Origin: Haloferax sulfurifontis ATCC BAA-897
GTDB taxonomy: Archaea; Halobacteriota; Halobacteria; Halobacteriales; Haloferacaceae
Length of the DNA: 64,000 nucleotides
Reading direction: 5' to 3'
NCBI RefSeq assembly: GCF_000337835.1
Contig: NZ_AOLM01000029.1
Location: 1-64,000, forward strand
Positions within the stretch are counted from its first letter, which is position 1. The number at the start of each line of letters is the position of its first letter. Positions 1-64,000 of this stretch are shown here, in pieces. The notes below the pieces were generated by a model. It did not search any database, was not told where the DNA came from, and saw nothing but the letters and a program-made list of their open reading frames with translations. A program made the position numbers and the translations under genes.

Positions 1-443
1 AACGGGATTGAACGATAGGCCTCCGGACCGGGGAGGACGCCGTTCGCGTGTCGCGATGCGGTAGAAACCCAGAACGGGATTGAAACACCTCGAACGGTCA
101 ATCACGGTCGAAGAGCAAGGGCGTCGCGATGCGGTAGAAACCCAGAACGGGATTGAAACTCTACGCGCTGTTGCTCTCTACACCACCGCATAGGTCGCGA
201 TGCGGTAGAAACCCAGAACGGGATTGAAACATGCACGGGTTGGCGTTGACGGTGGCTCGGCATCGCGTCGCGATGCGGTAGAAACCCAGAACGGGATTGA
301 AACAACGTCGCCGACGAGCTGGGCGTCACGCCCAAGTCGCGATGCGGTAGAAACCCAGAACGGGATTGAAACGAGGCTATCGCGTCAGTGATTCAGATGG
401 GCGGGTGGACCGCGATACGGTAGAAGCCCAGAAGGGGTTGAAC
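1..443 (+). CRISPR. CRISPR array, trailer end (truncated at window edge)
   Basis: Five identical 37-bp repeats at 50-86, 123-159, 194-230, 267-303 and 336-372 start GTCGCGATGC and end GGGATTGAAAC. A partial repeat lies at the left edge and a degenerate one at 409-443, with substitutions and two deletions. Spacers are 32-36 bp and all different. Repeats ending ATTGAAAC are typical of type I/III systems, where these 8 nt form the crRNA 5' handle. This and the decayed last repeat place the leader to the left, outside the window, with transcription left to right. No cas gene is visible, so the effector type is unknown. Confidence 0.97.
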
Positions 444-581
444 CTCAAAGATCTCCGACTCGACGGCACCGATTGGCTCGGTCGCAACCACTAAATTGGG
501 ATACCCATCAAAGTGAATTTGTAATTTGCTAGCGTTCTACTCTAATTATGCACCTGCAGCCCCTGCTGAGTGTAACTTCTC

Positions 582-1490
582 TCAGTCGTGGCTAAGCAAC
601 TGGTTCGCGAGGGTTGTGAGTTCTGCTGTCTCATTAATGGCCGCCGTCCATCGTCGAGGTAGCTGTGACTGACCAAATCGAGCACCAGCGACTGCCCCAG
701 CGATAGCACCGATCGTGTCTGCATCACCACCGCGGTTGACCGCGGTTACAATCGCGTCCTCAAGCGTCGCTGCACCAAGTGCGTCGTGAAGTGCAGTCTG
801 CAGCGAGGACACGACGTATCCAGAGGTTTTCAGCGCGTCCGGAGACTCTCCACAAGCAATCGGTTCAAGCGCATCAGTAAGCGCCACGGGAGCATCACTA
901 CCAACGAAGTCAAGTGCGTCACGAAGCGGTGTGTCAGCGTCCTCAAGGAGACCAGCGATTGTGAGGTTCAACACGGCACATCCCCACGTACATCGGGGAT
1001 CAGCGTGTGTGATTTGGGAGGATTGTCGGCTCACATCTACGAGAGTGTCCCAATCAGTCGCATACGGAATCGCCAGTGGTGGACATCGCATCACGCTGCC
1101 GTTCCCAGCATTTTGCCCTTCCGGGCTTTTCTCCCAGACTGCCTGCCCAGCCTCTTTCCATGCTGCACCGTGTTTGAGTCGACTTAGTGCCCGAAGTGTC
1201 ATCCGGCCAATGTCGAATGGTTCGCTGTCGTACCACGCTACGAACCGATCGGCGATATCTTCTGGAGAGAACTCGTCATTTTCTGCAAGGCTTCGAGCGA
1301 TACACAGTGCCTGTTCAGTATCATCAGTAATTGTCCCGGCTGGTTGATTCCAGGTTCCGTACCCAACCATGCCGGTAAGGCGTCCGTGTTCAGCAGCAAT
1401 CGCTTCTGCAGACGTGAACTCGACTGGCCGACCAAGTGCGTCCCCACACGCGAGTCCCAACAGCACGCCACAGGCCCGATTAGAATCCAT
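582..1490 (-). CDS. ADP-ribosylglycohydrolase family protein (DraG-like)
   Basis: This is a predicted cytoplasmic hydrolase that removes ADP-ribose from proteins or small molecules, of the all-alpha DraG/ARH family with a two-metal centre. The N-terminus GLACGDALGRPVEF is the family signature. TDDTEQAL near residue 55 and GGDADTIGAIAGAVAGA near the C-terminus supply the aspartates and threonine expected to bind Mg. About 302 aa is normal for the family. The ATG at 1490 is preferred to a TTG two codons earlier. The gene lies 68 bp downstream of the nuclease gene on the same strand, so co-transcription is likely, and about 140 bp from the CRISPR trailer. The substrate cannot be predicted. Confidence 0.9.
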   Translation of the reverse strand: MDSNRACGVLLGLACGDALGRPVEFTSAEAIAAEHGRLTGMVGYGTWNQPAGTITDDTEQALCIARSLAENDEFSPEDIADRFVAWYDSEPFDIGRMTLRALSRLKHGAAWKEAGQAVWEKSPEGQNAGNGSVMRCPPLAIPYATDWDTLVDVSRQSSQITHADPRCTWGCAVLNLTIAGLLEDADTPLRDALDFVGSDAPVALTDALEPIACGESPDALKTSGYVVSSLQTALHDALGAATLEDAIVTAVNRGGDADTIGAIAGAVAGARFGQSQLPRRWTAAINETAELTTLANQLLSHD

Positions 1491-1564
1491 GCGCAATGTT
1501 CTGGTGACAAATCAAAATTATTTTCGTATAGATGACGTCACTGTCACTGCTTCGGAATTGATGT

Positions 1565-2581
1565 TCACACAACGTCGTGGGGATGTACAACCCACTTCTC
1601 TTTGAAGACATCTAACAGCGCAACACCGTGCTTCTCGAAGCTCGGCTTCATCATCTCATCTTCGGTCCTAATACTTTCAGCGGCTAATACAGGGATTACT
1701 CTTTGTTCAGCTGCGATTGATGGATAGTCCTCAGTAAAACAGTCTGAGTAAAATAGGGATTGGCCGAGATACTGATAGACATCAGAAACAGACCGAATAG
1801 GTTGACTCTCGGTTTTTAACTCGATTACATAGACTGTTTTTGGCCCAACGATAACAAGGTCAACGCGAGCAGCACCAGAGGAAGTCCCAGAGCCGGATCT
1901 CTGTGTGATTTCTGCTTCCGTCCAGAACCCCTTGGGAAGTTTTCTGCGTCCGCTTGGCCCGAGTACTTCCGAAACCGTTCGATCGGTAGTAATCACCCTA
2001 TCTAAAGTCGCCGCAGAGCGCTGTATTCCAACTGGAACCTCCTGTTGAGCAAACACAAAGTCATTCTCCTGCGTCTCTAACCATCTAAGCAACCCCCCAG
2101 CCAGTGCGTCCTCCTCAGCAGTGGTCCCAGAGGCTGCACGGACTGTGATGTCACGTTCTTCAGACGTGAACTCGCTTTGTCTTTGTTCGTATCGCTCAAT
2201 TAGTGCAGTGTCGAGAGAATCCACCTCTGCGTCTCGCTGAATCAGGTATTCTAGCAATTCACGCGCTTGTCCCAACCGTCCGTCTACAGCCTGAGTAACC
2301 GCAACATCACAATTGAGTGGTAGTTGTGCCGATGGAGTATCTACCGAAGGGGACTCATTTTCATCGTAGCCACATAGTTGACCCAAGTAGAATTGTGGCT
2401 GTTCAGCGGGATTATCTCTGAGAACCTCAAGTGGGTTATCAACATCAACTTCACTCAATAATTGGTCTTTAGATAACGGTGTCAGTATATGATGTGTAAG
2501 TGCCAAATCATCCGGCGTCAGACTCTGAGAACCATTGGTTCTCTCGTACAGGAGGTGCAAAGGCACTTCAAATACTTTCAT
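1565..2581 (-). CDS. PD-(D/E)xK-type nuclease-like protein
   Basis: This 338-aa acidic protein is not recognised by name. Its C-terminal third has the core of a PD-(D/E)xK nuclease: an aspartate in RVDLVIVG (about residue 243), then YVIELKTES (E-x-K) about 12 residues on, followed by a helix containing YQYLGQ. This arrangement occurs in restriction-like and repair-like nucleases with an N-terminal recognition region. The first 200 residues are glutamate-rich and have no motif I know. The gene heads a two-gene minus-strand unit with the ADP-ribosylglycohydrolase. A defence role is plausible but is inferred only from fold and CRISPR proximity. Confidence 0.6.
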   Translation of the reverse strand: MKVFEVPLHLLYERTNGSQSLTPDDLALTHHILTPLSKDQLLSEVDVDNPLEVLRDNPAEQPQFYLGQLCGYDENESPSVDTPSAQLPLNCDVAVTQAVDGRLGQARELLEYLIQRDAEVDSLDTALIERYEQRQSEFTSEERDITVRAASGTTAEEDALAGGLLRWLETQENDFVFAQQEVPVGIQRSAATLDRVITTDRTVSEVLGPSGRRKLPKGFWTEAEITQRSGSGTSSGAARVDLVIVGPKTVYVIELKTESQPIRSVSDVYQYLGQSLFYSDCFTEDYPSIAAEQRVIPVLAAESIRTEDEMMKPSFEKHGVALLDVFKEKWVVHPHDVV

Positions 2582-3015
2582 CAGTCTAGACGAGAGTCAG
2601 TCAAAGTAATAACATAATGGGTGTGCAGTATAGTGACCATCTCGACCGATATTCGTCTGTGTTTTTCTGAGGATAACGAGCAATTAGACCGTTCTCTTAG
2701 ATCTCGTTCGACAAGCCCTGTCGCTTAGAGTTCAAAGAGTGCGAACAGTCCTGAAACATCCTCTCGTACGGGCTAATATCCAACTGTGAGTGCCGGCTAT
2801 TACAATAATCACGTTGTACTAGCACTTTTCCACCTAAGCGAGGCTATCTGGACACAGTCAACGTCTTTGTCGGACGCAATTTCAGAGCCACAATATTGTC
2901 CTTGAATACAGTGTGCTCTCTACGGCAGAGAACAATCGAATTACTCAACAATCATCACCAAAAGTCTCATATCCGATGTAGTGCTTTATTACAAGTACAT
3001 CCAATTTGAGACACC
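2582..3015. other. Intergenic region, divergent promoters
   Basis: This 434-bp region between divergent genes has no convincing ORF. It is AT-richer than its surroundings. The only signal I see is a TATA-like TTTATT at 2985-2990, 26 nt before the ATG at 3016, as expected for a leaderless haloarchaeal transcript. Confidence 0.5.
2985..2990 (+). promoter_or_regulatory. TATA-like box for the HTH/nucleotidyltransferase pair
   Basis: TTTATT lies 26 nt upstream of the ATG at 3016, the spacing typical of leaderless archaeal transcripts. Confidence 0.45.
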
Positions 3016-3942
3016 ATGCTAGAGGAGAATGAGTTGCGAATCATGGCGACACTTGATTCCCCTAAAAAGCGCCGAGCACTTGCCGCTGAACTGGGGTATG
3101 AGCCAGGAACCATCACGAACGCTGTGGTCCATCTCGAAAAATTGGGATTGGTCACCCGCGAACGGGTAGGCAACGAGACGATAATACACCCTACATCTGC
3201 GAAGTGCCTCGAGGTGTACCAGGACCTCACGGCAACCAATCCCCACGTTGACTTCCCGGAATTGCTGACGTCGTCGATGCTTCGCGTCCTCTATTACCTC
3301 CACGCCGATGAACCGGTGTCGGCAGCCGAGCTTGCCCAACGAACCGATGTGTCACGAGCAACTGTCTATCGGACGCTCAAGACGCTCACAAACCGGGCAA
3401 TAGCTGTTAAGCAAGGAACGAGATACCGCCTCACCGAACAGTTCTCAGGACTTCACAAATTCGCTGTGGAACTCCGGCACCAACACCACCGTATGCAAGT
3501 CCAGACCGACATCGGGAGTGGAACACTTCTGTGGGAATCTTATGACGAGTTCATTGTGCGAACAGACGAGGTAGTTGACGACAGTCAGTACCTGCTGACA
3601 GGACTCGATGCATACAACGAATACGGTCTGCAGTTCTTCACGCGCTCGGGGAACTATTACTTCTACTCAGAAAGTCGAGAGTCACTCTCACCGGCCGACT
3701 TGGTCTGTCACCTACTCCTCATCGAGAACGACGCTCGCCACCGAAAGTACGCTATGCTTCTCATTACCGCGACCAACACATCCCACGAAGACGTTCGCGA
3801 AGTCGCAACATCCTACGGAGTCGAAGACATCATCTCACCTCTCTTGACGTACCTACGAACAGAAGGCGAACAGTCCTCAGCGCAAACTCCACCCTGGTCC
3901 GAAATGGAATCGCTCGCTCGTGACTACGAGGTAGAGATATGA
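3016..3942 (+). CDS. Two-domain winged-helix regulator, partner of the nucleotidyltransferase
   Basis: This 308-aa predicted DNA-binding protein has two successive winged-helix units. Residues 1-75 include a helix-turn-helix around AAELGYEPGTITNAVVHLEK. A second unit near residues 95-150 includes AELAQRTDVSRATVYRTLK. The C-terminal half has no motif I recognise. Its stop overlaps the start of the nucleotidyltransferase (ATGA), so the two are translationally coupled. The HTH-plus-nucleotidyltransferase order matches the AbiEi/AbiEii and MNT-type layout of toxin-antitoxin or abortive-infection modules. I infer that this is the autoregulating antitoxin. An ordinary regulator is the alternative. 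Confidence 0.75.
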   Translation: MLEENELRIMATLDSPKKRRALAAELGYEPGTITNAVVHLEKLGLVTRERVGNETIIHPTSAKCLEVYQDLTATNPHVDFPELLTSSMLRVLYYLHADEPVSAAELAQRTDVSRATVYRTLKTLTNRAIAVKQGTRYRLTEQFSGLHKFAVELRHQHHRMQVQTDIGSGTLLWESYDEFIVRTDEVVDDSQYLLTGLDAYNEYGLQFFTRSGNYYFYSESRESLSPADLVCHLLLIENDARHRKYAMLLITATNTSHEDVREVATSYGVEDIISPLLTYLRTEGEQSSAQTPPWSEMESLARDYEVEI

Positions 3943-4781
3943 CCCGCGAATCGACGTTGGAATACACGGCGATCCGAGAACAGTTTCACGAACTCGCGAA
4001 CCTGATCAACGAGCCGATCACGGTGTACCTCATTGGAGGAGGTGCTCTTACGCTCCAAGAGCTCAAGAACGCGACAAAAGACATCGACCTCATCGTCAGA
4101 GAAGAGTACGAACTCAAGCAGCTTTGGGCAGCACTCACCACGGCAGGATATGAGCCGCCAGAAGATCTCGAACAAGAGTATGACGAACTTGATGCGGCGT
4201 TCATCCTCGAGAACGGTAAGCGTCGATTCGACGTCTTCCACAGACAAGTCGCCGGCGTACTCATGCTGAGTGACGATATGGAGGCCCGAAGCCAGCACCT
4301 CTTCGAAGACGGACCGTTGACTGTCCGGATGGTGTCACTCGACGATATCTTCCTCTTCAAATCGGTCGCGAATAGAGACGATGACGTCGACGACATGGTT
4401 GTACTCGCACAAGCAGGAATCGATGAGGAGTTAATCGTCCAAGAGGTGCACACCCAGTTGTCGCTTATTGGTCGAGACGAGTTTGTCGGTGCGATGAAAC
4501 ACAAACTTGCCCGTCTCAAAGAGCAAGGGTACTCATTCGACATCCAAGATGAAATCGAACGTTTGCACTCGCGAACCGTCGACGGTGAACGGGTCGCTCA
4601 GTGTATTCGACTACTTTCGGAAACCGAATACGATGACGACCTGTACGAAGGAGTTCCCGAACGGACAGTTGAATCGAGGGTTGGTGAGGAGACAGCCACG
4701 TCTGGTATTAAATGGCTCCAACAGATCGGGCTCGTAAGATACGGTGAGGACGGCTCACTCGTCCTCCAAGAGAAAATTTGA
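3939..4781 (+). CDS. Nucleotidyltransferase-fold protein (DUF6036/AbiEii-like)
   Basis: This 280-aa protein has a minimal nucleotidyltransferase core. YLIGGGALTLQELKNATKDIDL (about residues 31-52) holds the GG-alpha-helix and the D-x-D metal pair, and RRFDVFHRQV near residue 95 supplies the third acidic residue. The middle includes VRMVSLDDIFLFKSVANRDDDVDD, typical of DUF6036-like enzymes that transfer nucleotides to RNA or protein. The C-terminus resembles a small winged helix (TSGIKWLQQIGLV). It overlaps the upstream HTH gene by 4 bp. In related pairs this component is the toxin. Its target here is unknown. Confidence 0.75.
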   Translation: MTRESTLEYTAIREQFHELANLINEPITVYLIGGGALTLQELKNATKDIDLIVREEYELKQLWAALTTAGYEPPEDLEQEYDELDAAFILENGKRRFDVFHRQVAGVLMLSDDMEARSQHLFEDGPLTVRMVSLDDIFLFKSVANRDDDVDDMVVLAQAGIDEELIVQEVHTQLSLIGRDEFVGAMKHKLARLKEQGYSFDIQDEIERLHSRTVDGERVAQCIRLLSETEYDDDLYEGVPERTVESRVGEETATSGIKWLQQIGLVRYGEDGSLVLQEKI

Positions 4782-4828
4782 TACTCGAATGGTAAAAGCC
4801 AAACATCGTTTTCCCGTACCATCAATTA

Positions 4829-5029
4829 ATGAGCGGGTCAAAAGACGCGGACACGAGACCAAAAATATCAGTTGCAGTTGTAGATAAGACGCACACGAAC
4901 GAAATCCCTGACAATATTGACTCTGATTTATATACGACAACAAGGCCTGAATCATCGTTGGTTGAGTTTGCGGCTGACCCTGACGGGGAGCTGGCAGAGG
5001 CACTCAGGCGAAACGGATTTGACGTCTAA
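4829..5029 (+). CDS. Small hypothetical protein
   Basis: This 66-aa acidic protein starts at an ATG 47 bp after the nucleotidyltransferase stop. It is not recognised. It has no cysteines, membrane segments or known motif. The composition (DADTRPKISV near the start, DPDGELAEALRRNG near the end) is compatible with a real haloarchaeal small protein and may be a third gene of the preceding unit. Confidence is limited by length. Confidence 0.45.
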   Translation: MSGSKDADTRPKISVAVVDKTHTNEIPDNIDSDLYTTTRPESSLVEFAADPDGELAEALRRNGFDV

Positions 5030-5085
5030 GCTAATCCACTTGCACACCTACCTAACAGATATTCCTGCGAAAAAGTTGTAGAAAT

Positions 5086-5105
5086 AATAGTATCTCAACA
5101 GAGCC
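5086..5105 (-). mobile_element. Solo terminal repeat of an IS6-type element
   Basis: Read on the minus strand this is GGCTCTGTTGAGATACTATT. It matches the terminal inverted repeat at 45227-45243, 45705-45721, 62514 and 62638 (GGCTCTGTTGAAA). No mate is seen nearby, so it is probably the end of a decayed haloarchaeal IS6-family element or MITE. Confidence 0.5.
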
Positions 5106-5266
5106 AGTGACTACTATACCGCTGACCCAACGCCTCGGTTTCCTCGGTAGAACCCGCTGATTTGTCGCAAAGATAGTTTTTCTGTCGGTCTTTGTCAAGC
5201 GAGCGTACAAAAACTGTACTCTGTGCGAACCTAAGTTTACAGATGAGCAAGGCGAGTGTTTCGGGG

Positions 5267-5392
5267 TCAAGCCCTATCGTCTCGCGTTCGGTCCCCACGA
5301 ACAAGTTCCTCTGGAGGGGTCAAAGCATCGAAGTCTGGTGCTTCAGTTCGCTCTTCGGCATCAGCACGGAGCTCAGAGCGTGGGTGTTTCAT
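5267..5392 (-). pseudogene. N-terminal remnant of a haloarchaeal HTH protein (possible DUF7342)
   Basis: A 41-codon reading frame runs from the ATG at 5392. Its sequence PDFDALTPPEELVRGDRTRD resembles the N-terminus of haloarchaeal DUF7342-type winged-helix proteins as I recall them, then stops at once. The family is the same as the intact genes at 6216 and 61981, though these two have different N-termini. It is probably a truncated relict. A chance ORF is possible. Confidence 0.35.
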
Positions 5393-5459
5393 ACCCACAC
5401 CACGTGATTCTCGGCAATCAATTTTTCTAGCACGGATTATTCCGTCTGTATGATTCGAG

Positions 5460-5650
5460 GAGTTACCCGAACGCACACCCCCAGTCACGAGTGAAAGTCC
5501 TGACTCGTCTACTATGACAACACACACCCAGTGTGCGAAGTGTAAATACGCACTACTCCTACGCAAGAGCCCTTCATGAGTAATCTTCTCTTCCCCAATT
5601 ATTCATCTTGCACACGGGGTACTGAACCGTACTTGAGCGTGTCTCTTGTT
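5460..5650. repeat. Paralogous segment, copy 1 (with CxxC mini-ORF)
   Basis: This segment downstream of the small gene at 5650-5969 is similar to 18465-18637. On the plus strand both encode the tail CAKCKY followed by a basic stretch. Here it is a complete 21-aa ORF at 5514-5579. In the other copy an upstream stop leaves no start codon. It may be a relict of a zinc-binding protein or merely conserved DNA of the duplicated module. Confidence 0.5.
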
Positions 5651-5969
5651 CACCCGTCCTGATTGACTGGGCCTTTATACTTCGACTTGATTTTGTCCCC
5701 CTCTCTCCATGCCAGTAGTAGTATCGGTTGTCGTTGATCTCTTTGACAGTGATCGTCGCCTTCGTGGGGACATCGTCTGGAAGGTCGTCCGACCGTTCTT
5801 CGAGCTCGCCTTCCGGTGACTCGTCCTCGAGACGAGCCTCGCGCTCCTTGTGTTCGGCCAGTGCTTCGGCATAGTGGACAACGTCTCGAAGGCGGGTCGG
5901 CCCCAACTCATTGAGAGCGTTGACGACTTCCGTGGGGAGGTTCGGCGGCGTTGGTGGTTCGTAGGACAT
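5650..5969 (-). pseudogene. Frameshifted copy of the small acidic protein gene at 18638-18961
   Basis: The protein starts MSYEPP at 5969. It matches the intact copy through EVVNALNELG, EDESPEGELEER and DVPTKATITVKEINDNRYYYW. Near 5709 a single base is missing relative to the 18.7-kb copy. Restoring it gives GDKIKSKYKGPVN and a stop at 5650-5652, as in the other copy, whereas the uncorrected frame runs on to 5574. The function is unknown. The ATG lies just downstream of the bipartite operator at 5986-6026. Confidence 0.75.
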
Positions 5970-5985
5970 CGGCTGCTGCCTCGTG

Positions 5986-6026
5986 TTAACCAACACAAGT
6001 CGCTAATCAAAAGTTTTGTTGGTTAA
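5986..6026. promoter_or_regulatory. Bipartite operator TTAACCAACA-N21-TGTTGGTTAA, copy 1
   Basis: The perfect half-sites TTAACCAACA (5986-5995) and TGTTGGTTAA (6017-6026) are separated by exactly 21 bp. This gives 31 bp between half-site positions, about three helical turns. The same pair with the same spacing recurs at 18978-19018 and 61848-61888. It lies 16 bp upstream of the minus-strand small gene and 190 bp upstream of the HTH gene at 6216, so it could control both. Confidence 0.75.
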
Positions 6027-6215
6027 GTCAGTGCCGCGAATCGTATCCAAGACTCAGAACAAACCCACACACCCTCTTTTCAGCTCACCATCCACGGGTC
6101 AAAGCGCCAAACCAGGATTATCATACAAAGTATCATACCCTAGAAGGTGTTATCGAAATTGCAAACATATCTTAGCACCCACAAACTAATATGAGCGCAA
6201 TCCTTCTCTAGGACA

Positions 6216-6761
6216 ATGACTGAGGATACGCCGTCTCCGCCGGACATGAATCTGGCCGGAGAGTGGGACAAAGCAGTCGAGAGCCGGACGGTCAAAGATC
6301 GTGTGTATGAAGCAGTAACGACGCTCACGTCGACGACCACTGTTGCAGATGTCGCAGAACGTGCTGACTGTACAAAAGAAGGCGCACGTCCTCATCTCGA
6401 GTGGTTCGTTGACGTCGGAGTGCTCGAAAAAGTCGCCGACAATCCTGCGCTCTTCGTTCGCAATGAGGCCTACTTTGAGTTCCGTCGTATCACGGAACTG
6501 ACCCGGGAGCTCAATACACCAGAAGCGGCTGAGGAAGCAATCGACGAGTACCGAGCCCGAGAACAGGAGCTCTCGAGTTACTTTGAGGAATCCTCGCCTG
6601 AGGCAGTTGTCCTTTCCGAGACGACGTACGACGATCTCGATGAGGCGTACGATAGACTGAGTGAATGGCGAACTGTCACTCGCCGCCTTCGTGAACTCCG
6701 AGAAGCCAAATTCCGTCTCGAATCAAATGTCAGTGGAAGTCCTGCCTCCTCGTTTCCCTAA
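6216..6761 (+). CDS. Haloarchaeal HTH protein (DUF7342-like), candidate antitoxin
   Basis: This 181-aa protein has a winged-helix domain near residues 25-85 (VADVAERADCTKEGARPHLEWFVDVGVLEKV) and then a long helical, coiled-coil-like C-terminus. It is clearly homologous to the protein at 61981: both share the Y-F-E-(F/W)-RRI segment after the winged helix. The gene ends 5 bp before the TumE-like gene, indicating an operon. A protein of this kind next to a TumE-like partner is probably the DNA-binding antitoxin. The upstream bipartite operator is its best candidate binding site. Confidence 0.75.
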   Translation: MTEDTPSPPDMNLAGEWDKAVESRTVKDRVYEAVTTLTSTTTVADVAERADCTKEGARPHLEWFVDVGVLEKVADNPALFVRNEAYFEFRRITELTRELNTPEAAEEAIDEYRAREQELSSYFEESSPEAVVLSETTYDDLDEAYDRLSEWRTVTRRLRELREAKFRLESNVSGSPASSFP

Positions 6762-6766
6762 CCTCG

Positions 6767-7252
6767 ATGGGACGCACAGATGACCTCAACGAAGAACGGA
6801 TGCGAATTCTCGGTGGTCGACTCGCAGATCTCTCGGTAACCGAGACCGTCCAGTACTTCCCGTCTGGAAAGGAAGACCGTGTTGTTGCCACTCTCCAGTC
6901 GAGTTACTATCCCGACGTCGTGGATACTGCTACTCTCGAAATCCGTCTTCGACTGAATGGTGAGTTCAATATCCAGTATTTTGAGGAATGGGCTGGTGAG
7001 CGCTGGTCGTGTCGATGGGACCGCCACCCGAATACACACAACACACGCGACCACTACCACGTACCACCCCAGCCGCGAGAAGAGAGTGCGGTCGATGCAG
7101 TCTACCCAGAAGATCCGAATGACGTGCTTCGGATGGTTCTTGAGACGATAGAGAAACGAATCAACGATATCTGGGCGACAACAGATCCGATTTTCCCGTC
7201 AGAATACGAGTTCAAACAGGAGTACAGTGCAGACTACCTCGTGGACACGTAG
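6767..7252 (+). CDS. TumE-like (DUF6516-type) putative toxin
   Basis: This 161-aa protein has a central beta-rich part (ATLEIRLRLNGEFNIQYFEE, about residues 56-75) followed by SCRWDRHPNTHNTRDHYHVPP. This resembles the RWD...PHH...H signature of the TumE/DUF6516 family, RNase-like toxins paired with TumA-type antitoxins. The C-terminus DPNDVLRMVLETIEKRI is shared with the gene remnant at 63311-63439. The gene sits 5 bp after its HTH partner. Family assignment is from motif recall, and the catalytic activity is inferred. Confidence 0.6.
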   Translation: MGRTDDLNEERMRILGGRLADLSVTETVQYFPSGKEDRVVATLQSSYYPDVVDTATLEIRLRLNGEFNIQYFEEWAGERWSCRWDRHPNTHNTRDHYHVPPQPREESAVDAVYPEDPNDVLRMVLETIEKRINDIWATTDPIFPSEYEFKQEYSADYLVDT

Positions 7253-7261
7253 CGCAGTTTG

Positions 7262-7414
7262 TCACTCTGGACGCACAACGTCATCGCATGAATAGCACTC
7301 TGCAAACACGCCAGTTGTCCCATCGGCGTCCTCAAACTCAATGAGCGACTGATATGCCTCAATCTCTTCGCCGCAATCAGGACACCGACCAAGTACTGTT
7401 GAATCAGTCGTCAT
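7262..7414 (-). CDS. Small zinc-ribbon protein
   Basis: This 50-aa protein is too short for most gene callers. It starts MTTDSTVLGRCPDCGEE and ends ECYSCDDVVRPE, giving two C-x2-C pairs about 28 residues apart, which should bind one zinc. It converges with the TumE-like gene, with 9 bp between stop codons. A close copy at 19281 (minus) has lost the stop codon. The conservation of start, cysteines and length between the copies supports a real gene. Its function is unknown; nucleic-acid or protein binding is possible. Confidence 0.75.
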   Translation of the reverse strand: MTTDSTVLGRCPDCGEEIEAYQSLIEFEDADGTTGVFAECYSCDDVVRPE

Positions 7415-7520
7415 AGGGGAGTGAGAGACGTGTGTGACACAGATTGTCTCCAGTAGCAGCCACGCAGGGCGATAGCAAAGATGTTTGGCCAGAATAACTA
7501 TTTACCCAATACATTCATGA

Positions 7521-7691
7521 ATTGTGTTCATTAACTTTGTTCACTAAACTCTAGGTTGCTCCGCAGACCGTTGCAATCATGCATGAGCATAGTCTCACCC
7601 AGCCATGGCGATCATTGAGTTCGTTCATCTAATGTGTTCAGTCTATTTGTTCATTGTGTACATTCATTGATTAACTCAATGAATGAATGTA
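7521..7691. repeat. Iteron-like repeats upstream of parA (candidate centromere/operator)
   Basis: An AT-rich region holds repeated TGTTCA(T/C/G)T-type words at 7525, 7539, 7635 and 7648. It also has an imperfect inverted repeat, TACATTCATTGA (7659-7670) against TCAATGAATGAATGTA (7676-7691). Direct and inverted repeats just upstream of parA are the usual position of partition sites (parS/parC) and of autoregulatory operators. The role is inferred. Confidence 0.5.
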
Positions 7692-7754
7692 TCTGTTGAA
7701 CGCAATGAGTGCATGCACAGAAGATTCAAGGTGATGGTTCATCATGAACACAGT

Positions 7755-8630
7755 ATGCTCACATATTCGACCTACAGCGAGGCAGGCGGGGTCGGGAAGA
7801 CGACCACCGCAGCAAACTTGGCGGTTGCGCACGCTCGGGCAGGGTTGAAACCGCTCGTCGTTCCGCTTGACCCGCAAGACGGCGATCTCTCACGTCTCTT
7901 CGGTGTTGACGACCAGCGAACGGATTCAGTCGATAACATTGTCCGGCATATGATTCGACGCCCCAACGGCGACTTTGAAGACCTCATTCGAACCGTCGAG
8001 GGTGTCGACATCGTTCCGGAACACAATATGCTCTCAGATCTGGCTGATTTTCTACAGCGAGAGAAAGATCAAGCCGAAGCCATGGGGGAAGCATTCGGCA
8101 TGCACGCACAGCTACTCCGGGTGCTCCGTGAGGCCGGCGTCCCTGACAAGTACGATGTCTTGATCTGCGACCCACCGGCAACTGAAGGCCCACATCTCTA
8201 CAACGCGATCCATGCGACGCGGTCGCTAGTCATCCCTGTCGAGCCAAGCGCAAAAGGCCGTGCAGCAGTTGAGGGACTTGAAGCCCTCGTCGCCGGGTTT
8301 GAAGACCAACTCGAGATTGACGTTGGTGTGCTTGCCGCCGTGCCAACCGGATTCAAAAACACACGTGATCAACGGCAGGTATTAGCTGAAATCGACTATC
8401 CGATCCCAGAGATCATCAGCGAGCGTGCCTCCCTGATGGAAGGCTGTTGGATGGAACAGTGTTCAGCGTTCAAATACGTTCGTGAACACCGGTCTCGTCG
8501 CCGTGACTACGAAATTGAGACGCTTGCGCAGTTCGACCGCATCGCGAGGCATCTCGAAGAACAGGTTGGTATCGAAGCGCCAAACCCACCGGAACCCGGT
8601 GACGTCGACCACGAGGTGGTGACGGTATGA
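7755..8630 (+). CDS. parA: ParA-family partition ATPase
   Basis: This roughly 291-aa deviant-Walker ATPase segregates plasmid copies by forming ATP-dependent gradients on DNA. SEAGGVGKTTTAANLAVAHA at residues 8-27 is the deviant Walker A motif with the signature lysine. VPLDPQDGDLSRLFG follows as the switch region, and YDVLICDPPA is Walker B. The ATG at 7755 puts the beta strand directly before Walker A, as in haloarchaeal relatives; an earlier in-frame ATG at 7683 would add 24 unlikely residues. The stop overlaps the next gene by 4 bp. The AT-rich repeat region upstream is the likely partition site. Confidence 0.93.
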   Translation: MLTYSTYSEAGGVGKTTTAANLAVAHARAGLKPLVVPLDPQDGDLSRLFGVDDQRTDSVDNIVRHMIRRPNGDFEDLIRTVEGVDIVPEHNMLSDLADFLQREKDQAEAMGEAFGMHAQLLRVLREAGVPDKYDVLICDPPATEGPHLYNAIHATRSLVIPVEPSAKGRAAVEGLEALVAGFEDQLEIDVGVLAAVPTGFKNTRDQRQVLAEIDYPIPEIISERASLMEGCWMEQCSAFKYVREHRSRRRDYEIETLAQFDRIARHLEEQVGIEAPNPPEPGDVDHEVVTV

Positions 8631-9037
8631 CTGGGATGAAGAAAGGAGCTGGTGAAGATCCGTTCGCGGATGATTCGTCAACTGAATCAGCGACTGCTAC
8701 GGAGCCCCAAGGAGAGACGTCTAAGCCTGAGCAGGCTGAAGAAACGGATTCGAAACAAGCTGACGATACAGAGACACAACAGACCCGCCAACAGATCCAG
8801 ATTCCATACAAATTCCGCCGCGACGGCGTCCAAGACGGTCGTGATCGGGTTCCGTTGTTCTTGCAGAAGGAGACAAAAGTCGCAGAGCGGGACGCCCTGC
8901 ATGAGTTCGAGGATCGGTTCGAGGAAAACGTCTCACTCACTGACCTCCGTGAAGCGCTCATGAAGGTTGGACTGCAACACCTCGATGAAGCAGAAGAGTG
9001 CCTCGAGGAGTGGGGCTACGGGATGACGTTCGACTAG
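8627..9037 (+). CDS. ParA-associated partner protein
   Basis: This 136-aa protein is translationally coupled to parA (ATGA). The first 60 residues are a disordered, Glu/Ser/Thr-rich acidic tail. The conserved part begins IQIPYKFRRDGVQDGRD and includes VPLFLQKET, DLREALMKVGLQHLDEAEE and EEWGYG. This domain regularly follows ParA in haloarchaeal plasmids and is presumed to act as the ParB-like centromere-binding or adaptor component. No classical ParB or ribbon-helix-helix motif is obvious. Confidence 0.75.
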   Translation: MTGMKKGAGEDPFADDSSTESATATEPQGETSKPEQAEETDSKQADDTETQQTRQQIQIPYKFRRDGVQDGRDRVPLFLQKETKVAERDALHEFEDRFEENVSLTDLREALMKVGLQHLDEAEECLEEWGYGMTFD

Positions 9038-9346
9038 CACAGGAGCACTCACAGACAGTCAGACACCGAGACCCGGCCAGCCTACTAGTTTGACCACAGT
9101 CCGAACCCTGACCGATTGAGAATTTTCCGATACTAAAGAGACAAGCGTCGCTTCTTGGTGGCTCGTTCTAAGGACCAAGATTTTCGGAGTTAGAATAAAT
9201 ATGATCGTATAGAATAATTTTTGTTTAGCTCATTGTCCCTCAGAGACAATGAGGATTAGCAGAATATCGACCAGTTATCGAGCTTTGGCGATGAATTGCA
9301 TTTCGCTATATCCAATTCCACGGGTAGAAGTTCCCAGAGTTTCGGA
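9038..9346. other. Non-coding region left of the inverted repeat
   Basis: This is an AT-rich spacer of about 300 bp with no supported gene. An internal GTCCCTCAGAGACAATGAG-type short palindrome near 9234 could form a hairpin, possibly terminating parA transcription. Confidence 0.35.
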
Positions 9347-9434
9347 GTTTGGGTTCTGTTGCGTGTCTTATTTTCACGCCAACTGAATTTGATTAGACTC
9401 TTACCTTGCGGTTTTCGAATTTAGCACGGTGAGA
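9347..9434 (+). repeat. 88-bp inverted repeat, left copy
   Basis: This sequence is identical to the reverse complement of 13229-13316, from GTTTGGGTTCTGTTG to AGCACGGTGAGA. A weaker match continues inward for about 45 bp (to near 9475) and about 8 bp outward. The two copies bound a segment of about 4 kb carrying three genes and a SRAP relict, as expected of transposon ends or two MITEs in opposite orientation. Confidence 0.85.
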
Positions 9435-9658
9435 AAGCTTCGAAAGGTTTTCTGGATGACATAAAATCGAAATCGATAGACCACTCCTATTTCACCACTA
9501 TTGTGCTTGAATAGAAGGCACGCAACATTTCCATCCTCCGAGGTTGTGCAAGACGGCTATAAGTAATCCCAGCGCTGGAGCGTCTGCCTCAACAGATTCT
9601 AACGGAGAATAGAGTATCTGTTTTCCCAAACCTTCAACATACGGCAAGCAGTCCACAG

Positions 9659-9666
9659 TATATAAG
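9659..9666 (+). promoter_or_regulatory. TATA-like box before the membrane-protein pair
   Basis: TATATAAG lies 57-64 nt upstream of the in-frame ATG at 9723 and only a few nt before the GTG at 9669. If it is the true promoter, the functional start could be the ATG at 9723, not the GTG. Confidence 0.35.
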
Positions 9667-9668
9667 AA

Positions 9669-10133
9669 GTGCCAGAGGACAATCCAGAACTTCTCGAAAT
9701 AGCCCAGGGCGTAGCCGACCGGATGACCCTAACAGACATAGGAGTCGCACTTCTCCTCACACTGGCTGGCACCACCTACGCACTATACAAGGGATTCGAC
9801 CTCTGGTGGATCTACCCCTTAGTACTGGGAGGCTTCGTTTTCGTCTCCGAAGCCGTACAATGGTACTACTTCGATTATCCCCAAGAACGACTGCGGGAAA
9901 AAGCAGAGAAGCTTGCACAGGGTGAAGACGTAGACCCCCAGCTCGATATGGGTCCAGGATTCACCGATCCGTTCATCCTAACACTGCTGGGAACCATCAT
10001 CACTTGGGGACTCATTAGCATCCACATTATCACGCCTGAAGTAGGCAGATACCCTGGAACCTACATTTTCCTCGGAGGCACGATGATACTGCTCATCGCC
10101 ATCTCTTCTATTCAAGAGAACAGGAAGACGTGA
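9669..10133 (+). CDS. Small membrane protein of the inverted-repeat island
   Basis: This protein of up to 154 aa is not recognised. It has four likely transmembrane segments, in two pairs: around IGVALLLTLAGTTYALY and WWIYPLVLGGFVFVSEAV in the first half, and FILTLLGTIITWGLISIHII and YIFLGGTMILLIAISSI in the second. A charged cytoplasmic loop (ERLREKAEKLAQGEDVD) separates the pairs. The start is GTG (9669) or ATG (9723). It lies 28 bp before the next membrane-protein gene, so the two are probably co-transcribed. No catalytic motif is visible. Confidence 0.65.
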   Translation: MPEDNPELLEIAQGVADRMTLTDIGVALLLTLAGTTYALYKGFDLWWIYPLVLGGFVFVSEAVQWYYFDYPQERLREKAEKLAQGEDVDPQLDMGPGFTDPFILTLLGTIITWGLISIHIITPEVGRYPGTYIFLGGTMILLIAISSIQENRKT

Positions 10134-10161
10134 CTGAATCAAAAATACCCTCCGAGCCAGT

Positions 10162-11019
10162 ATGGAGAAAATAGACCCTGCTACTATCTTCGGGAGCGAG
10201 CGCAGCGACCAAGTGGACTTCGAGATTGCCTTTACTGCGCTTGTCGTCACAGTTGTTCTCAGCGTTCCCGTCAACGACTTCGGGTACACCCTACTGAAGG
10301 CCTTAGTAATCTCCTTGAGCGGGCTTACCTTGCTTAGGAAGATGGCGGTCTCAAACCAGCATGCATCAGCTAGACCGGTGCTTCGATGGTCGATGCCGTT
10401 CATCGAAGCGATCACCCTCGTAGCAACGGTGCACATCTTCCTGGAGGCAGGTGCAGCTCTTTCCGACCAATTCCCTATGCCGATCTCTCCAGTGTTAATT
10501 GCTTCACCGCTAATTCCGGTGTTCGTTCTCGGAGTCTTCGGTTTCCACGAGAAGGTAACCAAGGACGCAAGCCTCTACATCGCTCTCCTAAGTCACAATA
10601 CCTCGAAACGTGCAGAAGAAGCAGAAATATTCGGCTTGGCTGATGGCCTAGATGACTGGTTTCTGGACCAAGCCGGTCTCTTTGTAACCTTCTCGAACAG
10701 CGAGAATATCCCTTCAGAACTGGCATGGCTGGAACACCGTGTTGATTCGAAGGCTTCACCTCCGCTTCTCAAACTATTCGCGGTAGGTGCATTTGGCTAC
10801 GCTTTGATCTGGCTCTTGATCACCTGGGTCTTCGGATCTACCGCTCTCAACTTGATCTTCCTTTTCTTCATCTTCTTCATCAAGTATCCAATCCAGTTCT
10901 GGTACTCCCGGTTCGGATTAGCCCGATTCACTTCAGAGAGATCTGGGTGGGTTGACGTACTAATCATTATCCTCGGGTTACTCGCTACTAACCTGACTAT
11001 CCTGACCAGATACGGTTGA
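10162..11019 (+). CDS. Polytopic membrane protein of the inverted-repeat island
   Basis: This 285-aa protein is not recognised. There are probably six or seven transmembrane segments. Four are before residue 140 (for example FTALVVTVVLSVPV and VLIASPLIPVFVLGVFGF), and a group of strongly hydrophobic segments follows residue 195 (LIWLLITWVFGS, LNLIFLFFIFFIKYPIQF, VLIIILGLLATNL). A soluble loop of about 60 residues lies between. It converges with the nuclease-like gene, with 12 bp between stop codons. The three genes may form one functional set in which the membrane proteins act with the nuclease-like protein. Confidence 0.65.
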   Translation: MEKIDPATIFGSERSDQVDFEIAFTALVVTVVLSVPVNDFGYTLLKALVISLSGLTLLRKMAVSNQHASARPVLRWSMPFIEAITLVATVHIFLEAGAALSDQFPMPISPVLIASPLIPVFVLGVFGFHEKVTKDASLYIALLSHNTSKRAEEAEIFGLADGLDDWFLDQAGLFVTFSNSENIPSELAWLEHRVDSKASPPLLKLFAVGAFGYALIWLLITWVFGSTALNLIFLFFIFFIKYPIQFWYSRFGLARFTSERSGWVDVLIIILGLLATNLTILTRYG

Positions 11020-11031
11020 GCGGCGACCCAG

Positions 11032-12645
11032 TTACTCTCCGTCTTCTAATTCTTCGTCACCGGTAGTAAGCTCAGAAGTAAATACCTTGTCTCCAGCATT
11101 GAAGGCCTCACCCAGACGCTTCAACAAGTTCTCGTCTATATCAGGGTTGAAGCAGAATACCTGCCCTTCGATATACGGCGAGTTCAGACTTCCTGAAAGC
11201 TCGTAATTGACCAAGAGATCGAGATTCTCGATGTTGTTACCGCTAAACTGTTCTGTATCTTGGATAGCGACCGGTTTACCACGCACTAAAGTCAGACTGT
11301 CCTTCCCTTCCTCGAGAACCATGATATGGCCGCCTTCAGCATACTCCCGGACATGGTGATTGTCGATAGCTGAAAACTCGTTCTTTAACACGAGCATTGT
11401 CAAGTCGTCCGGTTCCTCCTCTTTGATATCTGTTATCTGGCCTCTGGTTTTCTCAGTTACCTTCGTTCGGACATTGCTTGCTATTCCTCCGGTGGCTGAA
11501 AAGACGCTGCTAAGCCGTGCTTCTGTGGTTCGCCGGGTATGGGTGATTTCCACCCAGATAGTGTCATCGGTGAGATCGACTTTCAGATCCGGCTTTCTTC
11601 CAGCAACTGATTCCTCAATAGCCACGTCAGCCTCAACGAACTCTCGTCGAAGTGCGTTCGTCGTCTGAATCTCAGTCACCGTGTCCTCGTACTGCTGTCG
11701 GTTGAGAAGATCGTCTCCAAGGGATTCTGTGGGGTCGTGGTTGTCGTAGAGCGACTCACAGCAGTGATCCAAGTATGATAAGAAGTGGATTGATTCCAGA
11801 TCGTTCCGTGTCTTGATATCGAAATCTTGGTCGGCTCTTGAAAACCGGTATACACCTTCCCGGGGGATATCGTGTGAGAGGAAGCGGGCAAGACTGTGAG
11901 TTCCCTGTGACTGGAGATCACCGATCCAGTCCTCGCTCAATACATCGATCAGGAAGGGATAGTCATCGGCATTACTCCGGACTTGGTCGTAATCAATTCC
12001 AAGACCGTATGAATCGAGATTGGAGGGCAGGTTCTGAAGATCCTTGAGAATGTTATCAGCCCGAAGCAAGTCGTTGTCCTTTGAGACAGATTTCAGTGCC
12101 TGCTTTGGGTCAATGTCTTCGCTCTCTGCGATATCCTTCAGGGTCGATAGAAGTTCGCTGTCCCGTCCGTCCAAGTCTTCACCTGTTTTCCTTGACTGGT
12201 AGTATGCCTCGAGAGTCCGTTCTACAGCTTTCTCAAAGACCAGCGGCGAATCACTGTACCACTTCTGTAGTTCTTGTTGAAGCAAATCTGTGTGATTCCA
12301 GTAGACGTGAGGAATGTAGCTGGAAACATAGCCAGTGGAGTATTCCTCCTCGTCAAGCCACTTGTTCATATACTGTTGTGCAAGGTCACGGTCGGGTTTT
12401 CCGGCAGCTCGTAGAGCAGACTCTAAATCCCTCACCAGTATCTTCCGGTTCCGGATTAAGTCATCCAATCGTTCGAATGCCAATTGGGGTTCCTTTTCTC
12501 CGCACCGTTCGATAATTTTGGTGTAGAAGGGGCGATCGATCGTCCCGCTGTCGACAATATTCCTCAGTTGCTGCAGCTTCTCTTTGCAGCTTTCGTCGCT
12601 TCCGAATACATCATAGATATCAGCATCAGAGTCCATGATGCTCAT
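11032..12645 (-). CDS. Large putative PD-(D/E)xK nuclease of the inverted-repeat island
   Basis: This 537-aa soluble, acidic protein is not recognised as a whole. The N-terminal 300 residues are helical and repeat-like. Around residues 350-375, GRKPDLKVDLTDDTIWVEITHTRR has the layout of a PD-(D/E)xK core: PD, about 11 residues, then E-x-T in place of E-x-K. A following region (GQITDIKEEEPDDLTMLVLKN) fits the rest of the fold. The lysine-to-threonine change needs checking for activity. It is transcribed towards the two membrane-protein genes. Codon use looks less GC-biased than in the conjugation operon, consistent with transfer. Confidence 0.6.
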   Translation of the reverse strand: MSIMDSDADIYDVFGSDESCKEKLQQLRNIVDSGTIDRPFYTKIIERCGEKEPQLAFERLDDLIRNRKILVRDLESALRAAGKPDRDLAQQYMNKWLDEEEYSTGYVSSYIPHVYWNHTDLLQQELQKWYSDSPLVFEKAVERTLEAYYQSRKTGEDLDGRDSELLSTLKDIAESEDIDPKQALKSVSKDNDLLRADNILKDLQNLPSNLDSYGLGIDYDQVRSNADDYPFLIDVLSEDWIGDLQSQGTHSLARFLSHDIPREGVYRFSRADQDFDIKTRNDLESIHFLSYLDHCCESLYDNHDPTESLGDDLLNRQQYEDTVTEIQTTNALRREFVEADVAIEESVAGRKPDLKVDLTDDTIWVEITHTRRTTEARLSSVFSATGGIASNVRTKVTEKTRGQITDIKEEEPDDLTMLVLKNEFSAIDNHHVREYAEGGHIMVLEEGKDSLTLVRGKPVAIQDTEQFSGNNIENLDLLVNYELSGSLNSPYIEGQVFCFNPDIDENLLKRLGEAFNAGDKVFTSELTTGDEELEDGE

Positions 12646-12884
12646 AGAGTATGTTTCTGGGTTGATGATTGTTCTGCCGTATCTAAGAGTGCAACCCCGA
12701 AGTTCAACCTCCCAAGATAGTCAGCCCAACGTCCGGTATAACCTCCTTGAGGCCGAGGGGACGAGTCGGGGTCAAGAGTACTCGCTCGTCGATTCGACAG
12801 CGGCATCGCCGATGCAGTGACTGTGACGCCGTCAGCTATCCCGAACCGAACTCGCTGAGACCCGATTGCTCGTGGTCAAGCGGC

Positions 12885-13145
12885 TCGATAATCTGGAGAT
12901 CGTCTCGTCGTCGCTCTCCCAGACGTCCTAGAGCCCGGACATCGCGAAGGAAGGACCGTCTTCGCTAAATCCGGTAGGACTGTTTCCACCCGCCGTTCGA
13001 CGATTTCCACTCGTAGAACCCTGATGAGGGGACGAGGCAGGGACGTGATTCCCACGCTCGCTTGAAGACGCGTTTCTCGTCGGCAGTCTTGGAGCGAGCG
13101 TTGATGATGCCTTCCCCGGGTTCGTCCGCCCAGAACGGAATCTGC
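12885..13145 (-). pseudogene. SRAP (YedK/HMCES-type) pseudogene fragment
   Basis: Minus-strand reading gives IPFWADEPGEGIINARSKT, then EKRVFKRAWESRPCLVPSSG and FYEWKSSNGGWKQSYRI, ending in a stop. After a frame change it gives DGPSFAMSGL, a stop and DVWESDDE. These match the central SRAP blocks (NAR-x-E-T, RCLVP-x-x-GFYEW, FAGLW). The N-terminus with the catalytic Cys2 is missing, and stops interrupt the rest. SRAP proteins crosslink to abasic sites in ssDNA and are often carried by mobile elements. Confidence 0.75.
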
Positions 13146-13228
13146 CTTATAGTATTGTGAATCTGTTGAAACTCTATCGCAGTCTGCTGATTCTGATTTT
13201 ATGCCACCCAGTAACGCTTTTCGAGTTC

Positions 13229-13316
13229 TCTCACCGTGCTAAATTCGAAAACCGCAAGGTAAGAGTCTAATCAAATTCAGTTGGCGTGAAAATAAGACAC
13301 GCAACAGAACCCAAAC
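13229..13316 (-). repeat. 88-bp inverted repeat, right copy
   Basis: This is the reverse complement of 9347-9434, identical over 88 bp, with a degenerate extension inward (about 13190-13228). On the minus strand the extension keeps an open frame to a stop in both copies (VRELEKRYWVA here, VRKLRKVFWMT at 9430-9463). The repeat may therefore derive from the end of a coding sequence such as a transposase. Confidence 0.85.
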
Positions 13317-13539
13317 GCCGAAACTGTGGAAGTTGAGACTATACCGGTTTAGCAGGCCTATGATGCGTGGTTCTCGTCGCATCAGTGATCGAGAGTGGAT
13401 CCAGATTGGCCCTCAATCGTCCGTTCCTGTCTATATGCTCTCACTCAGCCATCATAACGAGTGAAGTTTCTCGCCATATACATTGAGACAGTGGTCTGGA
13501 AAAGCTGTAACGCATAGAAGTGTGAGTACCCGAAAGTTG

Positions 13540-13890
13540 CTACCGAAGTTCGTTGACAAGAGCAGCGATTGCGTTATCGACAATACCATCCGCCAGACGG
13601 CCCTGCCAGAAGTCGATATCCTCGTGGTCGATTGATTGGACGCCCCACGGGACGATCCGACTCTCATCAGGCGTCCCACCATGAAGCCAACTCTCCCCAG
13701 GGATGTCGATAAGGCCGTCCATCCAGGATTTTGATGTCAACGTTAGCGCGATATACTGGTCGCCGTGAAACGGCCGTCCCTCGTGATTCGAGAGGATAAG
13801 CCAAGGCCGAGCGTCCTTGTCGCCTTTGAATGGATCATCACCGTAGACGACGTCGCCCCGCTCGAAGATCGGTGTCTCTTCGTCGGTCAC
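13540..13890 (-). CDS. PemK/MazF-type toxin
   Basis: This 116-aa protein resembles the MazF/PemK/Kid fold of ribosome-independent mRNA interferases: a start like FERGDVVYGDDPFKGDKD, then RPWLILSN, and YIALTLTSK. The usual R/P-rich RPxLVLS strand and the conserved Thr/Ser region are recognisable, and length is typical. The gene is immediately downstream of, and overlaps by 4 bp, an HTH gene that is probably its antitoxin. The RNA target cannot be predicted. Related haloarchaeal proteins are annotated as PemK-like growth inhibitors. Confidence 0.75.
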   Translation of the reverse strand: MTDEETPIFERGDVVYGDDPFKGDKDARPWLILSNHEGRPFHGDQYIALTLTSKSWMDGLIDIPGESWLHGGTPDESRIVPWGVQSIDHEDIDFWQGRLADGIVDNAIAALVNELR

Positions 13891-14258
13891 TGTTCGTTCT
13901 CGACGCTTGGGTGGGATTGCTGCGGTGCATGCTCACGCCAGGATTCCTTGTCCTCGGCACCCAGTTGGTCGTTGAACAGAGCCGTTGCTCGTTCGTACCC
14001 ACTGTATCCGTTGAGGCGCTCAGCGTCGTCAGTCACCGCCCAGTACGTCGCCTTATGTTCGACCAAACTACGGTCCTTTAACCGTGAGAGCGCGGTGCTG
14101 ACTGCACCCTCGTCAACGCCGATCTGAGAGGCGATTTCTCGAGCCTTGAACGCATGATTATCGTTAGCGGCGAGAAATCCGAGGACCTGATCGGGTACAG
14201 AGAGTTCTTCGAGCTCGTCCTCGCTCGTGTTCTCGAAGGTGTCTCGGTCGATAGACAT
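13887..14258 (-). CDS. MarR-like winged-helix antitoxin partner
   Basis: This 123-aa protein has a winged helix at about residues 22-75 (VLGFLAANDNHAFKAREIASQI, then GVDEGAVSTALSRLKDRSLVE). The C-terminal tail beyond residue 85 is likely to be disordered and toxin-neutralising. It precedes and overlaps the PemK-like toxin gene. I infer that it represses its own operon. A TTTACA-like TATA element near 14286-14291 sits about 28 nt upstream of the start. Confidence 0.75.
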   Translation of the reverse strand: MSIDRDTFENTSEDELEELSVPDQVLGFLAANDNHAFKAREIASQIGVDEGAVSTALSRLKDRSLVEHKATYWAVTDDAERLNGYSGYERATALFNDQLGAEDKESWREHAPQQSHPSVENEQ

Positions 14259-14496
14259 CGTTGAATGGACCTACGTCATCCACTGTAAAGAGTGTTAGGA
14301 GTGAAAGCTGCGAAAACGCCGAAGGAGAAATCACTGTTGACGATGAGGCGGTTCGAGAACCGTATGCATTGAGCCGACCAGTCTCAACTTCTGTCGCGGA
14401 AACATCACCAACAATCTCAGAGGACGGATTTGATGCGTGGCTTTATTTCTCTGTCTCGACTTCCGGAACCTCTTTTAAGTATCTACTGCGACTCTA

Positions 14497-15501
14497 TCAG
14501 TTGGCTCGTTCCAGGGCTTCAACTGTCTCTTCAGTGAGGGTGTTTACAAGTTCATCCGCTGATTGCACCGTTTGGGTTAATCCTGCACTCTGTCCTGCAT
14601 AAAGCGGCAGTTCTTCCACGTCCCCATCTATGCCGGGGACTGCAAGCGAATCCTCGTACCGTCGTATCGGTGTGCCATCGTCCGTTTCTGCGACAACCTC
14701 ACCCCCACCCGGGCGCTCGGTTTCTGGCTGTCCTGCCGCTTTCCAGTCTGCGACAGTCGTGTTTTCAAGGACTCGATGGGGGACATCCGGCCAGCCTTCG
14801 TCGAAGAGAGCCGAATAGACGGTTTCTGTTTCATCCGCTCCGAGTACCCGCTGTCGATAGCGTCGATGGACGTGGGCTTCCTCCGTTGCGAGAAATCGCG
14901 TGCCGAGCCACGCACCGGCTGCCCCGAGCGTGAGTACGGCGGCAATTCCACGCCCGTCTGCGATTCCGCCAGCAGCAATAACAGGTGTGTCAGGAACTGC
15001 ATCAACGATGCGTGGCACCAGTGGGAGTGTTGCAACCGTACTCTGCACGTGACCACCCGCTTCCCACCCCTGTGCAACGAGAACATCAACGCCCGCATCA
15101 ACGGCGGCTTTCGCCTCCGCCGCACTCCCCACCGTCTGAAGAATAGTGCCGTCGTGGGAGTGAATTTGCTCGATATAGGGCGCGGCGTCCCCGAACGAAA
15201 AGGAGAAGATATCGATTCCTTCGTCAAGACAGACCTCAACGTGGGTTTCCGTTGGAACATCTTTTGCGTCTGAATCCGCAACGATGTTCACGCCGAAAAC
15301 ACCGTCCGTTCTATGATTTGTTTCGGTGATAACCTCGCGAGTCGCCGCCTCGTCTCGCCAAGTGACGGCCAGCATCCCGAGTGCGCCAGCGTCAGCGACA
15401 GTGGCTGCCAGTGCGGGGCAGGTCGCGCTTCCAACCGGCGCTTGAACGATGGGAACGTCAAGACCGAGGGCGTCAGTGAGGGTCGTCGTCAGCCGTGACA
15501 T
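14497..15501 (-). CDS. Nitronate monooxygenase (2-nitropropane dioxygenase family)
   Basis: This 334-aa FMN-dependent TIM-barrel enzyme oxidises nitronates to carbonyl compounds and nitrite, or acts on a related substrate. The signature starts PIVQAPVGSATCPALAATVA. GVFGVNIVAD follows, then VLVAQGWEAGGHVQS (residues 141-155, whose His is the catalytic-base position), PVIAAGGIADGRGIAAVLTLGAAGAWLGTRFLA for phosphate binding. Length is typical. It appears to be a stand-alone metabolic gene between toxin-antitoxin and replication modules. Confidence 0.92.
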   Translation of the reverse strand: MSRLTTTLTDALGLDVPIVQAPVGSATCPALAATVADAGALGMLAVTWRDEAATREVITETNHRTDGVFGVNIVADSDAKDVPTETHVEVCLDEGIDIFSFSFGDAAPYIEQIHSHDGTILQTVGSAAEAKAAVDAGVDVLVAQGWEAGGHVQSTVATLPLVPRIVDAVPDTPVIAAGGIADGRGIAAVLTLGAAGAWLGTRFLATEEAHVHRRYRQRVLGADETETVYSALFDEGWPDVPHRVLENTTVADWKAAGQPETERPGGGEVVAETDDGTPIRRYEDSLAVPGIDGDVEELPLYAGQSAGLTQTVQSADELVNTLTEETVEALERAN

Positions 15502-15752
15502 CGTGAATCACGTAGAAGTCTAAAGAGCGGTTTCTTGGTTCTGATGAGATGTGCACGCTCTGTACGTAGTGGTTAGTGTGTTATCTACACTTTCATCTCC
15601 CGAGGTTATAGTCAGTCAAATATCCGGTTCAGAGTTCGGTAATTTCACCGGTCTACTCGGCCCGTCGAAGTGGGGAATCTAAGACAACACCTGCAAAAAG
15701 AGCCCTCAGACAGTCTTATCAGTGAGAACAGTCGTAATCTTAGCGAGTATCT

Positions 15753-16085
15753 CTACTGAGCAGATTCATCGTCTTTCGCGTTGAACTGTGCAAGCGTCTC
15801 AACGACCGCGTCGAGGACTGCACCCACCTCATCAGCATCAACGCCGCTCTCAGGCGCAGCGCGAGCTGTGACAGCCTGTCGAACCATCTCGTCGTTCAGG
15901 GGTTTTAACCCACCACACCACTCGCGGCCAGTTTGCAGCGAGTGCTCGCGAACAGTATCAACGAACTCGTCATACTCGTCAGGCATGTTGCTCGCGAGTA
16001 TGTCGAGATCCGATTCTAACCGGCGTTCCACCCGACTACGGAAGCAGTTCCAAGGGAGGCGCAGCGGTTCATATTGTTCGGTCAT
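15753..16085 (-). CDS. Hypothetical protein next to the replication origin
   Basis: This 110-aa acidic helical protein is not recognised. It begins MTEQYEPLRLPWNCF and contains LESDLDILASNMPDEYDEFVDTVREHS and WCGGLKPLNDEMVRQAVTARAA. Its strand is that of orc1/cdc6, but the origin repeats separate them by about 370 bp. The position beside the origin suggests a replication or copy-number accessory role, which is inference only. Confidence 0.6.
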   Translation of the reverse strand: MTEQYEPLRLPWNCFRSRVERRLESDLDILASNMPDEYDEFVDTVREHSLQTGREWCGGLKPLNDEMVRQAVTARAAPESGVDADEVGAVLDAVVETLAQFNAKDDESAQ

Positions 16086-16276
16086 GTCTACTTACTGTTG
16101 ATTTTTCTGTGCTCTGTATCAGTACGGCCTCGACAAGATATCGGCAGCTGAGAGTGTCAACAGAGTCGATCAATTCTTACTGACCACTCCACCTGGAAGA
16201 ACTAGACTCGCCGACTTAACCAAACAGTACCAACTAGATAACATTCAATTATCATAGAGTTCGTCAGACACACCAC

Positions 16277-16430
16277 TATTGCCAGTAAAACCGAGAGACG
16301 TCAACGACAGCCAACTTACTGGCAACGGCGGTCTATTCTAAATTTCTCGTATTCCAAATAGAACTGTCAGAGGCAACAGTTACAGGAGAAACTGGCAACA
16401 GTGGACAGGGTATTGGCAATACTGGCAACG
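16277..16430. repeat. Origin repeats downstream of orc1/cdc6 (TACTGGCAA family)
   Basis: TTGCCAGTA at 16279-16287 and TACTGGCAA at 16317-16325 are followed by related words at 16390-16398 (AACTGGCAA), 16411-16419 (TATTGGCAA) and 16420-16428 (TACTGGCAA). Several are followed by CGG(C/G)GGTCTA or a G-run. The same motif is found at 17745-18215. These are probably the origin recognition boxes of the adjacent Orc1/Cdc6. Confidence 0.75.
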
Positions 16431-16454
16431 GGGGTCTACCCCAGAATAGAGTGG

Positions 16455-17711
16455 CTAGTCTAACGTACCGTTCTTTTTCGCGAGTTCACGGATGCCTTCT
16501 AGATCACCAAACTCACTCTCCAGCGCGTCCAACGCCGACGACAACGAGACGTCCAAATCGTACTCGTTGTAGTTACCTCGACCGCCACTCGAGTCAACCA
16601 ACTGCAACACACCATGGAGGTTCAGATCCGACAAGTGGTCGTGTACGCGCCGACGCTTCAACGGCTCTTGCCCATTCTTCCGCGCAACCTTCTGGTACCG
16701 CCGATAGATTGCCTTTGTCCGTTCGGGCGTTTCTCCTCGAGCCGCTAGCTGACACACCGTCAATAACACATGCTGTCCATGTTGTGTCAACGAGTGCATA
16801 CCTTCAACGACTTGCTGGCGCTGAATCTGGAATTCTCCCTCGCGGACGTGTTCCTCTGTTACAAACGCATCACCACCAGCCCGCGCTTCTGACTCTGCAA
16901 TATCGACTGCCTTCCGCAGCAGTCGAAGTGCCTGCCGGGCCGATCCAGAGTCCCGTGCTGAAAACGCGGCACACAACGGAATCACATCGTCTTCCAACAC
17001 ATCATCATACAACGCAATCTCCGCTCGCTCACGGAGGATGTTTTGGAGTTCGCCAGCATCGTACGGCGGAAACAAGATCTCTTCCTCACAAAGTGTATCT
17101 TTGACTTTCGGGGACAGGTTATCGCGAAATTTGAAGTCGTTACTAATTCCGATGACGCCCAACTTCACGTCCAAGTCTAATTGTGAGCGTGCCCGAGGGA
17201 GTTCGTACAGAATATCATCATCTGATCCGATATTGTCGATCTCGTCGAGGACGACCAATACTGTCCCTCCGATATCTTCTAGGTCAGCATAGAGCTCACG
17301 AAACACGCGCTTTTGTTGATAGCCAGTCTCACTAATTGGCGCTCGTGAAGACGACACATTTGTTAGTGGGTGATTTGGCTTTCGAATTTCGTTCACGAGG
17401 TTCACCGCAACCTGATACGACGTGTTGCAGCCAGTACAGTTCAGTTCGATAATATTCACGTCAACGTCGTCGTACTGGTCAGCCGATTCCTGAAGCTCTT
17501 TGAGTAGGTCGTGCGTGGCCGCAGTCTTCCCGACACCTGTGACCCCATACAGAAACACGTTGTTCGGCTGCCATCCTTGGATTACCGGCCGGAGAGCTGC
17601 CGCGTATTCGTCGAGTTCTGCGTCTCGTTCCTCAAGAGTCTCAGGCTGGTAGTCGTCTCGCAACACGTCGTTGTCTCGAATAATGAATGACTCCCGAGTG
17701 AACCGGCCCAT
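16455..17711 (-). CDS. orc1/cdc6: Orc1/Cdc6 replication initiator
   Basis: This 418-aa AAA+ origin-recognition protein binds its cognate repeats and loads the MCM helicase. NNVFLYGVTGVGKTAATHDLL is Walker A, and VLVVLDEIDNIGSDDDILYEL is Walker B with sensor. SARDSGSARQALRLLRKAVDIAE is the sensor 2 region. A C-terminal winged helix around RRVHDHLSDLNLHGVLQLVDSSG recognises DNA. The ATG at 17711 is chosen because MGRFTRESFIIRD is the usual start and a TTTTAT box lies 26-31 nt upstream at 17737-17742 (minus strand). The frame is open to 17828 but only through repeat DNA. Origin repeats on both sides make this the replication module. Confidence 0.95.
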   Translation of the reverse strand: MGRFTRESFIIRDNDVLRDDYQPETLEERDAELDEYAAALRPVIQGWQPNNVFLYGVTGVGKTAATHDLLKELQESADQYDDVDVNIIELNCTGCNTSYQVAVNLVNEIRKPNHPLTNVSSSRAPISETGYQQKRVFRELYADLEDIGGTVLVVLDEIDNIGSDDDILYELPRARSQLDLDVKLGVIGISNDFKFRDNLSPKVKDTLCEEEILFPPYDAGELQNILRERAEIALYDDVLEDDVIPLCAAFSARDSGSARQALRLLRKAVDIAESEARAGGDAFVTEEHVREGEFQIQRQQVVEGMHSLTQHGQHVLLTVCQLAARGETPERTKAIYRRYQKVARKNGQEPLKRRRVHDHLSDLNLHGVLQLVDSSGGRGNYNEYDLDVSLSSALDALESEFGDLEGIRELAKKNGTLD

Positions 17712-17744
17712 AGATTGGACGATGTTGCTATATGTGATAAAACC

Positions 17745-18215
17745 ACGGGTGCCAGTATGACCAATAACCACACCCCTGTTGCCAGTAACGCCAATATATC
17801 GGGTGTTTATAAAAGACACTCTCTCCACTATTGCCAGTATTCCCTCGTAGATGAGGACTGGAGTTCAAGACGAGGTGACTAACAGGGTAATCGAACTATA
17901 TATACAGTTGTACTTTACTAATTCTTTTCCAGTACGGGTTTGGTTTTACCACTATTGATATAAATCTATCGTATAGATACTGTTGGCGGGAGTACACCCA
18001 GGTTCGTTCGAGTGCTTTTACTGGCAAAAGTGGTGTGTGTGTGTTATTTAAACGAGGCGAATACTGGCAGTACTGGCAACGGGGGTTCTCTGGGAACGAA
18101 CTTCCCCCACGAATCTACCCCCCAATCAGAAGTCCCCACGTTTGCACCAGCTTTACTGGCAATAGTGGACTGGTTATTGGCAGTACTGGCAACACCGGTA
18201 CCTCAATCAGCTAAC
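17745..18215. repeat. Origin repeats upstream of orc1/cdc6, with AT-rich segment
   Basis: Many copies of TACTGGCAA or its complement occur, for example near 17751, 17782, 17830, 18019, 18060, 18070, 18155 and 18185. The copies near 18070 and 18190 carry the CGGGGGT or CACCGG extension. An AT-rich stretch at about 17890-17990, with runs such as ACTATATATACAG, is a plausible DNA-unwinding element. Together with the repeats at 16277-16430 this makes a two-sided origin. Confidence 0.75.
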
Positions 18216-18464
18216 ACAATACGTCTGCAGGACTATCAAAACACAGCTGAGGCAGTCGACACGAAGATTCTGAGCGAACATCGCGTCTCTGAACTGCTGA
18301 AGGCCACGTGTTTCTTGAGGTCATGGTATCGGCCCGGCGGGCGGTGGACGGGAACAAGAGAGTTATCTTGAGCATCGACTAATTCTTGATTCCAGTATTG
18401 TACCGAACCAAGATAACCGACTGGAAGACCTCGCGTAGTCCGCGTTCTTCTCCCGACTATACCC
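18216..18464. other. Non-coding region between origin and duplicated module
   Basis: No supported gene. An ORF across 18012-18371 is an artefact of the origin repeats. Confidence 0.4.
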
Positions 18465-18637
18465 CCTGGTCACGAGTGTATGTTCTGACTTGTTGACTCT
18501 GGGAGCTCATACCCCGGTGTGCAAAGTGTAAATATACGCTATTCATGCGCGAGAGCGCTTGATGAGCAATTGAGGCTTTCCATTATTCATCTCTCACACG
18601 GGTTGTAGTGTCTTTCAAGCCACGGACGTTGCCCTTC
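18465..18637. repeat. Paralogous segment, copy 2
   Basis: This segment is similar to 5460-5650 in sequence order: a CCCC-GTCACGAGTG block, then the GTGTGC-AAGTGTAAATA block encoding CAKCKY, then ATTATTCATC and CACACGGG. It lies downstream of the intact small acidic protein gene, as its counterpart does, showing a duplicated locus. Confidence 0.6.
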
Positions 18638-18961
18638 CTATTTATCGGGGTTGACTGGCCCTTTATACTTGGATTTGATTTTGTCACCCTCTCGCCACTG
18701 CCAGTAGTAGTAGCGATTGTCATTGATCTCTTTGATCGTAATCGTCGCCTTCGTGGGGACATCATCTGGAAGGTCCTCGGGCCGTTCTTCGAGTTCCCCT
18801 TCCGGTGACTCGTCCTCGAGACGACCCTCGCGCTCCTTGTGTTCGGCCAACTCGTCGGCATAGTGAGCAACGTCTCGAAGGCGGTTCTGCCCCAACTTGC
18901 TGAGGGCGTTGACGACTTCTGTGGGGAGGCTCGTCGGCGGCGTCGGTGGTTCGTCGGACAT
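18638..18961 (-). CDS. Small acidic protein of the operator-linked module (intact copy)
   Basis: This protein of about 107 aa starts MSDEPPTPPTSLPTEVVNAL at 18961. A helical segment with RLRDVAHYADELAEHKERE is followed by an acidic linker and a beta-rich end, ATITIKEINDNRYYYWQWRE, then a lysine-rich tail. The YYYWQWREGDKIKSKYKG end is the part lost by frameshift in the 5.7-kb copy. It resembles small haloarchaeal nucleic-acid-associated proteins but I cannot name a family. The bipartite operator lies 16 bp upstream of the start. Confidence 0.7.
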   Translation of the reverse strand: MSDEPPTPPTSLPTEVVNALSKLGQNRLRDVAHYADELAEHKEREGRLEDESPEGELEERPEDLPDDVPTKATITIKEINDNRYYYWQWREGDKIKSKYKGPVNPDK

Positions 18962-18977
18962 CGGCTGCTGCCTCGTG

Positions 18978-19018
18978 TTAACCAACAATCGACGCTAATC
19001 AAAAATTTTGTTGGTTAA
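18978..19018. promoter_or_regulatory. Bipartite operator TTAACCAACA-N21-TGTTGGTTAA, copy 2
   Basis: The half-sites at 18978-18987 and 19009-19018 are separated by exactly 21 bp, as in the other copies. The core between the half-sites is closely related to copy 1 (GCTAATCAAAA in both). Here the HTH gene that follows the operator elsewhere has been deleted. Confidence 0.75.
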
Positions 19019-19281
19019 ATTGATGACACCGACTTCCTGCTTCGCGCTAGGTTACAACGTGCTGCGACGCATCGTCCAACATTCGGGCGCAAGCATAGAC
19101 CTCCTCGTGGACAAGTAGCGCCAGTTCGCCACTCTGGGCGGACAACTTCGTCGCATGAATAGCACTCTGCGAACACGCCAGTTGAGCCATCGCTATCCTC
19201 AAACTCGATGATCGACTGGTATGCCTCAGTCTCTTCGCCACAGTCAGGACATCGACCAAGTATCGTCGAATCACTCGTCAT
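19015..19281 (-). CDS. Zinc-ribbon protein with read-through tail
   Basis: The first 50 residues match the 50-aa zinc ribbon at 7414 (GRCPDCGEE, then ECYSCDEVVRPE), giving two C-x2-C pairs. The stop codon TGA of that copy is TGG here, so the frame continues for 38 residues (beginning WRTGATCPRGG) through what was the opposite-strand end of a TumE-like gene and into the operator. The tail is probably not a selected sequence. The zinc-binding part could still be functional. Confidence 0.6.
   Translation of the reverse strand: MTSDSTILGRCPDCGEETEAYQSIIEFEDSDGSTGVFAECYSCDEVVRPEWRTGATCPRGGLCLRPNVGRCVAARCNLARSRKSVSSI
19041..19118 (+). pseudogene. 3' remnant of a TumE-like gene
   Basis: Plus-strand reading ends in DLLVDK and a stop at 19116-19118, in the position of SADYLVDT at the end of the TumE-like gene at 7252, and the DNA after the stop is similar in both loci. 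The rest of the HTH and TumE-like genes is missing, so a deletion of about 1.1 kb has joined the operator to this tail. Confidence 0.5.
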
Positions 19282-19370
19282 AGGGGAGTGTGGAGACGCA
19301 TGTGATACTGTTCTGTTGTAGATAGAGATGAAGCCACTTCACGAAGGAAGTAGAAAGTTGAGTACGTTCT

Positions 19371-19775
19371 TCACCCTTGTGCAGCGACCTCGGTATCATC
19401 CGCCTCAACGCCAAGGTCGTACTCAACGTGGATGTCGCTGTACCAGACGACCGGCCGCTTTGATCGGCCATCCTGCTCAAATTCGACAAGTCCGAGTTCT
19501 GCGAGGTCGTTGACCGCGGTCGAGACGTTCTTGATGTCACGATCAACGAGTCGTGCGAGTTCGCGGAGACTCTTCGGTTCTTCGCGGGCAGTAGTCCGGA
19601 TAAGTTCGAGATTTTTTTCGCTCAGAACACGTGCAAGTGCAGCCTCGTCTGGAAGTGAGACGCCAGTGTGGTCATCAGTCAGTTCACCAGCGTCGGCTTT
19701 CGCTGCGGCTTCGAGTGCACGGTCGAAGAACTCGTCGTTCGATTCGACGCGGACGGTGAGTGTGTTTTCGGTCAT
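19371..19775 (-). CDS. HTH antitoxin of a TumE-type module
   Basis: This 134-aa protein starts MTENTLTVRVESNDEFFDRA, a typical N-terminus of haloarchaeal HVO_A0114-like regulators. A winged helix at about residues 70-125 (SLRELARLVDRDIKNVSTAVNDLAEL, then GLVEFEQDG) follows. The gene lies 35 bp downstream of a TumE-type toxin gene that is now frameshifted. I infer an antitoxin and autorepressor whose operator is probably the palindrome pair at 20104-20152. An upstream in-frame ATG at 19826 lies inside the toxin gene and is not used here. Confidence 0.75.
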   Translation of the reverse strand: MTENTLTVRVESNDEFFDRALEAAAKADAGELTDDHTGVSLPDEAALARVLSEKNLELIRTTAREEPKSLRELARLVDRDIKNVSTAVNDLAELGLVEFEQDGRSKRPVVWYSDIHVEYDLGVEADDTEVAAQG

Positions 19776-19809
19776 GGTTTGTTGGTTGGTGTAGATGGCC
19801 CCTACTGGT

Positions 19810-20096
19810 TTATCGGTGTGTTTCAACTTCGTCTTGGAAGCGTCGAAGTAGTGTTTCTACCCCTGGGAATGGGATTTCTTCGACGGTATCTCCCTCGTGT
19901 CGTTCGTGTACACCGTGATGGTTGTCGTAACGAACGATAGGATCGTCGCCTCCCTTCCGACCGTAGTGGAGCCCGTATTTGACACCCTCTGGGAACCTCT
20001 CCGATTTGGGAACGCTGAGGATACGGATATGAATAATTTTGTTATCAAACTCAGGGTGTCTTGATACAGAACTTCGACTTCATCGGAGGGTGGCAT
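19810..20096 (-). pseudogene. Frameshifted TumE-family toxin
   Basis: The ATG at 20096 begins MPPSDEVEVLYQDTL. After a missing base near 20053 the reading continues as EFDNKIIHIRILSVPKSERF, then GLHYGRKGGDDPIVRYDNHH and GVHERHEGDTVEEIPFPG, with a stop at 19810-19812. RYDNHHG-x-HERH is the signature of TumE-like toxins. One inserted base would restore a full 95-codon gene, so the toxin is inactivated while its antitoxin is intact, unless the indel is a sequencing error. Confidence 0.75.
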
Positions 20097-20103
20097 CTAC
20101 GAG

Positions 20104-20152
20104 TGTTGGTATTTATGCCAACATAATATATGTGTTGGTATCGACACCAACA
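20104..20152 (-). promoter_or_regulatory. Twin palindromes flanking the toxin-antitoxin promoter
   Basis: Two 20-bp imperfect palindromes, TGTTGGTATTTATGCCAACA (20104-20123) and TGTTGGTATCGACACCAACA (20133-20152), lie 29 bp apart on either side of an AT-rich TAATATAT box (20124-20131). The box is about 28-35 nt upstream of the toxin ATG at 20096, so occupancy would block TBP. The TGTTGG/CCAACA half-site is shared with the bipartite operators. Confidence 0.7.
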
Positions 20153-20306
20153 GTATCCTTCGAAGTTTGCCATTGAAGAGTGAGTTCTCAGTTTCGGCGA
20201 GACAATATCTCAACCAGTATGGATTGACAGCAATTGTCTGGTACCTATCTTCCTCAGGTACTCTAGCACCGGGATTGTCATGCCATCTCACTTCATATCG
20301 GCCAGT

Positions 20307-20318
20307 AAATATATAATA
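20307..20318 (+). promoter_or_regulatory. TATA box of the conjugation-type operon
   Basis: AAATATATAATA lies 20-31 nt upstream of the ATG at 20338, the expected distance for a leaderless transcript starting at the leader ORF. Confidence 0.6.
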
Positions 20319-20337
20319 TTCCGGAAATCTGGTTGAC

Positions 20338-20385
20338 ATGTACGCACCGCAAGACAATCGGTGCGGAACGATACCGAACACATGA
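20338..20385 (+). CDS. Possible 15-aa leader peptide
   Basis: The first ATG after the TATA box opens a 15-codon frame, MYAPQDNRCGTIPNT. Its TGA overlaps the ATG of the next gene (ATGA at 20382-20385). It would be the first translated frame of the mRNA and could couple or control translation of the operon. It could also be an accidental short frame. Confidence 0.35.
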   Translation: MYAPQDNRCGTIPNT

Positions 20386-20630
20386 TCTCCCGCTCAGTCA
20401 CCGTCGAAGACATCGATGAGTTGTTCCTCAGGTGGAACGACCATCTCAACGCATCGGCCCTCTATCGGCAAGCCCTCCGCGACGAGATGCAACTTCGCGA
20501 CGTTGAGCCGCACGAACTCCGCGCACAACTCTCCGAAGCCCGAGAGTTGGGCTACTCGCTTGATGAGATTGCAACCATGACGAGTCGCTACGCCGACCTC
20601 CAAGCGCTCGTGTACGACCACACCGAGTGA
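20382..20630 (+). CDS. Small helical protein, first full gene of the conjugation operon
   Basis: This 82-aa soluble helical protein (MISRSVTVEDIDELFLRW to YADLQALVYDHTE) is not recognised. Two helical blocks, residues 8-45 and 48-80, are charged and could form a coiled coil. The ATG at 20382 is preferred to a GTG at 20361 because it overlaps the leader frame. Four bases separate it from the pilin-like gene. It could be a regulator or substrate-recognition protein of the secretion machine, by position only. Confidence 0.55.
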   Translation: MISRSVTVEDIDELFLRWNDHLNASALYRQALRDEMQLRDVEPHELRAQLSEARELGYSLDEIATMTSRYADLQALVYDHTE

Positions 20631-20634
20631 CCTC

Positions 20635-21048
20635 ATGTCTGAGTCACACTCCCCTACTGACGCTCGCTCCGCCGGCCAGCGACAGCCCTCCCGATCCATC
20701 CTCCGACACGTCGCGATCGGTGGTGTCCTGTTCGCACTCGTTGCCGTCCAGCCAGTTGCAGCACAAGATAGCGTGGTCTGCAGCGCTGAGAAGTTGCCGG
20801 GGATGGTCGAGGGCTTCTTCCAGATCACGACGACGCTCGGCTTCATTGGGTTAGCAGTCATCTGGCAGGCCGACTCCCTCGCTGAGATCTTCACCGCCAG
20901 CCCTGAACAGAAAAAGCGACTCAAAGTCCACAAGCGCGCGGCACTCAAATCCGCCCTCATCTTGGCGGTGCTCGGCCCGCTGTACACCGTTGTGGCGTCG
21001 ATTATGGGCCTCCCACTCGGTGACTGCGTGAACCTCGCTCCCTGGTAA
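20635..21048 (+). CDS. VirB2/pilin-like small membrane protein
   Basis: This 137-aa protein has an N-terminal hydrophobic segment ending in an Ala-x-Ala-like site (VLFALVAVQPVAAQDS, about residues 32-46). Two further transmembrane segments follow (FFQITTTLGFIGLAVIWQA and ALILAVLGPLYTVVASIMG), separated by a basic loop (EQKKRLKVHKRA). Signal plus two transmembrane helices is the architecture of TrbC/VirB2-like major pilins. There are two cysteines outside the membrane. The assignment rests on topology and position at the head of the VirB4-containing operon, not on recognised similarity. Confidence 0.55.
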   Translation: MSESHSPTDARSAGQRQPSRSILRHVAIGGVLFALVAVQPVAAQDSVVCSAEKLPGMVEGFFQITTTLGFIGLAVIWQADSLAEIFTASPEQKKRLKVHKRAALKSALILAVLGPLYTVVASIMGLPLGDCVNLAPW

Positions 21049-21072
21049 GCGCACCGCCGACTCTGCCCTCCC

Positions 21073-22809
21073 ATGGATCACCGAGTGCCCTCCGTACTGG
21101 TAGCCGCCCTGCTCGTGTTGAGTTCCATTATCGGCCTCGCCACGGCACAGCCCCCGAGACCAGGGACTGAGACAAACGGCCTCACGGAAAACGAGTCGGC
21201 AACGCTCTGGTCTCGTGATAGCGACCGCTACGTCAGCCAACAAGACTACCAGCAGCAGTACGGCGACGAGCGAACGGCACTCCACCAACTCGCCAACGGA
21301 ACTGACATCACGTTCACGCGGCCGCCGGGGACGGCCGCGACGTGGACGCGCAACGACTTCGCGGATCTCGACGCCGGCGGGCCCGACACGTCGACGTACC
21401 CGCCCCATGCGTCACTCGAAGATGGGACGTTCATCGACGATGCGCACGCGACAATCTTCGCGGTCACGCCATCGACGCGTGGCCATCTCGACGCAGGTGA
21501 GACGCCGCTCTATATCGCCCCCAATGGGACGGTTCGCGGCCTCGTCGACTACCGTGTTCGTGTTCCAACCGGGAACGAAACGGGCAATCGGACCGTCGAT
21601 TGGACGCTTGTCTCTCACGAGATTGAGAACACCCGTCTGAAAATCGATGGTATCCCGGTTGCCTCGACTGCAGGCACTCACACGCCAGAATTACAGTATC
21701 ACACCACTCACTCGTGGAGCGCGAACCTCACGCTCGAAGCGAACATCTCAGTCCGGCTCAAGAAGACCGTCGAGACAACGGTTGGTGGCGAATCTAAGAC
21801 GACAGTCAACTACCGGACGGAAACACGAACCGTCTCGGATACACTCGATGCCGAGATTTACGACCTCGCAGCGTACCCCTACTACGCGCAGTATCCGAAC
21901 GGGGAGACTGGCGTCGCGATTTTCCAGTCCCGGCCGTGGCAGGGCTATACGCTCACCGATGATGCGTCCGCTCGCGTGCGTGGTGTGTGGCGGTTCTACA
22001 CGGCTCGCGACACGAACTGGGACAGACTCGTTACGTCCACCAGCACGTCGACGACCACGGCACAGTCGGATGCGATTCCCGTCCGAGTTCACGCGTACCC
22101 CTCGCAGATCGGGCCGCGAGCGGAGCCCGTTCGCGATGGGCCGGATATCATCGATACGTGGGGGGCTGACCGGGCGTCGCCTCGCCGGACAATTGGCGAG
22201 AACGTGACTGTCGAGGTCGTCAACGAGTCGTACACGCCGACCTATGGTCTGGCCATCCGTGCGAAGACCGTCGACCGGGAGGCGCTTCGAGTCGGCGGGA
22301 TCGTTCGCGGGGTGAATGCCACAATTGTCGACCCCCAAGTCGGGTCAGAGCGACAGCTTCGAGAGAGTAACCTCTCTGTCGAGCTCGTTTCGCAGACGAC
22401 GTCGAACGCGACCCTCCAAGTCGAGTTGCGCGATAACCAGACGGGCGCGCCAATCGCATCGAATGGGAGTGACCGACAGTACCCGATTGGCGGCTCGGCA
22501 CACAGCGGCTACATCACCGTGGGTGACCAGCGCGTTGAGACCAACGAGAGTGGCGTCGCAATCGTCACGCTGGACGAGCCGGGGATCTACACGGTCCGCT
22601 ACCACCCCGGCACGTGGCTTGGCCACGACCCCGCGTATGTGGGCGATACGGCCTCGGTTCGCTGGCATCCACTCGGGACTCTCGAGGGGTGGGTTGCGTT
22701 CGTATTCGAGGTCGGCTGGCAGGCGATTCCGTTCGTCGTGACGTTCTACGCCGGTCGCCGACTTCTCCGCATGTTTGGACCGACAGAGAGCTACTACCGA
22801 AACCAATGA
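21073..22809 (+). CDS. Large exported surface glycoprotein, membrane-anchored
   Basis: This 578-aa protein has a signal peptide (VLVAALLVLSSIIGLATAQ, about residues 8-26), a long extracellular beta-rich region rich in N-x-(S/T) sequons, and one C-terminal transmembrane segment (WVAFVFEVGWQAIPFVVTFYAG). A short cytoplasmic tail ends it. It is not recognised by family. In the operon it may form the surface-exposed part of the mating or secretion apparatus. The stop overlaps the lipoprotein start (ATGA), so translation is coupled. Confidence 0.7.
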   Translation: MDHRVPSVLVAALLVLSSIIGLATAQPPRPGTETNGLTENESATLWSRDSDRYVSQQDYQQQYGDERTALHQLANGTDITFTRPPGTAATWTRNDFADLDAGGPDTSTYPPHASLEDGTFIDDAHATIFAVTPSTRGHLDAGETPLYIAPNGTVRGLVDYRVRVPTGNETGNRTVDWTLVSHEIENTRLKIDGIPVASTAGTHTPELQYHTTHSWSANLTLEANISVRLKKTVETTVGGESKTTVNYRTETRTVSDTLDAEIYDLAAYPYYAQYPNGETGVAIFQSRPWQGYTLTDDASARVRGVWRFYTARDTNWDRLVTSTSTSTTTAQSDAIPVRVHAYPSQIGPRAEPVRDGPDIIDTWGADRASPRRTIGENVTVEVVNESYTPTYGLAIRAKTVDREALRVGGIVRGVNATIVDPQVGSERQLRESNLSVELVSQTTSNATLQVELRDNQTGAPIASNGSDRQYPIGGSAHSGYITVGDQRVETNESGVAIVTLDEPGIYTVRYHPGTWLGHDPAYVGDTASVRWHPLGTLEGWVAFVFEVGWQAIPFVVTFYAGRRLLRMFGPTESYYRNQ

Positions 22810-23651
22810 TTCCAACCGATTCACCGATTGGTAGACGTACCGTCCTTCGAACACTCGGCGGGGCCGCACTCGCCAGCGTTGCCGGCTGTCTCGATAGTAG
22901 CCGTAACTCGGAACCGACGACGTCCGACCAGACGTCGGCGACGACCGAGCGTGCTGGCCCGCTTTCACTCATCGCTGTCGAGGGCCAAGCCGTCGTCGTT
23001 GAGGTTGATACTGACGCACCCGTCGAACAGGTAAACCTCATTCAGCCGAATGGGGAACTGTTCGGGAAGCGTGGGCTTGCCGCCGGCGCACGACAGGTTT
23101 CGTTCGAAATCGGGACTGCCTACGAGCCCGGTGAGTACCGTGTCGTCGCACTAGATGGTGACGAAACTGTTGCCGAGGGTTCTCTCGAGATTAGCCCTCA
23201 GATTGAGATTCAGGACGTTGGGCTGTTTCGAAATGTACCGGATAAGCCGTGGGACGAGGTCTACGGTGAAAGTCCGACTGATGCAAAAAAGAACGGTGAG
23301 GCATTCGTCACGGTCAAAAACAGAGGGAGCGGACCGAATGCAATCGTTGAACTCCACTTTGCTGGTGACGTTCCTAATCCAATCGAAAACCCACGTGGGA
23401 ACGGAATCTATGAAGAAAGTAGCGTCGTCGTCCCTGCAGGAGAAACAGTTGATATTTTCAGTAGCTCATTCCCATTCGGTTCAGCCATTGGAGAGGATGG
23501 GATGGGCTGTTCGACTGATGGTAATCGTGGCCAGTTTACTGTTGTCGTAGACACTCGAGTCGCAGCTCGGCAGGTCACAAAAGAGTACAACGTGGCATAT
23601 ACTGACGCCGAAGAGATGCAAAACTGCGAGATTACGATTAGCGAGGCATAG
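22806..23651 (+). CDS. Tat-exported lipoprotein
   Basis: This 281-aa protein has a twin-arginine signal, GRRTVLRTLGGAALASVAGC, whose cysteine (about residue 27) is in a haloarchaeal lipobox and would be lipidated. A Ser/Thr-rich linker and Ig-like beta-rich extracellular domains follow. The ATG at 22806 overlaps the upstream stop; longer in-frame versions start inside the preceding gene and are rejected. It is probably a structural component of the cell-surface complex. From about 23150 the codon use is noticeably more AT-rich than in the preceding gene. Confidence 0.8.
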   Translation: MIPTDSPIGRRTVLRTLGGAALASVAGCLDSSRNSEPTTSDQTSATTERAGPLSLIAVEGQAVVVEVDTDAPVEQVNLIQPNGELFGKRGLAAGARQVSFEIGTAYEPGEYRVVALDGDETVAEGSLEISPQIEIQDVGLFRNVPDKPWDEVYGESPTDAKKNGEAFVTVKNRGSGPNAIVELHFAGDVPNPIENPRGNGIYEESSVVVPAGETVDIFSSSFPFGSAIGEDGMGCSTDGNRGQFTVVVDTRVAARQVTKEYNVAYTDAEEMQNCEITISEA

Positions 23652-23653
23652 CG

Positions 23654-24715
23654 ATGGTTGATCTCATTGACGTCGTATTAGAGGGTTTCAAAGACATTGT
23701 TGGTTGGATTATTGGTCTCTTTATGGACGCCCTGTCAACGGGGTACAACACTCTTTCCGAGGAGATGTTTGGGACCCCGACACCCGAGACAGATGGTGTA
23801 TTCATTTTTGGAGAACCAGCCAGTGAGCCGTGGTTGACTATTCGAGATGCACTCGTTGGTGGTGAGATAATGCTCATTGCATTGTTATTGCTCGTCGTCT
23901 GTGTTCAAGCACGGCACGCTATCCGAATATTCAATGTTGGTAGTGCCTACGAGGCCAAAAAAACGAAGAAAACTGCATGGGTTGGTGCATCTTTGATTGT
24001 TGTCTGGTATTGGGTTGGTGTCCTTTCGCTTTACCTTATTGACGGGTTTGCTCTCGCCTTACTCCCAACTATGGATTCGATTCGGAATGCTATGTTAGGT
24101 TTCCTTGGTGTAACGATATCTAACCCTGCTCTCTCTCTGGTGTTTGCGCTAATTGGTGGGCTCTCTATGTGGGCTCTAGAAGCACTATTCTACATCCGGA
24201 AGATCCTGGTCTATGTCTATCTCTACGGGATGCCGGTTGCAATCGCACTCGGATACGGAAATGTGCCTGTCGTCTCTGACGTTGCAATGGGCTTCTGCAA
24301 GAGGTTCGTCCCTCTCGCTGTCCTCCCTTTGCCTGCTGCAGTCGTTTTCAAGGGTTATGACCTGATCTACGGTGGCGGAACAATGGTCCCACAGACCGAC
24401 TTCCTGAAGTTCTTAGTTGCTACCTCGCTCCCGCTGGTTGCTCTCTACATTACATGGAAGACGTTCACGTACGCGACGCCGCTCACCGCGAAGGTGATCG
24501 GCGGTGCAACGCGAGGCGCAGCCCTCGTCGGCGGCGTCGCAGCCGGCGCGTATGTCGGCGGCGCTGGCGTTGCAACGACCGCCGCCCGCTGGGGGCCGAA
24601 AGCCGCCGCCGGCCAAGCACTCGCCCAGCGAGCAGCCGCACAGCGTGACTCGACTGATGACAGCGACGGACTGCCGTCGTACCGGCGGACCGAAAACGAG
24701 CCCCGCACCCGCTAA
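23654..24715 (+). CDS. Polytopic channel protein (VirB6/TrbL-like)
   Basis: This 353-aa protein has an amphipathic N-terminus and about six or seven transmembrane segments between residues 70 and 275, including MLIALLLLVVCVQA, WVGASLIVVWYWVGVLSLYL and VAIALGYG. A glycine/alanine-rich, positively charged tail follows. The layout (large loop, a central membrane block, Ala/Gly-rich tail) is that of VirB6/TrbL inner-membrane channel proteins. It lies directly before the VirB4-related genes, with 2-bp spacing on both sides. Assignment is by topology and context. Confidence 0.6.
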   Translation: MVDLIDVVLEGFKDIVGWIIGLFMDALSTGYNTLSEEMFGTPTPETDGVFIFGEPASEPWLTIRDALVGGEIMLIALLLLVVCVQARHAIRIFNVGSAYEAKKTKKTAWVGASLIVVWYWVGVLSLYLIDGFALALLPTMDSIRNAMLGFLGVTISNPALSLVFALIGGLSMWALEALFYIRKILVYVYLYGMPVAIALGYGNVPVVSDVAMGFCKRFVPLAVLPLPAAVVFKGYDLIYGGGTMVPQTDFLKFLVATSLPLVALYITWKTFTYATPLTAKVIGGATRGAALVGGVAAGAYVGGAGVATTAARWGPKAAAGQALAQRAAAQRDSTDDSDGLPSYRRTENEPRTR

Positions 24716-24717
24716 CC

Positions 24718-25839
24718 ATGTCGACAGACCAAGACACAGCCGCACGGCGCATCATGGACCAGTTCGGCGAAGCGAGTCGCATTCCCTACCTCAACATCGA
24801 AGAGGGCGACGTCGGTGTTCTTATCGCCCTCCCAATCTGTGGGTTGCTCCTCGCCGGCCTCACCGGCGTTGAATCACTCGCTGTCCCGTTTATCGCAAGC
24901 GGCCTCGGTATTGGCGCGGCCATCGTCTACGTCGCGCCTGACCATCTGAACGCGTGGACCTGGACGAAAGACGTCTATCGCTACGCCAAACGGCCCCGGA
25001 TTACGCTGAGTGCGCCAGAGCACCCTGACGACCAGACGAACGAAACCGTGCGCAACGAGGGTGGACTCGCGAACTACACGCCGTTTACTCCCGACGAGCG
25101 AACCCAAGACCTCACGAATATCGAGCGAGCGTGGCCCGGCGCCGGCGCGATTCAACGGACTGACGGCGCGATGGAGGCGTTCATCGAGATCGATCCGGGG
25201 AACATGGACTTCGCGATGGCCGACGACTGGGCGCAACTCCAGGACGCAGGCGCCGAGTTCGCCAACAAAGAACTCGACTCGAAGCTCAAATTCCACGCGA
25301 CAACCCGGTCATTCCCGGTCGAACAGATCACCGAGACAATCGAGGAGCGACTCACCGACGAAGACGTCACACAGAACCCGATCTTCCGGGAACTCCTCGA
25401 AGAGTATCGGGAGACGCGGCCCAAAGAGATGCGCGACCGCGGCATTCAGCAGGTTCGATACTACATCGGCGTGGAAGTCTCGCCACTCGAAGTCTACGAC
25501 CGATACCGTGACGAGGGAACGCCGGCTGAAAAGCTGACGCAGTTCCCCGTGATTGGCATCCTGTTCAACCCGTTTGTCACGCGGCGCGCGGACCTCTCTG
25601 ACGTGGAACGCCGCGCCCAGATGTTCGAGAAACTGGACGACCGTATTGCAGATGTCCGTTCCGAGTTCATCCAGCAGGCGTCCGGCTGGTCTGCCCACCG
25701 ACTCAGCACGGTCGAGTTGTTCGTCCTGAACATGGACTTCTGGAACGGCGAAGAACACGATTTCGAGACCGAAGCAGACGTAATTCGTGAACAGCCAATT
25801 CTCGGCCGGTCACGCCGCGAGGAGGCGTTCGATGCGTAA
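24718..25839 (+). CDS. Membrane-anchored VirB3/VirB4-N-like protein
   Basis: This 373-aa protein has two N-terminal transmembrane segments (VLIALPICGLLLAGLTGVE and VPFIASGLGIGAAIVYVAP, about residues 32-75), a PrgI/VirB3-like arrangement. A soluble alpha/beta domain follows, with IERAWPGAGAIQRTDGAMEAFIEI near its start and FVTRRADLSDVERRAQMF later. The second part resembles the N-terminal domain of VirB4-type ATPases, whose ATPase is encoded by the next gene. The last 8 bp overlap that gene, which suggests a VirB3-VirB4 module split or rearranged between two polypeptides. Confidence 0.6.
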   Translation: MSTDQDTAARRIMDQFGEASRIPYLNIEEGDVGVLIALPICGLLLAGLTGVESLAVPFIASGLGIGAAIVYVAPDHLNAWTWTKDVYRYAKRPRITLSAPEHPDDQTNETVRNEGGLANYTPFTPDERTQDLTNIERAWPGAGAIQRTDGAMEAFIEIDPGNMDFAMADDWAQLQDAGAEFANKELDSKLKFHATTRSFPVEQITETIEERLTDEDVTQNPIFRELLEEYRETRPKEMRDRGIQQVRYYIGVEVSPLEVYDRYRDEGTPAEKLTQFPVIGILFNPFVTRRADLSDVERRAQMFEKLDDRIADVRSEFIQQASGWSAHRLSTVELFVLNMDFWNGEEHDFETEADVIREQPILGRSRREEAFDA

Positions 25840-28036
25840 CCTCCCGTTGCAGGCGAGTCGTGATATTCTCACCCAACTCTCCCAGTGGGCCCGACAGCCA
25901 ACCTCCCCCGAAGGTGCCGCACTCTATCTGGGGACCATCATGCTCCTCGGCGTCGGCGGAACAGCTCTCTGGCAACGGTACCGCACCGACGATGAGCCGG
26001 AAGTCGACTTCTCGGACGTCCTCGACGAGGAGACGCTTGAAGCGGGCGACGCAGAAGGCCAGCTCCTCGACGAGATTTCGGAGTTACACAAGACGGCAAC
26101 GGCCCCAGCAGCGGTTGAATGGGAGACGCGGGCTGCCCGTGTCGGTGAACAGTGGACGTCGACGCTGTACATCGCTGACTACGCCGACTACCCGAACGAC
26201 GGCTATCTGAGTGACCTCTTCGAATTGACCGACGTTGAATTCGACCTCACGGCGCATATCACGCCGAAGAACCAGCAACGCGCGCGGAACGAACTGCAAG
26301 ATATCGCGGACGACCTGCAGGTTGACGCCGATTTAGAACAGAGCGTCCGAAGCGAGTATCTCCAAGAGCGGGCGAACGAAGCGGCGGCGACGTACAAGGC
26401 CGTCGAGAGTGGCGCGAGTGTGTTCGACCAAGGGCTGTTCGTCACCGTCCGCGCCGACGACAAGGACGACCTTCGCGACGCAGTCAGAGCAGTCAAAAGC
26501 GCGCTCCGTGACGAACCGGCGAATCTCACGCCGAAGACGGCTATCTGCCGGCAGGACCTCGCGCTCCAGTCCGCTGCGCCAATTGGCGACAACGTCTTTG
26601 GTCGGGAGTCGATTGCCCTCGGCGGTGCTGTGGGCTCACTTCTAGCGTCGCCACACAACGCGACGATTCTCGAAGAAGGCGGCGTCGAGTTCGGGATTCA
26701 CAAGGACAACCAGAGTCCGGTCGTCATCGACCCGTTTGCCCGTGATAACGGCTATGCGATGTTCACCGTGGGGGATACCGGCTCTGGCAAATCGTTCGGT
26801 GCGAAAGAGAACTTCATTCGGTCGATTGAACAGAGCAAGGACCGCATCGGAATCATTCTCGAACCGCTCAACAACTGGGCGGGCGTCTCCGAAGCGCTCG
26901 ATGCCAAGCGAATTACCGTCGGCGGGACGCTCGGGCTGAACCCGCTCGAAATCCGCCAGACGCCCGAACACGTCCAACGGGCAATGGGTGAAGACGCGAG
27001 TCCGTTCAACGAGAAGCTCGACGACGCGATGAGCTTCCTGACGAATTTCTTCGCCCTCCGTGGCATCTCACTCGGTGACCGCCGAACGACACTCGAACTC
27101 GGACTCAGACAGGCCTACGAGCGTCATGGCATTACCGATGATATCACGACGCACGGCAACCCGAGCCCGACGATTCGAGAAATGTTAGACGTCTTCGAAG
27201 AGATGGTTGACGACCCCGAATCGTTCGTCGTTCGGTCAGATGCAGAAGCCGAGAAGCTTAGCAACGATGCGACGTGGTTGATCGACCAACTGCGGCCCTT
27301 CGAGGAAGCAGGGCGCTACGCGAACCTCGGGAAAGAGTCGGAGTTCGACATCCGGGATGAGAAAGTCATCTACCTCGACCTCGCCCAGCAAGAAGGTAGC
27401 GTCGACAGCAGTACGGCCCTGACGATGCAGTTGCTCATCTCGCTCGTCTACGAGCGGGCGAAAGAGACGGACAAGGAAGTCGTGTTCGTTATCGACGAAG
27501 CGCGGTACATCATGCAGGACGCCGCGAGTCTGGCATTCCTCGAAACGGTGTTCCGACACCATCGCCACCACGACCTCTCGATTCGGCTGGTCACCCAGAC
27601 CGTCGACGAGTTCTTCGAGCACGCTGAATCCGAAGCCATCCTTGACCAGTGTGCAGTCAAGCAGTTCCATCGGCTGGATGGGATGGACGAAGAGTGGGCC
27701 GACGAGTTCGGCCTGAATCACGCCCAGATGCGGTATGTGCAGGACGCGGTTCCCGGGAACGAGGACGCTGGCTTTTCAGAAGCTTTGGTCGGCGTCGACG
27801 GCGAGTGGCGTGGTATCAGAGTCGAAGCGATGCCCAAGGAAAAGCAGGTCATCGACTTCGACCCGACCGAGCAGCGGCGGGTGTCGCTGCCCGGGGCTGA
27901 TGAGACAGCGGTCTCCGCGGATACTGAGGCCTTTCGGACGGAGTTAGCGCAGCACGCAACTAGTGAGTCACAGGACATGCAGACTGATTCAACAGCAGCA
28001 GACAACGGCCAGCTTGGAGGAACCGACGATGCCTGA
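25832..28036 (+). CDS. VirB4/TraC-type secretion ATPase
   Basis: This 734-aa conjugation ATPase energises pilus or substrate transfer. One N-terminal transmembrane segment (LYLGTIMLLGVGGTALWQ) is followed by an N-terminal domain. Then come the P-loop FTVGDTGSGKSFGAKEN (about residues 310-325) and VVFVIDEARYIMQD as Walker B (about 550). DLSIRLVTQTVDEFFEH is the sensor region near the C-terminus. The ATG at 25832 has a GGAGG site 7 nt upstream and overlaps the preceding gene by 8 bp; a start at 25787 is less likely. Length and motif order are typical of archaeal VirB4 homologues. Confidence 0.88.
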   Translation: MRNLPLQASRDILTQLSQWARQPTSPEGAALYLGTIMLLGVGGTALWQRYRTDDEPEVDFSDVLDEETLEAGDAEGQLLDEISELHKTATAPAAVEWETRAARVGEQWTSTLYIADYADYPNDGYLSDLFELTDVEFDLTAHITPKNQQRARNELQDIADDLQVDADLEQSVRSEYLQERANEAAATYKAVESGASVFDQGLFVTVRADDKDDLRDAVRAVKSALRDEPANLTPKTAICRQDLALQSAAPIGDNVFGRESIALGGAVGSLLASPHNATILEEGGVEFGIHKDNQSPVVIDPFARDNGYAMFTVGDTGSGKSFGAKENFIRSIEQSKDRIGIILEPLNNWAGVSEALDAKRITVGGTLGLNPLEIRQTPEHVQRAMGEDASPFNEKLDDAMSFLTNFFALRGISLGDRRTTLELGLRQAYERHGITDDITTHGNPSPTIREMLDVFEEMVDDPESFVVRSDAEAEKLSNDATWLIDQLRPFEEAGRYANLGKESEFDIRDEKVIYLDLAQQEGSVDSSTALTMQLLISLVYERAKETDKEVVFVIDEARYIMQDAASLAFLETVFRHHRHHDLSIRLVTQTVDEFFEHAESEAILDQCAVKQFHRLDGMDEEWADEFGLNHAQMRYVQDAVPGNEDAGFSEALVGVDGEWRGIRVEAMPKEKQVIDFDPTEQRRVSLPGADETAVSADTEAFRTELAQHATSESQDMQTDSTAADNGQLGGTDDA

Positions 28037-31000
28037 GCGTGAGTATCTTCGCGTGACGCCGACATCGGAGGCACTCACAGCGCGTGGCATCCCGCAGACA
28101 CTTGAGAGTCTCCACAAACTGACCCCTGATAGCTCGGGCCTGCGGTCGAAACTCAACCCGTTTACATCCGCGACCCCACCGCGCTTCGAGTTCCTTGCGC
28201 TTAGTACGGGACAAGATGCGCCGGTTGAGTTCTACTATGGAGCCGACGACTATCTCGGGACACTCGAAGAGCGGCTTCGGTCGATTTATCCGAAGACGTT
28301 CGACATCGAGCGTGTCGAGGTGGACGTCGCGTCGAAGCTGATTCATCCGGTTGCATTGTCCCACGAGGAGTTCGTCGAGCGCTACCAGCAGGGTGATCTG
28401 CAGTATGAGTTCACCGACGACGAGCAGTACTCGACTGCAGATGCCGAGGCGGACGCGACGCCAGACGGTGGTGCAATGGAGGGCACCAAGTCTGAGGGTT
28501 CACCGACGGACGCTGATGACGTGGGTGGAAGAACGGCGGACGGACTGGTGTCGGTTGGAGAGATAGTTGTCGAACTCGAAACGACTGACTCCCTCGCTGA
28601 CGAGGTTTCGCCCACGTCGGTCGAGAAACCGACAGTAGCCGCAGACGGGATGATTCTCGCTCGCCCTGCGGTTGATTCCGTCTCACCACGGGGCGTGCGG
28701 TGGTGTGGGTCGGCAGTTCGGAAGCAGGATTGGATGTCGTCGTTGACTCCGCTGACGGCGACGCCTGACGAGAGCACGCTGCCGGCGGTCGACGAACCGG
28801 GAGCTGTGCTTGCGTCGCTGGTCGACCACCTGAATGATGCACGCGAACCGCTTGCGTTCCAAGTCGTGTTTCAGCGCCGGGAGAGTTGGCAGGCGGATGC
28901 GGAACTCCGCAAAGAGGACTTGAATGATGGCCGGGACACGCTCTCGCAGAAAATCCTTGGCGACTTGCTTGACCCCGAACTGGAGTACGAACGTCGGACT
29001 CGCGACGAGTTGAGTGATATCGTGGTTAAGCGGCTTGATGCGATTGATGCGGTCAATCCCAAACGCTCGTACACGACGAACATCCGGGCAATTGGCGTGC
29101 CAACGAGCGAGGCCGGTCGCGACGCCCTTGATGACCGCCTGTCGTCACTCGCGCCGGTCTTTGACCCACTTGATGGCCCGTTCTACGAGATCGAAGCGAC
29201 GCGACTTCGAGATCGTGGCTTCCGACAATCGAAGAAAGAACAACACGCGCGAGCAGCGCTCCAGCGACTCCTCTCGCGGGAGGTAACGACTGGGCGCGGC
29301 AAGACGCGGCCGGAGTTAGTTCTCTGTGGGGCCGAGCTTGCGAACTTCATCTTGGTTCCATCGTCGGACCAACTGACGGTCGAGGGGACGCGAGGGACGC
29401 GTGCTGAACAGCAGAGTCGTGATCCGCTTCCGTGGCCCAACCCGGACTTAGTCCAGCAGTTTCGGGAGGGAATGGCCATCGGGTATGCACTCGATGAGAA
29501 CGGTTCGCCGCAACAGCGTCCGATTCGGATTCCGCCGAAGCTCCTGACGACACACTACGGTCGGTTTGCCTCGACTGGAAGCGGGAAGTCGAAAGCAATC
29601 ATCAACGATGCGCTGTCGCTCCGTGAGACGACCGGCGGGCCCGTCGTTATCGTTGACCCGAAGGGCGACGGAATGTGTGCCAACTACCTTCGGAGTCATT
29701 ACGAGCGCTTCAACGGGCTGGACGATGTCTACCAGTTCCGCGTGCCCGAGACGATACCCGCATTCTCCTTTTTCGATATTCGGCCGGCACTCGAAGCCGG
29801 ACGGAATCGGGCGGACGCGATTCAGGACAAGGTCGACCACTTCCACGATATCATGCGGATGATCATGGGTCGCGAGCAGTACGGGCAAGCGTTCGTCGCC
29901 AACGAGATCCTCAGCTACCTCATCAAGGCGCTGTTCGACGAGGAGTACGGAAGTGACGTCTTTGGGTTAGACGACCTCTTTGCGGCCGCACTCGAGATGC
30001 AGCGAGAGCGAACTGTGCCACCGGTTTCGGCGGACAACCGAAGCGTCGAGGAGTCGCTTACACGGCACTTCGCGAAGGACGACCACCAGTTCCAGGTATC
30101 GATGGACGCTGTCGGGAACCGCCTCGACAAACTCAGAGAGGATGCCCACCTGCGACGAATCTTCAGCCACGTTCCGGAACAGAACGAGACCGGAGAGTAC
30201 GTTGACAACCGATTCGACTTCCGCGGGTTCCTGGACGAAGATGCCACGATTCTGTTCGACTTGGGCGACCTCCGCCCGGAGGCACAGCGAGCGATCACCT
30301 TGCTCTTGCTGAGTAACCTTTGGGATGCGGTGCAGGTGCGTCGACGTGACGGGAACACGGACTACGAGAACCTCACCAACCTCATCATCGAGGAGGCGGC
30401 CCCCGTCGCAGCAACGAAACTCGTCTCCGAGCAGTTGCTTCCACAGGGCCGGTCGTTCGGCTTGAGTATGGGACTGGTAATGCAGTTCCCCGGGCAGGTT
30501 CGAAATCGGAACGAACGCGCCTACGACGAGGTTCTCAACAACATCAAGACGAAGCTCATTGGAAACATCTCCATCGAGCGCGACCTCGCAGAGTCGCTGG
30601 CCCACGAAGACTTGAGCCCGACCGACCTTCGGAATCGGATCAACACGCTCCCCAGCGGGGAGTGGATCGCACAACTGCCGAGTCCGTCATTCGGGGAGAC
30701 GGGACCAGCCCCGTTCTCGGTGATGCCGCTTCCGATAGCAGCCGGCCATCCAGAGAGCGACGAGCCGCTCTCTGTCGAACAGGAAGACCACTTCGAGACC
30801 GTGGCCCTCCCACGGCTTTCGGAGCGAACACAGGCCCGATATGGGCTTGCTGAGACCACCGAATCGGAGACAGCCGAAGACGAGGGCTGGGGAAGTAGAC
30901 TGAACGACGAAGGTTCGACATCCGTAGACTCGACTAGCCCTACGGACTCGGCGCAGTCGTCGTTCATCGGACAGGCAACTAGTGGTTCGGCGGCCGCTGA

Positions 31001-31859
31001 AGAGGAGGAAGAGAAAAACGCGGACACCACCTCGCTATTTGGAGATTCCGGGGCAACTGAGCCGGAAGAACCAGTCAGTGAAGAAGAGGAGACTGCCGTT
31101 GAGGAGACTGGGTCGTCACCAGTACAGGCAGGTGGTGTAACCGTTCCAGATGACGAACTCCAGCGGCGCGAGCTCACGCACGACGATGTCCGATTCCTAA
31201 CCCGCATCCTCGACGTGATGAATGGTGACACACCAAATCACAGACTCTTGGATTCAATGAGTTCGCTCAAGAGCGACTTTGAGGATTTGGATGTGCAACG
31301 GCTCGTCGAGCAAGACCTGCTGGAGGAAGGACGAGCGTGTGGTCGGAAGTACTACACAGTCCTCCCGGCAGGGCGTGAACTCCTCGGTCAGAAGCTCAAA
31401 GTCGGTCCTGGACAGGGGGACATCGGTGAGAAGACACCGCACAAGGTCGGTGTGAAGCTGCTCGAACTGTGGTTAGACTCCCGCGACGACGTCGCACAGG
31501 TCGAGCCGTACTACGAGTACGATGAAGAGACGGTGTTCGACGTTGTCGGTCTCGATGCTGACGGGGAACTCGTGTGGGTCGGTGAAGCCGAACTCGCGAG
31601 TAACAACAAACACGCGCCGGTCGACGACTACGACAAGCAGAGCGCGGTGGACGCGAACGCTGTCTGGGCGTTCAACAGACGCGAAACGGCCGTCGAGGTG
31701 CTGGACCGCCTCGCAGAAGCCGACCGGATAGAAAGCAGTGTGAGCGGGCGTGCAGCCCGCTCGTTCTCGGACATTCGAGAGGCCGTTGAATCGTTCGATT
31801 CACCTGGGCTGACGACGATTCAGAGCTTCAACAAACTTGACGAGGAGTTCAACACATGA
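28029..31859 (+). CDS. VirD4/TraG-like coupling ATPase with C-terminal nuclease-like domain
   Basis: This very large (1276-aa) protein lacks obvious membrane segments. Residues about 490-950 form the ATPase: FASTGSGKSKAIINDAL is Walker A, VVIVDPKGDG follows, LTNLIIEEAAP is Walker B-like, and LSMGLVMQFPGQV is the sensor strand. A Glu/Ser-rich linker (about 970-1060) precedes a C-terminal domain. There, RFLTRILDVMNG and a small winged helix are followed by VFDVVGLDADGELVWVGEAEL, which resembles a PD-(D/E)xK core. Start ATG 28029 has a GGAGG 8 nt upstream. It probably feeds DNA into the VirB4-containing channel, and the nuclease-like tail might process it. Confidence 0.78.
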   Translation: MPEREYLRVTPTSEALTARGIPQTLESLHKLTPDSSGLRSKLNPFTSATPPRFEFLALSTGQDAPVEFYYGADDYLGTLEERLRSIYPKTFDIERVEVDVASKLIHPVALSHEEFVERYQQGDLQYEFTDDEQYSTADAEADATPDGGAMEGTKSEGSPTDADDVGGRTADGLVSVGEIVVELETTDSLADEVSPTSVEKPTVAADGMILARPAVDSVSPRGVRWCGSAVRKQDWMSSLTPLTATPDESTLPAVDEPGAVLASLVDHLNDAREPLAFQVVFQRRESWQADAELRKEDLNDGRDTLSQKILGDLLDPELEYERRTRDELSDIVVKRLDAIDAVNPKRSYTTNIRAIGVPTSEAGRDALDDRLSSLAPVFDPLDGPFYEIEATRLRDRGFRQSKKEQHARAALQRLLSREVTTGRGKTRPELVLCGAELANFILVPSSDQLTVEGTRGTRAEQQSRDPLPWPNPDLVQQFREGMAIGYALDENGSPQQRPIRIPPKLLTTHYGRFASTGSGKSKAIINDALSLRETTGGPVVIVDPKGDGMCANYLRSHYERFNGLDDVYQFRVPETIPAFSFFDIRPALEAGRNRADAIQDKVDHFHDIMRMIMGREQYGQAFVANEILSYLIKALFDEEYGSDVFGLDDLFAAALEMQRERTVPPVSADNRSVEESLTRHFAKDDHQFQVSMDAVGNRLDKLREDAHLRRIFSHVPEQNETGEYVDNRFDFRGFLDEDATILFDLGDLRPEAQRAITLLLLSNLWDAVQVRRRDGNTDYENLTNLIIEEAAPVAATKLVSEQLLPQGRSFGLSMGLVMQFPGQVRNRNERAYDEVLNNIKTKLIGNISIERDLAESLAHEDLSPTDLRNRINTLPSGEWIAQLPSPSFGETGPAPFSVMPLPIAAGHPESDEPLSVEQEDHFETVALPRLSERTQARYGLAETTESETAEDEGWGSRLNDEGSTSVDSTSPTDSAQSSFIGQATSGSAAAEEEEEKNADTTSLFGDSGATEPEEPVSEEEETAVEETGSSPVQAGGVTVPDDELQRRELTHDDVRFLTRILDVMNGDTPNHRLLDSMSSLKSDFEDLDVQRLVEQDLLEEGRACGRKYYTVLPAGRELLGQKLKVGPGQGDIGEKTPHKVGVKLLELWLDSRDDVAQVEPYYEYDEETVFDVVGLDADGELVWVGEAELASNNKHAPVDDYDKQSAVDANAVWAFNRRETAVEVLDRLAEADRIESSVSGRAARSFSDIREAVESFDSPGLTTIQSFNKLDEEFNT

Positions 31860-32740
31860 GTTGGCGCCACGCAACCCGTGAGGAGATCTACAGGTACTAC
31901 GCGGAGGAGTTCCCCTCGTACGTCGACGAACTCCCGTCGTTCATCACCGCGAAGGGGCCGAAACAGTACGCACTCGCGTTTCAGGAGCCCCACCCGGTAC
32001 GGAAAGACGGAGTCCCAGACAAGGACTTCATCCGTCGAGATACGTGGCAGACGAACGTCTCAGGCGACCGAACCACGGCAGCGTTCCACGACTTCGACGA
32101 CGTCCTCGAGTTCATCTGCCATCCTGCGCGGAACGATCCACTTGGGCGGAGCGACTTCGCACTCGCCGATCCTGATCTGCTCGACAAACCAGACCCGCGT
32201 CCTGATGCGGTCTACTACGCCCTCGATCACTGGGAACGACCGTGGGTGCTCCTCATCGATATCGACGCGAAAACGATAGCCCGAGAGCGAGCAGCACGAG
32301 CGGTCTCGGATGAGGATGCTACGGAAGACAGCGAGGAACTGCTCGATTCCGCGGGTATTCTCGAGGCAGACCCGGCAGGCTACCCGTATGCCTTCGAGGA
32401 TATCGAACGGGCCATCGAGTACGGTTTTGAGGTGCGGGACATCTTCGAGGACGACTTCAACGCCGAGGAGACGATGGTAGTGTACAGCGGCCAGGGCGTT
32501 CACGTCTACCTCCTTGACAGCGATCCAGCCCATCGGTACGACGCCAAGAGTCGAGAAGTGCTGAACGACCTTCTGCAAGACACCTACGAGATTCCCATCG
32601 ACCCAGTGGTTACCGCCGACCGTCGCCGGGTCGCCCGGCTCCCCTACTCGTTGCACGCTGACGTCTGTAGTATCGTCACGCCCATCGAGAGCCCGAACTT
32701 CGACGTTCGGTCTGCGACACCGGAGGTGCTCAGAGAATGA
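31856..32740 (+). CDS. Archaeo-eukaryotic primase small-subunit-like protein (PriS-like)
   Basis: This 294-aa protein has the archaeo-eukaryotic primase motifs. WVLLIDIDAK (about residues 129-138) carries the catalytic D-x-D. MVVYSGQGVHVYL carries the S-G-x-G-x-H nucleotide-binding motif. IPIDPVVTADRRRVARLPYSLH carries the third acidic residue and the conserved arginines. It overlaps both neighbours by 4 bp. It would synthesise primers on transferred single strands. It is much shorter and more divergent than a chromosomal PriS, as expected of a plasmid-borne form. Confidence 0.85.
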   Translation: MSWRHATREEIYRYYAEEFPSYVDELPSFITAKGPKQYALAFQEPHPVRKDGVPDKDFIRRDTWQTNVSGDRTTAAFHDFDDVLEFICHPARNDPLGRSDFALADPDLLDKPDPRPDAVYYALDHWERPWVLLIDIDAKTIARERAARAVSDEDATEDSEELLDSAGILEADPAGYPYAFEDIERAIEYGFEVRDIFEDDFNAEETMVVYSGQGVHVYLLDSDPAHRYDAKSREVLNDLLQDTYEIPIDPVVTADRRRVARLPYSLHADVCSIVTPIESPNFDVRSATPEVLRE

Positions 32741-34248
32741 CTCAGTCAACGCCTGTTGAGGACGAGCGGGCTGCCTATCGCGTTGCGACGCTTCCGCCCG
32801 AATATGGGACGATGCGGATCAACCAACTGTTCACCCGGGGCTACAATCGCTACATCGTCGACGGCGAAGAGCAACCAGGAGATCTACTGACCGATCTCGA
32901 GCGATTCGGGACGGCGGCGTTCAAAGAAGACGTCAGGGCCAACGCCGCAGAGGAACCCTTCGTTGACGAGCCCGGAACGCTCGCCGTTCTCGCGACGTTG
33001 AGTGCTATCTGCGTCAAGGCACACCCGAAGTTCGAACACGCCCCACCGCGAACGGTGCAGGTCCTCTACGATATTCGCGAGCTCTACGTCAACAATCTCG
33101 CCTCCCTCCTTCGAGAATTCGGTGATGGGAGTCTCCAACAGGATATCGCAGAGGTGCTGTACGCGAAAGACCCCGGAGAGGACGGACCACACCCCGGTCG
33201 CGTTTGTACGGGGATCAAAGAGATGCCCGAGTTCGGTGACGGATTGTATCTCGAAATCCCGATGGCCGCAGCATCGAGGAAGTGCCTTGTTCACGCCGAA
33301 ACTGAGACCGGAGAAGCCGGGGAACTGCTCACTCGCGTCGAGAACAACTGCCTCTATGTGCCCGTCGGTGATTTCGACACGAAGTATCGCGAGTACGCCA
33401 GACGTGCGTTCAAGAAGCTCCTGCGGGTCCAGGAGGAGAACCTCTCTGAAGACCAGCTGACGTGGCTAACGACGAATGAGTCGGCCATCACAGAGCGTAT
33501 CGACCACTTCATCGAGACGGGACACCACGAACGGATCTGGCGAGATTGGAACCCCGGAGAACGGACCATCCGTGTACTCCGGGATGCGATTCGAGACGCT
33601 CCAGACGAGGTCGTCTCACTGGGAGAGTTCCACTCGGCGAAAGAACTGTTTGAAGCAGTAGAGGCGTACGATCCGGAAGCGGGCTGGAAGCGAGACGTGT
33701 GTAATCGCATCTCGAGTCCTCGGAGTCTCGGGAACCTTCTCGCATCCCAGCGGGACCACCGGAGTCTGACCATTCGAGAGCACGGAAGTACGAACCACTA
33801 TCGGATTCAGGAGTCTTCGCGTGGCGTCCAGCCCCTCGACGTCGAGGCAATCGAAGACCTGTTCGAGCTTCCCTGTATGGCGAATATGGCCGATCGACTC
33901 CACGAGAAGAAGCCAGTCCGAAAGGACCTGTACAACTTCGCCCGGATGGTGATGTGGCTTCCCCAGTACCAGGATAGTGACCTCGAGACGATTGTCGCAG
34001 ACCTCAAGGATGTCTTCTCGCGGTGGCCCTGGTACGACGAACAGGTCACCGATTACCAGATTCGCTACGAGTTCTCGAACACCATTGGGGGCGACACCCC
34101 GCTTCCGATGAACTGTGACAACGACGATATGCAACGGTACTGCATCGGCCAGGAGCAGTGCCCCTACTCGATCTGGGGGTGCCTTCCCTTCCCGGATGAG
34201 ATGTACGACCAACTGGATGGGGCAGAATCTACCGCAGAAGAGTTCTAG
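32737..34248 (+). CDS. Primase large-subunit-like protein (PriL-like) with Fe-S domain
   Basis: This 503-aa protein has a C-terminal 130 residues resembling the PriL iron-sulphur domain. FELPCMANMADRL holds the first cysteine. YQIRYEFSNTIGGDTPLPMNC and RYCIGQEQCPYSIWGC hold three or four more in the order expected for a 4Fe-4S cluster. The middle region is helical. It is the last gene of the operon and is coupled to the PriS-like gene by an ATGA overlap, which supports a two-subunit primase. The N-terminal 300 residues have no motif I can name. Confidence 0.75.
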   Translation: MTQSTPVEDERAAYRVATLPPEYGTMRINQLFTRGYNRYIVDGEEQPGDLLTDLERFGTAAFKEDVRANAAEEPFVDEPGTLAVLATLSAICVKAHPKFEHAPPRTVQVLYDIRELYVNNLASLLREFGDGSLQQDIAEVLYAKDPGEDGPHPGRVCTGIKEMPEFGDGLYLEIPMAAASRKCLVHAETETGEAGELLTRVENNCLYVPVGDFDTKYREYARRAFKKLLRVQEENLSEDQLTWLTTNESAITERIDHFIETGHHERIWRDWNPGERTIRVLRDAIRDAPDEVVSLGEFHSAKELFEAVEAYDPEAGWKRDVCNRISSPRSLGNLLASQRDHRSLTIREHGSTNHYRIQESSRGVQPLDVEAIEDLFELPCMANMADRLHEKKPVRKDLYNFARMVMWLPQYQDSDLETIVADLKDVFSRWPWYDEQVTDYQIRYEFSNTIGGDTPLPMNCDNDDMQRYCIGQEQCPYSIWGCLPFPDEMYDQLDGAESTAEEF

Positions 34249-34280
34249 CTCAACTGGAAGTAAGGTAGTGTGATTTGCCG

Positions 34281-34295
34281 GGCACTGTTGTAAAC
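34281..34295 (+). mobile_element. Possible IS6-type terminal repeat relict
   Basis: GGCACTGTTGTAAAC resembles the terminal inverted repeat of IS6-family elements (GGCACTGTTGCAAA in bacterial members). It lies just after the conjugation operon and marks the junction with the CPBP region. There is no partner repeat and no transposase, so this is weak. Confidence 0.25.
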
Positions 34296-34367
34296 CTCAA
34301 CGACTGATAGAAATCACGTGCTGACTACAGAGCAGGGGTGAACCAACAAGCGACCCAATGTATCATT

Positions 34368-35072
34368 TCAGAGGAGGATAGCCGTGAGGACAAAGTTTGC
34401 GACAGTCGCGACGGCTAATCCCGGCCAGATACTTTGAGTTCCTTGGGAAGCAACGCCGAGGATCACGCCAAGTCCGAATGCATAGACGAGGAGATACAGC
34501 ACAGCCTGAATCGGTTCGAAGAAGAAGATTGGAATTGATTGGAAGACAGTGAATACGATTGCTTGACCGACGACTGCCACTTTCGGTTGCGTCCGACGGT
34601 TTAACGCCTGTAGCAACCAACCACGAAAGAACAGCTCTTCGCTGTACAGAGTAACAAAGCCGCTGAACAGAGCCAGTCCCGCCCATCGCCCCAACCCATC
34701 GAACCGAACTAACCACGCAAACGTGGGGTCTGGGCCTTCTAATGCGAGCACGAGCAAGCGGTCATAGACGCCGCTCCACGGTTCAAACAAGATGAGCAGA
34801 ACCGCGTATGCGATACCTGCGGTGATCGTGGCTCGAAGCCCTGTCCCAATGTCCGGTATTCGGAATCCAACACGATCGGCGTCTCGGTACCGAATAAGAC
34901 TGATTAACGGGACAATCAACCAGAAGAGCTGAAAGATCGGCGTCGTCGTCTCTAGTATCATCGGAGTTATCACCAGCGCAATGAGCGCAAGTCCTGTCCA
35001 GGCTAGAGCGATAGTGACTCGATGCTGTAATAACCGATAGACCGACCTCCCCGACTCATTAGTCAGCGTCAT
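34368..35072 (-). CDS. CPBP-family membrane protein, metal-ligand histidines missing
   Basis: This 234-aa protein has six or seven transmembrane segments and the first CPBP motif SEELFFRG (EE-x3-R, about residues 143-150). The second motif, normally F-x3-H, reads FTVFQS. The third, normally H-x3-N, reads AVATVAN. Two expected zinc-ligand histidines are therefore Gln and Ala, so it is probably an inactive or altered member of the CAAX-protease/bacteriocin-processing family. It is the last gene of a minus-strand run that includes an ABC exporter. Confidence 0.75.
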   Translation of the reverse strand: MTLTNESGRSVYRLLQHRVTIALAWTGLALIALVITPMILETTTPIFQLFWLIVPLISLIRYRDADRVGFRIPDIGTGLRATITAGIAYAVLLILFEPWSGVYDRLLVLALEGPDPTFAWLVRFDGLGRWAGLALFSGFVTLYSEELFFRGWLLQALNRRTQPKVAVVGQAIVFTVFQSIPIFFFEPIQAVLYLLVYAFGLGVILGVASQGTQSIWPGLAVATVANFVLTAILL

Positions 35073-35078
35073 GCACTA

Positions 35079-35273
35079 CTAACTCTGCCTCACTGAAGAC
35101 CGATTCTTCACCGACGCGCCAGCGCCGACGAAGAGCAAGCCGAGCGCGCCCAGTGCATATGTTGAGGTATCGACTGGCGATCCGAGTGCGAGCATCGCGG
35201 CCCCTCCGACGAAACAGAGGAGTCCCGCGACGAGCAATCCATTTCCGATGAGGTGAGTGGTGTCTTCGTCCAT
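35079..35273 (-). CDS. Two-helix small membrane protein
   Basis: This 64-aa protein starts MDEDTTHLIGNG at 35273. It has two transmembrane segments (LLVAGLLCFVGGAAMLAL and TYALGALGLLFVGAGASV) and a basic C-terminus. It is paralogous to the protein at 45402-45596 (the GALGLLFVGAGAS and GALALISVGVGAS segments align). It is encoded 7 bp upstream of the CPBP-like gene 34368-35072. Its function is unknown. Small proteins of this kind in export loci may be modulators or peptide substrates, but nothing shows that here. Confidence 0.65.
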   Translation of the reverse strand: MDEDTTHLIGNGLLVAGLLCFVGGAAMLALGSPVDTSTYALGALGLLFVGAGASVKNRSSVRQS

Positions 35274-35298
35274 TGATGTTTCCTGATCCAAGGGCGGT

Positions 35299-36168
35299 TT
35301 ACGTTTCGGCGTTCCAATCCGGATTGACTCGGTAATCGTAGAGGTGGACGCCGGTCGCTGCGACGACAAGCAGTACAGCCGCCCACGTGATAACCGCATG
35401 TGATCCGTTCAGCGTGACAAGCGTGCTCCAGTCGATAGCGTCACCGACGAGAACGACATCGAGGTTGAGCGGCACCTGACCGGTCGTCGCATTGTCGGTC
35501 CCGTGCATCAGCATCGCCAACAGTACGCTCCCGCCGGAGCCGTTGAACACCCAGCCGAGGAGCACGGAGAACGCAATAATCCCGACGAAGTAGGCGACGA
35601 CGAGTTCGAGCGGCCAGTCGGCCCGGAATCCACCGGGAACGAACTGGGGCAGATGCCATAGCCCCCAGAATACGCCGACGATGAGGGCCGCGGCAAATCC
35701 GCCATACCGTTCTTGCATTTCAGGCTGGGCGAATCCTCGCCAGCCGAACTCCTCCTGACCACCGCCGATGAACGTCCCGAGAATGATTCCGATGACGACC
35801 GTTATCGGGTCGAAATCGAAGGCTGCCCAGTCGATCGGGCCGCCGAGCGCCCACGAGGCGACTCCTGCCGCGTACGTAATCGCGAACGGAATTAGGATCG
35901 CGGCGGCGTACCACTTCGGATGGACGCGCCAGGTGAAGACATCGTCGAGCCACCTCCTGACGCTCTCACCGCTCGCCCACAGGACGATCGCAGCAGCAAC
36001 TCCCGGTGAAAGCGGGCTCAGGAAGCCTTCGATGAACCATCGACTCCAAGACGGTTCCATTTCGAGGAGCTTCGGAATCGCATCGAGCGTCCACGAGAGC
36101 GCGTACGCCAGTACGAAGAACGACGTGATCCGATACTGACCGACCCGTTGCTTGAGTAGTGATGCCAT
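35299..36168 (-). CDS. CPBP-family intramembrane metalloprotease
   Basis: This 289-aa protein has about eight transmembrane helices and a complete catalytic set: GQEEFGWRG (EE-x3-R), FWGLWHLPQF (F-x3-H) and LLAMLMHGTDN (H-x3-N). CPBP proteins cleave within or near the membrane; known members process prenylated CAAX proteins or confer bacteriocin self-immunity. It is on the same strand, 113 bp downstream of the ABC permease gene. The substrate is not known. Confidence 0.9.
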   Translation of the reverse strand: MASLLKQRVGQYRITSFFVLAYALSWTLDAIPKLLEMEPSWSRWFIEGFLSPLSPGVAAAIVLWASGESVRRWLDDVFTWRVHPKWYAAAILIPFAITYAAGVASWALGGPIDWAAFDFDPITVVIGIILGTFIGGGQEEFGWRGFAQPEMQERYGGFAAALIVGVFWGLWHLPQFVPGGFRADWPLELVVAYFVGIIAFSVLLGWVFNGSGGSVLLAMLMHGTDNATTGQVPLNLDVVLVGDAIDWSTLVTLNGSHAVITWAAVLLVVAATGVHLYDYRVNPDWNAET

Positions 36169-36281
36169 AGGTCCTCAGTCGCCTCCGTCGAGAGAAACCG
36201 CTTCCGTCCGGAGTCGGATGATTTCCGTATTTCCGTTCGACATTATTGTGATCTGGTGTGTATGGTTTTGAACTGTTGGCG

Positions 36282-37154
36282 CTACAGGTCTGCGACGCTG
36301 AACCGGTAATACCCAATGAGGAACGGGACGATGATCCAGAGTGCGAGAATCACGATTCCCATTTCCGGGCTCAGGAAGAATGGATCGGGTTCGGCCGGCG
36401 TCACTTCGACTCCGACGCCCGATTGGGGGGGTGCTGCACCGGCCATCTCCGCTAACTCGGGGAGGAGAGCGACGACCGTCGAGAGATATGCCGAAGACGG
36501 CGATACCTGACTGACGAGGAACACCCAATCGGGCATCATTGACGGGAGGTTGAACCCGTTGACGACGTAGACGGCCGCCATCGGGACGACGTCCCACAAC
36601 AGTTCGAAGACGACGAAGAATCCGAGTGCGAGTGTGGTCGCACGTGAGGTGGAACCCGTCGTCGCCGAGAGTCCGACCACGATTCCCGCGTAAATCCCCG
36701 CGAAACCGAGCGTTACGAGAACGAAGACGAGTGTCGCACCTAGTTCGAGTGTCCCAAGCAGTACGGAGCCGAATCCTAAGCCAACGAGAAGCCCGACTCC
36801 GAGACCGAACACGAGAACCGCTGCCCGTCCGACGACCTTTCCGGCGAAGACGTTCAAGCGGTTGGTCGGCAACGAGAGTAGCAGTTTGATGCTCCCGATT
36901 TCACGTTCACCGGCGAGAGACTTGTAACAGACCACGATTGCAGCGAGTGGGACGAATAGCCCGATGAGTCCGACCGTGAAGAAGACGAGACCGGCGAACG
37001 TCGCACCACCAGCTCCACCGAACAGTTCGGGAACCTCGACGTACGAGTACGTCGAGACGAGCGACAGCAGGACGAACACTGCCACGAGCGCCCAGAGTGC
37101 CCGTGACTGGATGGCATCTCGGAAGTCCTTCTTCGCAATCGCCAGCCACGTCAT
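36282..37154 (-). CDS. ABC-2-type transporter permease
   Basis: This 290-aa permease starts MTWLAIAKKDFRDAIQSRAL, the typical N-terminal amphipathic helix of ABC-2 (NatB/GldF-like) permeases. About six transmembrane helices follow, ending FLIGYYRFSVADL. An extracellular loop includes a proline/glutamate-rich part (EVTPAEPDPFF). The start overlaps the ATPase stop by 4 bp. Together they form an exporter of unknown substrate, perhaps a peptide or lipid, and CPBP genes lie on both sides. Confidence 0.88.
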   Translation of the reverse strand: MTWLAIAKKDFRDAIQSRALWALVAVFVLLSLVSTYSYVEVPELFGGAGGATFAGLVFFTVGLIGLFVPLAAIVVCYKSLAGEREIGSIKLLLSLPTNRLNVFAGKVVGRAAVLVFGLGVGLLVGLGFGSVLLGTLELGATLVFVLVTLGFAGIYAGIVVGLSATTGSTSRATTLALGFFVVFELLWDVVPMAAVYVVNGFNLPSMMPDWVFLVSQVSPSSAYLSTVVALLPELAEMAGAAPPQSGVGVEVTPAEPDPFFLSPEMGIVILALWIIVPFLIGYYRFSVADL

Positions 37155-38071
37155 GCGCTGACCTCCTGTTCGTCCTCGGTGTAGCGAACGAAAAGGTCTT
37201 CGAGCGATGACTCGACGACCGAGAAATCCCGAACCGACGTTACGTCGGCGTCGATGGCTTGCAGGACGGCGAACTTCGAGGCATCATCGACGACGACTCG
37301 GAGCCGACCGTTGTCGATCGATGCACTTCCGACACCGTTGAGGTTGGCGACTCGATCGACAGTAGATCCATTGAGTTCCGAGACAGATACGTACAGGACT
37401 TCGCCTGTCTCGGTCGCGTCGCGGAGACCATCGATGGTATCGACGGCGACGAGTTGGCCGCGATTGATGATCGCTACGCGGTCACAGACCGCCTCGACCT
37501 GCTCCATCACGTGGCTAGAGAAGAACACTGTCGTACCGCGTTCGTTCTCCTCGCGGATGATCTCCCGCATCTCGCGGGCACCGTTCGGGTCCAGTCCGGT
37601 AGACGGCTCGTCGAGGACGAGTAAGTCGGGATCACCGACGAGCGCCATGGCGAAGACCAGCCGTTGCCGCATCCCCTTCGAGTACCCGCCTGCTTTCCGG
37701 TCGGCGGCGTCGGCGATACGAACCCGTTCGAGGAGTGCGTTCACGTCCTCGTCCGCGTCTTTCATCTCCAAGACAAATTCCAGGTGTTGCCGACCAGTGA
37801 GCCGGTCGTAGATGTGGTAAGCGTCGGGGAGAACGCCAGTTTTCCGCCGAACTGCTTCGCCTTCTCGCTGAGCGTCGTAACCGAGAACGGTTACGGTGCC
37901 CGCTGTTGGACGGATAAAGTCGAGCAGGATGTCGATCGTCGTGGACTTACCCGCGCCGTTCGGGCCGAGGAACCCGAAGATCTCGCCCTCCTCGACGCGC
38001 AGGTCGAGGCCGTCGACGGCGACGACGTCTCCGAACTGTTTCGTCAGTCCGTCGATGTCTATCGCGGCCAT
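37151..38071 (-). CDS. ABC-2-type transporter ATP-binding protein
   Basis: This roughly 306-aa ATPase has FLGPNGAGKSTTIDILL (Walker A), YSKGMRQRLVFAMALVGDPDLLVLDEPSTGLDP (signature SKGMRQR, Walker B and D-loop) and a switch histidine in FFSSHVMEQVE. The C-terminal 90 residues are the usual non-ATPase extension. The start ATG at 38071 (MAAIDIDGLTKQFGD) is preferred over 38095. It drives the adjacent permease. Confidence 0.93.
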   Translation of the reverse strand: MAAIDIDGLTKQFGDVVAVDGLDLRVEEGEIFGFLGPNGAGKSTTIDILLDFIRPTAGTVTVLGYDAQREGEAVRRKTGVLPDAYHIYDRLTGRQHLEFVLEMKDADEDVNALLERVRIADAADRKAGGYSKGMRQRLVFAMALVGDPDLLVLDEPSTGLDPNGAREMREIIREENERGTTVFFSSHVMEQVEAVCDRVAIINRGQLVAVDTIDGLRDATETGEVLYVSVSELNGSTVDRVANLNGVGSASIDNGRLRVVVDDASKFAVLQAIDADVTSVRDFSVVESSLEDLFVRYTEDEQEVSA

Positions 38072-38129
38072 CTCTCCAATCCCCCTATCGTCCACACAGC
38101 GCGACGCTGTTCGGTCGTCGTGTTCGTGA

Positions 38130-39005
38130 TCATGAGTTCGAACCTCCGATGTCGGCTGGTCCGGGAATCGAACCGCGAGCGAGGGATTTCCGGCCGTAGT
38201 ACGCGACGATTGCGAGCGCGATAGCGGTATACACGACCAGGTGAACGACCGTCACGGTACCGACCGCGCGTTCGTTGATCACCCCGTCGATGAGAATCTC
38301 GTCAGGAACCAGGGGAATGAGCACGTCCGCGGTGTTTGCCATCGCATGGAGCACCATGACGATGAGGACACTGCCGGTGCTATTGTACGCCCACGCGAGG
38401 ATGACCGACAGGGTGAGTATTCCGCCGATCCAGCCAACCTGATTCACGAGGGGAAAACTCGAATGTGGGGTGACAGGGGCGAGGAAGTACGGGAGATGCC
38501 ACCCGGCCCAGACGACGCCGATGATGAGACTCGCGCTGAACGCTCCGTACCGTTCGTTGAGTCTCGCTTGAGCGAACCCCCGCCATCCGGGCTCCTCGTT
38601 CAGCCCGCCGCTGAGTACGAGCGTGAAGAGGAACAGTCCGGTGAAGAGCACCGGTGATGGGAGCGCTCGTCCGAAATCGATGGGGCCTCGAACGGCGAAG
38701 ATTCCAAGCGAGATCAGTGCCGCCGCGACGAGCGGGAGGCTAAACGCAACGATCCACCATTTCCATCCCACGCGCCACTTCGTAATCTGGCTCGCCCATT
38801 CTCTGACGTCGTCGCCTCGCAGCCACGTCACTACCGCCGCACTGACTGGCGGACCAAAACTCCCGACGTAGATGAGGATCGCCGCGGTCCAACTCGGCTC
38901 CATGAACACTGCCGGGGCGGAGATAATCCACGTGTAGGCGTACGCTCCGATGAAGAACGCCGCGACAGGATGTTCGTCAATCAAAGAGTGCTGAATCGGC
39001 GGCAT
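38130..39005 (-). CDS. CPBP-family intramembrane metalloprotease
   Basis: This 291-aa protein has eight transmembrane helices and complete motifs: LNEEPGWRGFAQ, VVWAGWHLPYF and VMVLHAMANT. It is 59 bp upstream of the ABC ATPase start on the same strand. The exporter is therefore enclosed by CPBP genes in one likely transcription unit. A promoter is expected in the AT-rich sequence near 39010-39060. Confidence 0.9.
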   Translation of the reverse strand: MPPIQHSLIDEHPVAAFFIGAYAYTWIISAPAVFMEPSWTAAILIYVGSFGPPVSAAVVTWLRGDDVREWASQITKWRVGWKWWIVAFSLPLVAAALISLGIFAVRGPIDFGRALPSPVLFTGLFLFTLVLSGGLNEEPGWRGFAQARLNERYGAFSASLIIGVVWAGWHLPYFLAPVTPHSSFPLVNQVGWIGGILTLSVILAWAYNSTGSVLIVMVLHAMANTADVLIPLVPDEILIDGVINERAVGTVTVVHLVVYTAIALAIVAYYGRKSLARGSIPGPADIGGSNS

Positions 39006-39125
39006 AACCGATACTTCTCTGGAGGACGGATAACTATTGTCATACTGATTACAAATTGGCAGACTGATTACTCAAATAGATTTGAGTAGCGGTATCGGGT
39101 CAAAGCCGGAGCTAATCCAGCTAGT

Positions 39126-39239
39126 GACTCGAGTCCGCTGACAATCGTCGTGATCCTCGTCGGTCTCATCGCTGGTCTGATCGCTGCTCGTCGTGGAACA
39201 CTGCTCTCTGCGGGAATTGGACACGGGTTTGTCGGCTGA
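39126..39239 (+). pseudogene. C-terminal remnant of another CPBP gene
   Basis: Plus-strand reading gives DSSPLTIVVILVGLIAGLIA, then ARRGTLLSAGIGHGFVG and a stop. A hydrophobic helix followed by ARRGTLLSAGIGHG is the usual C-terminal end of a CPBP protein. The orientation is opposite to its neighbours. It ends 6 bp from the ArsR-like gene stop. No start or upstream coding is left. Confidence 0.5.
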
Positions 39240-39244
39240 GAATC

Positions 39245-40237
39245 TCACTCACCACATCCATCGGAGCTCTCGCGCACGGTCTTCTCTACAACGGTAACGG
39301 AGGGCTGGTGATCGACCGATAACCTGATCTCCGTCTCGTCAAGGACGATTTCGACGGAAGCAGCGAACGGCTCCTCTGCCCTCACGGCCGTGTTCCAGTG
39401 TTCCGTGGTCGTGTACTCGAACAGTTCCCAGAGAGGGATATCGAGGAGAGAGACACCGTGTTGCCAGAAGGCCTCGATAACGACCGGATGGAACGCGACG
39501 ACGACATCGATGGGAATAGAGACGGTGAACCAACACCGGCGACATTCGTTAATTGAGACACTCATGAAGTGCTCTCCGCGCTCTAACTGCTGGACAGTAG
39601 TGTCGAGTAGCCCGTAGCATTCGGGACAGACGCCCCCTCGTACGAAGACGTACTTCGCCCAAATACCGTACCCGAAGCTATCGACGATTTCTTGCGTCGA
39701 TCGCTCTTGGGCGATGCTCTGCGGGAAGAGATCCGAGACGATCGGCGTTGCGCACTCTCGACAGTCGACGGTGAACTGCCCATCGGCCGAGTACGCATCA
39801 AGCGACCGCGCACCGCAGTTCGGACAGGCTCCCTTGACAGCCACGGGACCGAACGTGTGAGACGACTCGTACAGTCCCGAAAAGAGCGCCCGCCGAACTT
39901 TGTCACCGGCGTACGTAAGCTGATATCCATCCTCGGTTTCGACGACGAATCTACCCACAAGCTGCTTGAGGTGATAGGAGAACTGTGACGTGCTCTGGCA
40001 ACTCACGGCATCATACAGGTGCGAAAAAGACAGCGCGGACGTTTCTGCCTCCTCATTGTATTTTCTCTCGGCTAATGCGACGAGGATTTCCAGTCGTTGC
40101 TGATTGGCGAGCGCTTCGATGCTCTCGATGACGTTTTCGTCGATGTCAGTTGCGGGAACCTCCGAGCCCATTATCTCATAGTCTGCACCGGAAGCCGTGA
40201 ACGTTTGGAACGGACGTTGCAGTGTCTCTCCAGTCAT
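39245..40237 (-). CDS. ArsR-type HTH regulator with zinc-binding domains
   Basis: This 330-aa protein has an ArsR-like winged helix at about residues 35-115 (IEALANQQRLEILVALAERKYN; SFSHLYDAVSCQSTSQFSYHLKQL). It is followed by a domain with cysteine pairs CPNCGARSLDAYSADGQ, CREC, CPECYG and CRRCW, likely two zinc sites. This architecture is common in haloarchaeal regulators next to CPBP or ABC loci. It may regulate the CPBP/ABC unit. Starts at 40237 or 40171 are both possible. Confidence 0.8.
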   Translation of the reverse strand: MTGETLQRPFQTFTASGADYEIMGSEVPATDIDENVIESIEALANQQRLEILVALAERKYNEEAETSALSFSHLYDAVSCQSTSQFSYHLKQLVGRFVVETEDGYQLTYAGDKVRRALFSGLYESSHTFGPVAVKGACPNCGARSLDAYSADGQFTVDCRECATPIVSDLFPQSIAQERSTQEIVDSFGYGIWAKYVFVRGGVCPECYGLLDTTVQQLERGEHFMSVSINECRRCWFTVSIPIDVVVAFHPVVIEAFWQHGVSLLDIPLWELFEYTTTEHWNTAVRAEEPFAASVEIVLDETEIRLSVDHQPSVTVVEKTVRESSDGCGE

Positions 40238-40260
40238 TCCGGGAGGAGCACAGGTTCGAA

Positions 40261-40460
40261 TCAGATGAAACCGAAGTAGGTCACCACAACTGCCCCCATT
40301 CCCGTCAGAGTGACGACGATAGTGACCAACTCACTGATCACGGGAACGAACCCGACCAGGTACAGTACGAGCATCACTGCAACGAGACCGGCGCTCGTGG
40401 CGATACCCGCTCGTGAGGTCCGGACCCGAGTCCCGACGGGGTCACTCGGTGGCGTGCGGG
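40261..40460 (-). pseudogene. C-terminal remnant of a bactofilin-like membrane protein
   Basis: The frame ends VLYLVGFVPVISELVTIVVT, then LTGMGAVVVTYFGF. It aligns with the C-terminus of the protein at 42869-43741 (VLELLGLVPYLGEIAQLTVS, LVGFGAVLNTYFGL). The N-terminal adhesive part is missing and the upstream residues look random. It is a duplicate reduced to one hairpin of transmembrane helices. Confidence 0.5.
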
Positions 40461-40599
40461 ACCAACAGGAAGCGTAGACTACTACTTGACATATCTGCCT
40501 CACCACGTCATTCTACCGGACTTGAGAACCTGTGTCACTCACTCGACTGGTGCTACAGACCGTCTCTGGGTCCGTTACGTTGCTTCTCCCGGACCGACG

Positions 40600-41313
40600 C
40601 TACGTAGACGAGAGGACGATGTAGCTCAGCCCCATGAGAATGGTATTGTAGATTGCGTGGACCAGTACCGGAACCGCTAGGTTGCCGGTTCGTTCGTAGA
40701 GGGCCCCGAAGATGCTCCCGACGACCGCGATCATAAGCGCCCCCGCGACGATGGCGACGGGGTTTCCAGAGTAATTGGCCAGGTGCAACGAGCCGAAAAG
40801 GAGGCTTGCCCCGACGATAGCAGGAACCGGCCCGAACCGGTCACGGAGATGTCCCTGGATGACACCCCGGAAGACGAACTCCTCGACCGGTGCCACGACC
40901 ACTATGGAGAGCGCCGCGAGCCCGAGCAGGTAGGTCGGGTCCATTGCCGCAGTCTCCCCGATGACCGAGGAGGGAAGGGGCCCGAAGGACGTCAGAAGCA
41001 TCGATAGAACGACCGCTGCGGTGATGGCCGCGACCACTCCGCCAGCGACGTACCCCAGCTCACGAACTGAAGGGAGGGCGACTGGCACGGTCAGGTCTCG
41101 AAAGCGGTAGTAGAGGTACCCGACGCCGAACATACAGAGCTGGCTGGCAGCCGTGGCCCCGATGAGAATCGGCGTGCTCTGGATATCGTAGCCCAGCGCG
41201 ACCAGTGGCACAATGAACACGACGCCTGCGAGGAGGGCGATCACGAACGTGAGAACGGTGAGACCGACCAGTTCGAGGACCATTCGGGGACCGGACTGGG
41301 ACTGGAGAGTCAC
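40600..41313 (-). CDS. CPBP-family intramembrane metalloprotease
   Basis: This 237-aa protein has about six transmembrane helices. The motifs are complete: APVEEFVFRGVIQG, LLFGSLHLANY and VLVHAIYNT. It belongs to a different CPBP subgroup (EEFVFRG, F-x2-LHL) from the EEPGWRG group that dominates the cluster. It is transcribed alone or with the downstream regulator gene. Confidence 0.9.
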   Translation of the reverse strand: MTLQSQSGPRMVLELVGLTVLTFVIALLAGVVFIVPLVALGYDIQSTPILIGATAASQLCMFGVGYLYYRFRDLTVPVALPSVRELGYVAGGVVAAITAAVVLSMLLTSFGPLPSSVIGETAAMDPTYLLGLAALSIVVVAPVEEFVFRGVIQGHLRDRFGPVPAIVGASLLFGSLHLANYSGNPVAIVAGALMIAVVGSIFGALYERTGNLAVPVLVHAIYNTILMGLSYIVLSST

Positions 41314-41452
41314 CCTGGCCAGTCAATCGACGTCCGGGTGGGGATTGCCATATGGATGAGCTGATGGGTGGCGAACATATATATGCCGCTGCGGAAGGTG
41401 CTCCGTGGCAGCTCACAGTGCTTTTCTGAAGCTCGACATCTCCGGAACAGGC

Positions 41453-41905
41453 TTATCGATCCGATTCGGACATGGCAGCACGGACTGCGGAGGCCAGTTC
41501 GTCTGGTTGCTGGCTTCCAATCAACAGGTCGCGGTCATCAGGTCGGGTGAGGAACACACCGCGCGGGCCACTGACGTTGTACGCGATCGCTCCCGGTCGC
41601 CAGCGGATGCCCCACCCACCGTACTCCTGGAGGGGTCGGTACGTCGTCACCTCGACGGACTCGATCGCCGGCCAGGGCACTCGTCTGAACGACCGGTGAA
41701 GTGGAGCGAACCTGATGTAGAGGCCGTCATCTCGGACCTCGGTAACGAGTCGGAGCGACCACATGAACCCAGCAACTGCTCCGGTGAGGACTATCCCGAG
41801 TGGTCCACTTCCAACGACGGTTACGAGACCGACGATGCCAAGCAGTGTCCAGAGCCACCACTGTCGGAATCGTTGTTCTTCGCGGAAGACAACCTGGCAT
41901 GACAC
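41453..41905 (-). CDS. Membrane protein with PH-like domain (DUF6141-like)
   Basis: This 150-aa protein has two transmembrane segments at residues about 16-54 and then a beta-rich domain, DDGLYIRFAPLHRSFRRVPW and GGWGIRWRPGAIAYNVSG. The order (two helices, R-F-x-P-x-H, then GGWGIR) fits haloarchaeal DUF6141-like proteins. The function is unknown. It is 31 bp downstream of a CPBP gene on the same strand. Confidence 0.65.
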   Translation of the reverse strand: MSCQVVFREEQRFRQWWLWTLLGIVGLVTVVGSGPLGIVLTGAVAGFMWSLRLVTEVRDDGLYIRFAPLHRSFRRVPWPAIESVEVTTYRPLQEYGGWGIRWRPGAIAYNVSGPRGVFLTRPDDRDLLIGSQQPDELASAVRAAMSESDR

Positions 41906-41936
41906 ACTCTAGACTGGGGTGGAAGGGATAAGTACA

Positions 41937-42770
41937 TTAGCGAGCCGAGTAGTCGGCACCAAGCAACGGACCAGCGGCGATGACAAGGGCGACGATCACG
42001 ACAGTAAGTGTTGTGACGAGAAGTCCGAGCCCGAGCGGTCTCGTCGCACCTGCGACACCCCCGACCGGGTAGTAGTTCAGGAGCGCGTTGCCGCTCGCGT
42101 GCAAGAGTATCGCCGGCAGGACGCTTCCATTGACTCGGTTCGTGAGCCACGACAACAGAATCGAGAGTTCGACGAGTTGGAGCAGATAGAGGCCCAGGGG
42201 GAGCGTGTGATGGATGGTGCCCGGGATGAAAACCAGCGGGAGATGCCATCCGGCCCAGACGACGCCAACGATGAGCCCGGCCCTGAGCGGGCTGTACGTC
42301 TCTTGAAGTGCTGGCAGGAGGTATCCGCGCCAGCCGGGTTCCTCAAGGCCGCCGCCGAACAGGACGATGAACCCGAGAAAGAGCGGATACTCGATGATAC
42401 CCGGGAGCACGTCCGGTGTCACGACGCCATCGAAGAGGACGACGTGGATCGCGGCTGCAGTCAGAAACAGGGCGACCGGAAGCGCGAGCGCAAGTGCGTA
42501 GTACCGCAGTGCAACTCTAGTCTCGAAGATGGATCGAAGCCACGCCCTCAGTGACCGATCCGATGCCCGAGTGAGGAGTATTCCCGTTGCGAACGGTCCG
42601 AGCCCGCCGAGAACGAACAGGACCGTTCCTGTGAGTGTCGACCCGGTCTCGCTGATCGCCCACACGGTCCACAGCGACCACGAGATGGTGTACGTGAGGA
42701 CGGTGTACCCGAGTAGCGTCGCTCGGGGCGACCAGTCTGCGACAGCGACCGCATACGATCGTGACCGCAT
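41937..42770 (-). CDS. CPBP-family intramembrane metalloprotease
   Basis: This 277-aa protein has about eight transmembrane segments and complete motifs: GGGLEEPGWRGYLLPAL, VWAGWHLPLVF and AILLHASGNAL. It belongs to the same EEPGWRG subgroup as the proteins at 38130, 48410 and 53211, to which it is clearly more similar than to the others. Confidence 0.9.
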   Translation of the reverse strand: MRSRSYAVAVADWSPRATLLGYTVLTYTISWSLWTVWAISETGSTLTGTVLFVLGGLGPFATGILLTRASDRSLRAWLRSIFETRVALRYYALALALPVALFLTAAAIHVVLFDGVVTPDVLPGIIEYPLFLGFIVLFGGGLEEPGWRGYLLPALQETYSPLRAGLIVGVVWAGWHLPLVFIPGTIHHTLPLGLYLLQLVELSILLSWLTNRVNGSVLPAILLHASGNALLNYYPVGGVAGATRPLGLGLLVTTLTVVIVALVIAAGPLLGADYSAR

Positions 42771-42868
42771 TCAGTCACATCCGACGGTTGTTGCGCGGGT
42801 TCTGTCACACCGGGGCTGTCGTAGTGTATGGGCTCGGGTACTCGGGTCTCGAAGCACTGTGAACATGC

Positions 42869-43741
42869 TCAGGTCCCTCCGGGGATAGTGACGGGCTCGA
42901 ACCGCTGGAGACCGAAGTACGTGTTCAGGACCGCGCCGAACCCGACGAGCGAGACTGTGAGCTGTGCGATCTCACCGAGGTACGGTACGAGTCCGAGGAG
43001 TTCGAGTACGAGCAGGAATGACGCGATCCCCACGATCGTCGCGACGCCGTCTCGCTCGATCGGGAATCGCGCCCCGATGAGATATCCGAACACGGTCTGG
43101 CCGTAGAGGACGACGAGGAACTCGGCGAGGAGTCCGACGATGGCGACCGGGAGCAAGATGAGGGTGAACGCCATATAGACGAAGAGGACGAGAAGGGTCG
43201 TCGCGCCGAGGCTCCCGACGACGCCGCTGACGAGCGCGTGGTCGGTGATGGCCGCGCCGACGTTCTCGACGACGAGTGGGTGTCGTTCGACGAGCCACCA
43301 CCCGAACGCACCGAGGACGATGAACTGCAGGATGAACCCCCCGACCCGTCGAGCAGGTGAACTCGATGGGGTCGGAGGCTCGAACTGCGAGACGCGACCG
43401 ACCGACGCTTCGGAGCTGACATCGGCGGAGCCCGAATACGTCTGGAGGGTTCCGGTCACGGTCGCACCATTCTGTACTGAGAGATTCCCGTTGAGCAGCG
43501 TCACGTCGCCGTCGACGGTGCCGTCGATGTCTGTGGTGCCACCTATCACGTAGATGTCGCCGCTGACAGCTGCGCCCTCCGGGACGGTGGTGGTTCCGCC
43601 GGCGACGACGTGAACGTCCGCGAGTGAGTCGATATCGTTGTCTCCCTGGAACGTCACGGACATCTCTTGGACTTCGGCGCCCCCGATGGAGACCATGAGG
43701 AGGACGACGACGAGGAGCGGGATGGCTTCAGTCGGACTCAT
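42869..43741 (-). CDS. Bactofilin-like/polymer-forming domain fused to a membrane domain
   Basis: This 290-aa protein has an N-terminal signal-like helix and then a beta-helical stretch of repeated GDI and DGDVT turns (VSGDIYVIGGTTDIDGTVDG, DVTLLNGNLSVQNGATVTG, residues about 45-110), as in bactofilin-like sheaths. Four C-terminal transmembrane segments follow. Such proteins are thought to form surface or membrane-associated scaffolds. The stop of the MFS gene overlaps its start by 4 bp. A remnant of the C-terminus is at 40261. Confidence 0.7.
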   Translation of the reverse strand: MSPTEAIPLLVVVLLMVSIGGAEVQEMSVTFQGDNDIDSLADVHVVAGGTTTVPEGAAVSGDIYVIGGTTDIDGTVDGDVTLLNGNLSVQNGATVTGTLQTYSGSADVSSEASVGRVSQFEPPTPSSSPARRVGGFILQFIVLGAFGWWLVERHPLVVENVGAAITDHALVSGVVGSLGATTLLVLFVYMAFTLILLPVAIVGLLAEFLVVLYGQTVFGYLIGARFPIERDGVATIVGIASFLLVLELLGLVPYLGEIAQLTVSLVGFGAVLNTYFGLQRFEPVTIPGGT

Positions 43742-45045
43742 ACACTCGCACCTCGGTTTTCGCGAGCGAGTTCGACCATTCGTTTCGCGTACAGGCTGAC
43801 TGCGAGCCCGAACAGAAGGAGCAGTGAGAGCGCCTGTACCACGTTCAGGTGCGAGAGGAGCGTGAGTTCGGTCGCCTGGAAGTATAGTGCGAGCGCGGTG
43901 CTCGAGAACGTCGCGAGCCAGCCGGCGACGCCGATGCCAATCGCAGAGTGCGTCCCGATCGTCTCTGACGTCGAGAGGTCGGGCCAGAGTGCGAAGTTCA
44001 GCGTCGTGTAGAAGCTCACTGCCACCGCGTATAGAGCGGGGTTTAGGGGAGACGTCTCGTCGCCGGCTATGGACGGGAACAACGCTGCAAAACGGAGGTC
44101 TGACGTGTACATAACGTGTGTGAGCGCGAACAGTGCGAACGTCCAGAGAAAGATGCGCGAGAGCGAGTAGTTCGCGTAGATGACGCCGGCCATCACTGCA
44201 CCGATGACGTGTGCAACGGCGATGAACAGCCGCGTCGAGAACTCCGGCGATTGCCAGGAACTCAGGAGAAGCGATGGCGTGTCGATGATTCGCAGGAATC
44301 CGAGACTATCGATGAAGAACACGCCGAACATCAGGACGACTGGTACGACGAATGCCAGACTCCGCGTCCGAACGGGCTCACCGTGACAGAATCGTCCGGT
44401 GCCGTACGTCTCGTGTTGCGCCCCGAGGGCGTCGAGGACCGCATCGAGACGGTCGATGCGAGCGAGCGACAAGATTCCGAGTACGAGGACGCCCGGTGCC
44501 ATCGCTGCGACCATCAACTGGCTGAAGACGTCAACCGACCACGAGAGCGGAATCGCATTTGCCAGGAAGTACGCGATTGCCGTGATCGCCGCGGCGACGT
44601 ACCCTCGATCTGGTACTGGAACGAGGTCAGTCGCGAGCGAGAATGAGACGGGAAACCCGACACCGAGCCCGATCGACGCGAAGACTATCCATGCACCGAA
44701 CGCGGGAACGCTCCGAATCATCGGTGCAACGAGCGTGAGCGCGAACTGAACGCAAACGACACCGAACAGGAGGCGGAGCCTCGTTCGGAGGTCCGTGCTC
44801 CAGCCGTGGCGGTCCATCGTCACGCCGGTCACGGCTGCGACGATGAGCGTCACGAGCGCGAGCGCCGCCATCCATATTGAGACAACCGTCTCGGACATTC
44901 CGACGAGCCGGGTTCCGAGATCGATAAGCCCTAGCTGGACGAACGTGATGTTGTAGTAGTAGCCGGCGACCATCAGAGCCACGAAGAGACCGTACCCGGA
45001 TACTGTCGTCCACTGCCGTTGCCGTACGAGTGAGAGGAACTGCAT
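43738..45045 (-). CDS. Major facilitator superfamily transporter
   Basis: This 435-aa protein has about twelve transmembrane helices, starting MQFLSLVRQRQWTTVSGYGL, with the large central loop after helix 6 (AQHETYGTGRFCHGEPVRTR). The ATG at 45045 is preferred over an upstream one at 45111. Substrate cannot be deduced. It overlaps the bactofilin-like gene downstream by 4 bp. Confidence 0.8.
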   Translation of the reverse strand: MQFLSLVRQRQWTTVSGYGLFVALMVAGYYYNITFVQLGLIDLGTRLVGMSETVVSIWMAALALVTLIVAAVTGVTMDRHGWSTDLRTRLRLLFGVVCVQFALTLVAPMIRSVPAFGAWIVFASIGLGVGFPVSFSLATDLVPVPDRGYVAAAITAIAYFLANAIPLSWSVDVFSQLMVAAMAPGVLVLGILSLARIDRLDAVLDALGAQHETYGTGRFCHGEPVRTRSLAFVVPVVLMFGVFFIDSLGFLRIIDTPSLLLSSWQSPEFSTRLFIAVAHVIGAVMAGVIYANYSLSRIFLWTFALFALTHVMYTSDLRFAALFPSIAGDETSPLNPALYAVAVSFYTTLNFALWPDLSTSETIGTHSAIGIGVAGWLATFSSTALALYFQATELTLLSHLNVVQALSLLLLFGLAVSLYAKRMVELARENRGASV

Positions 45046-45226
45046 CGAACTGTACTGACAGATGGTGGCGACCGATGTGCAATAAAAACAATGTTGGAGA
45101 GGCCGGGCCACTCTCTATCAGCGAATATCTTGGTCGTAGGCTGGACGATGGTACTGACCCGGTATTTCGCCCTCACTCCGCTCAAACGATGGGGGATAGA
45201 ACCCGGTGGCTGAATCCGTTTTGACT

Positions 45227-45721
45227 AGCTCTGTTGAAATCCTCAGTCGTAGATAGTTTGCAGGGGGCCGTGTGCGTATCGGTCAAGGAGCCGAATCGAG
45301 GTGGCCGGGAAGTGAGACAGAGAAGTGATGTCGCACCCAGATCGTTCTCTCGTTGTGAGAACAAGGGAATTGGATAAGACTCCGTCATGCGAATATATGA
45401 TATGAACGAAAAGATTACCCGTTACGTCGGTGACGCTCTCTTGCTGGTAGGGCTCTTGCTGTTCGTTCTCGGCGCGACAGCTATCGTCTTCGATTATCGG
45501 ATCGGCGTCCACGTAGCAGTCGTCGGTGCTCTCGCACTGATTTCCGTGGGAGTCGGAGCGTCGATGAAGCGCAGTAGCCGTCCGCCTGCCATCTGAGTCC
45601 CCAACGTGGGGTTCGGTTTATCACGAGATATCTCGGTGGACTGCTCAATGGTCGTCCGCTGAATCTTCCCTCTGTATCTTGCACGCATTTCCTGTCAATA
45701 TCGGAGGATTCCAACAGAGCC
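45227..45721. mobile_element. IS6-type TIR-bounded segment (MITE-like) carrying a small gene
   Basis: The left end AGCTCTGTTGAAATCCT (45227-45243) and right end AGGATTCCAACAGAGCC (45705-45721) are inverted with two mismatches. The 495-bp segment has no transposase. It contains a small two-helix membrane gene. It is either a non-autonomous element or two independent insertions. Confidence 0.5.
45402..45596 (+). CDS. Two-helix small membrane protein
   Basis: This 64-aa protein starts MNEKITRYVGDALLLVG and has two transmembrane segments (LLLVGLLLFVLGATAIVF and VAVVGALALISVGVGAS), then a basic tail. It is paralogous to the protein at 35079-35273 in length, topology and motif GALxLxxVGxGAS. It lies alone on the plus strand inside the TIR-bounded segment, so it may have been mobilised. 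Function unknown. Confidence 0.6.
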   Translation: MNEKITRYVGDALLLVGLLLFVLGATAIVFDYRIGVHVAVVGALALISVGVGASMKRSSRPPAI

Positions 45722-45724
45722 ATT

Positions 45725-46554
45725 TTATGATAAATATCCATACCGTACGCACCCTGTATTTCTTGGGCAGTCTGTTCGTAGTTCAGTGCCAGTGTGTGTC
45801 TGGGTTCTGGATGATCTGCGGGAGATTGCGCGAATGAATCGCGTCGTGAGTTCGAGACCGATGAGACTCAGCACGCCAAACAGCACGATCTGGGGGAGAC
45901 GAACACTCTGCCCGTTCTGGAGCATGAATCCGATCATGGCGAGAACCGCGAGGCCGAGAATGGTACCCTTCACGAGGAGGACGCCGGTGAAGACGTATCC
46001 CCACGCCCGATGCTTCCAGAGAATGGCCGCCGAGAGGGCAAACGACGGGACAACGACGCCGAGATTAGTGACTGAATGACAGGCACGGGAAGCGTCGTCT
46101 CGGCGATGCTCGGGGGTCTGACTCCGGCGAGACTCGCTGAGCCGACCTCTGCGAGCCACATCAGCGCCACGAGTCCGGCGACGAGTGCCTGGAAGGCGAC
46201 GTATCCGCGAACCAGGTGATCGTGGAGTGCATCCTTCAGGCCTGTCGGATCGATGCACGCGAGGCCGCCGATGAGCGTGAACAGCGTTAGTACGAACAGC
46301 GCAACGTAGACGAGATAGAGTTCGTTGAATGCCGTGAGGAATGCGTACGAGGCGTACGTATAGAGAAGGTAGCCGGTGACGCCAAGCCAGACGACATAGC
46401 CTCGGAGTGGCCCCTGGTGCGCGTAATAGAGGGCGCCGAAAAGTGCGGGGATGGCGACGACGAGCGTCAGCAGATCCTGCCCGTACAACTGTGGAAGGAG
46501 GACCTCGGCGTCCCGGTAGAACTCGAGGACAAACAGTCCGACGCTCGTCGCCAC
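45725..46554 (-). pseudogene. Frameshifted polytopic membrane protein
   Basis: Minus-strand reading gives helices such as LYLVYVALFVLTLFTLIGGL in one frame. Near 46080 a single base is missing: the frame changes from ETTLPVPV to SVTNLGVVVPSFALSAAIL, followed by WGYVFTGVLLVKGTILGLAV, LAMIGFM and ELTTRFIRAI. No ATG is found at the N-terminus (GTG at 46554; the frame is open a little beyond). Protein family unknown. It is probably an inactivated membrane protein gene. Confidence 0.6.
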
Positions 46555-46628
46555 AACCGCGAGCAGGAGGGTAAGCGTCGACGCAACAAGATAGGGCGGA
46601 GTGTGTCGTCGGGGCGGTTACTAGGCTG

Positions 46629-47210
46629 TCATGCCGCCGGATCCTCGGTGGTATCCGGGACAACGCCGAGGCGGTCTTCGACGAACGCGGCGACATCCGC
46701 TGCGAAGGCGTCGACAGCGTCCCAGTCGGTGAACTCGAGGTCACCCGTCGGTTTCCGCTCCTCGGTGAGAAGGTCGTTCGCGATCCGTTTCATCATTAGA
46801 CGCTTGAGGAACCCGTACTCGGAGAACCGAAGCGCGCCGCCGAACTGCCCGATTCGATCCGGATGCCATTCGGTTTCAGTGAGGAACGACTCGACGTACC
46901 CTGCGGCTTCTTCGCGTTTTTCCTCGTTCGCCGAGGATAACGAGACCTGGAAGAACGCGGTCGGCATCTCCGACAGGGCGTCTTGATTGTCGGTGACGAA
47001 GTCGCGGACCTCGCCTTGGTGTTTGCCGACGTGGATCGACGCGCCCACGACGACGGAATCGTACTCTTCCAGTGTGAACGATTCCAGTTGATCATGCACG
47101 TTCAGCGCACTCGCCTCGTGGCCGCGCTCGCTGAGCACCGTCGCGACCCGCTCTGCGATCTTCGCCGTTTGGCCTTCACCTGTCCCGTAGATTACCAGAA
47201 AGGAACTCAT
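46629..47210 (-). CDS. Flavodoxin-domain protein (HemG-like)
   Basis: This 193-aa protein has a flavodoxin fold with the FMN-phosphate loop VIYGTGEGQTAKIAERVA at residues 6-23. DSVVVGASIHVGKHQGEVRDF and AFFQVSLSSANEEKREEA supply the other flavin contacts. It resembles menaquinone-dependent protoporphyrinogen oxidase (HemG) proteins. In haloarchaea such proteins are widespread and their physiological substrate is not settled. It is a single gene. Confidence 0.85.
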   Translation of the reverse strand: MSSFLVIYGTGEGQTAKIAERVATVLSERGHEASALNVHDQLESFTLEEYDSVVVGASIHVGKHQGEVRDFVTDNQDALSEMPTAFFQVSLSSANEEKREEAAGYVESFLTETEWHPDRIGQFGGALRFSEYGFLKRLMMKRIANDLLTEERKPTGDLEFTDWDAVDAFAADVAAFVEDRLGVVPDTTEDPAA

Positions 47211-47358
47211 CTGTTCTCACACCTCAGCAAGGACGTTCGCCGCGGTGCCCAATAACTACTGCTAGGGCCCGCGATTCCGTCCGAGTCGCGACAGTAGGGA
47301 GGCAGTGGAACGTCCGACCACCGATACAAATATCGGCTATTCGACCGTTGAATACAGT

Positions 47359-48261
47359 ATGGAGGTCGTCCGTCGGAACGAGTCGTTCTGTAGCCACGGA
47401 GACTCGTGTGCAGGATGGCTCTACCGGCCGGACGGTGCCGGGACACCGCCAGTAGTGGTCATGGCACACGGGTTCGGCGGCGAACGGACGTGGCGGTTGC
47501 CAGCCTTTGCAGAGCGATTCGCGGAGCAGGGGCTGGCGACCTTCCTCTTCGACTACCGGACCTTCGGGGCCAGCGAGGGGAAGCCGCGGAACCTCATTGA
47601 CCCCTTCGACCACCGAGACGACTGGCTCGCCGCGGTCGATCACGTCCGGTCGTTGGCCGACGTCGACGGCGACCGGCTCGGTTTGTGGGGAACCTCGTTC
47701 AGTGGCGGCCACGTCATCGAAGTCGCCGGACGAGTCGACGACATCTCAGCAGTCGTCGCCCGAGTACCGTTCGTGGACGGACCGCGGACGGCCCTGAAGC
47801 TAGTCCGGAACGGTGGGACGTCCTATCTGAAGAACGGTCTCGTTGCGGCTCTCCGTGACTTGGGACGCGCGATCACGCGTCGCCGGCCGTACTACGTCCC
47901 CTTGGCTGGTCCGCCAGACGAGTTCGCGATCCTCAACACCCCGGACGCCGTCGAGGGGATCGAAGCGCTGATTCCGGACGGTGAATCGTGGGAGAACCGC
48001 TGCCCTGCCCGCATCGCACTCACGATCATGATCTACCGGCCGATCTCGTGGGCCAGCGAGGTCGACGCCCCGGTCTTCGTCGCGCAGGCCGAGGAGGACA
48101 AAATAATCCCCACCTCGACGACTGACCGACTGGTGCGGAAGCTCGACGACGTCGAGCGGATCCGGTATCCTATTGGCCACTTCGATGGGTACCGTTGCGC
48201 GCCGTTCGAGAACCTGGTTGAGCGAGAGAGCCGATTCCTCGTGTCCCACCTGTTCGACTGA
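47359..48261 (+). CDS. Alpha/beta hydrolase
   Basis: This 300-aa serine hydrolase has HGFGG (oxyanion hole) at residues 36-40, LATFLFDYRTFGASEG, and the nucleophile elbow GLWGTSFSGGHV (G-x-S-x-G, Ser about 113). An aspartate follows in VFVAQAEEDKIIP and a histidine in IGHFDGY. The ATG at 47359 is the best start, with a longer version from 47305 possible. Substrate unknown; the family includes esterases and dienelactone-type hydrolases. Confidence 0.88.
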   Translation: MEVVRRNESFCSHGDSCAGWLYRPDGAGTPPVVVMAHGFGGERTWRLPAFAERFAEQGLATFLFDYRTFGASEGKPRNLIDPFDHRDDWLAAVDHVRSLADVDGDRLGLWGTSFSGGHVIEVAGRVDDISAVVARVPFVDGPRTALKLVRNGGTSYLKNGLVAALRDLGRAITRRRPYYVPLAGPPDEFAILNTPDAVEGIEALIPDGESWENRCPARIALTIMIYRPISWASEVDAPVFVAQAEEDKIIPTSTTDRLVRKLDDVERIRYPIGHFDGYRCAPFENLVERESRFLVSHLFD

Positions 48262-48409
48262 CCGACGATACCCGCTCGCGCACTCCGTCGGGCGGGTCCC
48301 GCGAGCGCCGAACCGGTCACCCTCCACCAGCAGAAGCCCGCCACCGAGAAGGAGACAGCGAACGACCTCGAAAGTGAGGGTCGAACCTAGCGGCATCCCA
48401 TTCCATCGG

Positions 48410-49300
48410 TTAGTCCGGGGTGTCCGTGTCTGGGGGTGCACCCCCGCCCGTCCCGGCGCTCGTCGCGCCCGAAAGCGGTGCGAGCTTCAGTCCACCGTCC
48501 GGGAGTGAGTTCGGCGAAAGACGGTCGGTATCGTACCGCCAGACTAGCATCACCACGACCGCCCAGACGACGGCCAGCAGCGCGATTTGTGACGCCACCT
48601 CGTCGCCGATGACGCCGCCTGCGGTCGTCACCGACACCGCGTTCGAGAGCGTGTGGAAGACAACGGCGACGAGTACACGACCGCCCGCCGCGTTGTAGAG
48701 CCACGTCGTGATAACGCTGATTCCGATAACCGCGGCGGCGTACAGCGCGAAGGGCGTCCCCGCCTGGGAACTTCCGGGCATCAGGAACAGCGGGACGTGC
48801 CAGAGTGCCCAGACGACTCCGATGACGATGCTCGCTCGGAACGCTCCGATCCGTCGCTGGAGAACCGGCAGGGCCAGACCGCGCCAGCCCGGTTCTTCGA
48901 GTCCGCCTCTGATGAGCGTCGCGAACGCGACTGCCGGAATCGCCGCAGCCGGGAGAACGCCGGCTCGATCGAACCCACCACCGAAAACGACAAACAGGAC
49001 GAGCGCACCGACGTAGAGGACGACTGGGACCAGGACTGCGGCAATCCAGACGGACAGTGGTGCCCGCACGTCGACGAGATTCTTGAGCCACGAGCGGAGG
49101 TCTCCGCCGACCGCTGCGACGATGATGGCTGCGAGAAAGGGGCCGAATCCGCCGAGCAGGATGAGCGGTGTCACGAAAGACGATCGTCCGGCCTGGAGGT
49201 CAATAGCGACGATCCCCCAGGGTAGCCACGTCAGAGCGAACGTGAGAAGCACGAACGTGGCGAAGCGATGGCGGCGGACGAAAGAGAGGAGAGACTTCAT
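48410..49300 (-). CDS. CPBP-family intramembrane metalloprotease
   Basis: This protein of about 296 aa has eight transmembrane helices and complete motifs: RGGLEEPGWRGLALPVL, VWALWHVPLFL and AVVFHTLSNAV. A Gly/Pro-rich cytoplasmic tail ends it. ATG 49300 (MKSLLSF) or 49306 starts it. It converges with the alpha/beta hydrolase gene. Confidence 0.9.
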   Translation of the reverse strand: MKSLLSFVRRHRFATFVLLTFALTWLPWGIVAIDLQAGRSSFVTPLILLGGFGPFLAAIIVAAVGGDLRSWLKNLVDVRAPLSVWIAAVLVPVVLYVGALVLFVVFGGGFDRAGVLPAAAIPAVAFATLIRGGLEEPGWRGLALPVLQRRIGAFRASIVIGVVWALWHVPLFLMPGSSQAGTPFALYAAAVIGISVITTWLYNAAGGRVLVAVVFHTLSNAVSVTTAGGVIGDEVASQIALLAVVWAVVVMLVWRYDTDRLSPNSLPDGGLKLAPLSGATSAGTGGGAPPDTDTPD

Positions 49301-49395
49301 AGCCAAGTCACAGGTACCCGTTCGACTCGGAATAACATAATGTCAGATGACTGCTCTCGTCAGATGAGAACGGAGTTCCGGATCCGTCTAGGCTG

Positions 49396-51576
49396 TTACT
49401 CACGGAATCCGAGTAACCGGAGTCCATTCAACGACACGAGGACCGTCGAGCCCTCGTGGCCGACCACGGCCAGAGGCAAGGGGATGCCTCGTAGCAGGAT
49501 CGTGCCGACCATAATCGCGATCGCACCGAATGCGATTGCGAGGTTGACAGTCAGCGTCCGGCGCGTCCTGCGACCGAGTCCGAGAACATAAGGTATCTTC
49601 CCGATGTCGTCACCCATCAACACGACATCGGCCGTCTCGAGCGCGACGTCGGTCCCCGCACCACCCATTGCGATACCGAGCGTCGCAGTTGCCAGCGCCG
49701 GTGCGTCGTTCACACCGTCACCAACCATGGCTACGCTCTCGTACCGATCCAGCAGTTCTTCGATAGTAGCCACCTTCTCTTCCGGTAGCAACTCGGCCTG
49801 CACTTCGTCGATGCCGACCTCCTCAGCAATCTGCTGTGCGACACGCTCGTTGTCGCCCGTCAGCATAACTATGTGCTGTACCCCCAGTGAGCGGAGGTCG
49901 TCGATCATCTCGGCGGCACCAAGGCGAACCGTATCGGTGAACGCGAGCCACCCCAACACGCTGACGTCACAGCCTGTCTCTCGGGCGACGAGAACGCTCG
50001 TTTTCCCTTCCGCTTCTAAGGTTTGGAGCCGATCGAGACTAGGTTCGAACCCCTCGATCACTGCATCTTCGAGGGCAGTCTCGAAGTAACTCCGGTTTCC
50101 GATGTGGATAGTACTCTCGTCGACGTCAGACCGGACACCTTTCCCGGCAACTGACTGAAACCGTCGCGCGTCGGGGACAGCAAGCGACCGCTCTTTTGCT
50201 TCCGCCACGGTCGCACGAGCCAAGTGATGCTCCGAACGGGCCTGCACACCGGATGCGAGTGACAGCAGTTCATCCGGGGTCAGCGGCTCGTCGGCCGGTC
50301 CGTCACGGACGAACACGTCAGTCAACTGCGTATCGCCCTTCGTGAGCGTTCCCGTCTTGTCGAACGCAACGGCGTCGATGTTCGCCGCCGCTTCGACGTG
50401 CTCGCCGCCCTTGAACAGGACGCCCTGCCGCCCGCCGGACGCGATTGCAGAGAGCACCGCCGCCGGTGTCGAGATGATGACCGCGCACGGAGACGCTGCG
50501 ACCATGAGTGTCATCGCTCGGTAGAACGTGCTGGTGAATTCGCCACCGAGCGCGATCGGAATCGCGATCGCTGCGACCGTGAGTGCGAAGACGCCCAGTA
50601 CGTAGGGTTGTTCGAGGCGGTCGATGAGTCGTTGCGTCGGCGCCTTCTCGCTCTGAGCCTCTTCGACCATGCTGATGAGGCGGGTGATCGCTGATTCGTG
50701 CGCCTGCCGAGTGACCTCGATTTCGAGGCTCCCGCTCTCGTTGATCGTCCCGCCGAACACCTCGTCCCCGGGTTCCTTCGGAACGGGCACTGACTCACCG
50801 GTGAGCGAAGCCTGATCGACCGTTCCCTCACCGGACGTGACGATTCCGTCGAGCGGGATTCTGTCGCCGGGACGGACGACGAACACGTCACCGACGGCGA
50901 CGTCGTCGATAGGGACGGTGACTTCCGTTCCGTCACGGAGAACCTGCGCTTCGTCCGGTCGCATCTCGACGAGAGACTTGATGGCCCGGCGGGAACGGCC
51001 GATAGCGTAGTGCTGGAGCGTGTTCGACAGCGAGAACAAAAAGAGGAGCATCGCTCCCTCGAACGGGGCTCCTATCGAAAGCGCCCCGAGTGCGGCGACG
51101 ATCATCAGCAGGTCGATGTCCACAGCGCGGTGACGGAGCGTCTCGATTGCGCCTTTGAGCCCGTACCACCCACCGAAGACGTACGCGACGCCGTAGCCGG
51201 ACCATTCAAGGAGTGCAGGCCCATCGAGCCACCCCATCACCAAGCCGGTCACCATGCCGAGTAGCGTTAGACTGACGAACACTGCCTCCCGTCTGAGTTC
51301 CGAGCGGGTGCTCACCTCGTCAGTCCCCGTCTCGGAGTCCTCCTGCAGTGAGACGTTCCGGTCGCGGACCGCCTGCCTGATCGTCTCTTCGGAGGTGAGA
51401 CTCCCGTCGTAGGAAATCCGAACGCTCCCAGTTCGGAACGAGACGTCGACGTCGTGGACGCCGGGCGTGTTGTGCAGTCTTCGTTCGAGTGCGCGCGCTC
51501 CCGCTTCGCCACGACCACCTCGTCGTTCGATGTGGATCGTACACGTCGAGAGCGAGGCCGATTCAGTAACTGCCAC
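49396..51576 (-). CDS. P1B-type heavy-metal-transporting ATPase (P1B-4-like)
   Basis: This 726-aa metal-exporting P-type ATPase has an N-terminal heavy-metal-associated-like domain without the usual C-x-x-C. Eight transmembrane helices are expected, with TGESVPV (actuator domain), SPCAVIISTPAAV (the SPC metal site in helix 6), DKTGTLTKG (phosphorylation) and GDGVNDAPAL. HEGSTVLVSLNGLRLL near the C-terminus and the SPC motif are typical of the P1B-4 group (Co, Zn, Fe or Cd). It is next to UspA. Confidence 0.93.
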   Translation of the reverse strand: MAVTESASLSTCTIHIERRGGRGEAGARALERRLHNTPGVHDVDVSFRTGSVRISYDGSLTSEETIRQAVRDRNVSLQEDSETGTDEVSTRSELRREAVFVSLTLLGMVTGLVMGWLDGPALLEWSGYGVAYVFGGWYGLKGAIETLRHRAVDIDLLMIVAALGALSIGAPFEGAMLLFLFSLSNTLQHYAIGRSRRAIKSLVEMRPDEAQVLRDGTEVTVPIDDVAVGDVFVVRPGDRIPLDGIVTSGEGTVDQASLTGESVPVPKEPGDEVFGGTINESGSLEIEVTRQAHESAITRLISMVEEAQSEKAPTQRLIDRLEQPYVLGVFALTVAAIAIPIALGGEFTSTFYRAMTLMVAASPCAVIISTPAAVLSAIASGGRQGVLFKGGEHVEAAANIDAVAFDKTGTLTKGDTQLTDVFVRDGPADEPLTPDELLSLASGVQARSEHHLARATVAEAKERSLAVPDARRFQSVAGKGVRSDVDESTIHIGNRSYFETALEDAVIEGFEPSLDRLQTLEAEGKTSVLVARETGCDVSVLGWLAFTDTVRLGAAEMIDDLRSLGVQHIVMLTGDNERVAQQIAEEVGIDEVQAELLPEEKVATIEELLDRYESVAMVGDGVNDAPALATATLGIAMGGAGTDVALETADVVLMGDDIGKIPYVLGLGRRTRRTLTVNLAIAFGAIAIMVGTILLRGIPLPLAVVGHEGSTVLVSLNGLRLLGFRE

Positions 51577-51708
51577 GTGTTCGACTCCTCCAGTTGAGGT
51601 CGAGGTTGCGCTTCAAGTGTGCGAACGAGTCTTCGTCCGACCGTCTGTGAGCGCGGATTTCCGGACCCACAGCGATCCTCCCCGCGTCACACTTCGGCCC
51701 AGAACAGG

Positions 51709-52137
51709 TCATGCGACGACCGTAACCGGGATCTGTGCTCGACGGGTGACTGTCTCGGCAACGCTCCCGAGGAGTACCCGGTCGATTCCTGATCGACCGT
51801 GGCTGCCGATGACGATCTGGTCAACGTCGTTATCGTCGGCGTATTCCAGAATCGTCGTCGCTGGTCTTCCGACTTCGGTGACAGTATCGATCTCGGTGCC
51901 GAGTTTTGCTGCAAGATCCGTGGCCGCCGTGTGGACCGTGCTCGCTCGTTCTTGGGCGTTGTCGTACCAGTCCTCGGCGACAGGTAAGCCACCAGCCTCC
52001 ACATCAATGACTGAGTCGACTGGATCGATGACGTAAATCGAGGTGATGGCCGCATCTGGAAACGTATCCAGAGCGTATCTAAGCGCACGCTCGGAGAGAG
52101 GAGATGCGTCGAAGGCGACGAGAACGTTGTCAGACAT
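51709..52137 (-). CDS. Universal stress protein (UspA family)
   Basis: This 142-aa protein has a Rossmann-like fold starting NVLVAFDASPLSERALRYAL and ending GSHGRSGIDRVLLGSVAETV, the G-x2-G-x9-G-(S/T) ATP-binding motif, then PVTVVA. It is soluble and probably dimeric, with a role in stress tolerance. It is on the same strand as the P-type ATPase gene, 132 bp upstream, and could be co-expressed with it. Confidence 0.93.
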   Translation of the reverse strand: MSDNVLVAFDASPLSERALRYALDTFPDAAITSIYVIDPVDSVIDVEAGGLPVAEDWYDNAQERASTVHTAATDLAAKLGTEIDTVTEVGRPATTILEYADDNDVDQIVIGSHGRSGIDRVLLGSVAETVTRRAQIPVTVVA

Positions 52138-52344
52138 ACGGTTGATTTCGGTAGAGACTGAGATGAACGTACCGCTCCGAACCGGTCCGTCTCGTGGAGC
52201 GACTTCTCGACCCCACCTTCCAGCAACGACGATGCTGGAACCAGAGCGGTCGTCGTCCGTACAACTCGCGGCAATCGGGAGAAAACCCGTTTGAGCGGTG
52301 AAATTCGAGCGGCCTCACATCAGTGCTCCGCAGGGACCGTCCTT

Positions 52345-53214
52345 TCAGACCACCGCGACTTGAACGAGCGAGAGCACGACCAGAGGGACGTGAAAAGAGG
52401 CGTGAGCCACCACCGCAGCCTCGAGGCTCCGTCGCCAGTAGAGCCATCCGAAGAGGATCCCTGCGACCGCGTTCAGGAGAACCGTCCGCGCGATCAATGC
52501 CGTGGTGAGGTCGACCGATTGGGCGAGTGCAGGCAGGTGACCCAGGCCGAACAGTACGGCGGAGACAACGATCGCAGCCCACATGATAGCCGGTCGTGGG
52601 GGGACCGTCCGACGGCCGGTGACGCGCCACCCGACGAACGCGAGCACTGACATAAGCCCGAACCGGAGCATGAGTTCCTCGGTGATTCCGCCATAGAGGA
52701 ATCGAACGGGCACGTATGCGAGGACATCCAAGACGGTCGGTCTGGTTGCTCCGATCACAGACTGTGGCAGGTCTTGTGCGACGAACGGCGCCAGCACTGT
52801 GTCGAGGACGACGATCAGGATCCCCCCGAGGAAACCGATTCCGACGGCGAGTCTGACATCTTCACGGAGGCGTCGCCAGATGCCGTCGCCAGTTCCATCC
52901 GACTCGATGACGTACGACCGCAGTCCCGCCCGTGGCGCCGCGTACGCACCGAGCAGACACGCGATGCCCAGGAGTAGCAGTGGATTCACAGCCGAGAGGA
53001 GGGCGAGAAGCGAAAGCGACAGCCCAGGCGGGACGGCAGTCGGCGGTGTGGTGAGGTAGATGTAGCCGACGAGCGCCACGATTCCGGGTATGCCTAGCAG
53101 CAAGGCCCGCCCAAACCGCTGGACGAACGAGGTCTCGTTCTCAGTGGAGGACATAGACAGGTCGACTCCCGATGCCGAGAAAGAGGTTGTGGAACTGCCG
53201 CCTTCCGTCGTCAT
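52345..53214 (-). CDS. CPBP-family intramembrane metalloprotease
   Basis: This 289-aa protein has about eight transmembrane helices. Motifs are GGITEELMLRFG, AVLFGLGHLPAL and VVAHASFHVP. The third motif is H-x3-H instead of H-x3-N, a known type of CPBP variation. It overlaps the next CPBP gene by 4 bp, so two different CPBP proteins are translationally coupled. A start at 53154 (MSSTEN) would give a more conventional N-terminus. Confidence 0.88.
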   Translation of the reverse strand: MTTEGGSSTTSFSASGVDLSMSSTENETSFVQRFGRALLLGIPGIVALVGYIYLTTPPTAVPPGLSLSLLALLSAVNPLLLLGIACLLGAYAAPRAGLRSYVIESDGTGDGIWRRLREDVRLAVGIGFLGGILIVVLDTVLAPFVAQDLPQSVIGATRPTVLDVLAYVPVRFLYGGITEELMLRFGLMSVLAFVGWRVTGRRTVPPRPAIMWAAIVVSAVLFGLGHLPALAQSVDLTTALIARTVLLNAVAGILFGWLYWRRSLEAAVVAHASFHVPLVVLSLVQVAVV

Positions 53215-54095
53215 TCCCCCTCTAATCGTTGGCCGGGAGTTGGCGTCGGTGCTGCGTCTGTCTCGGCCTCGTACCCGAGTTGACCGCCCGTGGCGACGAG
53301 CAGTACGGCGACAACCACCCAGATAGCGACCGTCGTGACCACGAGAATCGTCGTGGAGTCGCCGGCGCTGATGACGTCGAGTGGGAGCGGGACGAGTGTG
53401 CTGTTGGCCGTATTGAACCCGGTGTGTGCGAGGATAGCGAGCAGGACGCTCCCGGTCTCATTGTAGATCCACGTCAGGATGAACGCGACCCCGACGATGT
53501 TCAGGATGCGGACCGCGGTCGTCGGAGCGAGTTCGACGAACGACGCCAGACCATGGAACTCGGTGGTGCCAGTCGCCAGCAACGGGAGGTGCCAGAGCGC
53601 CCAGACCACGCCGAGGATGACCGTCGCTGGCACGGGCGCGTACTGTTCTTGGAGCTTCGGGAGTGCGAGTCCTCGCCAGCCGGGTTCCTCGTTCCCACCA
53701 CCGATGAGTGCGATAGTGAGGAACGAGACGAGGACGAGCGAGAAGCGACCAGGGAGCACTCCGGGGTCAACGGACCTGCCGACGGCGGTGAGGCCGACAC
53801 TCGTCAGTGCGATGACCAGAAGTGGGATGGTGAGAGCAGCGATGTACCACCGGGGCGCGACGCGCCAGTCGACGATCTGGTGTGCCCATGCCCGGACCGA
53901 ATCGCTCCCAAGCCACGTGACGACGAGGGCTGCGAGGAACGGGCCGTAGCCACCGACGACGAATCCGAGCGTTCCGATCGGTTCGGACAGTTCTAGGACG
54001 GGACCGAGCCACGCTATCCAGGAAATGGCGTAGGTGAGCAGGAAAAACGTCACGACAGGGTGGGTAATGACACGCTCGCGAATCTGCGGTCTCAT
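53211..54095 (-). CDS. CPBP-family intramembrane metalloprotease
   Basis: This protein of about 294 aa has eight transmembrane helices and complete motifs: GGGNEEPGWRGLALPKL, VVWALWHLPLL and LAILAHTGFNT. It starts MRPQIRERVITHP at 54095; an alternative is 54110. It belongs to the EEPGWRG subgroup. It is followed by the coupled CPBP gene at 52345-53214. Confidence 0.9.
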   Translation of the reverse strand: MRPQIRERVITHPVVTFFLLTYAISWIAWLGPVLELSEPIGTLGFVVGGYGPFLAALVVTWLGSDSVRAWAHQIVDWRVAPRWYIAALTIPLLVIALTSVGLTAVGRSVDPGVLPGRFSLVLVSFLTIALIGGGNEEPGWRGLALPKLQEQYAPVPATVILGVVWALWHLPLLATGTTEFHGLASFVELAPTTAVRILNIVGVAFILTWIYNETGSVLLAILAHTGFNTANSTLVPLPLDVISAGDSTTILVVTTVAIWVVVAVLLVATGGQLGYEAETDAAPTPTPGQRLEGE

Positions 54096-54148
54096 GGTGC
54101 GATACTCCAAGGGTCAATCGTTGCTTCTGAAATCATGTGTCTTGGATG

Positions 54149-56104
54149 CTACAGCGGCAAAATACCGAGTAAGGAGAGTTGCCAAGCGAACAGGAGCGCG
54201 AGTGCAGTCACTACCGAGTAATGCAGTCGAGCGGGGCGGCTCCAGTAGCCCTCGTGCCACGCGAACCCTGTCGCGACGACGGCCCCGATAGTCCCGGCGA
54301 GAGCGACGTATCGGAGAACCTTGCCTGTCCGAAGTACCAACGACGGTGAGGCGGCTTCGGCGTTGAAATTGATCCAGGCGAACAGGAATATCACCAGAAC
54401 TGTCAGCCAGAGCAGGCTCACCACGCCGAGGAGCCATCGGGCTGCCCGTTCGCGGTCGCTCGGAACGTCACTTCCTCGCCATCGTCGCCACACCGGCCCG
54501 CCGAGCCAGAGCAGCAAGACTGAGAGGAAGGCCACGACGCCCGCGCCGAGAACGGACTGGAGTACGGTGAGGCTCTCGTACCAAGGGACGCGTTCGTACG
54601 TGGCTGGCCCGAAGGAGTGACGGAACATGTGTGTCGCGCGCCCGTTCTCGCCGAACTGGAAGACAAGCATATCGCTCCCTCCGATCTCCTCGTAGACGCC
54701 CGGTCGTCGCTCGACCCACCGGCGAGTTTCCTCCCCCAGCGAGGAGGTCGTCAGATACCCCCCGTCGGTGACGCCGACGGTGTACGTCCGTGTCATCACG
54801 CCGAGGACGCGCTCCCACGAGGATTCCGAGATGGTCAGCGACCGGTAGTCACCGGTCAGTTGGCGCGCCCGTTCAGTGGCACCAGTCGGTGGCTCCACGA
54901 CCGGCGTGTCCGACTGTGGGTAGTACCGGTCCGTGAACGCCTGGAGGAGTTCGAACCGGGCGGGAGCCCCGCCGGGACTGTTGTAGACGACGAACAGCCC
55001 GGTGTCGTGCTCGGGGTAGAGCGCGAGAAGACTCTTGAACCGGGGCGTATCGCCCCAGTGGCCGACGATGCGCTCGTCGTTGCGGTCCATCTCGATGAAT
55101 CCGTAGGCCATCCCGTTGAGTTCCGGAACCGCCTCAGACTTCGTGAAGTGTCGACGATGCATCTCGCGGACCGTCTCGGCCTCGAGGATGCGTTCAGAGC
55201 CGTAAGCGCCCCCGTTCAGGTGAGCGAGCATGAACTGACCCATATCGGTCGCGGTCGTGCGAAGCGATCCGCCCTCAGGCGGAAGCGTCCAGACTACGGG
55301 GTCGTGGGGCTGATACTCGCCGTTCTGGTAGGTGTATCCGATTGCACGCCGTGACTCCAGCCGGGGCGGTAGCGGCTGGGCGTAGGTCGTATCGTCCATC
55401 GCCAGCGGCGTGAATATGTGGTCGTCGACGAGCCCTGTGAAACTCTCCTCGGACTGCTCGGCGAGGACGTGGCCGGCGAGGGCAGTCCCGTAGTTCGAGT
55501 ACGAGACGAACTGCCCCGGCGGTCTGACCCGCGCTGGCTGGTGGTCGGCGAGGATGTCTTCCATGGGTCGTATCTCGTCGGAGTCATCTGCGACCATTCC
55601 CGAGAAGATGTCCTCGAAGCCTGCCGAGTGGGTGCCGAGGTGTTCCAGTGTGACGGGTTCGGGGTAGGTGTCCGGAACGCTGACGGTCGAATCGGTCAGG
55701 TACTCGTTGACGTCGCGGTCCAGTTCGAGTCGCCCGTCTTCGACTCCCTGCATCACGGCTGTCCACGTCACGAGCTTGCCGGTGGATCCGATGCTGAAAA
55801 CGGTCCCGTCGGCGTCGACAGGCCGCTGGGATGCGAGGTCTGCGTACCCGTAGCCTTTCGCCAGAACCGCCTCGCCGTCGCTGACGACGACCACGGCCGC
55901 GCCCGGGACGTGGTACTCCTCCAGTTGGCGGGCCATCGTCTCGTCGAGCCACGCCTCGGTCGCCGCCTGATTACTCAGTTCGACCTGATCGGAAAGGCTA
56001 CCAGAGGAGGGGACGGCGGGGATTGTTGCCGTCCCAATCGGCGTGCTCACGAGAGCGACGGCTAGGGCGACCACGACGATGGAGTGAACGTACTGATGTT
56101 TCAC
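54149..56104 (-). CDS. Membrane-bound serine hydrolase (class C beta-lactamase/PBP fold)
   Basis: This 651-aa protein has an N-terminal signal helix and a serine hydrolase domain. SIGSTGKLVTWTAVMQ holds S-x-x-K (about residues 101-104) and FVSYSNYGTALAGHVL holds Y-x-N (about 205-207). A triplet HWGDTPRF corresponds to the third motif. The C-terminal 160 residues contain four or five transmembrane helices. The family includes DD-peptidases, esterases and class C beta-lactamases. Haloarchaea lack murein, so a different amide or ester substrate must be assumed. Confidence 0.85.
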   Translation of the reverse strand: MKHQYVHSIVVVALAVALVSTPIGTATIPAVPSSGSLSDQVELSNQAATEAWLDETMARQLEEYHVPGAAVVVVSDGEAVLAKGYGYADLASQRPVDADGTVFSIGSTGKLVTWTAVMQGVEDGRLELDRDVNEYLTDSTVSVPDTYPEPVTLEHLGTHSAGFEDIFSGMVADDSDEIRPMEDILADHQPARVRPPGQFVSYSNYGTALAGHVLAEQSEESFTGLVDDHIFTPLAMDDTTYAQPLPPRLESRRAIGYTYQNGEYQPHDPVVWTLPPEGGSLRTTATDMGQFMLAHLNGGAYGSERILEAETVREMHRRHFTKSEAVPELNGMAYGFIEMDRNDERIVGHWGDTPRFKSLLALYPEHDTGLFVVYNSPGGAPARFELLQAFTDRYYPQSDTPVVEPPTGATERARQLTGDYRSLTISESSWERVLGVMTRTYTVGVTDGGYLTTSSLGEETRRWVERRPGVYEEIGGSDMLVFQFGENGRATHMFRHSFGPATYERVPWYESLTVLQSVLGAGVVAFLSVLLLWLGGPVWRRWRGSDVPSDRERAARWLLGVVSLLWLTVLVIFLFAWINFNAEAASPSLVLRTGKVLRYVALAGTIGAVVATGFAWHEGYWSRPARLHYSVVTALALLFAWQLSLLGILPL

Positions 56105-56206
56105 GGGACTTCTTTGTTCAGTGGCTGATTCGAGTGTGGCGCATGCATCGAACGGCTGCGAAACCGGACCTACAACCGTCGTGTTGGCTCACCAGTCGGC
56201 GGTGAC

Positions 56207-56863
56207 TCATACCGGCTCTTGAACGTCGCTGGGACGCTCGCTCTTCTCGAGCAGGTAGCCGCCGAAAGCGACCATCCAGAGCATCACAGGGTAGACGATC
56301 ATCCGCTCGGTCCCTCCGTGGCCGATGGGGCCGAACGCCGCAGCGTTACCCGCATCACCGAGGGCCATCAGAACGACGAAGACGAGGCCAAGTGCCCCAG
56401 CGATGACGGACAGTGCTCGCATGATTCCGCTGAGGTAGGTCGCGCTCCCGATGGCCTGCACGTTGAAGAACACGAACGCGAGCAGTGCGGCGAGACCGTG
56501 GATACCACCGGTGTCGAGCGGGAAGAGGACGGCACCGATTGCACCGATGCCCGCCAACGCGAAGATGGCCAGCAACCAGCGCTTCCCGTGGGTCCGGTAG
56601 AGAAGGTACCCACCGAGGAGATTGAATAACCCCACGATGACCAGCGAGACGTTGAACAGGAGCGCCGTCTCCGGGAAGACGCCGAGGTCACTGATGGCGG
56701 CCGCGCGGAAGTCATATCCCGGGACCATCGCCGCCGCGAGCATGATTACTGTCATGAACTGCGCGGCGAGTGTGAAGAAGAAAGCACCAGCCAGTGTCTG
56801 GGAGTCGAACGTCACTCCCCGAATGGAGAATACTGGTTTCGCCGAGGTTTCGAGTTGGCTCAT
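56207..56863 (-). CDS. DUF998-family membrane protein
   Basis: This 218-aa protein has six or seven transmembrane helices: GAFFFTLAAQFMTVIMLAAA, AISDLGVFPETALLFNVSLV, AIFALAGIGAIGAVLFPLD, and so on. D-L-G near residue 60 and the GIHGLAA segment fit the DUF998 family of unknown function. It is isolated from the flanking genes. Confidence 0.8.
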   Translation of the reverse strand: MSQLETSAKPVFSIRGVTFDSQTLAGAFFFTLAAQFMTVIMLAAAMVPGYDFRAAAISDLGVFPETALLFNVSLVIVGLFNLLGGYLLYRTHGKRWLLAIFALAGIGAIGAVLFPLDTGGIHGLAALLAFVFFNVQAIGSATYLSGIMRALSVIAGALGLVFVVLMALGDAGNAAAFGPIGHGGTERMIVYPVMLWMVAFGGYLLEKSERPSDVQEPV

Positions 56864-57022
56864 ATATTGTTTATCTACCTAATGTTAGCTAGATTATAGC
56901 TTAAATCGAGAGGGCTCTTTCAGTCGAATGAGAACGAACGGCAATACCGAACGAATTGGGCTAGCACACAGTAGGTCATTCCGATGGTTCGCGAAGGCGA
57001 CTGAAGGGAGGACACCGTGGAA

Positions 57023-57121
57023 ATGGTCGACATCTCGGGCGACCACGGCAACGAGTCCGGCGAGATGCTCGGCGAACTCCGCCGCATTCGAGAACTACGA
57101 GAGCAGGGGCGAACAGCGTAG
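57023..57121 (+). pseudogene. Possible gene fragment before a CPBP gene
   Basis: A 32-codon frame, MVDISGDHGNESGEMLGELR then RIRELREQGRTA, looks like a real protein end, with a charged helix. It has no promoter or longer frame. It may be a truncated C-terminus left by a rearrangement. The host protein is not recognised. Confidence 0.25.
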
Positions 57122-57209
57122 CATCAGTGACGGGACCATCCCACTAGACGAGAGACGCCCGTGTTTTTATTCCGTTGACAGGAGACAGTACAGTTGGGCG
57201 CTCACGACG

Positions 57210-58070
57210 ATGACGACTACCGACCGGTTGGAAACCCTAGCACAGTCGATTACACCGTGGGGTTTTCCCGCTCTCTATCTCGGGTGGGCGTACCTGTTCT
57301 GGACTCCCATCTTCGGCTCAGAGACCTCCGTCTGGGAGGGGACGAACCTCCTACTCTTCCTCGTCGGTGGCGCGAGTCCGCTGCTCGTCGGTCTCACGAT
57401 GGGCTGGCTCACAGGTGGTACCGAGCGCGTTCGTGACCTGGGTCGTCGGCTCGTAGATGTCGGGCGGATCTCCGCAAAATGGTGGCTCGTCATCCTCGTA
57501 TTCTGGCCGCTCTTCAATCTCGTCACTGCCGGGGCAGCAATCGCACTCGGCGTCACGGATCGGCCGATCAGCGTCGTCTGGGCGATCTTGACAGAACCAG
57601 CGACGCTCGGATTCATGCTGGCAGTTGGTCTGCTGTTTCCTGCGATCGAAGAGATCGGACTCCGGGGCTACTACCTTGACCGACTCCAGGAACGGTTCAG
57701 TCCGGTCGTCGCTGGGATCATCAATGGGAGTACGTGGGCCGCTTGGCACGCAGCGTTCGTCTTCTTCCCGGGTTACTACGCGAACACCAGCTACGACCCG
57801 GAACTCTGGTGGTGGATGCCGAGTATCGTGCTGCACACGCTGATATTCGTGTGGGTCTACAACAACACAGAACGGAGCATTCTCGCTGTCCTCTTCATTC
57901 ACTCGTCGATGAACTTGACGGGCGAGTTCCTCGGTCTCGCGGACGAGATGTTTTCGTTTCAACTTCCCGTCCTCGCGTTGGTCGTGACCCTGCTCATCCT
58001 TAGCGGGCGACTGTCGCATGCTGCGGTAGTACCTGAATCACCAGCGGACGGGGACCGAGAATTCGTTTGA
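57210..58070 (+). CDS. CPBP-family intramembrane metalloprotease
   Basis: This 286-aa protein starts MTTTDRLETLAQSITPWGFP, has eight transmembrane helices and complete motifs: FPAIEEIGLRGYYLDRL, STWAAWHAAFVF and VLFIHSSMNLT. It is on the plus strand. The in-frame extension back to 56928 is rejected. Among the cluster it resembles the plus-strand gene at 59735 (both share VYNNTERS or IYNNTERS before the last motif). Confidence 0.9.
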   Translation: MTTTDRLETLAQSITPWGFPALYLGWAYLFWTPIFGSETSVWEGTNLLLFLVGGASPLLVGLTMGWLTGGTERVRDLGRRLVDVGRISAKWWLVILVFWPLFNLVTAGAAIALGVTDRPISVVWAILTEPATLGFMLAVGLLFPAIEEIGLRGYYLDRLQERFSPVVAGIINGSTWAAWHAAFVFFPGYYANTSYDPELWWWMPSIVLHTLIFVWVYNNTERSILAVLFIHSSMNLTGEFLGLADEMFSFQLPVLALVVTLLILSGRLSHAAVVPESPADGDREFV

Positions 58071-58194
58071 CCAGCCGCTAGTCATCGCTAGAAGAACGGA
58101 CGCTGTCGATTCGTACTCGTTTTCGGTCTGTCACCGGGAACTGCACCGACGACACACTGCCTCAGTCTCGGGGAGTCAAACGGAATAACAGACA

Positions 58195-59100
58195 TCAATT
58201 GCTTGATTGCCGGTGTGAGTCGTCTGCATCATGGAGGCGGCTGGCATCAGTGAACCGTTCGATTCGTGGCCAGAGGACCGCGATCAGGGCACCGAGCGCG
58301 ATCGCGGTGAGAACGCCGGCGTCGGGGGGCCCGACGAGCATCGTCGGTGCGTTCATGAACGCGTGGATGCCGATTGTCACGAATAGGTTTCCTGTCCGGT
58401 AGTAGACGACCGCCAGTAACGTCCCCCAGACGAATAGGAGGACGAGCGTCGGGCCGAGTTGCCCCAGCGTGAGTCCGTCCCCCACGAGCCGACTCGGAAC
58501 GTGGATGAGCGCGAAAACGGCCTGTGAGGCGACAAGCGCGAGGAGTACCGACCACCGCGGCGCGGTCGTCAGTCGGCGTCGAAGCTTGTGGCGGAACTGG
58601 TTGAGGAGAAACGCCCGGAAGACCACTTCCTCGTAGAGGGCGTTCCCGAACAGTTGGGCGACGAGTGCGCCGATAGCGGCCAGCGCGCCGCCGGTCAACC
58701 AGGTATCGTTGAGTCGGATCGGTTCGCCGGCCCAGAGGAGAGCGACGATACCGACGACCTGCATGAGCAGCCACACGCCAACCGTCACGACCACACCCGT
58801 CCGGAGGTCACCGCGACGGAGGCTCAGATCGCGGAGCCGGAGACGACCGACCCAGAGCATCACACCACCGACCACGAGCAGCAAGACGGGAAGGTACAGG
58901 AGTAACGTGGGCTGTACGAAGCCGTCAGTCGCATCGACGATCGACCGGGTGAGGGAGAGGATGAGCTCGCGGTTGGCCCAAACCAACGTCGGATAGCCGG
59001 CCGCCACGAGGATGACTGCGGCGACGACTGGCCACGACGTTTCCCTGATTCCCGGCAGGTCAACTCGCCAGCGACGGAGCGGAGAAGGGGTTGAAGACAT
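58195..59100 (-). CDS. CPBP-family intramembrane metalloprotease
   Basis: This 301-aa protein has about eight transmembrane helices. Motifs are complete: NALYEEVVFRAFLLNQF, AVFALIHVPSRL and TIGIHAFMNAP. It represents another subgroup (EEVVFRA, F-x2-IHVP). It converges with the plus-strand CPBP gene at 57210. Confidence 0.88.
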   Translation of the reverse strand: MSSTPSPLRRWRVDLPGIRETSWPVVAAVILVAAGYPTLVWANRELILSLTRSIVDATDGFVQPTLLLYLPVLLLVVGGVMLWVGRLRLRDLSLRRGDLRTGVVVTVGVWLLMQVVGIVALLWAGEPIRLNDTWLTGGALAAIGALVAQLFGNALYEEVVFRAFLLNQFRHKLRRRLTTAPRWSVLLALVASQAVFALIHVPSRLVGDGLTLGQLGPTLVLLFVWGTLLAVVYYRTGNLFVTIGIHAFMNAPTMLVGPPDAGVLTAIALGALIAVLWPRIERFTDASRLHDADDSHRQSSN

Positions 59101-59734
59101 TGCTGTTCACACATCTCAGTTCGCGTTGTGGAACCGTGAATTAAGAGACCGTTCTCGGACGGTGAGAACGTCATACCTCGCGTGAAATCAACGGGAGACA
59201 CCCACTCTCCGATAGTTGGGTGAAGCCCAAATACGAACCTGTCTGTGGACCTAACCCGAAGTCGTCGGGCTCGAAAGTCTCGGCCGTAACAACCCCTGTT
59301 CGGTCCCACGATACACTCGGTCCGTCGTTCTCACCCACCGATACCGAGTACGCCGACTAGACCTCCTCCACCGGCGATCTGTAGAATACGAGACGGCTAC
59401 CGCTAGGGTCGTTCTCTCCCGGCGTTTCGTCGATGTTGTCGTCATCGTCCGTTCTAGATCCGGACTCATCTGAGGAGTGCGACACAGTCATTCACCCATT
59501 TGAAATGTAAAAAAAAAGATCATGATGCACGGTCGGTGTTCGAATACGTTGGTCTTAGACCTTGCTGACCTTGTTGAACTGGTTCTACAGGAATAGGGCG
59601 TGTGCGTCGAATCCAGAGGACCCAGCAGTCCGGACCGTCTAAGAGACAGTCGCCAGCGCGGGACTCTCTCCGCTCTTCACCGCTGAGAAGCACCCTCCTG
59701 AGTTACGCTGTGGCCCGACGTACGCTGACGTGCT
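59101..59734. other. Intergenic region without supported gene
   Basis: This is a 634-bp spacer between divergent CPBP genes. No ORF with recognisable content is found. A run of nine A near 59510-59518 after a TTTGAAATGT segment could be a promoter or terminator. A fragment of an older gene in decay is possible. Confidence 0.4.
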
Positions 59735-60622
59735 ATGAGCGCAGTGAGTTTACGGGCAGACGCGAGAAAAAGAGTAAATGACGCATCGGATATTGCCGGA
59801 CGTGGATGGGTGTATCTGGTGGTCGCAGTAGCAGGAACGTGGGCCTTCTGGCTCCCGGCGATCGCTCTCGGCGTGAGATTCGACAGCGCCGTGGGCCTCG
59901 TCTTGCTTCTCGTCGGTCTCGCGGTGCCGGGTGTCTTCGGTATCGCTTTCGTATACCTGACCTATGACGAGCGGGGCCGAACGGATTTCTGGAACCGCGT
60001 CACTCAACTGCGACGCTTCGGCATTCGCTGGCTCACCGTGATTCTACTGGTCCCGCTCGGTGTGAGCGTTCTCGCTGGCGTCGTTAACCTTCTCCTCGGC
60101 GGCCCCGGACCGACATGGGGCGAAGGCGTGACCGAGTTCGGCGTGAACCCCGTCGCGATACTCCCGGCATTGTTCTTCGCGACGCTTCCTCCGATACTCG
60201 AAGAGTTAGGGTGGAGAGGGTACGCGTTGGACCGACTGCAACTGAAGTGGTCGGCCGTTAGCGCGAGTCTCGTCTTGGGCGTCGTCTGGGCGCTCTGGCA
60301 CCTCCCTCTGTTCTTCATCGAAGGGTCGTACCAACACGACGCGGTGGGGTTCGCGACCACGGAGTTCTGGCTGTTCATGGCCGGAATCGTCGCGCTCTCG
60401 TTCGCATTTACGTGGATCTACAACAACACCGAACGCAGCGTCCTCGGCATCATCATCTTACACGGGTGGGTGAATTTCACAGCCGAGGTCATCGTCGTCC
60501 CCGACCTCGCGTATTACGCCCTCTGGTTCGTGCTCGCGGGAGTGATCGTCGCAATCTGGGGTGCGCAGACCATGACCGGTGCTGACGAGGTCCCTCACCC
60601 TCCTCTCCGGTCCGAACAGTAG
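59735..60622 (+). CDS. CPBP-family intramembrane metalloprotease
   Basis: This 295-aa protein starts MSAVSLRADARKRVND and has eight transmembrane helices. Motifs are complete: PPILEELGWRGYALDRL, VWALWHLPLFF and IIILHGWVNFT. It is most like the gene at 57210 and is the right-hand boundary of the CPBP cluster. Confidence 0.9.
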   Translation: MSAVSLRADARKRVNDASDIAGRGWVYLVVAVAGTWAFWLPAIALGVRFDSAVGLVLLLVGLAVPGVFGIAFVYLTYDERGRTDFWNRVTQLRRFGIRWLTVILLVPLGVSVLAGVVNLLLGGPGPTWGEGVTEFGVNPVAILPALFFATLPPILEELGWRGYALDRLQLKWSAVSASLVLGVVWALWHLPLFFIEGSYQHDAVGFATTEFWLFMAGIVALSFAFTWIYNNTERSVLGIIILHGWVNFTAEVIVVPDLAYYALWFVLAGVIVAIWGAQTMTGADEVPHPPLRSEQ

Positions 60623-61400
60623 GATTAGGTTTACGAAATCGAGATGTTTCGTCCGCTCAGTGTGGGAATCATCCATTCAGTAAGTACGCGCACCGTGCAT
60701 CGTATCGGTAGGACGAAGACGGAACAAATCTCACCGAGTGGTATGATTTGAACCTTGTGCCGAATTCATCACAACCAGATTTCCAGATGTGGGGTTCTTC
60801 TCAGACGAAGATTTCGAGGAGAACTTGCCGTTATCTTAGACCGGCCGATTAGCCGGGGGATTTCCCTCGCTAAATGGTATTTATCATAACTATTAGAATT
60901 CGAGAGGAAGAGATCAGACTATCTGTCATGCGCTTTTCGAGTCCTGTACTATCTGCCTTTGGCCGAAACGGGTAGATTTTCCAGAACCCCGGTAGACCAT
61001 CGTCAACTGCTGGAATTCGTCGTTGGTGAGTGCGACCAAGATGAGATTCTAATTCTCCTGAATTCGGGGGCTTTACCACCTCGTCAAGCACTATTACTCC
61101 AGAGAACTGTGTCTTCGAGTTCGTCGAGGACATTGTTGCTGTCTGAGAACAGCTCGACGAGCCTCTTGATAAATCTAAGCCAGTTTCAGTTCTCTCTGTA
61201 CCTCCCAAATCATCCAAAGGAAGGGTAGGGTACACCGGTGCAAACGCCGCTGGCTCTCTCCGGCCGAGGGGCCATCAAACGACGACTGTCTCTAACCGAT
61301 ATATCAGAATTCACTCACTGGCTGACGATGTGATCTGTGGTGGAGTTTGTCGCCCCCGAGAGGGACGAGGGGGGCTGTCGTAGTCACCCACTCAATAACC
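60623..61400. other. Boundary region without supported gene
   Basis: 778 bp with AT-rich parts (60760-60930). Short frames on both strands at 60870-61235 lack recognisable motifs. It separates the CPBP cluster from the toxin-antitoxin relicts. An insertion junction is possible. Confidence 0.4.
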
Positions 61401-61831
61401 ATGTCTTCTGAACACGAGCAACAGCAATCACGACTCCCTAGCGAGCACACTGAACAACCGAGCGACGAACCGTGGGCAGATCTCGAACTGACGCTCCCGC
61501 ACGGCAGAAGTCGACTGACATCGTCTCATTCGTCGAGTGCACACTCGTCGAACTCACCCACGAAGACGTCGGAGCCGAGTTCGTCTCGGTGAGCGTAGCG
61601 GGCGTGAAGCAGACACAGTTCATCGCCGTCGACGACGTCGGCCAGCGGTTCAAGAAGCGGTATTTCGACGAGCGTCTCGGCTGGCACGAAACGACAGTCA
61701 ACCGTGAAGCGGTTCGTGAGGAGTTGGTCAATCGACTCACACAGCGGTCGTCACTGGGCAGTGGTGTGGGTCAGCCTGGCGTCGTCGACGATCAAGACAA
61801 ATTCCAGGTGATGCCAGTTTCGGAGCTGTGA
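61401..61831 (+). pseudogene. Frameshifted small haloarchaeal protein
   Basis: Translation begins MSSEHEQQQSRLPSEHTEQP at the ATG at 61401 and runs to LELTLPHGR. Near 61508 one A is missing. Restoring it gives GRKSTDIVSFVECTLVELTH, then EDVGAEFVSVSVAGVKQTQF, DVGQRFKKRYFDERLGWHET and so on to a stop at 61831. A 143-aa protein of unknown family would result. Confidence 0.55.
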
Positions 61832-61847
61832 ATTCAGGAGTGACGCC

Positions 61848-61888
61848 TTAACCAACAATAGCACAAGATAATAACGTCTGTTGGTTAA
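61848..61888. promoter_or_regulatory. Bipartite operator TTAACCAACA-N21-TGTTGGTTAA, copy 3
   Basis: Half-sites at 61848-61857 and 61879-61888 are identical to those at 5986 and 18978, with the same 21-bp gap. The core sequence is different, so only the half-sites and spacing are conserved. It is 92 bp upstream of the HTH gene start at 61981, whose own TATA-like CTATAT is at 61953-61958. Confidence 0.75.
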
Positions 61889-61980
61889 GATTGTGGTAAG
61901 GGGGTGAATTCCGCCCCGCACAAAGTCAGGAAACTATTCCCCGAAGTAGGAACTATATCCTGTGCCACGCAAGAACGAGT

Positions 61981-62508
61981 ATGTCCAACAGCGAGTCTCC
62001 AAATGGCCCGTCCGCATTCGACGATGCGTTTCGTGGCGACGACGTTGAACAACGCATCTACGGGACCATTCTCCAGACTCGCGAGCCGACGACGGCGAGC
62101 GCCATCGCCGACGTTGCCGACTGTGACCCGAAAACGGCTCGGAAATATCTGGGCTGGTTCAGTGAACTCGGTATCGTCACGCGCCACGACGGTCACCCGG
62201 CCACGTACGAGCGCAACGACGCCTACTTCGAGTGGCGGCGAATCAACCAGCTCGCGGCCGACCACTCCATCGAAGACCTCCAGCAGCGTGTTCGGGAACT
62301 GAGCTCGCGGATCGAGGCGTACGAGGACACGTATGGTGCTCCGACGCCAGCGGCCGTCGACGCCGTCACCGCTGCCGAAGCGAGCGACGACCGGACAATT
62401 GATGATATATACGGTGACCTCGGCAATTGGGCGACTGCGCTCGAGGAACAAACACGCTACGAACGTGCCCGTCAGCAACGCGTCAGTATCGACTCCCAAG
62501 GAATATGA
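61981..62508 (+). CDS. Haloarchaeal HTH protein (DUF7342-like), paralogue of 6216
   Basis: This 175-aa protein has a winged helix at about residues 20-80 (SAIADVADCDPKTARKYLGWFSELG), then FEWRRINQLAAD, and a long coiled-coil C-terminus. It is homologous to the HTH gene at 6216 (Y-F-E-(F/W)-RRI segment). The following TumE-like partner is missing at its expected place; instead a MITE, a ruined doc and a TumE-like 3' fragment follow. A CTATAT box is 23-28 nt upstream of the ATG. Confidence 0.75.
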   Translation: MSNSESPNGPSAFDDAFRGDDVEQRIYGTILQTREPTTASAIADVADCDPKTARKYLGWFSELGIVTRHDGHPATYERNDAYFEWRRINQLAADHSIEDLQQRVRELSSRIEAYEDTYGAPTPAAVDAVTAAEASDDRTIDDIYGDLGNWATALEEQTRYERARQQRVSIDSQGI

Positions 62509-62513
62509 CGTCC

Positions 62514-62638
62514 GGCTCTGTTGAATTCCTCTAGCATTGACATTGGGGAGAAGGATGCTTCTCCCGGGGTTCACCAGATACAGTTGGAAACCAGCGTCTC
62601 AGCAAATCGCTAGACAGCGAGAGGGTTTCAACAGAGCC
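62514..62638. mobile_element. 125-bp MITE with IS6-type terminal repeats
   Basis: It starts GGCTCTGTTGAATTCC and ends GGGTTTCAACAGAGCC as inverted repeats. It is 125 bp long and has no ORF. Its position, 5 bp after the HTH stop and 59 bp before the doc start, suggests insertion in an intergenic region. No clear 8-bp target duplication is visible. Confidence 0.75.
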
Positions 62639-62697
62639 GACCATACAGTATACAACACGGAAGAACGACTATTGGCTAGCGCGAGAGAGTCACAATT

Positions 62698-63095
62698 GTG
62701 ACTGACGACGTCGCGTATCCTTCGGTCGAGCTCATTCTCGATCTCCACGAGCAGATCGTTGACGAGGGCGACGCCACAGAACCCGGAATTCGATCGGAAG
62801 ACGCAATCGAATCTGCAGTGCAGTACGTCTCTGAAGGATACTTTGGGGAGGTTCCACAGACACTGCATGAAAAATCGGTACATCTGATGCGGCTTCTTGT
62901 TGCGGACATCCGTTCGTCGACGGGAACAAGCGAACGGCGCTCCGAACGGTAGTCGTCTTTTACATGCTGAACGGGTACACGTTCGACTACGGTGACGAAA
63001 TTCGCGCCTTACTGCACCGCTTTGCGACCGACGAATCCGCCGTCGACACTGAGACCGCAGTGATCTACTTCCGAGCGTGCGCTCGTCGCAACTGA
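62698..63095 (+). pseudogene. doc: Frameshifted Doc/Fic-family toxin
   Basis: GTG at 62698 starts MTDDVAYPSVELILDLHEQI, then GIRSEDAIESAVQYVSEGYF and HEKSVHLMRLLVAD. There a base is missing near 62906. Restoring it gives HPFVDGNKRTALRTVVVFYM, the Fic catalytic motif HPFxDGNKRT, then LNGYTFDY and a stop at 63093-63095. Doc proteins modify EF-Tu or similar targets (phosphorylation/AMPylation). The lesion disrupts the catalytic loop. No Phd-like antitoxin is found upstream. Confidence 0.85.
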
Positions 63096-63113
63096 TAAAG
63101 GGACACACAGAGT

Positions 63114-63299
63114 ATGTTCGACACAGAGATGGCGTCCAGCACCGATTCCTCGGCGGCGGTCGATGAAGAAGTTCGCCGATTATACGAGCGGTATCAGGCG
63201 GCCGACAGCGACGAGGAACGTCATGTGATCGCCCTTGAGATGGGGAAACTTGACGGACGCCGCCACGCAGAGATCTACGCCGCACTCGAAGACGAGTAA
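63114..63299 (+). CDS. Small hypothetical protein after doc
   Basis: This protein of up to 61 aa is acidic and helical, with VDEEVRRLYERYQAADSDEE and MGKLDGRRHAEIYAALEDE. The ATG at 63114 or 63129 is possible. It is 18 bp after the doc stop. Its family is not recognised. It may be a third component of the region or a stand-alone relict. Confidence 0.45.
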   Translation: MFDTEMASSTDSSAAVDEEVRRLYERYQAADSDEERHVIALEMGKLDGRRHAEIYAALEDE

Positions 63300-63310
63300 G
63301 CCAACAGAAT

Positions 63311-63439
63311 TCTTCCTACTTCCCGCCGACTGCCCCCACCCCCGGCGACGACGCTTCGTGGCCGACCGACCATCGCGACGTGCTTCGGCTCGTCCTCGAC
63401 GAAATTGGAGAACGGATAGCGACCCTGTGGGGTGAGTAA
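63311..63439 (+). pseudogene. C-terminal remnant of a TumE-like gene
   Basis: Translation gives SSYFPPTAPTPGDDASWPTD, then HRDVLRLVLDEIGERIATLW and a stop at 63437-63439. It aligns with the end of the TumE-like protein at 6767 (VYPEDPNDVLRMVLETIEKR). No start or N-terminal half is left. It was probably the partner of the HTH gene at 61981 before the MITE and doc came between them. Confidence 0.7.
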
Positions 63440-63547
63440 GGGATGTCCAAAAGGGAACCTGTATCGCGAACAGTCTCGTACCAAGACGAGGACCAGACAG
63501 CGGTTCCCGAGGGCGTTGTCTTCTCAGGGGTCGATAACCGAATTCAA

Positions 63548-63557
63548 TAGTTATTAT
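63548..63557 (+). promoter_or_regulatory. TATA-like box of the terminal ABC ATPase gene
   Basis: TAGTTATTAT is 23-32 nt upstream of the ATG at 63580, as for a leaderless transcript. Confidence 0.5.
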
Positions 63558-63579
63558 CCATGGTGACGGATTTTTCGTC

Positions 63580-64000
63580 ATGACTCGTAGCTCTCCTTCA
63601 GATAGCCCCGGACGGAAGCGAGGAGACTCCGACGAGTTGGCTATCGAGACGAGTGGATTGACCAAGCGGTTCGGCGACCACGTCGCGGTTGACCATCTCA
63701 ACCTCGCGATTCCGAGGGGACACACCTACGGGTTCCTCGGTCCGAACGGGGCGGGGAAGACCACGACGATGCGGATGTTGACGACCCTGATGCCACCGAC
63801 GGAAGGAACGGCAGCGATCATGGGCACGCCGCTCACCGATCGTGAAGTCGTCACACGCCATCTCGGATATCTCCCCGAGGAGCCACCACTCTACGAGGAA
63901 CTCACCGGGAGAGAACAACTCTCGTACGTCGCCTTTCTTCACGACATTCCGGACGATACCGCGAGCGACCGCATCGAGGAATTCCTAGCTCGTCTCGATC
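63580..64000 (+). CDS. ABC transporter ATP-binding protein, truncated by the window edge
   Basis: 140 codons of an ATPase start MTRSSPSDSPGRKRGDSDEL. TSGLTKRFGDHVAVDHLN follows, then FLGPNGAGKTTTMRMLTTL (Walker A, GPNGAGKTT) and GYLPEEPPLYEELTGREQL (Q-loop region, with the Q-loop glutamine replaced by Glu, common in ABC-2 exporters). The signature and Walker B are beyond the window. It resembles the ATPase at 37151 but is longer at the N-terminus. A permease is expected to the right. Confidence 0.9.
   Translation, partial: MTRSSPSDSPGRKRGDSDELAIETSGLTKRFGDHVAVDHLNLAIPRGHTYGFLGPNGAGKTTTMRMLTTLMPPTEGTAAIMGTPLTDREVVTRHLGYLPEEPPLYEELTGREQLSYVAFLHDIPDDTASDRIEEFLARLD

Follow-up and report, generated by a model that had tools for sequence, protein, structure and literature searches.

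A two-arm DNA element dispersed over haloarchaeal plasmids and viruses, with a 107-residue protein as its candidate reader

The question raised by this stretch of haloarchaeal DNA (the window, 64,000 nucleotides in all) is which protein reads a pair of inverted 10-bp half-sites that recurs in it, and what the pair is for. The original prediction held that the pair, with an invariant gap of 21 bp, was an operator bound by the helix-turn-helix (HTH) proteins encoded beside it. The pattern TTAACCAACA-N21-TGTTGGTTAA is indeed present at three loci as an exact match with identical arms (class A sites; Table 1), while no match to the three-copy pattern was found in 100 dinucleotide shuffles and none was expected by chance. 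The exact half-site occurs six times in the window, always within the three pairs, and a fourth copy of the pair (C29:101524-101564) brings the number in this genome to four, all on one contig of 29.

Table 1. Positions of the sites, genes and remnants discussed, in the window unless another record is named
Feature	Position	Strand	Context	Evidence
Second 107-aa gene copy	5574..5969	-	frameshifted in the C-terminal domain by a 1-nt deletion	blastn, translation, split match
Class A site 1	5986..6026		16 bp before the ATG of the second, frameshifted 107-aa gene	exact match
DUF7342 HTH protein	6216..6761	+	neighbour of site 1	PF24033, E=5e-19
TumE-like protein	6767..7252	+	downstream of the DUF7342 gene	PF20126, E=0.0047, below Pfam cut-off
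Intact class A 107-aa candidate reader gene	about 18638/18641-18961	-		E=2.9e-56
Class A site 2	18978..19018		16 bp before the ATG of the 107-aa gene, intact here	exact match
Remnant	19097..19305		homologous to 7231-7437 (last part of the TumE-like gene plus sequence past it)	blastn, 85% over 209 bp
Class A site 3	61848..61888		after the stop of the 61472-61831 ORF, 92 bp upstream of the DUF7342 gene	exact match
DUF7342 HTH protein	61981..62508	+	near site 3	PF24033, E=2.6e-23
PhiH1 inverted pairs	L241 12206-12255 and 5631-5680			

The core of the 61848 copy differs from the other two, as had been noticed, because the copies at 5986 and 18978 are duplicates of one locus: the DNA of their gene-plus-site units is 89% identical by blastn. 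Positions of the site 3 type are kept in other genera, and the core there is not. One copy was also thought to have lost its HTH gene. The loss is real, in that the 209-bp remnant beside the 18978 copy indicates deletion of a gene pair for a DUF7342 protein and a TumE-like protein, and it belongs to this copy, where the gene for a 107-residue protein is intact.

A class-wide scan found the class A pattern in 261 of 391 haloarchaeal genomes and in 67 of 86 genera, with up to 30 copies per genome, and the reversed control pattern not once in the same 391 genomes. Exact pairs at the fetched loci had gaps of 20 bp (23 pairs), 21 bp (99), 22 bp (79) and 23 bp (13), with a few at 9 to 13 and 18 to 19 bp, and the class-wide scan shows one gap of 32 bp. 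The invariant gap of 21 bp is thus true of the three copies in the window but not elsewhere, where 20 to 23 bp and rarely 9 to 13 bp are found. Gaps of about 11, 21 to 22 and 32 bp place the arms one helical turn further apart at each step, the short and long ones being rare. Pairs with gaps of 36 to 66 bp on viral contigs were rejected as part of the element since they are rare and the two cases with a core of their own lie in AT-rich contigs. Pooling 169 distinct cores, in a count where the ten arm bases are fixed by construction, gave at most about 0.15 bit per position for core and flanks. Eight comparable loci upstream of DUF7342 genes share the arms and the gap, but their cores are no more alike than random pairs (28% versus 30% identity). 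Because the arms are kept while the cores are as unlike as random pairs, the arms are, judged from sequence conservation, under selection and the core is a free spacer, which supports the proposal that the element is bipartite and binds protein, its inverted half-sites lying about three helical turns from each other.

Class A sites lie mostly on plasmids and viruses. In five genomes reached via complete plasmids, the contig C1, presumably the main chromosome, holds 0 of 21, 0 of 8, 0 of 8, 1 of 11 and 3 of 13 sites, and on viral contigs sites were found in 53 stretches. A literature search tied neither half-site to haloarchaea among the best-ranked 20 of 39 and 20 of 24 papers.

The gene for the 107-residue protein adjoins 51 of 224 sites in a tally of neighbours, in most cases starting 14 bp from the site, and at loci chosen by the protein alone the site was 14 bp upstream of the gene in 12 of 12. 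Strong homologues (E at most 1e-25) were present in 215 of the 261 genomes with sites and in 4 of the 130 without (odds ratio 147), counts that were compiled by hand from scans of the 391 genomes and are partly inflated, both by common ancestry of the plasmids and by the site that the gene has at its promoter. The proportion rises to 170 of 172 for genomes with at least four sites. Limiting the comparison to assemblies of two to five contigs, as a control for plasmid content, left sites in 71 of 73 genomes with the protein (mean, 8.2) versus 11 of 41 without it (mean, 0.44), and in 12 such genomes most sites share replicons with the gene. There are 46 genomes with one to six sites and no strong homologue, and four with a homologue but no class A sites, one of which (G158) has sites of a second class. 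From this linkage, the 107-residue protein appears to be the best candidate reader of class A sites.

The protein gave no match to any Pfam family. An AlphaFold2 model (pLDDT 77.5) predicts helices at 14-22 and 25-53 and strands at 73-79, 82-91 and 94-103, with an acidic linker modelled at low confidence, and the C-terminal domain modelled alone shows the same three strands. Searches of the PDB by Foldseek and VIA-align with the whole model and with the C-terminal domain returned nothing above background, which rules out no fold, and a profile search of PDB sequences gave nothing useful. As modelled, a three-stranded sheet attached by a flexible linker could read a 10-bp half-site as a monomer and tolerate changes in spacing.

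The C-terminal domain and the half-site change together. A second half-site, TTACCCCACA (class B), forms a scattered family of its own in 23 of 391 genomes, with gaps of 17 to 21 bp and no occurrence of its reversed control in the 391 genomes, and two genomes (G155 and G158) have class B sites and no class A site. Plasmid homologues with TTACCCCACA pairs upstream carry a C-terminal type of their own, GAYITIKETKPGYxYYYWQWRxGxSWKNEYIAPV. Of the distinct homologues with a site directly upstream, 45 had class A sites and 12 had class B sites, without any crossover, frameshifted or truncated copies being excepted from the match of C-terminal type to class; these loci were mostly fetched by motif and are linkages rather than random samples, and related plasmids are not independent. 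A third type, class C, combines a DUF6788-like C-terminal domain with CCTTATGYAWCA-like arms. Alignment links the class A, B and C proteins, and the half-sites share the general form TTA-NNN-(A/C)ACA, with the middle bases varying by class.

The same change is seen between two related haloviruses. ChaoS9 encodes a class A protein and has three class A sites, while PhiH1_250 of PhiH1 has kept the N-terminal domain but has a different C-terminal domain, and no class A site was found in PhiH1. The half-site there is TTATCAAACA, in two 13-bp inverted pairs ACCTTATCAAACA-N24-TGTTTGAYAAGGT, one arm with a mismatch; one pair lies directly before the PhiH1_250 operon and the other in the convergent gap between repH and imm. 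In the pair before the operon, the right arm contains the mapped T8 start, annotated at PhiH1 record position 31672, as expected for autoregulation. A term search of the PhiH1 and ChaoS9 papers found no mention of the repeat. Three further homologues (L247, L248 and L256) have a diverged C terminus (e.g., EIRSKTVER), two of them on chromosome-sized contigs, and inspection of their upstream regions gave no convincing inverted repeat; the chromosomal homologues L247 and L248 probably do something else.

Placement relative to genes bears on what the sites are for. Only 7 of the 224 sites (about 3%) lie inside called genes, although coding sequence makes up 76% of the loci, the gene calls being from a simple codon-based script and all placement figures approximate. 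About 60% of placements are tandem. With all sites included, placement equalled the random expectation, and a bias towards stop codons appeared once the 37 sites directly before the 107-residue protein's gene were removed. Of the non-self sites that remain, 51% have a stop codon within 60 bp (21% under random placement) and 14% have a gene start within the same distance (20% under random placement); they number 34 in convergent gaps (26.9 expected) and 26 in divergent gaps (36.6 expected) (P = 0.08). A general promoter role was rejected on these figures. Avoidance of starts together with clustering just after stops indicates that the sites are not ordinary operators, and the function originally given to the element holds, if anywhere, at the 107-residue protein's own gene. 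The tally, which was made at site loci only, also counted an Orc1/Cdc6 gene within three genes of the site at 63 of 224 loci. A winged-HTH protein of about 308 residues (VLRRIELEVLATVDRGDTISELATKLDHSESYLSRAV...) is encoded at 18 of the 224 loci (e.g., L073:5043-5969), and its gene is often divergent from the class A 107-residue protein's gene across a shared site.

Given the non-promoter placement, the bias towards extrachromosomal and viral DNA and the number of copies on each replicon, our best guess as to function is that the sites serve replicon maintenance or organisation. We lean towards the reading that the element is the site of an autoregulated 107-residue protein of plasmids and viruses whose dispersed sites serve replicon maintenance. 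Each half-site would be bound by one C-terminal three-stranded beta domain, and the N-terminal helical domains would bring about dimerisation, holding two such domains through the flexible acidic linker. A linker of this kind could accommodate a free core and inverted half-sites spaced by two, three or four helical turns. The protein would control its own gene through the site over its promoter, while the other sites, which are spaced by several kilobases and lie between genes, for the most part shortly after stops, would mark the replicon rather than promoters, and this marking may serve maintenance through segregation, organisation or pairing of the plasmid.

The same observations could be read as the work of a global transcription regulator of plasmid genes, a KorA/KorB-like repressor for which the sites would be operators or roadblocks of plasmid and viral promoters. 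One site over the protein's own promoter, the T8 start inside an arm in PhiH1 and the large share of tandem placements, which puts many sites upstream of something, are what such a regulator would produce, but the non-self sites are depleted at starts and in divergent gaps and enriched at stops and in convergent gaps, and we regard this explanation as unlikely. The sites might instead affect transcription from the 3' side, the bound protein being a roadblock that terminates or insulates a transcription unit, given that half of the non-self sites follow a stop codon within 60 bp; this is improbable, as there are few sites per replicon, most genes are without one and the same element sits on the protein's own promoter.

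The first proposal, an operator bound by the adjacent DUF7342 HTH proteins, seems very improbable. Such genes are near two of the copies in the window, and for one DUF7342 group a site 86 to 106 bp upstream is conserved. The adjacency does not hold in general, however, since a DUF7342-type gene is among the three nearest genes on either side at only about 14 of 224 sites. DUF7342 proteins exceeded the cut-off in 352 of 391 genomes, those with and those without sites alike, with an odds ratio of 4.3 versus 147 for the 107-residue protein; DUF7342 was rejected as reader on these counts, and the proposed binding is probably mistaken. The DUF7342 protein at 6216-6761 is probably an antitoxin-like regulator, and 6216-7252 a probable toxin-antitoxin-like pair of the TumA/TumE type on a haloarchaeal plasmid. 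Near the second DUF7342 gene, an element of about 125 bp (62514-62638) with inverted ends GGCTCTGTTGAA and TTCAACAGAGCC lies just past the end of the gene at 61981. Around 63370 there is also a DHRDVLRLVLDEI segment similar to the C-terminal portion of the TumE-like protein, so the partner gene may be disrupted.

It is highly unlikely that a host-encoded factor (a nucleoid protein, an SMC-like protein or a recombinase) reads the sites with the 107-residue protein's gene as just one target, since this would account for the genomes that have sites and no strong homologue but does not predict that C-terminal domain class and half-site change together.

Taken together, the element and the 107-residue protein seem to form an undescribed system by which extrachromosomal DNA is handled or maintained. 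The segregation of archaeal plasmids and extrachromosomal proviruses, and the way in which they are distinguished, are largely open questions, and our results provide an exact site that can be searched for in genomes, a candidate reader with a known gene and natural variants of both (class A, class B and the PhiH1 type), which opens binding and an effect on plasmid stability to direct tests in Haloferax or Halobacterium. Plasmid- and virus-derived DNA in haloarchaeal assemblies can also be recognised by the motif. Quite possibly, though we would not yet favour so specific a claim, this is an undescribed replicon-maintenance system with two-arm centromere-like sites, a three-stranded-beta reader, no dedicated ParA and mutually exclusive classes defined by the half-site's middle triplet; these classes might represent incompatibility groups of archaeal plasmids.

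KorB of RK2-type plasmids and the ParB/parS systems are likewise plasmid encoded and autoregulated, with many dispersed operator- or centromere-like sites. These are HTH CTPase folds that recognise compact palindromes, whereas a 107-residue protein is too small for HTH and CTPase domains, and its C-terminal domain is predicted to be all beta and has no Pfam match. Arm-type and AP2-like domains read about 10 bp as monomers through a three-stranded sheet of about 45 residues; the C-terminal domain, as predicted, would resemble them in this, and an integrase arm domain came up in the structure search at Z 2.0, which is background level. The class C C-terminal domain matches DUF6788 (PF20586; E=5.7e-9, 36.5 bits versus a gathering score of 27.2), while those of classes A and B gave no match over this gathering score and no other Pfam match, and DUF6788 found no mention in the literature that was searched. 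A classical ParAB partner is not indicated: ParA was not enriched near the 107-residue protein's gene (3 of 37 loci with the gene versus 6 of 118 without), and the idea that the protein is simply a ParA partner was rejected on this linkage, although ParA does lie near the gene in the individual cases of PhiH1 and ChaoS9.

In layout, the closest described parallel appears to be SegB of the Sulfolobales, a ribbon-helix-helix protein that is paired with the ParA-like SegA and reads a 13-bp palindrome on the chromosome, with 83.7% of sites intragenic (PMC12284271). As with SegB (PMC12284271), there is a small archaeal DNA-binding protein, here a candidate, with a site just upstream of the start codon of its operon and further scattered copies. 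In contrast to SegB, the sites described here have two separated 10-bp arms, lie on plasmids and viruses, are intragenic in only about 3% of cases and show no linkage to ParA, and the 107-residue protein has no Pfam ribbon-helix-helix match, with predicted helices followed by three strands. By analogy, we infer a system that would work like SegB, ParB or KorB while being a member of none of these families.

Follow-up and report, generated by a model that had tools for sequence, protein, structure and literature searches.

The locus studied here raises two questions: whether a 4-kb segment bounded by perfect inverted repeats next to parA moves as one unit, and what the genes between the repeats do. 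The window analysed comprises the first 64 kb of the 103-kb contig NZ_AOLM01000029.1 of Haloferax sulfurifontis ATCC BAA-897 (assembly GCF_000337835.1). The annotated plasmids closest to this replicon are those of Haloferax, and we therefore regard it as a plasmid, or plasmid-like replicon, of Haloferax. Among its genes are parA with a parB-like partner (7683-9037), one for Cdc6/Orc (16455-17828) and one for a TrbL-like conjugation protein (23654-24715). An earlier note on this DNA had placed the segment in a mobile setting beside parA, and parA, TrbL and the MITEs described below bear this out. The gene order of the TrbL-containing cluster (21073-25839) is kept in another genome, G016, where a relative of the nuclease candidate gene discussed below is some 5 kb away. 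Separately, positions 13540-14258 encode a winged-helix protein and a PemK/MazF-like protein, a pair that is frequent on haloarchaeal plasmids and likely represents a toxin-antitoxin or addiction unit.

The inverted repeats and their origin

The inverted repeat is exact over 88 bp, with its left arm at 9347-9434 on the plus strand and its right arm at 13229-13316 on the minus strand. At lower identity it reaches 148 bp (9334-9481 and 13182-13329, 89% complementary), in agreement with the earlier description of 88 identical base pairs followed by degenerate inward extensions. A chance origin of the 88-bp repeat is not an option. Only two copies of the sequence were found in the organism's own genome, and a search elsewhere, as had been suggested, matched the MITE family to which it belongs in 19 of 148 genomes of the same taxonomic family, with copies common in the genus. 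Placed side by side, the copies begin with CA(C/G)AGTTTCGGAG and end with CTCCGAGGTTGTG, at a length of about 214 bp. Those in other genomes, many of them in relatives, measure 200-217 bp and share the same ends (CACAGTTTCGGAG/CTCCGAGGTTGTG). Target duplications of 6-7 bp, read by eye, accompany seven of them (L008, L009, L012, L013, L016, L019 and L027).

In the window, the left arm lies in a full-length MITE of about 214 bp (9335-9548, plus strand; terminal repeats CAGAGTTTCGGAG ... CTCCGAGGTTGTG), and the right arm in a truncated, inverted copy that lacks the inner end (13179-13329, minus strand). The element is non-coding, shorter than about 500 bp, ends in terminal inverted repeats, occurs in several genomic copies and produces target-site duplications; the window repeats are thus an ordinary MITE of the Haloferax type. 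Haloarchaeal MITEs have been described as short elements with terminal inverted repeats and target duplications that insert beside other repeats (PMC3119063), and the present MITE family resembles them in these respects. The left copy lacks a duplication of its own (AAGTTCC versus CAAGACG). The view that the 88-bp repeats delimit an island as a mobile unit is not upheld: the arms are two copies of a widespread MITE, one of them truncated.

Both copies adjoin further repeats. Directly before the left MITE lies a 110-bp repeat (9225-9334, plus strand) bearing a hairpin with a 9-bp stem (CTCATTGTC/GACAATGAG), which also precedes a MITE end at a second place in the same genome (C8:38165-38290) and in the genomes G025 and G029, and which stands without a MITE in G030. 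It is probably a PATE-like element used as a MITE target; in Haloquadratum, PATE-like elements have been reported in that role (PMC3119063). Directly outside the right MITE lies a remnant, the end, of another dispersed repeat (13329-13372, plus strand; GAAGTTGAGACTAYACCGG..., beginning with GAAGTT), which also occurs elsewhere in the same genome (C27:25473) and in G033 and G035.

The two arms are mosaics. Left and right are 98.9% alike over the outer 88 alignment columns and 67.3% alike over the next 49, and this pattern is reversed when the left arm is compared with L026, a MITE copy in G036 (75.0% over the outer 88 columns and 83.7% over the inner 49), so that the inner part of the left arm resembles L026 more than it does its partner. 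Given near-identity that gives way so sharply, the arms look homogenised rather than like the ends of a fresh transposon. This mosaic is most simply explained by gene conversion or by a hybrid MITE. We consider it probable that two MITEs inserted independently, that gene conversion between them then rendered the arms identical and that the genes between them arrived separately. The frequency of MITE copies in the genus and the presence here of a complete and a truncated copy are consistent with this, although the inner stretch covers no more than 49 columns and a hybrid MITE made before transposition would leave the same appearance. The earlier note had itself named two unrelated MITE insertions as the reading that would undo its own; separate insertion of two copies of one MITE family is what we prefer.

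A different origin, in which a transposase acting in trans used the inverted MITE ends and moved the 4-kb segment as a composite transposon, appears unlikely. The arms form an exact inverted match of 88 bp, and on this account, itself doubtful, those 88 bp would be the functional ends. GAAGTT stands outside both ends (9327-9332 and 13329-13334), its length fits that of the target duplications (6-7 bp) seen at single MITEs, and the left MITE is not itself flanked by a duplication. This possible 6-bp duplication keeps the reading weakly alive. We do not rely on it, however, because the right GAAGTT is part of the older dispersed repeat, which elsewhere stands without a MITE, and the left one is separated from the MITE end by an extra CC. 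The truncation of the right arm and the abrupt end of the 88-bp identity, with an inner left arm nearer to L026, also speak against it. A search with the end pattern in 29 relatives for a partner transposon recovered MITE-like copies, with no obvious transposase between paired ends. Nor was a clean empty site found: G030 keeps the left flank up to window position 9319 without the MITE, and its sequence past that point differs. Gene conversion between separately inserted copies thus remains our preferred account of the arms, and it is compatible with the explanation of the genes in terms of defence that is set out below.

A conserved cassette of three genes

The gene content between the repeats is as first described: two membrane-protein genes, a convergent gene for a 537-aa protein and a SRAP relict. 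The first three form a conserved cassette at 9612-12676, the limits of which are given by DNA homology to contig 8 of G249 (locus L115), a genome of another haloarchaeal family (f7). On that plasmid-like contig, the window shares 88.4% DNA identity over 3071 bp with a copy that has the same gene order and orientation, namely a gene for a four-TM protein followed by one for a seven-TM protein and, facing them, the nuclease candidate gene. No MITE is present there. The homology stops short of both MITEs, by 63 bp on the left and by 502 bp on the right, so the cassette is smaller than the repeat-bounded island. The same gene block therefore occurs without MITEs in another family, which counts against both a repeat-bounded mobile unit and the composite transposon. 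The cassette, and not the pair of repeats, is the real unit of interest; it is genuine, conserved and mobile.

The remainder of the island (12677-13178) lies outside the cassette and holds the SRAP pseudogene (12839-13141, minus strand). Aligned to the intact SRAP-like ORFs of two relatives, this relict is 42-43% identical and contains a stop and a broken frame.

Within the cassette, M154 (9669-10133, plus strand) and M285 (10162-11019, plus strand) are named here for their lengths of 154 and 285 aa, and N537 (11032-12645, minus strand) for its 537 aa. The dN/dS values against relatives are 0.21-0.28 for M154, 0.09-0.14 for M285 and 0.16-0.17 for N537 (0.09-0.28 overall), and all three genes are hence under purifying selection and kept functional. 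Protein relatives were sought in 391 genomes of the class. Relatives of N537 that are full-length or nearly so (E < 1e-100) occur in 11 genomes, one of which is its own; relatives of M285 occur in 34 and of M154 in 3. Most relatives of N537 occur without M154 or M285, and most relatives of M285 without N537; all three genes stand together in only two of the sampled genomes, and these two copies resemble each other closely, at 88% DNA identity. The two halves also travel alone at the DNA level. G420 has only the N537 gene (91.5% identity over window 11015-12691, with about 50 bp or less of flank on each side), and G229 has only M154-M285 (71% over 9656-11019). As these borders of homology fall at gene ends, the cassette is made up of two modules that can be exchanged. 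No relative turned up when GTDB contigs were scanned with a single sequence, and profiles of N537 and M285 recovered none among IMG/VR viral contigs at the sensitivity of that search.

Predicted properties of the encoded proteins

The earlier suggestion that these are not housekeeping families agrees with scans of Pfam, PADLOC, NCBIfam and PHROGs, which returned no housekeeping match. The only significant family-scan match of the three proteins is a short one between M154 and phrog_20218 (function not known; E 4.6e-4).

N537 is predicted to comprise a helical N-terminal domain and a C-terminal nuclease domain of the PD-(D/E)xK type. The structure model (mean pLDDT 76.9) places helices at residues 319-336 and 391-410 and strands at 341-343, 354-357, 362-368 and 415-421, giving the alpha-beta-beta-beta-alpha-beta order that a PD-(D/E)xK core requires. 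This core (residues 319-421; window 11383-11691, minus strand) holds the residues E325, E344, D353, E366, K399 and Q403, all in or adjoining the expected core elements and invariant; D353, E366 and K399, for example, are unchanged throughout the alignment of 12 sequences. The lysine of the ExK motif is a threonine in the window protein and in most of the 12 sequences, and a lysine in L044 and L035.

Comparison of residues 296-520 by VIA-align listed mostly PD-(D/E)xK proteins, including BsmI (Z 6.8, rmsd 3.2, 140 aligned), XisH (Z 6.4, rmsd 3.2, 119 aligned), McrC (Z 6.0, rmsd 4.2, 144 aligned) and YaeQ (Z 5.9, rmsd 4.4, 131 aligned), all four of which we take to be members of that superfamily. 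All fold matches are middling (Z < 8), and the best Foldseek E value was 0.16, with none below 0.001. A sequence search of the PDB gave chance matches only, and N537 matched no Pfam or PDB family by sequence. The assignment to the PD-(D/E)xK type is nonetheless likely, because element order, conserved residues and the consistency of the fold matches concur where no single score is decisive, and the nuclease-like core proposed earlier is to that extent corroborated by the model and by conservation. N537 would share with the superfamily its core topology and the E/D/E positions, and differ from it by the threonine in ExK and by the long helical N-terminal domain, for which VIA-align gave helical repeats as the best matches. 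Hydropathy indicates no TM segment. The C-terminal motif FDLR...D[IV]WIEVxKPD also occurs in a second family of about 300 aa (L101 1186-2085, L102, L104 and L105), which is unnamed and has no Pfam match.

M154 and M285 are predicted from hydropathy to be multi-pass membrane proteins. For M154, four TM segments are marked in the G249 copy and two exceed the threshold in the window copy. M285 has seven predicted hydrophobic segments and a conserved VDFEI motif near its N terminus, and belongs to an unnamed haloarchaeal family. Its structure model is all helical (pLDDT 78), and a fold search gave no meaningful match, only resemblance at the level of a helical bundle (best Z 5.9).

Neighbourhoods of relatives and a possible role in defence

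Relatives of N537 lie on plasmids or islands. On a Halobacterium plasmid, one has a type I-B CRISPR locus nearby, and at four loci (the window, L115, L116 and L035) a parA/parB-like pair is no more than about 6 kb away. Such proximity to parA, together with the relative near the same TrbL cluster in G016 and with TrbL and parA on the window replicon itself, would suit a role in plasmid maintenance or entry exclusion, with M154 and M285 as surface-exclusion proteins and N537 degrading competing plasmids or serving as an addiction nuclease. We consider this improbable, as the cassette has no antitoxin-like small gene and many relatives of M285 are found on large contigs, some exceeding 2 Mb and presumably chromosomal, and several M285 relatives lie beside restriction genes.

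Relatives of M285 head a type I restriction-modification operon (L051), adjoin Hma genes (L050), HNH nucleases (L125 and L127), an N6/N4 methylase (L129), or DUF3644 together with a DUF2254-like membrane protein (L134), or lie near a 5mC methylase cluster (L126). An integrase is near at four other loci (L047 and L131-L133), and several of the 15 M285 loci, for example L124, L128 and L130, have no recognised defence neighbour. A PADLOC scan of the 58 flanking ORFs matched 201 families, with E values down to 1e-175, against 4 weaker matches for 53 control ORFs 5-9 kb away at the same loci, counts that overstate the contrast because PADLOC families are redundant and the numbers of matched proteins differ less. 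All strong matches fall in the flanking set. The association with defence that the earlier note had proposed thus gains independent evidence from the neighbourhoods of M285 relatives, while the function of the cassette itself is still read from sequence.

We therefore propose, with the balance of evidence tilting somewhat in its favour, that this horizontally moving cassette most likely serves anti-virus or anti-plasmid defence, with a membrane complex and N537 cutting DNA. The M154-M285 operon, convergent with N537, would be carried as plasmid cargo downstream of the parA/parB-like pair, and the MITE copies bracketing it would be mostly incidental. M154 and M285 may assemble within the cell membrane and, as a complex, sense or mark DNA on its way in, although the membrane-sensing step taken alone is more tentative. 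N537 could then be recruited or activated at the membrane through its helical domain and cut DNA with its PD-(D/E)xK domain; local attack on entering DNA would be the most economical model. Physical interaction of the proteins, DNA cleavage, membrane sensing and protection from viruses are what we infer. The membrane topology and the nuclease-type core are themselves predictions, backed by conservation. Against the proposal stand the lack of any match to a known defence family, the middling fold scores, the threonine in ExK, the M285 loci with no recognised defence neighbour and the rarity of all three genes together, which leaves room for cooperation that is not obligate.

Membrane-plus-nuclease logic exists in bacterial defence, in Zorya, Kiwa and SNIPE (PMC12904381). 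Like Zorya, with its ZorAB membrane motor and ZorC/ZorD nuclease, the cassette encodes membrane proteins together with a putative DNA-degrading effector; like Kiwa (the membrane sensor KwaA with KwaB), it pairs a multi-TM protein with a presumptive DNA-acting cytoplasmic one; and, as in the membrane-bound nuclease SNIPE, nuclease action would be tied to the membrane (PMC12904381). The differences are as clear. No PADLOC family for Zorya, Kiwa or any other defence system matched the three proteins up to E 10. In place of Zorya's components the cassette has four-TM and seven-TM proteins with an effector of the PD-(D/E)xK type, and unlike in SNIPE, its membrane part and its nuclease candidate are separate genes, the latter without a TM segment. 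A nuclease-type core sets N537 apart from KwaB, which does not cut DNA. As archaeal envelopes lack bacterial peptidoglycan, sensing of the Zorya type could not apply as such. With no Zorya, Kiwa or SNIPE component recognisable, the likeness is one of functional analogy and not of membership. The cassette also holds no methylase of the kind that a restriction-modification system would have beside its nuclease. Much less has been mapped of archaeal than of bacterial defence, and the cassette, which is without named relatives, is plausibly a new candidate system.

The genes might also not form one system, N537 being a stand-alone restriction-like nuclease and M154-M285 having a membrane function outside defence, as chance neighbours that travel together. 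The occurrence of each half alone at high identity and the varying partners of M285 fit this, but purifying selection on all three genes, an identical arrangement in two families and the recurrent association of M285 relatives with other nucleases or with methylases make it rather unlikely. A joint defence function is still the reading we favour. More speculatively, and with less confidence than for membrane sensing, M285 could be the core of a haloarchaeal family, so far unrecognised, of membrane adaptors linking various nucleases and restriction systems (N537, HNH, type I restriction-modification, Hma) to the membrane. If so, DNA would be attacked at its point of entry, and the window cassette would be the most compact form. 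At 3 kb and three genes the cassette would be easy to test, as Haloferax volcanii serves as a laboratory model in this genus and viruses are available; should it work, it would represent membrane-localised DNA defence in archaea. The M285 family may also serve as a marker for finding more defence loci in haloarchaea. Finally, a DUF2254-like membrane protein adjoins both the cassette in G249 (L115 6841-8283) and the M285 relative in G291 (L134 7953-9479), and is a possible fourth partner of the cassette.

Follow-up and report, generated by a model that had tools for sequence, protein, structure and literature searches.

Conjugative primases are known from bacteria, with RP4 TraC and ColIb Sog as examples. 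RSF1010 MobA-RepB' and related MOBQ relaxases carry a primase domain (PMC5862659, PMC12857230). The primases of mobile genetic elements normally possess PriCT domains instead of PriL, the latter being held nearly exclusive to chromosomal primases (PMC5862659). Archaeal conjugative plasmids have no identifiable relaxase, and the way in which their DNA is prepared for conjugation without one is recognized as an unsolved problem (PMC12857230; PMC9905601). Here we describe a haloarchaeal operon which is predicted to encode a conjugation-type channel, a VirD4-like coupling ATPase and, at its end, a PriS-PriL primase.

The window, which is the whole stretch of 64,000 nucleotides that was analysed, comprises bases 1-64000 of a 103,336-bp contig within a 3.8-Mb haloarchaeal genome. 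Genes for ParA (7683-8630) and Orc1/Cdc6 (16455-17828) are located on the same contig as the operon, on account of which we take it to be a plasmid; a comparison of its ends revealed no terminal overlap, so the plasmid is not closed. The preliminary description listed ten genes on one strand, separated by gaps or overlaps of at most about 25 bp and preceded by a TATA box at 20307. All ten ORFs were confirmed (g1-g10; 20361-34248, plus strand; Table 1), no gap exceeds 24 bp, and most adjacent genes touch or overlap, g8/g9 and g9/g10 by 4 bp. The TATA box is likewise present. Most relatives, whichever primase type they have, show half-sites similar to those of the inverted repeat downstream of it, and the repeat is a probable operator. 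For g1 and g7 the ATG codons at 20382 and 25832 are probably the true starts, rather than the upstream GTG codons (20361 and 25787). The gene order, and in most copies the 4-bp overlaps, recur in dozens of haloarchaeal loci, which rules out a chance arrangement or an annotation artefact.

Table 1. Features of the operon and its upstream region (window coordinates).
Feature	Position	Strand	Basis or remarks
Promoter element, TATA-like, AAATATATAAT / AAATATATAA	20307..20316 (about)	+	Sequence; relatives have A/T-rich boxes at equal distance
Inverted repeat GCACCG-N9-CGGTGC	20344..20364	+	Between promoter and g1; seen in window
g1, small conserved protein, no family	20382..20630	+	ORF opens at GTG 20361
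g2, 137 aa, two hydrophobic segments	20635..21048	+	Hydropathy; conserved in comparator operons
g3, 578 aa, secreted or surface protein	21073..22809	+	N-terminal hydrophobic segment
g4, Tat-type lipoprotein (RRTVLRTLGGAALASVAGC)	22806..23651	+	Sequence; conserved
g5, VirB6/TrbL channel protein	23654..24715	+	PF19590 1.7e-132, 442 bits; six hydrophobic segments
g6, 373 aa, two N-terminal TM segments	24718..25839	+	
g7, VirB4 ATPase	25832..28036	+	ORF opens at GTG 25787
g8, VirD4-like coupling ATPase, 1276 aa	28029..31859	+	
g8 residues 540-930, C-part of ATPase	29646..30818	+	Segregates perfectly with primase type
g8 tail, type A: predicted winged helix + PD-(D/E)XK-like domain	30981..31859	+	AlphaFold2, Foldseek, alignment
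g9, PriS, primase catalytic subunit	31856..32740	+	D135/D137, SGQGxH 211-216, D249, R258, R261, H267
g10, PriL, primase large subunit, NF038197	32737..34248	+	Inserted winged helix, ~ residues 290-360
g10 Fe-S cysteines C380, C460, C469, C475	33874..34161	+	Aligned to archaeal PriL cysteines

The components of a type IV secretion (T4SS)-like apparatus named in the preliminary description were recovered by profile searches with one exception. VirB4 corresponds to g7, which matches NF045975 (1.6e-36), NF045971 (2.5e-32) and TIGR00929 (8e-13), and the VirB6-like channel to g5, the match to PF19590 scoring 442 bits. The VirD4-like ATPase, g8, has by itself a weak VirD4/HerA-like profile match, but its relatives match TrwB_AAD_bind (PF10412, 1.9e-7) and TraG-D_C (PF12696, 2.5e-4), and PF01935 is matched by 11 of 12 members of the g8 family. 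The exception is the pilin-like protein, for which the size and the two hydrophobic segments of g2 are compatible with a VirB2/pilin-like candidate, while its proposed identity found no match among family profiles. The putative surface protein g3 is conserved at about 61-70% beyond Haloferax. The counterpart of g6 in locus L151 is part of a single 1341-aa ORF that overlaps the VirB4 match, and g6 is a candidate for a VirB3-like protein joined to a VirB4 N-domain.

The motifs of primase small and large subunits, including the PriL Fe-S cysteines, had been recognized in the last two genes, and profiles assign these to PriS and PriL and not to non-primase families. The g9 protein matches TIGR00335 (9e-9) and, as a profile against the PDB, archaeal PriS (1g71_A, 7.4e-9) with colinear segments; against PF01896 it reaches 25.4 bits, the cut-off being 26.8. 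Its catalytic motifs (DxD, SGxGxH and D...R..R...H) do not vary among 20 sequences with identities as low as 42%. By these marks g9 is a genuine PriS with predicted primase activity. The g10 protein is a member of NF038197 (850 bits), which NCBI names "primase-associated protein", and has no match in Pfam, PF04104 included. A direct profile search of the PDB with g10 was also empty, for which reason its identity was settled by profile-profile comparison together with the cysteine motif. With hhalign, residues 379-477 align to archaeal PriL at 92.3% (P 5.5e-7) with the cysteines matched, controls giving at most 0.7%, and the four cysteines are invariant in 29 sequences. The AlphaFold2 model (pLDDT 81) shows the inserted winged helix. 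Among the top 50 Foldseek matches of this model, the best of which has an E-value of 0.16, are about eight primase chains, each of them weak (E of at least 0.26); these include PriL N-domains (1zt2_B, TMt 0.48; 2dla_C, TMt 0.47). From the profile alignment and the cysteines we conclude that g10 is a genuine, if very divergent, PriL. Away from the operon, the host chromosome has separate genes for a PriS and a PriL of its own. A recent capture of these genes was ruled out, since by BLAST g9 is barely similar to host PriS (E 2e-6) and g10 shows no detectable similarity to host PriL.

Of 391 haloarchaeal genomes sampled from the class, 103 contain the g10 family, in many cases also in the form of decayed fragments. 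It occurs besides on 90 PLSDB plasmids, every one of them typed as non-mobilizable by MOB-suite; phage records contain no g10-type PriL. VirB4 of the g7 type is present in 263 of the 391 genomes, many of them without g10. Among the full-length, reasonably close copies of g10 that were examined, PriS and VirD4-like genes are located directly upstream, and the 4-bp overlaps joining virD4, priS and priL are kept in most loci. The three genes are still adjacent in loci in which VirB4 is 25-31% identical (L076, L078, L079, L083, L151, L152 and L154-L157), and also in L147, where they are 34, 42 and 31% identical and no VirB4 was detected; from this we infer that the primase travels with the coupling protein and not with the channel. 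Three divergent PriL homologues (L148-L150) have no PriS or VirD4 detected beside them.

The comparison set consists of 122 related loci. Possession of g10 was the criterion by which type-A loci were found; for type B, 60 loci with a VirB4 match but no g10 were taken for comparison. In nine of the 60 no primase was detected, for most of these because no adjacent intact VirD4 was found. In most of the 60 the genes are ordered as in the operon described here, and VirD4 is followed by a gene of ~420 codons. Its product, labelled "hypothetical protein" in plasmid records, is an NrS-1-type PrimPol by its matches to PF22763 (1.3e-31) and to the NrS-1 primase in the PDB (6k9a, 1.7e-52), having prim-pol and HBD domains in which the DxD and SGxGxH motifs are invariant. 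MOB-suite types 131 of 133 plasmids with this PrimPol as non-mobilizable. Operons that lack PriS/PriL but hardly differ in their channel genes have this unrelated PrimPol in the same slot. The form of the VirD4 tail goes with the primase: tail A is accompanied by PriS/PriL in 55 loci and tail B by PrimPol in 50, and two loci have tail B without a primase, one of these being truncated by the contig end. The matching primase is accordingly found downstream in 105 of 107 loci with either VirD4 form, and none of the loci classified by VirD4 tail contains both primases. In one locus (L125) an A-like tail occurs with PrimPol in a rearranged gene order.

Trees and alignments both divide g8 into an N-terminal part that tracks the channel and a remainder (residues 540-930 and the tail) that tracks the primase. 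On the tree of VirD4 residues 540-930 the primase type changes once, with a support of 100, whereas the tree of residues 1-420 needs six changes (at least four) and that of VirB4 ten by parsimony (at least eight; shuffled mean 26.8). In residues 1-420 the VirD4 of the window is about 87-100% identical to those of three Haloferax type-B operons outside of the variable stretch 121-180; past residue ~420 there is an abrupt divergence to 25-73%, and similarity over the tail is noise. A distant type-A operon exhibits the opposite pattern of identity, the reversal of affinity having a Fisher p of about 1e-78 or lower. These alignments place a crossover within virD4 in Haloferax, and the reversal along the protein shows that what is exchanged is the primase together with the tail and C-terminal half of the coupling protein. 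On the evidence of the trees, this half and the primase are inherited, and repeatedly exchanged, as one unit.

The type-A tail, the last 290 residues of g8, was modelled by AlphaFold2 with a pLDDT of 81.8 and a pTM of 0.76, its first ~50 residues being disordered. The model contains a winged helix and, after it, a domain of alpha-beta-beta-beta-alpha-beta topology. In this domain strand two bears D1171, strand three E1186-x-E1188 and the helix that comes next K1203; these residues and D1200 are invariant in 27 tail sequences. Foldseek yields PD-(D/E)XK proteins (YaeQ, NucS/EndoMS, SfsA and a restriction-endonuclease-like protein) with E-values of at least 0.035, and also winged-helix proteins, the best match (2.4e-3) being a kinase with a winged helix; a profile search of the PDB with the tail gave no match. 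Tail B possesses a conserved PD-x14-E-x-E. No homology between tails A and B is detectable, although D-x14-E-x-E is common to both. No relaxase had been recognizable in the window, and this now extends to the whole genome, in which PF03432, PF08751, PF03389, PF07514 and PF01076 have no match at E<=0.1 and PF13814, the relaxase profile used for MOBC, none at E<=0.001. The accessory ORFs scanned on the contig include no relaxase. A conventional relaxase, whether nearby or elsewhere in the genome, was rejected on the basis of these six families, in agreement with published statements that no relaxase is identifiable in archaeal conjugative plasmids (PMC12857230, PMC9905601).

In our opinion the operon probably serves the transfer of a haloarchaeal plasmid of conjugative type and is composed of a channel module and an exchangeable DNA-processing cassette. 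Genes g1-g7, with the N-terminal portion of the VirD4-like ATPase, would make up the channel module; the cassette would consist of the C-terminal half of that ATPase, its tail and a dedicated primase. The primase would be a PriS-PriL heterodimer here, and in the sister operons an NrS-1-type PrimPol accompanied by a different VirD4 tail. In R388 the C-terminal tail of the coupling protein TrwB recruits the relaxosome (PMC12857230). Here the tail might select or bind the plasmid DNA and contact the primase, the ATPase would pass single-stranded DNA to the VirB4/VirB6 channel, and the primase would start the complementary strand on it, in the donor, the recipient or both. That a primase is firmly tied to the coupling protein throughout the haloarchaea implies a single-stranded DNA intermediate and suggests that priming is built into archaeal DNA transfer.

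Whether the primase serves transfer or plasmid replication had been left as a choice in the preliminary description, and the comparative data favour transfer because the primase is inherited along with the coupling protein's C-terminal half and its slot is taken, in other operons, by a primase of another type. We consider it rather unlikely that the primases function in vegetative plasmid replication and are found in the operon for co-regulation or by historical accident, even with ParA and Orc1/Cdc6 encoded on the contig, plasmid-borne AEPs being usually replicative (PMC5862659) and the type-B PrimPol resembling phage replicative primases. The haloarchaeal host has a PriS and a PriL of its own, the 4-bp overlaps are kept, and the single change of primase type on the tree falls with the coupling-protein half, an exchange that a purely vegetative role hardly explains. 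It is less probable still that the apparatus imports DNA, or mediates an exchange associated with cell fusion, instead of exporting it, in which case the primase would convert incoming single strands. Ced and Ted do import DNA (PMC9905601), and the fusogen Fsx1 is encoded by integrated elements of haloarchaea that also have VirB4 and VirD4 (PMC9259645), but the present operon is carried by mobile plasmids and frequently occurs as duplicates and remnants, a pattern to be expected if the element spreads itself. Counting against the transfer cassette itself are the L125 pairing, the PriL homologues of L148-L150 that stand without PriS or VirD4, the weakness of the individual Foldseek matches for both PriL and the tail, and the E-x-E motif.

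A further and more speculative claim, additional to that of a transfer cassette, is that the PriS/PriL-type tail supplies the missing nicking function, the winged helix binding oriT and the PD-(D/E)XK-like domain acting as the nuclease, so that a single polypeptide would be both coupling protein and relaxase. We offer this tentatively, as possible though doubtful. The predicted winged helix and nuclease-like core with invariant D1171, E1186, E1188 and K1203, the Foldseek matches to nuclease folds, the same combination of domains in the MOBC relaxase TraX (PMC12857230) and the negative search with six relaxase families are consistent with such a role. The E-values of those nuclease matches, the lack of a sequence match to PF13814 and the presence of E-x-E rather than E-x-K, which may mean that catalysis has been lost, speak against it, and since tails A and B are not detectably related the function would be needed in both. 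The wider proposal, that haloarchaeal conjugation might proceed with no separate relaxase, its nicking domain being an exchangeable coupling-protein tail inherited with the matching primase, is in our estimation unlikely. If true, tail and primase would be a single swappable DNA-processing unit, and the problem of the "missing archaeal relaxase" would be solved. The swappable tail is in any event a concrete, mutable candidate for the missing DNA-processing function.

In the literature searched, which covered few subscription journals, we found no description of an association between primase and VirD4, nor of a PriS-PriL pair in a transfer operon for which a PrimPol, along with half of the coupling protein, can be exchanged. 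Conjugative primases are already known in bacteria; a larger novelty possibly lies in the g8 tail. MOBC relaxases (TraX of pAD1, MobC of CloDF13) are a close comparison for it, a winged helix and PD-(D/E)XK being reported for TraX (PMC12857230); here, unlike MOBC, the domain pair is predicted at the C-terminus of a coupling protein, has no sequence match to them and carries E-x-E. Plasmids pNOB8 and pT33-3 share with this operon VirB4 and VirD4-like ATPases and the lack of an identified relaxase (PMC12857230), but the present operon additionally has VirB6, and its primase segregates along with its coupling protein. VirB4/VirD4 homologues are also found in a mobile haloarchaeal region, the 53-kb "possible DNA secretion system" region of Haloferax volcanii, for which, unlike the present operon, no association with a primase is described (PMC2841640). 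The type-B primase has the prim-pol and HBD domains of the NrS-1 phage PrimPol, and differs from it in its size (~420 aa), a coiled-coil-like end, the lack of a detected helicase domain and its location in a T4SS operon. Bacterial conjugative primases are likewise encoded with DNA-transfer proteins, or fused to them; those enzymes are single-chain and relaxase-linked or effector-like, whereas here it is to the coupling protein that a two-subunit PriS-PriL, or the PrimPol of the sister type, is linked, and a relaxase was not found. With archaeal and eukaryotic PriS-PriL the operon has in common the catalytic motifs of g9 and the four-cysteine, PriL-type Fe-S domain of g10. It is distinguished from these by its residence in a plasmid transfer operon, its great divergence and the winged helix inserted in PriL, and a PriS-PriL pair carried by a mobile genetic element runs counter to the near-exclusivity of PriL to chromosomal primases (PMC5862659).

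A protein of ~146 residues, belonging to an unknown family, is encoded 3′ of the primase in 62 of the 107 primase loci compared, and is found in both operon types (PriS/PriL operons, 37/56; PrimPol operons, 25/51). In the relatives this small gene usually lies close behind the primase, ~75 bp to 6 kb downstream. The window homologue has been shifted away by 27 kb, because of which the intervening stretch appears to be cargo. The genes of this stretch include those for ABC transporter-like proteins, a P-type ATPase, a beta-lactamase-fold protein and an MFS protein.

Features in the window and in related loci
Feature	Location	Basis or position
CRISPR-like tandem array	window 50-442	repeat pattern in sequence
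Inverted repeat GCACCG-N9-CGGTGC	window 20344-20364	between TATA box and g1
GC-richer stretch, apparent cargo	window ~34300-61400	displaced small gene
Conserved ~146-aa protein	window 61472-61831	homologues in primase loci
Second g2-g7 set, same genome as window	L087, contig C27	identity to window genes
Rearranged operon	L125 3850-8963	PrimPol directly after VirB4; third-type VirD4 inverted, A-like tail
Exonuclease VII genes xseA, xseB	L101 65-1302; NC_018225.1 86893-88130	directly 5′ of transfer operon
OB-fold/RPA-like protein, plasmid-encoded	L037 16967-17866	3′ of operon

The inverted repeat preceding g1, the first gene of the transfer operon, is probably an operator; alternatively, it is possibly a candidate oriT. 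Half-sites resembling it occur in most relatives, PriS/PriL and PrimPol types alike. The array near the start of the window is CRISPR-like in its pattern, with a conserved unit of ~37 nt (3′ end ...GAAACCCAGAACGGGATTGAAAC), a period of ~72 and variable spacers.

Among the loci compared, L125 is the sole exception to the match between VirD4 tail and primase type. The second g2-g7 set is 58-81% identical to that of the window, and neither VirD4 nor primase was found after its VirB4; it is an element in decay or rearranged. L148, L149 and L150 encode divergent PriL-like proteins (~32% identity), one of them near an Orc1/Cdc6 gene; neither PriS nor VirD4 was detectable in any of the three.

In some elements, including the PriS/PriL plasmid pJ7-1, the transfer operon is immediately preceded by xseA and xseB, a notable placement of genes for a ssDNA nuclease beside a DNA-transfer operon. 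The OB-fold/RPA-like gene is present in 39 of the 107 primase loci, again in both types, and a plasmid-encoded protein of this kind 3′ of the operon is reminiscent of the SSBs of conjugative plasmids.

Follow-up and report, generated by a model that had tools for sequence, protein, structure and literature searches.

In a block of approximately 27 kb of plasmid DNA from Haloferax sulfurifontis, one in two genes codes for a membrane-embedded protease of the CPBP family, and these proteases are distant relatives of each other. We analyzed the first 64,000 nucleotides of contig NZ_AOLM01000029.1 (the window) and tentatively interpret the block as a mobile island of a plasmid, where intramembrane glutamic proteases of the CPBP type are collected and would serve as an accessory kit against compounds that act on membranes. 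The function is inferred, an exchangeable kit of membrane proteins directed at such compounds being the most likely one. The roles of archaeal CPBP proteins are scarcely known. A review (PMC9263693) lists five CPBP proteins in Haloferax volcanii and describes a deletion of HVO_0784 which altered the proteome and caused no growth defect. Natural islands of eleven to ∼25 CPBP genes, which the assembly of a related strain lacks, offer a direct route to protease function and to the question of whether resistance to one another's antimicrobials can be passed between archaea.

The CPBP island (34215–61042) is a 26.8-kb insert between two neighboring genes of the plasmid backbone. Homology to plasmid pHALXA02 ends at 34214 and restarts at 61043, and the empty site measures 225 bases in pHALXA02 and ∼420 bases in Haloferax alexandrinus pBNX82-4, as opposed to 26.8 kb here. 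With its defined bounds and the unoccupied site in related plasmids, the stretch matches a mobile genomic island. No integrase or transposase was found among the genes read between 34 and 61 kb; an integrase (91%) and a transposase (80%), both common to the Halobellus limi and Halorientalis plasmids, are located on one side of the islands there. Comparison of the island with itself for repeats that could act as recombination sites gave only matches of 37–126 bases, several of them within CPBP genes and none resembling a cassette border. The same-species draft genome G197 lacks the CPBP cluster, and the DNA spanning CPBP7 to the DUF998 gene is also absent; since G197 is a draft of ∼20 contigs, the absent plasmid could be an assembly gap.

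We searched the whole 3.8-Mb genome with PF02517 and found 23 places, 13 of them within 34 kb of this contig and 10 spread over the other 28 contigs. Two of the 13 are located directly beyond the window. At the rate outside the contig, the Poisson probability of 11 CPBP genes in 26.3 kb is ∼5e-21. Within the island, 11 of 22 intact genes belong to the family, and 17 of the 22 proteins have at least four hydrophobic peaks. No description of such CPBP islands was found in the literature searched.

An earlier note, made from the sequence alone, had proposed eleven intact CPBP genes between 34368 and 60622. All eleven are open frames and all exceed the curated PF02517 cut-off of 22.4 bits, with scores of 50.5–81.4 bits. 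Ten contain complete EE-x3-R, F/W-x3-H and H-x3-N/H motifs, as the note had counted, the exception being CPBP1. Among 69 proteins from the window and the compared plasmids, 60 have full motifs (allowing D as the last residue and ED for EE). Both catalytic histidines are absent from all three CPBP1 orthologs seen, and this lineage has a dN/dS of 0.19–0.22. The predicted model of CPBP8 (pLDDT 87.7), the one protein modeled with confidence, matches Rce1 (4CAD, TM 0.68/0.79), which indicates an Rce1-like membrane fold for this protein; at E up to 0.001, the sole further match was to SagB-SpdC (6u0o). The single-sequence model of CPBP1 (pLDDT 51.8) was too poor for use.

Island genes described below lie on the minus strand unless marked plus. 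At one end, CPBP1 (34368–35072; 50.5 bits), which lacks the two catalytic histidines and keeps EELFFRG, is followed by a small hydrophobic protein of ∼64 amino acids (35079–35273) with a tblastn match to a Halobellus limi plasmid piece (57% over 42 amino acids, E 1e-11). The CPBP1 genes of the Haloplanus and H. limi islands have a hypothetical gene and an ABC transporter pair as neighbors. CPBP2 (EEFGWRG; 35299–36168; 63.8 bits) has orthologs at 61–62% and a Halogeometricum pallidum match of 83% over 151 amino acids. An ABC-2 permease (36282–37154; PF12679, E 1.2e-41) and an ABC transporter ATPase (37151–38095; PF00005, E 3.8e-29) separate it from CPBP3 (EEPGWRG; 38130–39005; 59.4 bits), the sole member without a close ortholog (top match 45%). 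The remnant that the note had placed at 39126–39239 is real and lies on the plus strand. It matches the C-terminus of a gene fusing a membrane part to a CPBP domain (60% over 43 amino acids), namely the frame at contig positions 64398–66836, where 812 amino acids comprise a long membrane part and a CPBP domain after an ABC ATPase gene.

The next gene encodes a DUF7347-DUF7351 protein (39245–40237; PF24042, PF24038), a probable transcription regulator whose N-terminal part weakly matches the Csa3 model. A bactofilin-like piece lies in 40237–40600, before CPBP4 (EEFVFRG; 40600–41313; 81.4 bits), whose ortholog (77%) is one of two CPBP genes in a plasmid stretch of Halobaculum halobium. CPBP5 (EEPGWRG; 41937–42770; 54.7 bits; orthologs 80–81%) precedes a membrane protein with weak bactofilin similarity (42869–43741; PF04519, E 3e-5, under its cut-off; orthologs 80–87% in four plasmids and 51% in a fifth) and an MFS-like transporter (43738–45111; PF07690, E 6e-8, slightly under its cut-off; orthologs 84–89% in four plasmids and 69% in a fifth). 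The gene at 45770–46632 is frameshifted here and a single open frame in other islands, its two frames matching one 288-amino-acid protein at 85% and 75%. It is followed by a flavodoxin (46629–47210; PF12724, E 8e-39) and an alpha/beta hydrolase (47305–48261, plus; PF12146, E 1e-13).

CPBP6 (EEPGWRG; 48410–49306; 51.4 bits; ortholog 83%) lies before a heavy-metal-type P-type ATPase (49396–51576; PF00122, PF00403) and a universal stress protein (51709–52137) that is 78% identical to the one annotated in Haloplanus sp. GX21, where it likewise adjoins this ATPase. CPBP7 (EELMLRF; 52345–53214; 52.2 bits; orthologs 67–78%) overlaps by 4 bases with CPBP8 (EEPGWRG; 53211–54110; 61.3 bits), for which orthologs reach 80–81% and the H. 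pallidum match 96% over 264 amino acids. A beta-lactamase-type serine hydrolase with a C-terminal membrane part follows (54149–56104; PF00144, E 6e-58; orthologs 70–82%), and its orthologs adjoin a CPBP8 ortholog in all three plasmids matched. Beyond a DUF998 membrane protein (56207–56863; PF06197, E 1e-19) lies CPBP9 (EEIGLRG; 57210–58070, plus; 56.8 bits; ortholog 74%). Its longest frame opens at 56928, and the ATG at 57210 on which the note had settled yields a 286-amino-acid CPBP protein; the stretch ahead of it overlaps a PH-domain gene remnant in another frame. CPBP10 (EEVVFRA; 58195–59100; 67.8 bits; ortholog 80%) and CPBP11 (EELGWRG; 59735–60622, plus; 61.9 bits; ortholog 79%) complete the set.

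Ten of the eleven CPBP proteins have counterparts on plasmids of other haloarchaeal genera at 62–83% identity, and for nine of these ten the counterpart is located in a comparable island. The Halobellus limi island has 25 annotated CPBP genes in 57 kb, that of Haloplanus 11 in 24 kb and that of Halorientalis 10 in 25 kb, while Halobellus DFY28 has 7 CPBP genes and H. pallidum 6 CPBP frames. Three gene sets recur: CPBP7-CPBP8-serine hydrolase-DUF998, CPBP2 with the ABC transporter, and CPBP5 with the bactofilin-like protein and MFS transporter. In other genera, the lineages are mostly plasmid-borne and sometimes chromosomal. Among 78 partner proteins from four other plasmids, the leading Pfam families were ABC_tran (6), ABC-2 permease, alpha/beta hydrolase and DUF5518 (4 each), beta-lactamase and nitroreductase (3 each), and TspO, DUF998 and DUF2071 (2 each). 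Such similar, rearranged blocks in other salt-loving archaea may represent a common kit against membrane-attacking molecules. Among the backbone proteins, Orc1/Cdc6 has relatives in a further compared locus (L013), which is no island.

The earlier note had held that its reading would fall if such a density were routine on other haloarchaeal plasmids. Some are as dense, and the density is not routine: 9 or more CPBP genes per 26 kb occur in 2 of 17 genomes, and 4 of the 60 records listed among 67 matched have at least four places for one CPBP query. CPBP positions were fully listed for 19 genomes including this one, the selection being guided by relatedness or a high candidate count rather than by chance; G327, G182 and G383 (20–21 candidates each) lie outside this mapped set, and the counts per 26 kb cover 17 genomes without G005 because G005 is in 720 pieces. 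In the class-wide search of 391 genomes at most 12 candidates were scored per genome, so this search speaks to presence only.

We compared the relatedness of the CPBP proteins using a FastTree tree of 120 rows, in which long branches were flagged and shallow groups only were used. Of this genome's 10 places beyond the contig, the tree includes 8; of the 9 H. limi places outside its island, 6 were fetched and 4 of these are included. Short matches led to the removal of 5 of the 56 additional HMM hits, and the HMM missed one chromosomal place of this genome (C10). Ten of the eleven proteins are placed beside proteins of other genera, and the eleven require 11 label changes, the same as shuffled labels. 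Where BLAST aligns them, identity among the eleven is 25–46%. Tree and identities reveal no recent duplicate pair, upholding the view that the subgroups differ and are not all recent tandem duplicates. Recent local tandem duplication in this strain, which the physical clustering might suggest, is ruled out by the same tree and identities. A simple counting method gave dN/dS values of 0.10–0.37 for 21 pairs from 10 of the 11 genes (CPBP3 was left out), well below 1 without a significance test. In three plasmid comparisons the values were 0.16–0.37 for CPBP genes and 0.08–0.21 for partners, with the H. limi flavodoxin pair omitted for a stop in the stretch. In this small sample, the difference is suggestive of CPBP genes evolving faster than their partners, as might be expected in an arms race.

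The note had offered two interpretations, a site that attracts such genes and an array of immunity or processing enzymes against membrane-active peptides such as halocins. The first is borne out by a single backbone insertion site, by lineages common to other islands and by shuffled-like tree labels. Among halocins, the search covered C8, and self-immunity to it is not supported, as the C8 domain was found in none of ten genomes (this one and the nine compared); in a wider draw it occurs in 9 of 59 Halobacteria. Additionally, when the intergenic stretches of the window were cut into 119 six-frame pieces and compared with 20 loci, no conserved small peptide gene was found; the matches were a single small hydrophobic protein and parts of genes already known. 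The sole direct cue to toxin immunity, and only a hint, is a gene of the H. limi island combining SdpI and DUF1648, an arrangement known from a toxin-immunity protein; SdpI was seen in that island only. In the literature, CPBP proteins make some bacteria immune to bacteriocins (PMC9298176, citing Kjos et al. 2010), SilX is required for bacteriocin activity with no sign of immunity, LnsB has a role in lipoprotein acylation, and no halocin tested in one survey (PMC3831642) inhibited either of its two Haloferax isolates.

A rather doubtful alternative is accretion at a plasmid hotspot, where an unconstrained slot and frequent recombination would gather circulating small membrane-protein cassettes with no common function. 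In two other plasmids the slot after the primase-associated gene is occupied by different genes over 4 to 6 kb, and in a further two it contains little; parts of the island are decaying, and the partners are mixed, such as the P-type ATPase with the universal stress protein. However, a family share of half the intact genes far exceeds the genome's own rate, the H. pallidum set is largely colinear, and the same lineages occur in islands whose fetched stretches lack this island's backbone proteins, except for a distant T4SS-ATPase match in L088. An unlikely reading is that the proteins process lipid-anchored or C-terminally tagged surface proteins in the manner of Rce1, myxosortase or LnsB, with the island swapping specificities. 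Rce1 is the nearest solved fold, 7 of the 11 proteins resemble the MmRce1 model (47–119 bits, CPBP11 highest at 118.9), and reported targets of CPBP proteins in other organisms are lipoproteins or surface proteins. Against this, none of the eleven reaches an NCBIfam subfamily cut-off, including those for the myxosortase/Mrt sorting proteases and the 425-bit equivalog cut-off of the MmRce1 CAAX prenyl protease (NF041656), and no translated island protein has the fourth-last cysteine of a CAAX motif. The older family name, Abi, and the sparse, plasmid-borne distribution could point to an antiviral defense island, which we regard as very improbable: PADLOC models, run on 20 window proteins with the ABC ATPase and universal stress protein left out, matched none of the 11 CPBP and none of the 9 other proteins apart from the weak Csa3 match of the regulator. 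For the 78 partner proteins from the other plasmids, the matches were mainly generic ABC-ATPase cross-matches with a few weak others, and no convincing system emerged, and CPBP8 relatives were found in none of 50,697 phage records at E 1e-5.

If the island is an accessory kit against membrane-active compounds, gene sets would be swapped as cassettes between plasmids, single CPBP proteins may act within the membrane by binding or cutting a foreign peptide, a lipopeptide or its docking protein, and neighboring transporters and hydrolases may expel or degrade membrane-active compounds. The large, shifting CPBP repertoire would then reflect many attackers rather than one substrate. The nitroreductase, flavodoxin and P-type ATPase partners fit peptide immunity poorly, and the other roles of SilX and LnsB, together with the decay and with the lack of a toxin or substrate gene in the C8 and small-peptide searches, also count against the kit. 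A bolder form, conceivable and on balance doubtful, is a new type of archaeal mobile island, an immunity array with exchangeable parts whose dozens of ancient protease lineages would each face a different attacker, be swapped as cassettes, and include a conserved protease-dead receptor or decoy.

Among known systems, the island proteins share with the CPBP/Rce1-like family (PF02517; M. maripaludis Rce1, 4CAD) the profile, the motifs in ten proteins and the predicted fold of CPBP8; unlike MmRce1, they fall under the equivalog cut-off (best 119 of 425 bits) and many lineages are clustered on a plasmid. CPBP immunity proteins of lactic acid bacteria are encoded beside bacteriocin genes and have the same family, motifs and proposed protective role, whereas here there are many lineages and searches for the C8 domain and small peptides found no toxin gene. 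In lacking catalytic histidines in the three members seen, CPBP1 resembles SpdC (6u0o) and further family members devoid of catalytic residues; unlike SpdC, no SagB-like partner was seen beside it. The 812-amino-acid frame recalls the ABC permease-CPBP fusion (NF041647), as it also joins a membrane part, probably an ABC permease, to a CPBP domain after an ABC ATPase gene; it is not a member, because it scores 32.1 of 435 bits with the CPBP part alone matching. Lastly, the island is clustered, variable, inserted and strain-specific like defense and accessory plasmid islands, and differs from them in being built around one intramembrane protease family.

All eleven genes that the earlier note assigned to the CPBP family between 34368 and 60622 (CPBP1 to CPBP11, left to right) scored above the Pfam cut-off for PF02517, the Rce1-like intramembrane protease family. 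Complete motifs are present in 10 of them, as had been read from the sequence, the exception being CPBP1 (34368-35072), which keeps EELFFRG, carries Gln in place of the His of FxxxH and is also missing the second His. Two CPBP1 orthologs are likewise without the His. All eleven proteins scored below the cut-offs of the named NCBIfam subfamilies. CPBP8 (53211-54110) is predicted to adopt the Rce1 fold from a structural model (pLDDT 87.7) that matched 4CAD (TM 0.68/0.79), the next match being 6u0o (SagB-SpdC).

Of the 23 PF02517 places in the genome, 13 fall inside a 34-kb stretch of this contig, and the two furthest right lie shortly beyond the window. At the rate of the genome's other contigs, the Poisson probability of finding 11 in 26.3 kb is near 5e-21. 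Across 17 genomes, with totals of up to 35 CPBP places each, the maximum per 26.3 kb was 17 (G328), 9 (G223), 5 (G228), 4 (G152) and at most 3 in the other 13. A plasmid search with CPBP8 returned at least four places in 4 of the 60 records listed (67 matched). High density elsewhere, proposed earlier as refuting if routine, is thus not routine in these 17 genomes and this plasmid search. Additionally, a scan of genome contigs found at least three CPBP frames in about 20 kb at 6 of 12 haloarchaeal loci (five replicons); at 44 other loci, two frames were found at 2, one at 41 and none at 1.

CPBP islands do occur in other haloarchaea. On the Halobellus limi plasmid NZ_CP031314, 25 CPBP genes are annotated (9305-66571), and a G328 contig agreeing with it in coordinates has 26 Pfam places, one bearing a stop. 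Halorientalis marina NZ_CP095488 carries 10 CPBP genes in 24.5 kb, Haloplanus sp. GX21 NZ_CP147875 11 in 23.6 kb and Halobellus sp. DFY28 NZ_CP134948 7 in 7.8 kb. In G228, L016 and L017 some cassettes are located on a chromosome or a large contig. The 2.9-Mb contig C1 of G228, probably a chromosome, has a small island (L089 424-13691) with orthologs of CPBP6 (48410-49306), CPBP7 (52345-53214), CPBP8, CPBP11 (59735-60622) and the serine hydrolase, DUF998, MFS and bactofilin-like genes. Such islands are undescribed among the matches listed for titles and abstract beginnings on CPBP/CAAX proteases (haloarchaea, halocins, plasmids, islands, bacteriocin immunity), a search whose scope excludes most subscription journals.

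Pairs of CPBP proteins inside the window share 25–46% identity by BLAST, and the two pairs above 42% do so over 93 residues only. Ten of the eleven have a 62–83% counterpart on plasmids of Halobellus, Haloplanus, Halorientalis or Halobaculum, while the best for CPBP3 (38130-39005) is 45%. CPBP islands house nine of these ten counterparts; the tenth, for CPBP4 (40600-41313), comes from a stretch of Halobaculum halobium DNA that has two CPBP genes. CPBP8 is 96% identical over 264 residues in Halogeometricum pallidum. In a 120-protein tree, the window label requires 11 changes for 11 rows, a scatter equal to that of shuffled labels, and every window CPBP except CPBP3 groups tightly with proteins of other genera. 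In-window identity, kin in other genera and tree scatter bear out the claim that the genes are not all recent tandem duplicates, and these comparisons indicate lineages that are old and common to other genera. The dN/dS values, given without significance test, were 0.10–0.37 for 21 ortholog pairs covering 10 of the 11 genes (CPBP1, 0.19–0.22). Within the same comparisons, partner genes gave 0.08–0.21 and CPBP genes 0.16–0.37. CPBP5 (41937-42770) gave 0.19 against H. limi and 0.37 against Haloplanus, where its bactofilin-like and MFS neighbours had 0.16 and 0.13.

The contig (103336 bases, in a 3.81-Mb haloarchaeal genome) contributes its first 64000 bases to the window, whose left part looks like a plasmid backbone. 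It carries an Orc1/Cdc6-like gene (16455-17828; 43–49% to two annotated ones) and, named from matching plasmid records, a large VirB4-type ATPase (27963-31859), a primase (31856-32740) and a primase-associated gene (32737-34248). Over 12 kb, the window matches plasmid pBNX82-4 of Haloferax alexandrinus at 93% identity, which makes a Haloferax the probable source. By alignment the CPBP island is identified as an insert: the match to Halopiger xanaduensis pHALXA02 breaks off at 34214, close to where the primase-associated gene stops, and picks up again at 61043, with 225 bases between the matching ends in pHALXA02 and about 420 in pBNX82-4. In two further plasmids, 4 to 6 kb carrying other genes occupies the matching slot. 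In the draft genome G197, which belongs to the same species, no two of the 8 CPBP places lie within 26 kb, and the DNA from CPBP7 to DUF998 yielded only a 35-base match; an assembly gap is possible for both.

All four genes of the set CPBP7-CPBP8-serine hydrolase-DUF998 are present in H. limi, Halorientalis, G228 and Halomicroarcula SYNS111 (CPBP8 in two frames in the last); Halobaculum marinum has the set without CPBP7, and Halogeometricum has it with a partial CPBP7. CPBP5, the bactofilin-like gene and the MFS gene adjoin in Halogeometricum; Haloplanus and H. limi have them with a DUF2071 gene interposed. The bactofilin-like/MFS pair additionally occurs in Halobaculum, Salarchaeum and G228. 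CPBP2 (35299-36168) adjoins an ABC pair in Halogeometricum (85–89%), and in Halorientalis it adjoins a less closely related one. The Halogeometricum stretch compared keeps much of the window order without CPBP3-regulator-CPBP4, hydrolase-CPBP6-P-ATPase and CPBP10 (58195-59100), a pattern that gain and loss of cassettes would produce. Decay is visible in a remnant at 39126-39239, a second bactofilin-like membrane gene reduced to a C-terminal remnant (40237-40600, minus strand), a frameshifted gene (45770-46632) and, before CPBP9 (57210-58070), the C-terminus of a PH-domain protein (57008-57118). H. limi has a PH-domain gene at the position matching this last remnant. The H. limi and Halorientalis islands each have, on one side, an integrase (91%) and a transposase (80%) that the two share (L010 50-3412, L005 36731-41182), a candidate mobility module. 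The transposase is in pieces in DFY28, and neither gene was seen in the window's island.

Just outside the insert, and past the window, an ABC ATPase gene precedes an 812-aa frame (contig 64398-66836; L001 4399-6837). This frame fuses a CPBP domain to a long membrane part that is probably an ABC permease, and it does not reach NF041647. A further CPBP gene, at about 67.6-68.2 kb (L001 7606-8202), has one in-frame TAA right after the second motif.

By a simple hydropathy count, 17 of the 22 island proteins have at least four hydrophobic peaks. The most frequent families among 78 partner proteins of four other plasmids are ABC ATPases (6), ABC-2 permeases (4), alpha/beta hydrolases (4), DUF5518 (4), beta-lactamase-type hydrolases (3) and nitroreductases (3). 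Bacterial CPBP immunity proteins exist (PMC9298176), and further CPBP roles are on record in that article and elsewhere. A halocin C8 domain search of this genome and nine others and a small-peptide search of the island's intergenic stretches found no toxin gene. This result, the other documented roles and a possible accretion of genes without common function all weigh against a firm statement of a shared theme. Resistance to membrane-active compounds would most likely be that theme, because the island is membrane-rich and because of its partner families, the bacterial CPBP immunity proteins and an SdpI gene in H. limi. This last gene (L009 4780-5451), near CPBP genes on the plasmid, is of toxin-immunity type and combines SdpI with DUF1648, as does the immunity protein SdpI of Bacillus.
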